Source: a virus
Virus record (IMG/VR): IMGVR_UViG_3300042884_001788
Coordinates: 1 to 20,063 of that record
Length of the DNA stretch: 20,063 nt
Strand: one strand, 5' to 3'
Shown here piece by piece: positions 1 to 20,063 of this stretch. The position numbers were made by a program, and so were the translations under genes. Within the stretch, counting starts at the first letter, position 1; every line of letters starts with the position of its first letter. The notes beneath the pieces are model-generated. The model did no database searches. It saw only the letters and a program-made list of their open reading frames with translations, and was not told the DNA's origin.

Positions 1-1266
1 GCACTGTACTCACCGCCATACGACGTCACCCCCGACGCCCCGGATACCCCCCATACCAATGTGTCGGACTACCTCAAAGTCGTGCGCCTCCTGCCGGTGG
101 AGTTAAGGGACATCAATGACCATGCGGATACGCACGACGACGTGACCATCACGAACTGGGACACCAAGCAAACGATCACCGACAACAACATCGCCTGGAT
201 TGAGGCGCATTCATCGGCAATCGATGCCGCGCCGCGGATGCCGCAGCTTGAGTTGAGAATCCCAGGGCTTGGACAAGGCATGACGATTGAGGCGAAGCTC
301 GAAGTTCAATACGACCGCGGCAACGGGCAACGCACCGCAAGGAACCAGCCCGAAGATACCGTGAGAATCCCGGCGAGTGGAAACTTCGCGCAGGTCAATG
401 GAGACGCTTGGAACCTCTACAGTGAAGCTGGCTGGCAAACGGAACTAACGCAGCACGGCTTCTTTGGTGGCGAAGCAACGCTCACCTACCGGCTGATGAA
501 CGGACAAAATCAGGTACTGGCACCTCAAACAATCCGCTTCCGGATCGGCGGCAAGAATCCGGCACCGGCCCGGGCCAGGGAGTTCATCGAGACGTTGAAT
601 AATGCAGGGCCGCAGGGGCCACTGTGGTTTGCTTATGCAATAGCCAAGTCGGAATCCAAGGACTACAACGGAAATGGGACTCGATACAATCAGTTCTGGC
701 AGCTTCCTAGCGGTGCAAACGAGACCGCTTTCCGGGCAACTCGCCAAACACACGCAGGGCGGCCAGTGTGGGGAAATGATGGCGGGACAACGCCGGGGGG
801 TTACGGTATTTTCCAAGTAACGGGAACTGCCGCCGATGCAACGGCCAACATCGCTCGTCAGCAGATATGGAACTGGCAAGAGAACTCGCGTGCTGCATTA
901 GTCATCCTAGAAAGCAAACGAACCCAGGCTGATAACTGGATGACGCAGCAAAAGAGCGCCAACAATACAAATGGCGTAGCCTTGCCAAGCCTCACTGTGC
1001 GGAACGTCACATTCGCAGAGGGCACCAATCGCACGATTAATAATGCCGTGACTATGAAGGCATGGAATGGAGCGAGCAGGCCAGCGGCGGGCTTCACGGA
1101 CCCCGGACCCGCAATTGCAGGATTTATTCTCGATCCGCATGGAAGCGGCCACTTTTGTTATTGGGAGAACTCCGCTTCCGGCACAAACAAATGGGCATTG
1201 AACCGTTACAATGCCTTCAATCCACCTTTCAACTACGTAGACCGAGTATGTCAAGAAGTCGAATAG
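1..1266 (+). CDS. Lysozyme/transglycosylase-like protein, 5' end outside window
   Basis: The frame is open from base 1, so the gene begins to the left of the window. A GTG at 61 is in frame but is probably not the start. The first half of the visible protein is beta-rich and unassigned. The second half has a pattern like a lytic transglycosylase: AYAIAKSES, with a possible catalytic Glu about 198 residues after the GTG, then YNQFW and later GGYGIFQVTG, like the Gly-x-x-Gln motif of SLT enzymes. It may cleave peptidoglycan or be a non-enzymatic relative. From memory, similar proteins occur in Verrucomicrobia. The next gene starts inside its last codons, so the two are probably co-expressed. 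It looks like host-type DNA next to the phage module. The domain assignment is by eye and moderate at best. Confidence 0.6.
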   Translation, partial: ALYSPPYDVTPDAPDTPHTNVSDYLKVVRLLPVELRDINDHADTHDDVTITNWDTKQTITDNNIAWIEAHSSAIDAAPRMPQLELRIPGLGQGMTIEAKLEVQYDRGNGQRTARNQPEDTVRIPASGNFAQVNGDAWNLYSEAGWQTELTQHGFFGGEATLTYRLMNGQNQVLAPQTIRFRIGGKNPAPARAREFIETLNNAGPQGPLWFAYAIAKSESKDYNGNGTRYNQFWQLPSGANETAFRATRQTHAGRPVWGNDGGTTPGGYGIFQVTGTAADATANIARQQIWNWQENSRAALVILESKRTQADNWMTQQKSANNTNGVALPSLTVRNVTFAEGTNRTINNAVTMKAWNGASRPAAGFTDPGPAIAGFILDPHGSGHFCYWENSASGTNKWALNRYNAFNPPFNYVDRVCQEVE

Positions 1267-2159
1267 CTACTTTAGCACTGCTGCTTTCATGTCCATCGGT
1301 TGGTTTAGCTCAGAGGGTAGCCGAGATTGACGACTTCCTGAAACCAATCGTCACCAAGATCGCCGCCGACCCCAATAATGTAGGTGGATGGGAATGGAAA
1401 ACGAATAGGAATGGAGGTTATCTTTTGCGAAGTCTGATGGACGTGACCGGGGATGGCCGACCAGAAATATTCGTCGCTTCAACTCTCGAATCCAGCAGGC
1501 GTTCGCATGATTGGCGTGTTTTTGACGCGCCTGAGGATGGGGTGGTAAAGCCTTACGATGAGACGATACGTTTTACATTCGCATGGCCTGCGGTTGAAGA
1601 CGGCAAAGTATCGCTTGTTTATATATCGGGCGCTAACCGAGATCGCATGCAAGCTGGCGAAGAAAAATATATATCCATGAGTCGCTTTAGGTTCAACTTT
1701 CCTGAAATCAATGAAACCACAACTTACGTAAGTGAGGATGAGGCGATAAAACTCCAGCCAACCGACCCCGGCAAACTTCCTGAGCTGCAAGCGATCTTGC
1801 TGGCTGATTACTTGACAAATCCAGACGCGAAGTGGTCGGATGTCACCGAGTTAAAACTTGATTCCAGCGATAGCTACTACCTTGAGGAAGACAAGGATAG
1901 GGCCGAGAAAAACACGGCCTTTACGCCTCAAGTGGCTCTTTCACAGCTTGGTCTAGGTCAATCAACGTTCAAAGGTTCCGAAGGCCAAACAAACGCGCAA
2001 CAGTCGGAGCAAGACAACCCACCGTCCACCCCTCAGCAACCAGCACCGAAAAAGCCAACCGAGCAAAAGCCAGCACCATCAACACCGTGGGCCGTTGTAG
2101 CCGTGGCAATCGTGGCGACGCTTGGTCTGCTGTGGGTGCTGCACAAGCGTCGTTCGTGA
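1248..2159 (+). CDS. Secreted protein with C-terminal membrane anchor
   Basis: This 303-residue protein starts at ATG 1248, which gives a clean signal peptide (SRSRIATLALLLSCPSVGLA) and overlaps the upstream gene by 19 bp. The open frame upstream of this ATG is only a shadow of that gene. Residues 65-75 read DVTGDGRPEIF, a DxxGDG calcium-loop-like motif as in FG-GAP or dockerin-like proteins. A proline- and glutamine-rich linker occupies about 240-280. A single hydrophobic helix from about residue 281 to near the end is followed by HKRRS, so the protein is probably exported and held in the membrane by its C terminus. No enzyme motif was seen. Its stop lies within about 10 bp of the point where tape-measure homology ends, and it converges with that gene. 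Overlap with the lysozyme-like gene suggests a cell-envelope pair. Confidence 0.75.
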   Translation: MSRSRIATLALLLSCPSVGLAQRVAEIDDFLKPIVTKIAADPNNVGGWEWKTNRNGGYLLRSLMDVTGDGRPEIFVASTLESSRRSHDWRVFDAPEDGVVKPYDETIRFTFAWPAVEDGKVSLVYISGANRDRMQAGEEKYISMSRFRFNFPEINETTTYVSEDEAIKLQPTDPGKLPELQAILLADYLTNPDAKWSDVTELKLDSSDSYYLEEDKDRAEKNTAFTPQVALSQLGLGQSTFKGSEGQTNAQQSEQDNPPSTPQQPAPKKPTEQKPAPSTPWAVVAVAIVATLGLLWVLHKRRS

Positions 2160-3173
2160 GCGCGGGGCGAGTGCATTCACGCCCTCGGCAAACCCGAGCT
2201 TCAGGGAGGCGGAAACGAGGGCGGGAATCTGGCCGCTGCGGAAGGCGGCTGCGGCAAACGAGATCGCCTCTTTTGCCTGCCTGCCTGCTTCTGCCGCAAG
2301 TGGACCGAGCTTCTGCACCATGGCGATGGCTTCGGTCATGAGGGGGCGGAGCGCGTCATTGATGGGAGTGCCGAGCGTGAGGAAGACTTCCCCGATACTG
2401 TCCTTCAGTGTCGAGAAGAGTCCCGTGGTCGTGCGGCTCTGGGCTTCCATCATCCCGGCGAACTGGCCACCCCGCGAAGTCATCGCGGTGAACGCCTGCT
2501 CGATCTGGGGGAATCCGACCTGACCGGTTTCGACGAGCTTCTTCACCTGTGAATCGGAGACGCCGAACTGCCGGGCGAGCTGCTGGATGATGGGGATGCC
2601 GCGGCCGGTGAGCTGGTTGATGTCCTCGGCGAAGAGCCGTCCCTGCACGCGGGCCTTGCCGTAGAGTTCGGCGATTTCACCGATGGGGGCCTGCACGCCG
2701 GCGGACACGTCACCGATGCGCCGGAGCGTGTCTGGCACGGTGTCGGCTGATTCCCCGAAGGCGATCAACTTGCGCCCGGCGTCTGCCAGTTCCGGGAACT
2801 CGAATGGCGTCTGGGCACCCAGTTCCCTGAGGCGTGCGAGGGTGGCTTCGGCCTTCGCCGCGTCCCCGATCATGGTGGTGAAGGCGGCCTTCGTCTGCTC
2901 GAACCCGGCGGCAGCGGTAACCGCCTTCATGCCGACGCCCGCCGCTGCTGCTCCACCGGCGAGGGCGGAGGCGATTGATGCCTTCATGGCCGTGCCTGCC
3001 GCACTGAACCCGCTTTCCAGTGCCGCGGCTCCTCCCCGACCGAGCCCAGCCAGACCTGTGGCCCCGATGGCGCTCATCCTGCGGGCGGAAGCGGCGACGA
3101 GCTGGGTGGCAGCCGCCATGCCGCGCTTCAGGGCAGAAATGTCGGCTCCGAGGGTGACGGTCAGGGCGCTCAT
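2079..3173 (-). CDS. Tail tape measure protein, truncated
   Basis: The reading frame of 364 residues starts at ATG 3173, 19 nt after a TTGAC box. The N-terminal part has the tape-measure pattern: a short start (MSALTVTLGADISALKRGM), an Ala/Gly-rich helical stretch, then a conserved block with GFEQTKAAFTTMIGDA, AQTPFEFPELADAGRKL, RGIPIIQQLARQFGVS and FSTLKDSIGEVF. Tape measures set tail length and are usually far longer. Here phage-like sequence stops after about residue 336 (GFAEGVNALA, near base 2166), and the last 28 residues are antisense to the 3' end of the plus-strand secreted-protein gene. Either the gene was broken by insertion or deletion, or its remainder lies left of the window. 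Its neighbour on the 5' side is a passenger pair rather than the usual tail chaperone. Confidence 0.85.
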   Translation of the reverse strand: MSALTVTLGADISALKRGMAAATQLVAASARRMSAIGATGLAGLGRGGAAALESGFSAAGTAMKASIASALAGGAAAAGVGMKAVTAAAGFEQTKAAFTTMIGDAAKAEATLARLRELGAQTPFEFPELADAGRKLIAFGESADTVPDTLRRIGDVSAGVQAPIGEIAELYGKARVQGRLFAEDINQLTGRGIPIIQQLARQFGVSDSQVKKLVETGQVGFPQIEQAFTAMTSRGGQFAGMMEAQSRTTTGLFSTLKDSIGEVFLTLGTPINDALRPLMTEAIAMVQKLGPLAAEAGRQAKEAISFAAAAFRSGQIPALVSASLKLGFAEGVNALAPRSRTTLVQHPQQTKRRHDCHGYNGPRC

Positions 3174-3187
3174 GCGCCGGGAGTGGA

Positions 3188-3192
3188 GTCAA
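3188..3192 (-). promoter_or_regulatory. TTGAC box of tape measure gene
   Basis: TTGAC (GTCAA on the plus strand) begins 19 nt before the tape-measure ATG and is followed by TCCACTCCCGGCGC. It is one of nine such boxes before phage gene starts in this window. Confidence 0.6.
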
Positions 3193-3265
3193 CCCGGACA
3201 AAGAGCCTTCGTTCCGCGTTGCATCATTCTAGCTGATTTCTGACGCCCGGAAAACAGAGGTCCTG

Positions 3266-3916
3266 TTACTCTGGGTCTTGCGCATCCATAACCGACTCAC
3301 TCTTGTGCCAAATCTCGAGCCATTCCACGTTGTCCCACATGCTTTCCGGCTGCAAGTGCATCGGAAGCGAAATCCCGGAACTAGAGTGGAGAATCTCAGT
3401 GGCTTCTTCATCAGGCGAGGAAAGCCCCAGCAGAGACACACCGCACCGAGAGGCCAAAGCTTCTGCCGCAATAGTGCTGACATCATTTAAGCCGTTTAAC
3501 GACAACTCTCCACCGCCATGCCGTCCAAGAGCCTTGGCCACCTCATCACTGATGCGCTCCAACCCATCAAGACAGAGATCCCCATTATGTGCTGTCAACG
3601 CCTCTGCAGCTTTGGTGCTGAGGTTATCTAGGCCTCTCAGGTCGAGGCCGCACTCGCATGCGGCTAGAATTTCCGCTGCATCTGTATCCAGATCGATGAA
3701 CTCGCTGAGGTCCACGGATTCGGGATTCTCCAAGAACCGCCGCGCCACATCCGCGTCAAGGCGACGCCCAACAGTGATGATGGCTGCCTGTCTGCGGTCT
3801 GTGATTTCCCGAATGATACGGCTGGCAATCGCCAATCTCAGGTCCATTCGGCGAACCAATGCTCCGGGGTCCCCGGCTCCCGGTTGCAGGCTTGATGACG
3901 GTTCTGGCGAGCTCAT
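3266..3916 (-). CDS. Repeat protein with LRR-like 22-24-residue units
   Basis: The start is placed at ATG 3916 (MSSPEPSS), 10 bp after the J-domain gene. The longer open frame would overlap that gene. The product has 216 residues. Residues about 68-181 hold five degenerate repeats of the form L-x-L-x-G-L-x-x-L-S-x-x-A-A-E-A-L-A-x-x-x-G, for example LDLRGLDNLSTKAAEALTAH and LSLNGLNDVSTIAAEALA. From memory, this repeat is common in Planctomycetes and Verrucomicrobia and resembles a leucine-rich repeat fold, which usually binds proteins. There is no signal peptide, so it is probably cytoplasmic. It probably shares a transcript with the J-domain gene. It does not belong to any known phage tail family and is treated as a passenger. 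The function is unknown. Confidence 0.75.
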   Translation of the reverse strand: MSSPEPSSSLQPGAGDPGALVRRMDLRLAIASRIIREITDRRQAAIITVGRRLDADVARRFLENPESVDLSEFIDLDTDAAEILAACECGLDLRGLDNLSTKAAEALTAHNGDLCLDGLERISDEVAKALGRHGGGELSLNGLNDVSTIAAEALASRCGVSLLGLSSPDEEATEILHSSSGISLPMHLQPESMWDNVEWLEIWHKSESVMDAQDPE

Positions 3917-3926
3917 CTGCTGGTTG

Positions 3927-4856
3927 TCACAATTTTGATGACAGTGCCGAGATTTCTTCGTCAAGTACAGCGGCCTGCCGCTCAAAGAAGTCGGCGTAGT
4001 CTCCACAGGTGGTCATGATCCGGTAGGTTTCCGATTCCTTCAAGGCGCTCAACGCGCGGCTGGCACGGGCCATGGCCTCACGGATTGCCGCGATCCTTGC
4101 CCTGAGTTGCGCGCCGCGGCCGACGCCGACGGAGCTTTCCGTGGCAAACCCTGTGACTGCCTGGTCCGCAAGCGCCCGAAGCCGGCTCAAATCCCCTTCC
4201 TCGTATGCCTTGCGGACCTCGCGGAACATGGCCGCTGCCGCCTCCTCCTGACCCGGCTTGGCAAGGTCAGGATGGCACCTGCGGGACGCTGACCGGAAAA
4301 GGTTTCTCATTTCCTGCTGTTCCTCGGCGCTGAGTTTCCATTCGGTTCTCGCGTCTTCCTTCCGCCGGGTCTCGTTGTCTTGTGTGAACTCCCGGAATTC
4401 TTCCTCGGCGGCCCGCATTTCTTCAGCGGCTTCTGGATCGGCCCGGATCCGGCGCTTGAGAACATCCAACCGCATCCTCAGAATGGTGGCGATGCGGTCG
4501 CCGAGAGCTGCGGCATGGGCTGCATGGAACCGAGCCATCTGGTGCTCAAGTTCTGCCTGTTCTGTTTCCAGGTCGGCAAGCTCGGCAGTGACGCGCGTCA
4601 GTTCGGCTTCCAGCAAAGCTACTTCCGGATCGGTCCACTCCGCGAGTCTCACTCCGGAACTGAGAAGATCGCCAATCAGTTGATCCGCCTCGGTGTAGCG
4701 GTGGGCGGCCAGAGCATCAAGAATGGCCCCGAGAGCAGGTTCGCTGCGCATCGGCTCAAGTCTCATGGCGGCCACGGAAACCAGATCAATGTCGCCTAGA
4801 GCGAGCAGAGACCTTATCGCAGCAAGCCGGTTGGTCAGATCAGGCGTGAGATTCAA
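3927..4856 (-). CDS. J-domain protein with coiled-coil N-terminal part
   Basis: This 309-residue product is read from a TTG start at 4856. No in-frame ATG lies upstream before a stop at 4874-4872, and the first internal Met is residue 31. Residues about 80-165 are Glu/Ala/Arg-rich and look like a coiled coil. Residues about 178-235 match a J domain, with the diagnostic HPD at 195-197 (SRRCHPDLAK) followed by MFREVRKAYEEGD. J domains recruit and stimulate the ATPase of DnaK-type chaperones. The G/F and zinc-finger regions of DnaJ are missing, so this is a J-protein rather than DnaJ. It lies between the tail chaperone and tape measure genes with the repeat protein 10 bp downstream. It could be a host-derived passenger or a phage co-chaperone. 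I lean to the former. Confidence 0.8.
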   Translation of the reverse strand: MNLTPDLTNRLAAIRSLLALGDIDLVSVAAMRLEPMRSEPALGAILDALAAHRYTEADQLIGDLLSSGVRLAEWTDPEVALLEAELTRVTAELADLETEQAELEHQMARFHAAHAAALGDRIATILRMRLDVLKRRIRADPEAAEEMRAAEEEFREFTQDNETRRKEDARTEWKLSAEEQQEMRNLFRSASRRCHPDLAKPGQEEAAAAMFREVRKAYEEGDLSRLRALADQAVTGFATESSVGVGRGAQLRARIAAIREAMARASRALSALKESETYRIMTTCGDYADFFERQAAVLDEEISALSSKL

Positions 4857-4872
4857 TGCAAATTTAATCCGT

Positions 4873-4892
4873 CATGAGCCGACAGTCGTCAA
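4873..4892 (-). promoter_or_regulatory. Orphan TTGAC box with three-codon stub ORF
   Basis: TTGAC (4892-4888) contains the stop codon of the T frame and is followed 17 nt later by ATG (4875-4873), which opens only ATG ACG GAT TAA. The pattern resembles the starts of other phage genes but leads into the J-domain passenger rather than a phage gene. It may be a leftover gene start or chance. Confidence 0.35.
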
Positions 4893-5131
4893 GTGCCAGC
4901 CCTGCTCCACTTCTCGCGAAGCAGCCTGATGAACTGGGACGGAGCATTGCCGGTGCTGCCTGTGAACGTCCATGCCGTCCGCACCCCGTTCCTCCTCAGC
5001 AGGCAATGCTGGTACTGCGCCAGTCTCGCCAGCGGAATGAAGAGGATCCTCTCCTCGGGCCATCCTGTTTCGGCGGCGATGGCGAACACCTGCGCGGCTA
5101 GGTAGCCCGGCTCGTCGCAGGGGCCGGCATC
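4889..5131 (-). CDS. Tail assembly chaperone T part, made as G-T fusion by -1 frameshift
   Basis: This is an 80-residue extension with no convincing start of its own (only a GTG at 5089). Read from the slip site it begins DAGPCDEPGYLAAQVFAIAA and continues ETGWPEERILFIPLARLAQY, the pattern of the lambda GpT part of tail assembly chaperones. Slippage at 5131-5137 joins 129 residues of G to these 80, giving a fusion of about 209 residues. In lambda, G and GT coat the tape measure and bring in tail tube subunits, and the ratio is set by frameshift frequency. The frame ends in a TGA that is part of a TTGAC box. In a standard phage the tape measure would follow directly. Here two passenger genes intervene. 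Confidence 0.8.
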   Translation of the reverse strand, partial: DAGPCDEPGYLAAQVFAIAAETGWPEERILFIPLARLAQYQHCLLRRNGVRTAWTFTGSTGNAPSQFIRLLREKWSRAGT

Positions 5132-5517
5132 TTTCCCGGCAGTCCCCCGACCGGATCCACCTGTGCCGCCTCCAGTTCACGGCTCTGTTCCTCAAGACGA
5201 CGGAAGGCCGTCTGGAAGTCCGCCGGAGCCAGCACCCCGCAGAACAGAAGCGCCGCTTCCCGGAATGTCTGAAGATCGAAGGATGTCCGCACCACATCCG
5301 GCCACGGGGCACAGTGGGCGTAGACGAATCCCATGAGGGAACCGGTGAACTCGGGCGTGCCTTCTGCCGGCATTTCCCCCTTCACGAGGGGGTTGCCGGT
5401 GCGCAGGAGCACGTCGTAGCTCGCGAGGGAAAGGGGGCGCATGACGTGCCCGCCCACGATGGTTTCCACATCATGGAAGGCGGCGGAGAGGAGACTGCTG
5501 CGGTCGGCGTCGTTCAT
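5098..5517 (-). CDS. Tail assembly chaperone, G-like
   Basis: This product of 139 residues starts at ATG 5517, 12 bp after the previous gene's stop. It is mostly helical, with SFDLQTFREAALLFCGVLA and RRLEEQSRELEAAQ. Its position between the tail tube and tape measure matches the lambda G gene. The last codons overlap the T frame in the -1 register, and a lambda-type slippery heptamer lies ten codons before the stop. The protein is expected to bind the tape measure during tail assembly and to be absent from the finished tail. The family match rests on position and frameshift architecture more than on residue identity. Confidence 0.75.
   Translation of the reverse strand: MNDADRSSLLSAAFHDVETIVGGHVMRPLSLASYDVLLRTGNPLVKGEMPAEGTPEFTGSLMGFVYAHCAPWPDVVRTSFDLQTFREAALLFCGVLAPADFQTAFRRLEEQSRELEAAQVDPVGGLPGKMPAPATSRAT
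5131..5137 (-). other. Programmed -1 frameshift site G GGA AAG
   Basis: The minus strand reads GGGAAAG, phased in the G frame as G GGA AAG. This is the same heptamer in the same phase as the known lambda G/GT slip site. A shift to GGG AAA leads straight into the 80-codon T frame. The GC-rich downstream sequence could slow ribosomes, but I did not establish a pseudoknot. Confidence 0.85.
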
Positions 5518-5529
5518 GGCAGGAAATGG

Positions 5530-5931
5530 TCAGAGGCGGCGGAGGATGAAGTCCTCGGCCTGAGGAGTGGCATCGAGGGGGAGGAAGGCGATGCGTCCCC
5601 GTCGGCGGATGCAGGCCAGCGGAACGTCGGTGCGCAGCTTCTCCTCCAGCCGTTCCCGGTTCAGGAGGGCGCACTTGATGTAGGCGAACGGATGCTCCGG
5701 GTTGGCGAGGTGCCATGCGTCGTCGTGCCATGCCGCGATGAGGTCCTTCGTGAGCAGGCTTCCGTCGTGGCTGCGCGGCTCGAAGAACCAGATCATGCGA
5801 CCGGGACCGGCAGTGTTGTCCACCACGCGGACGAAAGGCTTCTCGGCCAGCGGGATGCTCACAGCGCAGAGGGCCGCGGCGAGCATGGTGTTGCCCGTGG
5901 AGGTGGAGGAAAGGTGGGAGACGGCGTTCAT
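5530..5931 (-). CDS. Unknown tail-module protein
   Basis: This product of 133 residues starts at ATG 5931, 10 bp after the tail tube stop. It is followed 12 bp later by the G-like gene, so the four tail genes form a compact unit. It has an aliphatic N-terminal stretch (MLAAALCAVSIPLAEKPFV), then polar segments with DNTAGPGRMIWFFEP and AAWHDDAWHLANPEHPFAYI. There is no signal peptide and no catalytic motif that I recognise. The N-terminal hydrophobic stretch is too broken by Pro and Glu to call a membrane segment. Lambda has no gene in this exact slot apart from V. It could be a tail accessory protein specific to this lineage. No function is assigned. Confidence 0.7.
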   Translation of the reverse strand: MNAVSHLSSTSTGNTMLAAALCAVSIPLAEKPFVRVVDNTAGPGRMIWFFEPRSHDGSLLTKDLIAAWHDDAWHLANPEHPFAYIKCALLNRERLEEKLRTDVPLACIRRRGRIAFLPLDATPQAEDFILRRL

Positions 5932-5941
5932 GGGAGATCGG

Positions 5942-6322
5942 TCATGGCAGGGCCACGGTCACGTTCGGGTAGTGGGTGGCGGTGAGGTCGATCTTCTCGA
6001 AGTCCTCGTTGTTCATGGAGCGGCTCAGCTGGGTGAGGATGGTTGTGCCGCCCGTGGTCTTCTGGAGGTGGGCCGGGATGGCGTTGGCGAGCACGAGGGC
6101 GGCGCTGATCTTGCCGGTGAACGGGGACGTCTTGCTCACGAGTCCGGAGAGCTTCACCTCCACCTTCTCCTGGTAGAAGGAGAGGCCGATGACCTCGCCG
6201 CCCTTGTCGAGGACCTGCTTCTCCTGGCTGGAGAAGTCGAAGGAGAGGTCGGTGATGAGCAGGCCGGTCTGGTCGCTCGGGATGCCGAAGTTGCCGGTGG
6301 TTCCAAGAAGTGATGCTGGCAT
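5942..6322 (-). CDS. Major tail tube protein (probable)
   Basis: This product of 126 residues starts at ATG 6322, 22 nt after the start of a TTGAC box. It is beta-rich and hydrophilic, with alternating segments such as LLITDLSFDFSSQEKQVLD, VIGLSFYQEKVEVKLSGLV and DLTATHYPNVTVALP, as expected of a small tube protein. The N-terminal strand plus the phrase beginning QEKQVLDKGGEVIG resembles tube proteins whose first residues are a loop of the ring. It lies between the terminator and the chaperone genes, which is the usual place for the tube gene. The tube forms stacked hexamers around the tape measure. The assignment is by position and composition; an unknown structural protein is the alternative. 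Confidence 0.6.
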   Translation of the reverse strand: MPASLLGTTGNFGIPSDQTGLLITDLSFDFSSQEKQVLDKGGEVIGLSFYQEKVEVKLSGLVSKTSPFTGKISAALVLANAIPAHLQKTTGGTTILTQLSRSMNNEDFEKIDLTATHYPNVTVALP

Positions 6323-6339
6323 TTGCCGCCGGACGGGGT

Positions 6340-6344
6340 GTCAA
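6340..6344 (-). promoter_or_regulatory. TTGAC box of tail tube gene
   Basis: TTGACAC begins 22 nt before the tube ATG and is followed by CCCGTCCGGCGGCAA. Its TGA is also the stop codon of the tail terminator gene. Confidence 0.6.
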
Positions 6345-6766
6345 CCGGCGGATACGACCGCCTCGAAGGAAAGAGTGGTTTCCCGCCCGCGAGTCTCATC
6401 GGGGACGGTGGATGTTTCCCGGGCAATCAGGTCGTGGAGGAGGAAGCTGTCCGAAGCGAGTTCCGCCCGGATGGAATCGGTATCCCGGAGCATGGCCTCC
6501 AGAGCGGCAGCAGTCGACGCATGGACGGCTGCGGGCGTGTCGTCGGTCTGGCTGAAAAGGTGGACGTCGAGCTTCATCCGGCAGGTTCCCGGCATGGCGG
6601 AGACGGAGCGTGCCTCGGAGGTTTCCAGCACGATGCAGGGACGGGTGCGCAGATCATCCCGGGAAGCGGCAAGGATGGGCACCAATACCGGGATGACCGG
6701 CGGGCGATTGTCGGTGATCCACTGGACAAGGAGGGAAACGAGGGCGTCTTCGGCGAGCTGGGACAT
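6341..6766 (-). CDS. Tail terminator protein (probable)
   Basis: The start is placed at ATG 6766 (MSQLAEDALVSLLVQWITDN), giving 141 residues. A TTG 21 nt upstream is in frame but is the first codon of a TTGAC box. The N-terminal helix, then VIPVLVPILAASRDDLRTRPCIVLETSE and a beta strand with CRMKLDVHLFSQTDDTPAAVHA, fit tail terminators (GpU or gp17-like), which cap the tail tube and join it to the head. The gene ends inside the TTGAC box of the tube gene. Upstream, the expected neighbour (gp10-like) is separated by a plus-strand passenger. Family assignment is by pattern and position. Confidence 0.65.
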   Translation of the reverse strand: MSQLAEDALVSLLVQWITDNRPPVIPVLVPILAASRDDLRTRPCIVLETSEARSVSAMPGTCRMKLDVHLFSQTDDTPAAVHASTAAALEAMLRDTDSIRAELASDSFLLHDLIARETSTVPDETRGRETTLSFEAVVSAG

Positions 6767-6782
6767 GCACCCGGACGGCAGA

Positions 6783-6787
6783 GTCAA
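6783..6787 (-). promoter_or_regulatory. TTGAC box of tail terminator gene
   Basis: TTGACTC begins 21 nt before the ATG at 6766 and is followed by TGCCGTCCGGGTGC. It helps to choose this ATG over the in-frame TTG inside the box. Confidence 0.6.
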
Positions 6788-6803
6788 CCGCAGCTGGGAT
6801 GGA

Positions 6804-6832
6804 TTGCAGGGCTCTCAATGATTTGCTATGAT
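6804..6832 (+). promoter_or_regulatory. Candidate promoter for the plus-strand passenger
   Basis: TTGCAG (6804-6809) and TATGAT (6827-6832) are 17 bp apart. The -10 matches the sigma-70 consensus at five of six bases, and the -35 at only three. It would start transcription about 55 bp before the ATG at 6893, which a lone gene opposite to its neighbours would need. Confidence 0.4.
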
Positions 6833-6892
6833 CTCGACAGAAAGGCGGTTCCCAACGGGGATCTGTAGACACACTAGGACCTTGAAAGAACG

Positions 6893-7309
6893 ATGAAGAT
6901 TCAAACATATCATAGATCCAGCAAAACCATCACCGCTCCTGAGTGCAGCTCCAATCTGAAGCTCGTTTTCAGATGCTGGGTCTGTAAGGCTATAGGCTGT
7001 GACGACGAGCTTGTCGATTTTTACTGTGGCCCCAGTGAAGACGGTGATTTCGTAGCCCTGTGGCTTGTAAGTAATTTCGACCCACCGGAAAGCCTAGTTC
7101 CTCAAGCTGTCGCTTGGACACGAAATGGAAACCTCCCGGCCTACCACTGGGCTCAGCTGTTAAAAGGGTACTGGTCTGCAGAAAGAGATCACAATGATTG
7201 TGAGGAACCAAACTGCTCCAAGGTCGAACATATAGAAGGTTCGCTCATGAGCCCTGACGAGGTCGAGCAGGTTGCATTATCGGTTTGGCCGGACTTGAAG
7301 CACCTATGA
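6893..7309 (+). CDS. Unknown protein, lone plus-strand passenger
   Basis: This 138-residue product is not recognised. It starts at ATG 6893 (MKIQTYHRSSKTI). It has six cysteines, including CWVCKAIGC and a later CEEPNCSK, so metal binding is possible but no classic zinc finger is present. The acidic and tryptophan-rich middle (DFVALWLVSNFDPPE, RNGNLPAYHWAQLLKGYW) suggests a small soluble domain. There is no signal peptide. It is the only plus-strand gene within the head-tail block, and its base composition looks less GC-rich than its neighbours. Its stop is only 3 bp from the stop of the convergent gp10-like gene. It splits the tail completion and tail terminator genes, which are normally adjacent, so it is likely an acquired passenger. 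Confidence 0.7.
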   Translation: MKIQTYHRSSKTITAPECSSNLKLVFRCWVCKAIGCDDELVDFYCGPSEDGDFVALWLVSNFDPPESLVPQAVAWTRNGNLPAYHWAQLLKGYWSAERDHNDCEEPNCSKVEHIEGSLMSPDEVEQVALSVWPDLKHL

Positions 7310-7312
7310 TAT

Positions 7313-8101
7313 TTAGACCGCCTGCCTGCGGAGTCCCAGCTGTGCCCGCTGCTGAACCGCCCGCAGCGACGTGGCCAGAGCCAGACGCAGTCGCCCGGCT
7401 GCCGCATTGAGCGCCATCCTGATCCCGGAGGCTGTCGCCATTTCCTCCATGTAGTCCAGACGGCTCACTAGAGTCACCGCGGGGCGGTCGCCTGTCTTCA
7501 CCCTCGCTGTGCCTGGTGCCTGCCGGTGCCGGGTCGCCCACTGCGCAGCGTTCCGCACCCGCCCGCCGATTGCCTTCGCCGCATTGATCCACACCCCCTT
7601 GGCAAAGCCCACCCGGCGCTGGATCCTCGCGGTATAGGTCTCCAGTGCCCGGCGGCTGGTGACGACCTGTGCGGGCCGGCTGCGCTTCACCTTTCCATTC
7701 TGCCGGCTGGTGCGGTGGCGGTCCGGCTCCAGTCGCCCCACGGGGAGGTCCGCCCATGCCGAGGACGATCCGGCCAGTGCCTTCCGGGCGCGGGCAAAGC
7801 GGCGGTTCTGCACGTGTGCCCAGAATCTGTCGGCTGACTGCGGATCGGTGCGCTGGAGCTGCTCGTATGCCTGATCGGGAGTCGCGAAGACCTTCCCAAT
7901 GTCCTTCGCCACGGCTCCTTCGCCCGCCTTCCTTGCACGGGCGGAAAACCCGAACGGCCGGGTGGTGCGTGCCAGTTCCACAGCCAGTCCGCGTGCTTCC
8001 TGCTTCACGAGAGAGAGCATGGTGCGCCCGATGCGCTGCGGGAACCGGGCCAGCAGAGCGATCACCTCGGCATCCCCCTTGAGCCGTGTCCGGAAGGTCA
8101 T
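7313..8101 (-). CDS. gp10/Z-like tail completion or head-tail connector protein
   Basis: This product of 262 residues starts at ATG 8101, which overlaps the adaptor stop as ATGA, so translation is probably coupled. The N-terminal part (MTFRTRLKGDAEVIALLARF then MLSLVKQEARGLAVELAR) follows the usual plan of HK97 gp10-like and lambda Z-like proteins: a strand, a helix about keeping residues apart, then basic helices. The rest is very Arg/Lys/Ala-rich, long for the family, with GFAKGVWINAAKAIGGRVRNA and a C-terminal helix. It would act at the tail end that meets the head. The C terminus lies 3 bp from a convergent passenger and could have been altered by that insertion. Confidence 0.6.
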   Translation of the reverse strand: MTFRTRLKGDAEVIALLARFPQRIGRTMLSLVKQEARGLAVELARTTRPFGFSARARKAGEGAVAKDIGKVFATPDQAYEQLQRTDPQSADRFWAHVQNRRFARARKALAGSSSAWADLPVGRLEPDRHRTSRQNGKVKRSRPAQVVTSRRALETYTARIQRRVGFAKGVWINAAKAIGGRVRNAAQWATRHRQAPGTARVKTGDRPAVTLVSRLDYMEEMATASGIRMALNAAAGRLRLALATSLRAVQQRAQLGLRRQAV

Positions 8102-8409
8102 TCGTCCGGAGTGGTGAGCACGAGCGTGAGGAGCGGCGAGCGCGGGTGGCTGCTCACCCGGCTGATGCGGTAGACTTCTCCGTCCACCGTGATCCGCTGC
8201 CCGTACTGGGGGACGGGTCCGGAGAAAGCAGTGCGTGGCACCCTGATGGTGAGATCTGGGGACTCCACGTAGCCGCCGACGGCGATGCCGCTCTCGGTAC
8301 CGATACGGCTGGCCAGCACGATCAGGTCGGTATTCTGCCAGCGGGCCGGGACGCCATGCTCGCTCAGCAGTTCGGCAAGGTCGGCGAGGATTTCTGATTC
8401 AGGACTCAT
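8098..8409 (-). CDS. Head-tail adaptor/stopper protein (probable)
   Basis: This product of 103 residues starts at ATG 8409. It begins with a helix (ESEILADLAELLSEHG), then beta strands, with PQYGQRITVDGEVYRISRVS and SPLLTLVLTTPDE. The phrase on a value set by the user-like strand pair VDGEVYRI is typical of small head-completion proteins of the FII/gp16 kind, which sit below the portal and bind the tail. It is followed by the gp10-like gene with a four-base overlap and preceded by a terminator-like hairpin and a TTGAC box, so it may start a new expression unit for the connector and tail genes. Confidence 0.6.
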   Translation of the reverse strand: MSPESEILADLAELLSEHGVPARWQNTDLIVLASRIGTESGIAVGGYVESPDLTIRVPRTAFSGPVPQYGQRITVDGEVYRISRVSSHPRSPLLTLVLTTPDE

Positions 8410-8423
8410 GCCGGGCTTCCCGT

Positions 8424-8428
8424 GTCAA
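8424..8428 (-). promoter_or_regulatory. TTGAC box of head-tail adaptor gene
   Basis: TTGACACGGG begins 19 nt before the ATG and is followed by AAGCCCGGC, so CGGG and CCCG can pair. It sits right after a terminator-like hairpin. Confidence 0.6.
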
Positions 8429-8461
8429 AGAAGCACCCCCTCCCGGTTTCCCGGAAGGGGG
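8427..8461 (-). terminator. Rho-independent terminator-like hairpin
   Basis: On the minus strand CCCCCTTCCGG, a GAAA loop and CCGGGAGGGGG form an 11-bp stem with one T-G pair, followed by TGCTTCTTT. The tail is only partly T-rich, so termination may be incomplete. It would separate capsid genes from the connector genes. The hairpin itself is 8436-8461. Confidence 0.6.
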
Positions 8462-8517
8462 CTGGTTTCCTCACACCACCCCCGTGCCACTCACACGGGG
8501 AAGTCTTTTTCCTGCGC

Positions 8518-9033
8518 TCACGAGTACTCGCCGGCCACGAGATTGACCCGGCAGGCCGCAGTTCCGTCCACCTCGATGAGCCCCGGACCCTCGTTCACCA
8601 CGAAGACAGTCGGCGCATTGACCTCCTTGGTCGCCGCCCCCACGGGAATCTGGGCAGCGGAACTCATGAGGTGGACAGTGTCGCCCGGAGCCAGCGCAAG
8701 GCCCGTGTTGGCCGTGAGCGTGATCGTTCCGGCACCCGCATTGACCGAGGCGACCACGGCACGGACACCCGTTCCGGTCACAAGGGAGAAGAGCACGAGA
8801 ACATCTCCCGCAGCGGCTCCCGGGTAGGGTGGCGCATTGACGACAGTCTGGTTGGCGGCTCCCGCGGCGGTGACCGTGGTGGAACGGACCGGAGCCCGGA
8901 AGATCAGCAGCGAGGCCGCCTTGTCGGAGGTGGCGCTCGCGTACTGGACCCGGATGCGGTCGCGTCCACCGGCGGGAACGACGGCGTGGCTGAGCGTGGT
9001 GCCGGCATTGCCGGTGAAGCTGAATGGAGTCAT
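8518..9033 (-). CDS. Capsid-associated structural protein (decoration candidate)
   Basis: This product of 171 residues starts at ATG 9033, 9 bp after the capsid stop. It is rich in Ala, Gly, Val and Thr with repeated beta-strand patterns (FSFTGNAGTTLSHAVVPAGG, GAGTITLTANTGLALAPGD, PTVFVVNEGPGLIEVDGTA), and has one cysteine and no long helices. Such composition and place fit a protein that binds the outside of the shell, like a decoration or head fibre protein. Lambda places its decoration gene D before the capsid gene, so the order differs. I recognise no family. A terminator-like hairpin lies about 60 bp downstream, so its transcript probably ends with the capsid genes. Confidence 0.6.
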   Translation of the reverse strand: MTPFSFTGNAGTTLSHAVVPAGGRDRIRVQYASATSDKAASLLIFRAPVRSTTVTAAGAANQTVVNAPPYPGAAAGDVLVLFSLVTGTGVRAVVASVNAGAGTITLTANTGLALAPGDTVHLMSSAAQIPVGAATKEVNAPTVFVVNEGPGLIEVDGTAACRVNLVAGEYS

Positions 9034-9042
9034 GGTCGTGGA

Positions 9043-9939
9043 TCAGGGTTTGACGATGCGCTTGAGGGCGTCGGACTTGGCGGCGGTGAACCCGTAGAGG
9101 CACTCCACGGTCACGTAGACCCGGTTGGAGCGGGTGTCGGTGAAACGCAGGTAGCCGAAGGTCATGCCGGTCTGCGGGTCGGTGACGGCTCCGGCCTGCT
9201 GGTACTCGGCGACCGGCTGCAGGTAGCGCATCGCCACGGCCACGGCACTGGGATGGACGGCGAACCCGACGAGCTTCTCGGCGTGGTCCGGCGGGATGAC
9301 GACCGTTTCGAAGAGGTCGAACCCGGCCAGACGGCGGATGACGGCATCGGTGACGCCCGGAGCGCTCAGGTTGAGGTTGAAGCTGCGGGCCACGACGTCG
9401 TCTGCGAGCAGGTTTGTGTAGTACCCGGCATCGAGGATGAGCGATCGGGGGGAAGCGGGCATCTTTGCGTTGCCGCAGGTTTCCCGCAGATTGAGCACCT
9501 TCTTGTAGTCGAAGTTCGAGGCGGCGAGTGCCGGGATGCCCGGAGTGCCGAAGTTGGCCGCGGTGACCGTCGTCATGATGTCCAGAAGGACGTCCTGGGC
9601 TAGCTGCTGGGCGGCGGTTTCCACGAGGACGTCGAGGGCGTCCATGGCGGTTTCCGATGCCTCTCGGGCCGTGATGTGGACGGTCTTGAACTTGTGGCGG
9701 GTGAGCGTGACTGGGACCGTGGTGATGGTCGAGTCGGCATTGGCCGTGTAGTCGCCCGCGAAGTCGCCCGAGCCGGAGGGTGCTCCCACGAGGGGAACGC
9801 GCACGGTGTCGCCGCGGTCAGCCTGCTGCGGACCGAAGTTCGTGGAGAAGGCGGTGACGGGCAGCAGGTTTGCCATGAAGGGCATGAGGGCGCGCTGGGC
9901 GACCCTGATGTCCTTGAGATTGGTCAGCGTGTTGGGCAT
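9043..9939 (-). CDS. Major capsid protein
   Basis: This product of 298 residues starts at ATG 9939, 6 bp after the protease/scaffold stop. The sequence follows the plan of capsid proteins of the HK97 fold: an N-terminal helix (TNLKDIRVAQRALMPFMANL), VTAFSTNFGPQQADRGDTVRVPL at the start of the core, a long helix around DALDVLVETAAQQLAQDVLLDIM, then a beta domain with SLILDAGYYTNLLAD and a C-terminal part with GFAVHPSAVAVAMRYLQPV. It lacks an obvious long N-terminal scaffold domain, in agreement with a separate scaffold encoded by the gene before it. The protein forms the icosahedral shell. The start is supported by spacing, although the TTGAC box at 19-22 nt is missing here. Confidence 0.85.
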   Translation of the reverse strand: MPNTLTNLKDIRVAQRALMPFMANLLPVTAFSTNFGPQQADRGDTVRVPLVGAPSGSGDFAGDYTANADSTITTVPVTLTRHKFKTVHITAREASETAMDALDVLVETAAQQLAQDVLLDIMTTVTAANFGTPGIPALAASNFDYKKVLNLRETCGNAKMPASPRSLILDAGYYTNLLADDVVARSFNLNLSAPGVTDAVIRRLAGFDLFETVVIPPDHAEKLVGFAVHPSAVAVAMRYLQPVAEYQQAGAVTDPQTGMTFGYLRFTDTRSNRVYVTVECLYGFTAAKSDALKRIVKP

Positions 9940-9945
9940 GGGAGG

Positions 9946-10398
9946 TCAGGCCTGGTTGCTGAGGAGGGCGGCCTGCTGGGCCGGAGTCAGGCTGCGCCAG
10001 AAGGCGGTCTGGGCAGCTGGGTCGGTGATGGCGGCGAACTGGGCGCGGAGTTCGGCGTTCTGGGTTCCTTCGCCCGCGGGGGTGATGCGGGCCGGGTCCT
10101 GCGTGCCGGTGGAGGCAGCGATGCGGGCGGCTTCGGTGCGCACGCGGGTGTCGAAGTCGGTCTGGGACGCTTCGAGAGCGGTGATGCGGTCGCGGAGGGA
10201 ATTTGCTTCCGCACGGGCGGCATCGCGTTCACCGCGCAGGGTGGAGACGTCGGCAGTGGCGAGGGCAAGTTCCCCGCGGAGGGTGTCGGCAGTGACGGCG
10301 GATTCCGCGAGGAGGTCGCCCTGCGCCGTGTGATCCCGCTGGAGAGCTTCAAGCGCGGTGCGGGCCTCCGCGAGCTGGTCTTCGAGTGTGGTACTCAT
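9946..10398 (-). CDS. Nested in-frame scaffold protein (Nu3-like)
   Basis: This product of 150 residues begins at the in-frame ATG 10398 (MSTTLEDQLAEARTALEALQ) and ends with the protease stop. The ATG is preceded 20 nt upstream by TTGACACGGG, the same box found before other phage genes, although here it sits in the middle of the protease reading frame. The sequence is a long coiled coil (RTALEALQRDHTAQGDLL, TLRGERDAARAEANSLRD) and then a proline- and alanine-rich tail that ends in a helix (TDPAAQTAFWRSLTPAQQAA). Lambda Nu3 is made in exactly this way from the end of gene C. It would guide capsid assembly and leave the mature head. Inferred, not shown by experiment. Confidence 0.7.
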   Translation of the reverse strand: MSTTLEDQLAEARTALEALQRDHTAQGDLLAESAVTADTLRGELALATADVSTLRGERDAARAEANSLRDRITALEASQTDFDTRVRTEAARIAASTGTQDPARITPAGEGTQNAELRAQFAAITDPAAQTAFWRSLTPAQQAALLSNQA

Positions 10399-11220
10399 GG
10401 CCCGGGAACCCGTGTCAACTGCGGCGTGGTAGACGCGGAGCCTGCGCATGGCTTCGGCGCGGTCGGGCACCATGCCGGCGAGATTGACCCGCTGTGCCTG
10501 CCTGCCGCTGAAGGTCTGTCCCTCCATGGCCTCGGCTGGAATGGCACGGCCCCGGGAGAGGACGGCTGCGTGGAACTCGCGTGCCGTATCGTCAAGGTTG
10601 GCAAGGATGAGTCCCCGCTGGTCGTCGGTGAGGGGAGTGCCCGGTGCCCCCATGGCCTTGTACTTGCCGACCGAGAACACCTCGATCTTCAGGCCCGCTG
10701 CTTCCATGGCCGCGGAATCATCAAGGACGGCTTGAACAACGCCGATGGATCCGACCTGAGCCGATGGAGTGGCGTAGATGGCGCGGGCCTGACTGGCGAT
10801 CCAGTAGGCGGCAGATGCCATGAGGCCGGAGGAGAACGCATAGACCGGCTTGATGGCATCGAGAGAACGGACGGCTGCGGCCAGTTCCGGAGTGCCAGCC
10901 ACGGTGCCGCCCGGAGAATCGATGTCCAGGAAGACAGCCCGGATGTCATCGCGCCCGCCTGCTTCGCTGACCGCCGCTGCGATCTCACCCGAATCGACCG
11001 CCCCCATGATGGCACGGGCAAACAGGTCCGGCTTGCGCATGATGGGGCCATTGATGGCGATCACCCCGATGCCGTTCTCGACGGACAGCTGCTGGCTCGG
11101 GGAAGACCCTGCCGGTAGTCTGCCCGGTCGGCTCTGGAAGAGGCGGACAGTGGCGGCGAGCGACTGGAGCGCTTCGGGCTGGATCAGCCATTCACGGCTC
11201 TGGAGAAGGAGCGGGTTCAC
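9946..11220 (-). CDS. Prohead protease, S49 family, with C-terminal scaffold domain
   Basis: The product has 424 residues and starts at GTG 11220, 19 nt after a TTGAC box. The protease part has DSPGGTVAG at 101-109 and the nucleophile region SGLMASAAYWIA with Ser136. It also has GKYKAMG around 185-191, where Lys186 or Lys188 would be the general base, and VGSIGVV in between. These are features of SppA-type S49 peptidases, such as lambda protein C. From residue 275 the protein is a helical, Glu/Ala/Arg-rich scaffold-like domain. This matches the lambda C/Nu3 arrangement, in which the protease carries the scaffold at its C terminus and degrades it during maturation. The original portal 3' end overlapped this start. 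Confidence 0.9.
   Translation of the reverse strand: MNPLLLQSREWLIQPEALQSLAATVRLFQSRPGRLPAGSSPSQQLSVENGIGVIAINGPIMRKPDLFARAIMGAVDSGEIAAAVSEAGGRDDIRAVFLDIDSPGGTVAGTPELAAAVRSLDAIKPVYAFSSGLMASAAYWIASQARAIYATPSAQVGSIGVVQAVLDDSAAMEAAGLKIEVFSVGKYKAMGAPGTPLTDDQRGLILANLDDTAREFHAAVLSRGRAIPAEAMEGQTFSGRQAQRVNLAGMVPDRAEAMRRLRVYHAAVDTGSRAMSTTLEDQLAEARTALEALQRDHTAQGDLLAESAVTADTLRGELALATADVSTLRGERDAARAEANSLRDRITALEASQTDFDTRVRTEAARIAASTGTQDPARITPAGEGTQNAELRAQFAAITDPAAQTAFWRSLTPAQQAALLSNQA
10414..10418 (-). promoter_or_regulatory. TTGAC box of nested scaffold
   Basis: TTGACACGGG begins 20 nt before the internal ATG 10398 and is followed by TTCCCGGGCC, which can pair. In the protease frame it reads V-D-T-G-S-R. 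Confidence 0.65.
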
Positions 11221-11234
11221 GTCCCGGCCGGGGT

Positions 11235-11239
11235 GTCAA
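11235..11239 (-). promoter_or_regulatory. TTGAC box of prohead protease gene
   Basis: TTGACAC begins 19 nt before the GTG at 11220 and is followed by CCCGGCCGGGAC, a perfect 10-bp palindrome CCCGGCCGGG. It lies inside the leftover portal 3' end. Confidence 0.6.
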
Positions 11240-11243
11240 CGCA

Positions 11244-11260
11244 GCCGGCTTCCAGAGCAT
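11244..11260. repeat. 17-bp direct repeat, copy 1
   Basis: GCCGGCTTCCAGAGCAT is identical to 13066-13082. It encodes MLWKP on the minus strand in the leftover portal tail. The two copies flank the FGE-fold gene. Confidence 0.85.
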
Positions 11261-11267
11261 ACAGCGA

Positions 11268-12956
11268 TCAGCGCCGGGTAACTCTCAGTCTTACGAACCG
11301 ACGCTCAATCGCCGAGCTGGCTGGAGTTGTCACCAGCACCCTCTGGCGAACACCATCGTCGCTGATGATGGTTTCGGCGGTTCCGCCTGTCTGCTGCCAT
11401 GGACCTGATGGGCTTGCGGCGAACTCGCGGACGAAAGTCAGCTCTGACGCCGCCGACTTGGATCTCCAGTAACGGTACTCGAGCACGCTGCCGTTCTTCA
11501 CAATCTCGGCCTGACCCTCTGTAGGACGATTCGGGTCGGTACCAAAGGCAAACTCTACCATGTTGACCTGGTCGTCTCCGTCAGGATCCGAGGAGTCGCT
11601 GCCAGCACCGGAATTCGCTATGGAACCAAAATTCATGAGTCGCCACTTTTCGCTCTCTGTTGGTATCTTTCCCTGAAGCTGGATGGTCAGCTGTTGTGTG
11701 ACTGGCGCAGCGGATTGAAGAACCATGCTGGCGGCACGCAACCCTCCTGCGGATGGATTGAACCGTAGTTCCATTTGGGCTTCGGATCCTGATTCGATGG
11801 TCTCTGGCAATCCTGTGACAATCTCGAAATCCGAGGCCATCGGACCTTGTATGGCGGTCGTGACTCCACGCAGAGCATCAAGACCTGGATTCCGGATTGT
11901 AATGCGCCTGGTTGGCTGCTCACTTAGGAAAATCGGGAGCGACCCTCCATCAGTCACCTCGGTTCCGTTGTCCAAAACAACAACCATTACTGGTGAAGGA
12001 GCACCGGCTACCCGGAATCCTATCAACTGATAATCGCCGTACTGAAGTGGGCCACCCCAAGAAGAGATAAGGTGCCCCGAACCACCGCCTAGCACGTACG
12101 CCCAATGCCCTCCTCGGAGGGAACGAGAACCATCAATTCCGACCCACTCAGCCACGTTTCCGGCCATGTCATTCATACCATAATAGCTCCTAGATGCTTC
12201 GCCGTATGCTCCCACATCGGTTAATCGGCCCAGCAACCCATTCTCATCTTGTGCATAGTTTCCATCGAAGAAGTTTACCCCTCCTGGCTGCGTGAAGCTG
12301 TTGCCCGGAACTGAGTTGCTGCGGTTCGCATGGAGCCAATAGCCGCCCGATCCTCCGAACTGCGTCGGATCGAAGTATGCGGCTTTGGACCATTCGTCTT
12401 CCGAGGGAATCCACACTGTAGCACCCACTCGCTTTGGAATAAGTGGCGGGGATATGCCCGATCCTGGCGCTGGCATGGTAACGCCGCCTAGCGAATATGC
12501 GCCAATTTCTACCGACTGCATCCCAGCATCACCTGTTTTCTGACCGTTGTGGAGCCAATTGCAGAATCTGGCAGCATCATAGATGCTGACAAATGTCACC
12601 GGAATTTTCCCATTTCCGATTACCGAGTACTCGTACCTTTCGGCAAGCTGCTTTCGCGCAATCCCACCGCCACCCCCGCTATGGTTGATGCCCTCGTCGT
12701 AAAGTCCAAACCTATCATCAATCGAAGCCGTTGCATTCAGAAATTCAACGTATTGTGAAATAGTGATCTCGTTTCTCGACATCTGATAGGTGTACGCAAC
12801 AGATCCACCCGGAGTCCCGCCGCTTCCATCCATTGAGTTCGCGGGACTCCTCGCTGGGTTGCCCGGATTGCCTATCGTCACCCAGTCGATTGCAACCGTG
12901 GCCCCAGCTGAAACCGACAGCAGCGACAGGATGAACGGAATGATGACTCGCCTCAT
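11268..12956 (-). CDS. Secreted FGE/SUMF1-fold protein with SPD-2-like and Verrucomicrobia-type tail
   Basis: This product of 562 residues starts at ATG 12956 with a signal peptide (RRVIIPFILSLLSVSAGA). Residues about 20-318 have the formylglycine-generating enzyme (FGE-sulfatase, C-type lectin-like) fold. Motifs are IPSEDEWSKAA at 183-193, GMNDMAGNVAEWV at 260-272 and GFRVAGA from 313. The paired cysteines used by FGE for catalysis are missing: the only cysteine is Cys132, so this is likely a binding or structural module. A choice-of-anchor/SPD-2-hydin-like beta domain follows (about 320-430). Next come WRLMNFG, a DPDGD motif at 457-461 and a last domain ending RRFVRLRVTRR. This layout is typical, from memory, of Verrucomicrobia surface proteins. 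It interrupts the portal-protease pair and looks like a host-type passenger. Confidence 0.85.
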   Translation of the reverse strand: MRRVIIPFILSLLSVSAGATVAIDWVTIGNPGNPARSPANSMDGSGGTPGGSVAYTYQMSRNEITISQYVEFLNATASIDDRFGLYDEGINHSGGGGGIARKQLAERYEYSVIGNGKIPVTFVSIYDAARFCNWLHNGQKTGDAGMQSVEIGAYSLGGVTMPAPGSGISPPLIPKRVGATVWIPSEDEWSKAAYFDPTQFGGSGGYWLHANRSNSVPGNSFTQPGGVNFFDGNYAQDENGLLGRLTDVGAYGEASRSYYGMNDMAGNVAEWVGIDGSRSLRGGHWAYVLGGGSGHLISSWGGPLQYGDYQLIGFRVAGAPSPVMVVVLDNGTEVTDGGSLPIFLSEQPTRRITIRNPGLDALRGVTTAIQGPMASDFEIVTGLPETIESGSEAQMELRFNPSAGGLRAASMVLQSAAPVTQQLTIQLQGKIPTESEKWRLMNFGSIANSGAGSDSSDPDGDDQVNMVEFAFGTDPNRPTEGQAEIVKNGSVLEYRYWRSKSAASELTFVREFAASPSGPWQQTGGTAETIISDDGVRQRVLVTTPASSAIERRFVRLRVTRR

Positions 12957-13009
12957 GTTTTTACGTTTAGAAACTTTACGAAGGCAATTTCCTCACCCGG
13001 TTCATCCGT

Positions 13010-13014
13010 GTCAA
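13010..13014 (-). promoter_or_regulatory. TTGAC box after portal, with ATG 9 nt on
   Basis: TTGACACGG here contains the portal stop codon and is followed at 9 nt by ATGAACCGGGTGAGG. The latter resembles the start of the protease gene (GTGAACCCGCTCC) but runs into a stop after eight codons. It may be the start of a protease copy left from recombination. Confidence 0.4.
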
Positions 13015-14450
13015 GCCGAATTAGTCTCCCTGCCCCCTGCCTCCGGCGATCTCACCGATATGGTCGCCGGCTTCCAGAGCATCTCTGGGGGAACGCCGTG
13101 TTTCCTCGCGGTTTCAAGGATGAGCTTCGCGTCGGCTGCCCGGTGCTCGATTTCCTCACCGAAGTCAGCGCCCAGTTCCGCATAATGATCCGAGAGCGTC
13201 TTGAGGCCCATTTCGACGTCCGCCCGGTTCTGCTGGGCTTCCCGTCCGGCGTCCACGGTGACCCGCTTGGGCGGCACGGTCGCAATCTTCCACCAGTCGG
13301 GAGCGGCGGGAAGGAGTCCCCGGCTCACGGCGTCTCCGATCACGTAGGCCCACACCGGACGGATGAGACGGCGCTCGAGGATCATCTGACGGAAGGAAAA
13401 GCGCCGGTCTGCCTTGGCCACGATCAGACGCACGCCCGCTCCCCCGATCCGGCTGGAGTCCGCGGCGAACTCGAAGGGAATGATCCCGAGGGATGCGTCC
13501 CGCCGGAGGTGCTCAAGGAACCCGGTGAACGTGGGACTCGGGCGGCTGCTGTGGAAGCTTTGGAGCGTTTCTCCGGGACGCAGGGCCACGAGCTTGCCCC
13601 CGACAATGCGCTGGAGACTGACTGGATCGGACTGCTCGCCGGGACCGCCCGGCCCACCCACGACGAAGTCCCCGCTCTCGTCGATTTCGCCCCGGGCCGT
13701 GGTGAGCACGCGGGAAATGTCCGAGTTGTCCTTAACGGAATGCTTCTCCAGAGCGAGGAGTTCCATCTCGTCGAGCACGTGGTTGATGGCGTGCTGGATG
13801 GGCGGACACGGACGCACGGCACTGGCATTCTCCGGCTCGTGGATGTGGAGGACGGCATAGGCCGGCAGATCGCGGGAGCTGCCCCCGTCCTCGAGCGCCC
13901 GGTAGAACACAGGAGCACCGGAAGCATTGAGTCCGATGCCGTCGGTCGTGTCCCGGCTGCCGACATTGTCCCCGATGCGGTGGCTCTCAATGAGCTGGAT
14001 TCTGGGTTCTCCGGCAGAATCACGGGTCTTGTGGATGAAGTACTCGCCGTCGATGTCGATGCCGCGGCAGACGAGGGACTGGCATTCCCCGAATGAGTAG
14101 CGCCCGGTGATCTCGCAGGAGGCCGCCCACGATTCGAAGTAGTCCTCGGCAGCGCGGTTCCACTCGGGGTCCGGTGACTGGGCCTGCACGCGGATCCCGT
14201 CGCCTGTCGAGTAGATGGCCATGTTGGCGACCAGCTCGCGGACGAAGCCGCTGTTGCGCTGGAGGTAGCGTGCCTTGCGCACCAGTTCGCTGCGCACCGC
14301 GGGAGTCAGTTCCGCCCTCGCATCTGTGGGAGCGGCACCCGGAACCGCCCCACGCCGGGGAGACCAGTTGGCGGCTTCGTATGGTGTGCCCCATGCCTTC
14401 GGGACGAGCACGGGAGGAAGCCATCGGGCGGCAATGGCGCGGAGGTTCAT
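13011..14450 (-). CDS. Portal protein, lambda family
   Basis: This product of 479 residues starts at ATG 14450, which overlaps the previous stop as ATGA. It has the layout of lambda-type portals: an N-terminal helix-rich part with ELVRKARYLQRNSGFVRELVANM, then GRYSFGECQSLVCRGIDIDG, a central block with PCPPIQHAINHVLDEMELLALEKHSVKDNS, and the conserved later region GFLEHLRRDASLGIIPFEFAADSSRIGG followed by RRFSFRQMILERRLIRPVWAYVIG. Twelve copies would form the ring through which DNA enters. The C terminus (from MLWKP onwards, ATISVRSPEAGG) probably differs from the ancestral tail, because another MLWKP end is present beyond the FGE-fold gene. Confidence 0.92.
   Translation of the reverse strand: MNLRAIAARWLPPVLVPKAWGTPYEAANWSPRRGAVPGAAPTDARAELTPAVRSELVRKARYLQRNSGFVRELVANMAIYSTGDGIRVQAQSPDPEWNRAAEDYFESWAASCEITGRYSFGECQSLVCRGIDIDGEYFIHKTRDSAGEPRIQLIESHRIGDNVGSRDTTDGIGLNASGAPVFYRALEDGGSSRDLPAYAVLHIHEPENASAVRPCPPIQHAINHVLDEMELLALEKHSVKDNSDISRVLTTARGEIDESGDFVVGGPGGPGEQSDPVSLQRIVGGKLVALRPGETLQSFHSSRPSPTFTGFLEHLRRDASLGIIPFEFAADSSRIGGAGVRLIVAKADRRFSFRQMILERRLIRPVWAYVIGDAVSRGLLPAAPDWWKIATVPPKRVTVDAGREAQQNRADVEMGLKTLSDHYAELGADFGEEIEHRAADAKLILETARKHGVPPEMLWKPATISVRSPEAGGRETNSA
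13066..13082. repeat. 17-bp direct repeat, copy 2
   Basis: GCCGGCTTCCAGAGCAT is identical to 11244-11260. It encodes MLWKP near the portal C terminus, in the portal reading frame. Confidence 0.85.
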
Positions 14451-14707
14451 TTCGGCAGGTGACCGCAGATGAAGGAGGCTCCGGCGATGCGGGCGCGTCC
14501 GTAGGTGTCGGGATCAAGGACGCGGAGGGCGTGGGCGCATTCCTCCAGCACGTCGGTGACCGGCATGGTGAACTGCTTGGCAACGGACGTCTCGGCATCG
14601 TTCCAGTTCATGATGGTCTTGCCCTCAAGGACGAGCGCTTTGGCCCGATGCTGGATGGCAAGCACCTCGCCGACGGTGAAGCCGGTGATGAAGAGACCGC
14701 GGGCCAT
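14447..14707 (-). CDS. GpW-like head-tail joining protein
   Basis: The start at ATG 14707 (MARGLFITGFTVGEVLAIQHR) lies 2 bp after the M15 stop. The open frame upstream is the shadow of that gene. The product has 86 residues: an N-terminal helix, then LVLEGKTIMNWNDAETSVAKQF, where a strand pair is followed by a helix (PVTDVLEECAHALRVLDP) and a basic end. Length, order and place between large terminase and portal fit lambda W, a small protein that lets tails attach to filled heads. Similarity is mostly in the LxxGKxxxxWxDxxTSVxKQF pattern. The gene's last bases overlap the portal ATG, so translation is likely coupled. Confidence 0.6.
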   Translation of the reverse strand: MARGLFITGFTVGEVLAIQHRAKALVLEGKTIMNWNDAETSVAKQFTMPVTDVLEECAHALRVLDPDTYGRARIAGASFICGHLPK

Positions 14708-14709
14708 GC

Positions 14710-15150
14710 TCAGCGTCCCTTCCAGGTGGCGTTGCTGCCGCGGCTGTCGATGTGGACGAACCCGGCTCCCGGATAGAGCCCCAGCCCGCCGGTGAACTTG
14801 CCCTGTGCCCGCCACGCCACGAGCTTCTCGAAGACGAGCTTCGGCGGGATCCCGTCGAAGGCGATGTCCAGGGCGCGGAACTCCATGTGCTGGCTCGCGC
14901 TCACGCCACCCACGGCCCGGTTGTAGGCAGGGGAGCGGTAGGAACTGAGGATGGTGCAGGGACGGCCGAGGACTCCGCGCAGGTCATCGACGATGCGGAG
15001 GGCAGGTTCGATGTTCTTCCAGAGCGCCTTCGGGGGCACGCTGTTCTTCACCCCCTTGCGGACGGCACCGAAGTAGGAAGTGAACTCGCCCGCGGAGAAG
15101 TGGCGGAACCTGCGGGAATCAAACCACTGGGAAAAGGCATCGCTGCTCAT
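14710..15150 (-). CDS. M15-type zinc peptidase (endolysin-like)
   Basis: This product of 146 residues starts at ATG 15150, overlapping the large terminase stop. It has the layout of Peptidase_M15_3: an N-terminal FSAGEFTS like the RHFS/xxEF start of this family, ILSSYRSPAYNRAVGGVSAS with SQH at 86-88, ALDI with Asp95, and FVHIDSRG with His133. His88, Asp95 and His133 would bind zinc. The family includes enzymes that cleave peptide bridges in cell wall. There is no signal peptide. It lies between the terminase and GpW genes, whereas lysis genes usually sit elsewhere, so it could act in entry or as a virion-linked lysin. A TTGAC box precedes its start. Confidence 0.85.
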   Translation of the reverse strand: MSSDAFSQWFDSRRFRHFSAGEFTSYFGAVRKGVKNSVPPKALWKNIEPALRIVDDLRGVLGRPCTILSSYRSPAYNRAVGGVSASQHMEFRALDIAFDGIPPKLVFEKLVAWRAQGKFTGGLGLYPGAGFVHIDSRGSNATWKGR

Positions 15151-16964
15151 GATTCCCCGCTGCCCGTGTCAACGGAGGCATCCTCGACCGCCTCCCGGCC
15201 CACGATCTTGAGCATGGTGGCCGCGGCTGCCTGCATGGCCTCGCAGTCGAAGTAGTGATTGGGGCGGGCACCGATCTGCTCCCAGATCCACTTGCCGTTC
15301 CTCCTGACCCGGCGCTCGCTTTCCATCTGGGCGAGGTATTCCTCTCCGGCGTCGTCGGGCACTTCCCACGTGGGCCCGGCAGACGGGTCCTGATTGCGGC
15401 GCAGGCGGGCCAGCGTGTCCTTGATGTTGAGGTTCGACCAGTAGAACACCGAGCAGGACTGTCCCCGGCCGAGCACGACCCGGCGGCGCGGCGAGTAGAA
15501 CCGCTCGACGGACTTCCGTCCCTTCATGCTGTGGGTAAAGGTGGCCCGCTTGTCCCCCATGAGGGCAGTCCAGCCGCGGGAGGCGCATTCCCGGTACACG
15601 TCGTAGGTGGCGTGGCCGGCATCGGTGAAGACGAGATTGGGATGCACGCCGAAGCGTTCCTGCACGGCGGCCACGTCGGCGAAGGTGTGGGTGCGCTCGT
15701 GCCAGATGAGGCGGCTTGATCCATCCGCGCCCCATGCCCGCACGACGAGGTAGAGGTGGTCGCGCTGGCAGTCCACGGTCACGATGCGCAGCGGGCAGAC
15801 GGACGGCACGCCGGGAGCCGCCACCCGGCCCGAAGCGTCCACGCCGCCCTCGCCGTCCCATGTTTCCCCCAGACGGTAGCCACCGGGAGCGATTTCCATG
15901 CGGTAGTCCTCCGTGTACTCGCGCCAGGGCAGGGCCAGACGCTTCTGGATGAACTGCTGCATGAGGGTGAGGTCACCGGCCCTTGCCGCCGCACGGGCCC
16001 GCAGATGCAGTTCGGCAAGGCGGCCCCAGCTCATGGCGCAGAGGGCATTCCAGTGGAACCCGGCGTTTTCGCGCGGTGCGTTCGGGTTGGTGACCACGTA
16101 GGCCCCGGTGAGATTGAGTTCGCGGCGCGTGCGGTCGCTGTCCGGGAAGGCGTGGCGGCACGAGGCGCAGAGCATCACGGCAGTGTCCCGGACGATGCGG
16201 TAGTCCCACTGGCCGGTTTCATCGCGGGCATCGCGGCTCCATTCCACATTCTCCCAGAGGAAGGGCTGGCGGTGGCCGCACTGAGGGCAGGCAAAGGTCC
16301 ACTCGCGCATGTCGGTCGATTCGAAGCGGCGGTGGGTGTCGTCGTCCTCCTCGCCGCCCTGACTCATGAAGAGGCACTTGCCGAGCCACCCGAAGGCGGT
16401 GACGCGCGCCTCGGCCTCCGCCATGTGACCGGGTGGCCAGCGCCACGTTTCGTCCCCGATGAGCCAGCGGATCGAGCGGCGCTGCAGGTTCGTCCGGTTG
16501 TGGGCCCCGAGCACCCAGAGCGTCATGCCATTGGCGAAGTGGATGGTGGCCACGCGCTTCTTGTGCCGGTTGGCAGGGTAGAGGGCACGCACGGGGGCGC
16601 ATTCGTCGAAGAGCTTCTGGAGGCGGCTCTCGCTCTGGTCCTTGGCGTCGTCGTCGGTCTGGTCGAGCCAGAGCGTGGGTCCCGGGTGGTTGGCGATGAT
16701 GTGGGCAAGGCCCAGCTCGCCGACGCTCGTCTTCCCGCTCTGGATCGCCGCCATGATCGAGATGATCCTGATCTTCGGATCGGCCAGTGCCTCCATGGGT
16801 TCCCTCATCCAGGGGGAATTGGCGGAGCGGAAGCGGCCCGGGACAGGGGAATACGGGATGGACGGGATGTGTTCCTCGCACCACGCCCACGGGGGACGCC
16901 GGTCGGGGGGACGCCATGCCTGCCGCCAGATTTCCGTGAGGATGCCGTGTGCCGTGCTGCTCAC
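15147..16964 (-). CDS. terL: Terminase large subunit, GpA type
   Basis: The start at GTG 16964 overlaps the small terminase stop (GTGA) and gives 605 residues, close to lambda gpA (641). The N-terminal ATPase has a P-loop-like AAIQSGKTS at 72-80 and a Walker B-like IRWLIGDE at 165-172. Two CxxC pairs (Cys226/229 and Cys266/269) form the zinc ribbon that marks this family. The C-terminal nuclease part includes VFTDAGHATYDVYRECASRG, ALMGDK and SNLNIKDTLARLRR. The enzyme pulls DNA into the prohead and cuts it. The end of the gene carries the TTGAC box of the next gene, read in frame as VDTG. Confidence 0.95.
   Translation of the reverse strand: MSSTAHGILTEIWRQAWRPPDRRPPWAWCEEHIPSIPYSPVPGRFRSANSPWMREPMEALADPKIRIISIMAAIQSGKTSVGELGLAHIIANHPGPTLWLDQTDDDAKDQSESRLQKLFDECAPVRALYPANRHKKRVATIHFANGMTLWVLGAHNRTNLQRRSIRWLIGDETWRWPPGHMAEAEARVTAFGWLGKCLFMSQGGEEDDDTHRRFESTDMREWTFACPQCGHRQPFLWENVEWSRDARDETGQWDYRIVRDTAVMLCASCRHAFPDSDRTRRELNLTGAYVVTNPNAPRENAGFHWNALCAMSWGRLAELHLRARAAARAGDLTLMQQFIQKRLALPWREYTEDYRMEIAPGGYRLGETWDGEGGVDASGRVAAPGVPSVCPLRIVTVDCQRDHLYLVVRAWGADGSSRLIWHERTHTFADVAAVQERFGVHPNLVFTDAGHATYDVYRECASRGWTALMGDKRATFTHSMKGRKSVERFYSPRRRVVLGRGQSCSVFYWSNLNIKDTLARLRRNQDPSAGPTWEVPDDAGEEYLAQMESERRVRRNGKWIWEQIGARPNHYFDCEAMQAAAATMLKIVGREAVEDASVDTGSGES
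15168..15172 (-). promoter_or_regulatory. TTGAC box of M15 peptidase gene
   Basis: TTGACACGGG begins 22 nt before ATG 15150 and is followed by CAGCGGGGAATC. It lies within the end of the large terminase coding sequence. Confidence 0.6.
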
Positions 16965-17563
16965 TGCGCTGCGTGGAGAATGCCCAGAACTTCGTCGATG
17001 GCCCGGCCGGCTTCCTCCTGGATGCCCGTGGCGTCGAGACCCGAGAGGATGGGCGGGAGTTCCTGCTCGAACTTGCGCCGGAGCATGGCAGCGGCCTGAG
17101 CCACGAGTTCGGTCCACTTCTGGCGCACGTCTGCCACGGCCACGTAGTCGCCGCGGCGGATGCCCAGCCGGAGTTCGCGTTCCTCGACCTCGGCAAGGAG
17201 CTTGCGTGCCTTGAGGGCGGATTCCATGTCGGCGTCACCGGCTGGCTGCTCACCGCCCTTCAGATCGTGACGGCGCATGAACTCGCGCCATGCCGCCACC
17301 TCATGGAGACCGTTGGAGGCCGGCTTTGGAGCGTCCTTGCGTTTCTTCCATACGTGGAGCGTCTGGCGGGTGACCCCGAGCACGACGCCCAGTTCGACGT
17401 AGGAGGAGACGGTGGCCGGATCTCTGCCTGCGCCCGCCGCCATGGACTGGAGCATGGCACGCTCAGTCCTTGTGAGCTTACCGCCCTTCTGCACGCGGCC
17501 GACCAGATTGGCGAAGTCGCGTGAGAGGAGCTTTCTGGCAATGTCTGGCGGCACCTGTTCCAT
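16961..17563 (-). CDS. terS: Terminase small subunit
   Basis: The start at ATG 17563 (MEQVPPDIARKLLSRDF) gives 200 residues and is 21 nt after a TTGAC box. The frame remains open upstream but with no phage-like sequence. A helix-turn-helix lies in VELGVVLGVTRQTLHVWKKR, as in Nu1-type small terminases that bind the packaging site. After it come basic helices and a coiled segment (ARKLLAEVEERELRLGI), and the C-terminal end (EEAGRAIDEVLGILHAAQ) would bind the large subunit. The next gene overlaps its stop, as in lambda-like terminase pairs. Order, the HTH and length support the call. Confidence 0.9.
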   Translation of the reverse strand: MEQVPPDIARKLLSRDFANLVGRVQKGGKLTRTERAMLQSMAAGAGRDPATVSSYVELGVVLGVTRQTLHVWKKRKDAPKPASNGLHEVAAWREFMRRHDLKGGEQPAGDADMESALKARKLLAEVEERELRLGIRRGDYVAVADVRQKWTELVAQAAAMLRRKFEQELPPILSGLDATGIQEEAGRAIDEVLGILHAAQ

Positions 17564-17869
17564 CAGGGACCGCGGCGGCGTCAACTCTATCGCTGCTGGA
17601 CTTCCGTGTCTCGCCGATGCGGTACTCGCACTCAATTCACTGCCAAACGTCGCAGCGATGAGGCTCACCTTTCCTGCACAACGCACCGATTCAGTATAGG
17701 AATCGCCGCCATCTTTTTCCTGTCGTCAAATTCGAATCTCCGCACTAAATTGCGCATCGCGATTCAATAATCCCCAGTATGAAGCCCGATCGCACGCAGA
17801 TCACTTTGCGCGCCTGTTACCAACCCCGACTCTCAACTCGGCACCATTCCGCAAAACAGCCATGAAACG
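17564..17869. other. Divergent intergenic region (306 bp)
   Basis: No gene was seen here. It would hold the promoters for the small terminase (minus) and the passenger gene (plus). It is less GC-rich than the phage genes. Two 8-bp palindromes lie near each other: ATTCGAAT at 17730-17737 and ATCGCGAT at 17756-17763. A TTGAC box on the minus strand (17725-17729) is 17 nt before an ATG (17712) that opens 15 codons and stops. A TATACT on the minus strand lies nearby, but no -35 is at the right distance. No convincing sigma-70 promoter was found for the plus-strand gene. Confidence 0.5.
17580..17584 (-). promoter_or_regulatory. TTGAC box of small terminase gene
   Basis: TTGACGC begins 21 nt before ATG 17563 and is followed by CGCCGCGGTCCCTG, with an internal CCGCGG palindrome. 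It is the first box of the minus-strand structural block. Confidence 0.6.
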
Positions 17870-19204
17870 ATGCCGGCCTCTGATTCTCCGAACGCCAACC
17901 CAGACCCACTTCAAATTTCCACAATGATCACCACTGAGAACACGGAACTCATCATAAATCATGATGACGACACCGCATGGATCAAGACCCGAATTGACAA
18001 GCGGGCAGACGCCTATGTCTCCGAATGGCTCCCGCGAATCCTATCTGAAAACCTAAGCCATGGTTTGGAAAAACTACTGACGAAAGAGTTCTCATGGATG
18101 GGCGCGGAACAGAAAGCGCACGCACGCCGAGCTGTTTCAGAGGCCCCGCCTGAGCGTGTAGAAGCCAGGCTAAGGCAGATTGTCGATCAAAGGGTCATCG
18201 CGTCTGCAAACACACATGTCCCTCCAACAGCGCGCATCAGCTTCCAGCGCACACTGCGCATTCCCGATGATGGCAGGACCTACCCGTTACCTCCAGGTAT
18301 GGGGGAATTACCTGTCAGGAAAATGGAGCCGCATGCGGAAAAACTTCCGGCTGCATGGCGCACTTTGGGTGGGGTGCTGGTGCCTATGTATCAATCAGAA
18401 GCAATGTGGCTGCATTTCAGCAGCCGTTGGCCGACGGCCCTAAAGATCGGTACTGGAACCGTGAACGCAATCAGCGGTGCCTCCTGGTCCCATGGGCTAC
18501 CTAGCAACCCGCAGGGGTATGTTGTGCTACCCGAGCAGCCTTGGTTGGATGGGTTTTGTGTAGGGCCTGGAATTGTTAGACAATTTATCGCAGCTCGCCT
18601 TGGCGATGGCTACAGCGTAGAGGAACAGGTCAGCGGAACAACTCGAGGAGGTCTGCAAATCGAGGCTTTTCCTCTGCTGCCAGAACCATATTTCGACAAA
18701 AAAATACGGGACACCCTCCCGAGGACCGCCGAAGAACTTGCAAAAGATTACCTCAGCAGGACTTTCCGGAAGCCATTTGACGGAGGCGACATTTCTTTTT
18801 CACTTTCGGCAATGGGTTTGGGAGGTGGGGGTCGCATAAAACAGGAAATCTTCAAAGATCAGTGGGAGCCTGCCGATTGGGATCTTTCACGCCCTTCCCG
18901 GGTTTGGGTGCATCTTGTCGAGGCTACAGTCTGGAAGGCATTGACCGGACGAGCCCCGTTTTCCAAGCCCATAGGCGCTCAGGAATATGCAGCCGCCGGC
19001 CTACCTTGGTTCGAATATTACCGCGATGACATGGATGCCGTAGAGGGTTCCGCAATCCTAGCGCAACTGCAATCTGTCTTCGCGCTTGCTCAGCAGCGAG
19101 AAGACCCGGCCATTCCTATCGAACCTTCCCCTGAAAACCTTCAGGTGAAGCCCTTAGGCCCTGACGCGCCTTCCAACACTGTCACTGAGTGGAACGGATA
19201 CTGA
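17870..19204 (+). CDS. Conserved uncharacterised protein, passenger
   Basis: This product of 444 residues starts at ATG 17870; an internal ATG at 17924 (MITTENTELI) is also possible. The N-terminal half has charged helices (residues 40-110) and is variable. A central block, about 126-270, has the phrases RTLRIPDDGRTYPLPPGMG, MYQSEAMWLHF and YVVLPEQPWLDGF, plus RQFIAARLGDGYSVEEQ and GGLQIEAF. From memory, this block occurs in a family of unknown function spread over many bacteria, often with no phage link. There is no signal peptide and no membrane segment. It lies between the small terminase and the ParB-like gene. No TTGAC box precedes it, so I treat it as a passenger. No function is proposed. 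Confidence 0.75.
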   Translation: MPASDSPNANPDPLQISTMITTENTELIINHDDDTAWIKTRIDKRADAYVSEWLPRILSENLSHGLEKLLTKEFSWMGAEQKAHARRAVSEAPPERVEARLRQIVDQRVIASANTHVPPTARISFQRTLRIPDDGRTYPLPPGMGELPVRKMEPHAEKLPAAWRTLGGVLVPMYQSEAMWLHFSSRWPTALKIGTGTVNAISGASWSHGLPSNPQGYVVLPEQPWLDGFCVGPGIVRQFIAARLGDGYSVEEQVSGTTRGGLQIEAFPLLPEPYFDKKIRDTLPRTAEELAKDYLSRTFRKPFDGGDISFSLSAMGLGGGGRIKQEIFKDQWEPADWDLSRPSRVWVHLVEATVWKALTGRAPFSKPIGAQEYAAAGLPWFEYYRDDMDAVEGSAILAQLQSVFALAQQREDPAIPIEPSPENLQVKPLGPDAPSNTVTEWNGY

Positions 19205-19264
19205 CTCGAGTTTGATTCCTTCCGTCGGATCATTACTGACTGAAACCCTTCCCAAAACCGGAAG

Positions 19265-19269
19265 TTGAC
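19265..19269 (+). promoter_or_regulatory. TTGAC box of ParB-like gene
   Basis: TTGACCGGG begins 19 nt before ATG 19284 and is followed by ATCTCCCGGC, so CCGGGA and TCCCGG form a 6-bp inverted repeat around TC. It is the only box of this kind found before a plus-strand gene here. Confidence 0.65.
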
Positions 19270-19283
19270 CGGGATCTCCCGGC

Positions 19284-20063
19284 ATGAGCATTCCCGTTCA
19301 CTGCGCCCATACCCGTCTCGCCGATCCCGCCAGCCTTCAGCCCAACCCGGTCAATCCCAACCGCCACAGCGCCCACCAGATTCAGCTCCTCGCCTCCATC
19401 ATTCAGGAGCAGGGCTGGCGGAACCCGGTCACCGTTTCGAAGCGCTCCGGCCTCATCGTCCGGGGTCATGGCCGGCTGGAGGCAGCGCTTCTCATCGGCT
19501 GCGCAGCGATCCCGGTGGACGAGCAGGACTATGCCAGCGAGGCCGAGGAACTCGCCGACCTGCTGGCCGACAACCGCCTCTCGGAACTGGCCGAACTCGA
19601 CGAGGACGGACTGCGGCGGGTCCTGCGCACGATCGGAGACGCTGATCCGTCCTTCGACATCGAGCTGACCGGCTTCATGGAGGACGAGATCCGCAAGCTG
19701 ATGGACGACGAGGAGAACCCCGAGCAGGAACTGGAGACGATCCCGAGGATGGAATGCCAGGCGTTCGAGCACCACGACTACCTTGTCTTCATGTTCCACG
19801 ATCTGCGGGACTGGATGCAGGTGCTCCAGCTCATGGGCGTGCGGGAAGTTGACTACTCGATCACGCGCAGAACGAAGAAGATCGGCCTCGGCCGCGTGCT
19901 CCATGGAAAACGACTCCTTGATCTCTGCCACCGCGCCAACATGGCCGGAACTCCGCCCGCTGTCTCTCCGGCCCGTGATCCTCAGCCGGAGCCGGGCCTC
20001 GACGATCAGCAGCCACCGCCTGTTTCCCGGAGCCACGCTCCTTGTGCCGGAAAGCGAGGCTGA
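19284..20063 (+). CDS. ParB N-terminal domain protein
   Basis: This product of 259 residues starts at ATG 19284 and ends with TGA at the last base of the window, so it is complete. Residues 10-80 have the ParB/Srx-like fold pattern: HTRLADPASLQPNPVNPNRH, LLASIIQEQGWRNPVTV, LIVRGHGRLEAALLIG with GHGRLEA at 61-67, and IPVDEQ. The DxxD-rich part that follows includes ADNRLSELAELDEDGLRRVL. Proteins with this domain are common near phage terminases, often with DNA methylases. They may act in DNA binding, host takeover or packaging, not necessarily partitioning. The end (residues about 225-259) is proline-rich and polar. A TTGAC box ties the gene to the phage set. Confidence 0.85.
   Translation: MSIPVHCAHTRLADPASLQPNPVNPNRHSAHQIQLLASIIQEQGWRNPVTVSKRSGLIVRGHGRLEAALLIGCAAIPVDEQDYASEAEELADLLADNRLSELAELDEDGLRRVLRTIGDADPSFDIELTGFMEDEIRKLMDDEENPEQELETIPRMECQAFEHHDYLVFMFHDLRDWMQVLQLMGVREVDYSITRRTKKIGLGRVLHGKRLLDLCHRANMAGTPPAVSPARDPQPEPGLDDQQPPPVSRSHAPCAGKRG

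Follow-up and report, generated by a model that had tools for sequence, protein, structure and literature searches.

A GTTGAC box 19-23 nt before late-gene starts in Verrucomicrobia phages, candidate core of a leaderless late promoter

In Deinococcus-Thermus and Actinobacteria, a TANNNT element precedes the start of leaderless genes by about 10-12 bp (PMC3160421, PMC12340547). The late phage genes described here are similar in that a promoter-type motif lies close to the start at a constant distance, a Shine-Dalgarno sequence is missing and the coding start is unstructured, but the motif 19-23 bp before them is TTGAC, with no -10-like element. Late promoters of jumbo phages, AACA-6N-TA/G in AR9 and TATG in phiKZ, depend on a multisubunit RNA polymerase of the phage (PMC5312081). 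These are likewise minimal phage-specific motifs placed before many separate late genes, some of them within open reading frames; however, the motif is a different one, and no phage multisubunit RNA polymerase was noticed in the one 44-kb relative inspected. The stoperators of Cluster A mycobacteriophages, 13-mers in L5, are asymmetric and act as oriented repressor sites (PMC9283540, PMC6550527); the boxes are also numerous, asymmetric, oriented with transcription and found in short intergenic gaps, whereas stoperators are not described as measured to start codons. Moreover, the -35 core of the sigma-70 promoter, TTGACA, matches the box TTGAC[A/G], but the box is nearer to the start by 17 nt than a -35 should be, and a TATAAT-like -10 is missing about 17 bp downstream of it. 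Neither a TTGAC box at -20 nor leaderless late genes were described for Verrucomicrobia phages in the full texts searched, a collection largely outside subscription papers; in that literature the box is apparently an undescribed expression signal.

Position and conservation of the box

The window, a virus record of 20,063 bp (61.9% GC), makes up the late half of a lambda-like siphophage, with genes for TerS, TerL, an M15 endolysin, portal, prohead protease, major capsid protein, head-tail adaptor and tape measure, and a divergent ParB-like gene. The tail-terminator-like and tail-tube-like proteins had no library match, and their names come from the sequence-only reading of the original prediction. 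That prediction had placed TTGAC boxes before nine starts; all nine positions and distances proved correct (Table 1), as did the TTGACAC reading of five. Overall, TTGAC is about as frequent in the window as expected (34 occurrences, 32.9 expected), so that its position alone is special: about 0.07 starts would be expected to carry it in a 5-position window before 17 genes (P(>=8) ~2e-15), in agreement with the earlier claim of a placement beyond chance.

Table 1. Boxes, terminator-like hairpin and passenger genes in the window
Feature	Position	Strand	Start	Distance (nt)	Box in orthologues or remark
Box before TerS	17580..17584	-	17563	21	69/74
Box in TerL 3' end, before M15 peptidase gene	15168..15172	-	15150	22	
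Box before prohead protease	11235..11239	-	11220 (GTG)	19	67/69
Box within protease ORF, before nested in-frame scaffold start	10414..10418	-	10398	20	
Box before head-tail adaptor	8424..8428	-	8409	19	39/43, +3 in shifted alignment register
Box before tail-terminator-like gene	6783..6787	-	6766	21	37/38
Box before tail-tube-like gene	6340..6344	-	6322	22	34/34
Box before tape measure gene	3188..3192	-	3173	19	25/25
Box before ParB-like gene	19265..19269	+	19284	19	66/70; opposite strand
Second TTGACAC at portal ORF end	13008-13014 (TTGAC 13010..13014)	-			Far side of inserted passenger
Intrinsic-terminator-like hairpin	8435..8462	-			After decoration gene, just upstream of head-tail adaptor box
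Passenger gene, FGE-sulfatase/SUMF1-like	11268-12956				Inserted upstream of box-bearing late gene
Passenger gene, DnaJ-like	3927-4856				Inserted upstream of box-bearing late gene
Passenger gene, product unknown	6893-7309	+			Upstream of box-bearing late gene
Passenger gene, product unknown	17870-19204	+			Upstream of box-bearing late gene

A terminase search retrieved 209 viral relatives, of which 80 loci were kept, together with 27 genome loci; almost all come from Verrucomicrobia (Akkermansiaceae, Prosthecobacter, Chthoniobacter flavus and gut Akkermansia). A self-trained gene caller was then run on 133 related viral loci, giving 1124 distinct upstream stretches, in which TTGAC at -22..-19 was the top positional 5-mer (338 stretches, with about 5 expected). 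As the pooled starts belong to related phages and are not independent, counts were also made by gene family (Table 1); the gene after TerL carried the box in 22/22 cases. Without any gene caller, 56% of 717 distinct GTTGAC sites had an ATG 19-23 nt further on, with sharp edges, and ATG at neighbouring distances followed only 0-1.4% of the sites. The spacing is therefore strongly enriched in relatives, as predicted, and is kept by orthologues almost without exception, confirming that the box is real and far stronger than a single window could show. One family, that of the pre-portal gene, lacks the box in 26/78 orthologues, and a stop codon lies shortly before the start in 10/10 listed examples. 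A pattern scan of all viral contigs gave 28 loci, four of them with box-bearing starts, in a set where many low-GC loci yielded no gene calls. Overall, the box marks nearly every independently starting late gene in a widespread group of Verrucomicrobia phages, including prophages of Akkermansia and Chthoniobacter; one such prophage resides in the cultured Chthoniobacter flavus Ellin428, which makes the box testable.

Comparison of these sites corrected the core from TTGAC to GTTGAC[A/G]. The family-weighted site reads GTTGAC[A/G]C, followed by a GC-rich stretch with G at box position +17 (75%), 1-5 nt, and ATG or GTG; in the lower-GC Akkermansia phages it is TTTTGACA. The 12 nt preceding box starts are about 75% GC. 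Nothing was conserved upstream of the box, no -10-like element was enriched at any fixed distance from it, and TANNNT about 10 bp before the start, the criterion for leaderless genes, was absent at box genes. The original prediction had also noted GC-rich palindromes after several boxes. These do not amount to a conserved hairpin: RNAalifold gave no common fold between box and start in 12/13 family/spacing sets, and in the thirteenth, of 8 sequences, the fold was weaker than in shuffled columns. A hairpin element was therefore rejected, the palindromes following from GC composition, even though individual spacers are a little more stable than their shuffled versions. A spacer-shuffle test (z -0.56) suggests slight selection for structure.

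Selection at the box acts on nucleotides. Before the nested scaffold start in the protease reading frame, the codons GTT GAC and the ATG are each kept in 76/76 orthologues among variable flanking codons, although in these genes just 16% of valine codons are GTT; likewise, the box valine codon at the TerL C-terminus is GTT in 73/80. This synonymous codon choice rules out a protein-level constraint on Val-Asp, and with it the objection that the sites are incidental coding sequence. In the box before the tail-tube-like gene, TGA terminates the gene ahead of it, but an upstream stop codon as the cause of TGA in the box holds for 52/364 sites only. In three protease genes (L148, L149 and L152), ATT stands in place of the nested-scaffold ATG, with the spacing to GTTGAC unchanged; it may be a rare start codon, and an ATG lies 15 nt further.

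The signal belongs to phage genes, and mainly to late ones. In three host genomes, only 2/544, 1/261 and 3/275 starts carried TTGAC at the box spacing, which excludes a host-wide gene-start signal in these chromosomes and bears out the expectation of an enrichment limited to phage genes. In the phage genome G016, none of about 25 early genes has a box, and the first boxes appear at the late module; in some phages a box also precedes epimerase-like genes (G014, G015) or the integrase (G016), and each genome holds some ten. The major capsid and decoration genes are box-less and have A/C-rich leaders in relatives, so the earlier statement that box-less genes are mostly tightly coupled to their neighbours does not extend to every one of them. 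Boxes, for their part, are retained even at ATGA overlaps.

Junctions, inserts and RNA structure at box starts

In most phages in which the ParB-like gene and TerS are adjacent, their divergent starts lie only 46-68 bp apart, with two back-to-back outward boxes separated by 4-20 bp, which leaves no room for other promoters outside coding sequence. At the decoration/head-tail adaptor junction, about 30/37 loci have a terminator with a 12-13 bp GC-rich stem, a GNRA-type loop and a T-rich tail, and this strong, conserved intrinsic terminator ends 0-12 nt ahead of the head-tail adaptor box. Such a terminator before every box was looked for and found only at this junction; it could be leaky, and it likely sets capsid against tail expression.

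Inserts longer than 300 nt occur at 74/312 box junctions and at 15/463 box-less junctions, all 15 of the latter between TerS and TerL. Inserts at box junctions are mostly same-strand, some with opposite-strand genes, and relatives hold different, often lower-GC passengers at the same junctions. This distribution, almost only upstream of boxes, shows that a box and its gene form an autonomous unit. In the window, the passenger next to the portal gene is flanked by two boxes; the TTGACAC at the portal end is probably a remnant box without a late gene behind it, and the box may have served as short homology for the insertion.

Upstream of box starts, the sequence is GC-rich and as structured as bulk sequence, and it is precisely at the start codon that structure falls; the leaders of box-less genes, by contrast, are unstructured. 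With the leader present, opening the initiation region would cost 12.3 kcal/mol at box starts, as against 12.8 at internal ATGs and 6.2 at box-less starts; with the leader removed, box starts cost 2.3, equal to the 2.3 of real starts, and internal ATGs 5.4. These costs agree with the structure profile in 16 families, while single window genes scatter. The profile is of the leaderless type and supports leaderless starts, falling short of proof because, in a small set from D. radiodurans MP1, the signature failed to tell TANNNT-led genes from Shine-Dalgarno-led ones and because the spacer shuffle hints at selection for structure.

Transcriptional and translational readings of the box

The original prediction had dismissed transcription on the ground that a sigma-70 -35 so close to the start would put the beginning of the transcript after the ATG. 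This is correct for sigma-70, where transcription beginning some 35 bp beyond the -35 would, by spacing, land 12-16 nt into the open reading frame; but the divergent starts, the terminator, the insert boundaries and the starts that a leader would occlude point to a compact, non-sigma-70 start of leaderless transcripts. We give an even chance to the reading of the box as the core of a late promoter specific to the phage, with messages that begin at the start codon. The element recognised would then be GTTGAC[A/G]; counting from its first T, transcription would begin some 19-23 bp downstream, on the start codon or no more than a few bases away from it, and the late mRNAs would be leaderless and need no ribosome-binding site. 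Transcription from the start codon is favoured by the divergent starts 46-68 bp apart, by the terminator that ends at the head-tail adaptor box and by the confinement of nearly all inserts to the upstream side of boxes; the structure drop and the opening costs favour a leaderless start, and the lack of conservation upstream of the box was counted on the same side.

A core identical to the sigma-70 -35, together with an early protein that could read it, also argues for transcription from the start codon. In sigma factors, the TTGACA of -35 elements is recognised by region 4. Two conserved early proteins with a C-terminal helix-turn-helix, one of about 180-200 aa (L299:10238-10810) and another (L299:16404-16919), weakly resemble sigma-4/MarR and Sigma70_r4_2, below curated cut-offs, and are candidate late regulators. 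Fold searches with the two gave no significant match; sigma region 4 was among the best, non-significant matches of the first (best E 0.14, model pLDDT 66), which is a candidate reader of the box. In the 59 called G016 proteins, judged by eye with two scanned against Pfam, neither an RNA polymerase nor a true sigma factor was noticed; this, with the non-significant resemblance, tells against the leaderless promoter. So do the density of boxes, which stand before successive tail genes, the slight selection for spacer structure, which a sequence acting as DNA only would not need, and the missing -10-like element in about 75% GC before the start, which is unlike promoters of host RNA polymerase; we know of no promoter for a host-type RNA polymerase that lacks a -10 in DNA of 75% GC. 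It is only tentatively, then, that we propose a promoter class of its own, in which a -10-less box of 6-7 bp in about 75% GC DNA would alone fix leaderless 5' ends at the start codons of almost all independent late genes, under the direction of a phage sigma-4-like protein. If true, such a promoter would extend known transcription initiation.

Alternatively, and in our judgement possible but doubtful, the box may be a translation-initiation element in a polycistronic late mRNA, with a protein or RNA at the mRNA exit of the ribosome binding UUGAC 19-23 nt upstream and recruiting the 30S subunit or opening an occluded start. Boxes keep to a sharply bounded, 5-nt-wide range of distances from the start codon, as in Shine-Dalgarno spacing, and a box precedes the nested scaffold start inside a co-transcribed gene, two facts that this element explains equally well as the leaderless promoter does. 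It would also suit the pre-portal family, where a stop close before the start accompanies missing boxes, and a host group poor in Shine-Dalgarno sequences, as reported (PMC10783764) and as host gene starts show. The claim that box genes have no clear Shine-Dalgarno holds in that purine-rich complements of CCUCC at -5 to -13 are rare there (6%), but this is not distinctive, box-less genes being equally poor (8%). The box is not complementary to the anti-Shine-Dalgarno, and pairing elsewhere in 16S rRNA was rejected: the one complete host 16S examined lacks GTGTCAAC, and its sole GTCAA lies in a conserved internal stretch, while the assemblies of three other hosts contain no 16S. Moreover, with a leader in the mRNA the start region would be as occluded as internal ATGs, one box is abutted by a terminator, the divergent starts leave no room for promoters, and boxes persist at ATGA overlaps where coupling would suffice. 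Com of phage Mu, a translational activator with a single target, is a model for opening an occluded start, whereas the box stands before many genes; we know of no comparable multi-gene case. The original prediction had left the choice between an undescribed translation-initiation element and a dedicated regulator site. A start-linked element under nucleotide-level selection and limited to phage genes is upheld, and the leaderless promoter is preferred on account of the divergent starts, the terminator, the insert boundaries and the blocked starts. If translational, the box would be a non-Shine-Dalgarno start signal common to many genes; under either reading it offers a simple motif for locating late-gene starts and insertion boundaries in these phages.

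Two further readings are less likely than both. By analogy with the stoperators of mycobacteriophage L5, the boxes could be prophage repressor sites spread over the genome, given their asymmetry, their orientation with transcription, their short intergenic settings and their number; this is improbable, as a silencing site has no need to measure a start codon, while the boxes keep an exact 19-23 nt register to start codons, also within coding sequence, and are missing from the early genes of G016. Very improbable is RNA processing, in which a nuclease would recognise UUGAC in the late transcript and cut near the start codon to yield leaderless messages: the leaderless-type structure profile and the fixed distance fit, but terminator read-through and promoters for the divergent genes would be required, and the spacer has no conserved RNA fold.

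TTGAC also occurs before other starts at a larger distance. In the host genome G001, it is the top positional 5-mer at -39..-34, as expected for the -35 element of short-leader promoters, and 16 host genes have it 36-40 nt ahead of the start codon, which suggests a subset of short-leader or leaderless host promoters. In phage P8625 (L232), TTGACA stands exactly 36 nt, and not 20, before the starts at 5448, 10772, 15594 and 22442; the spacers at 5448 and 10772 hold an inverted repeat of the GTATC...GATAC type, and the one at 15594 holds an imperfect repeat.
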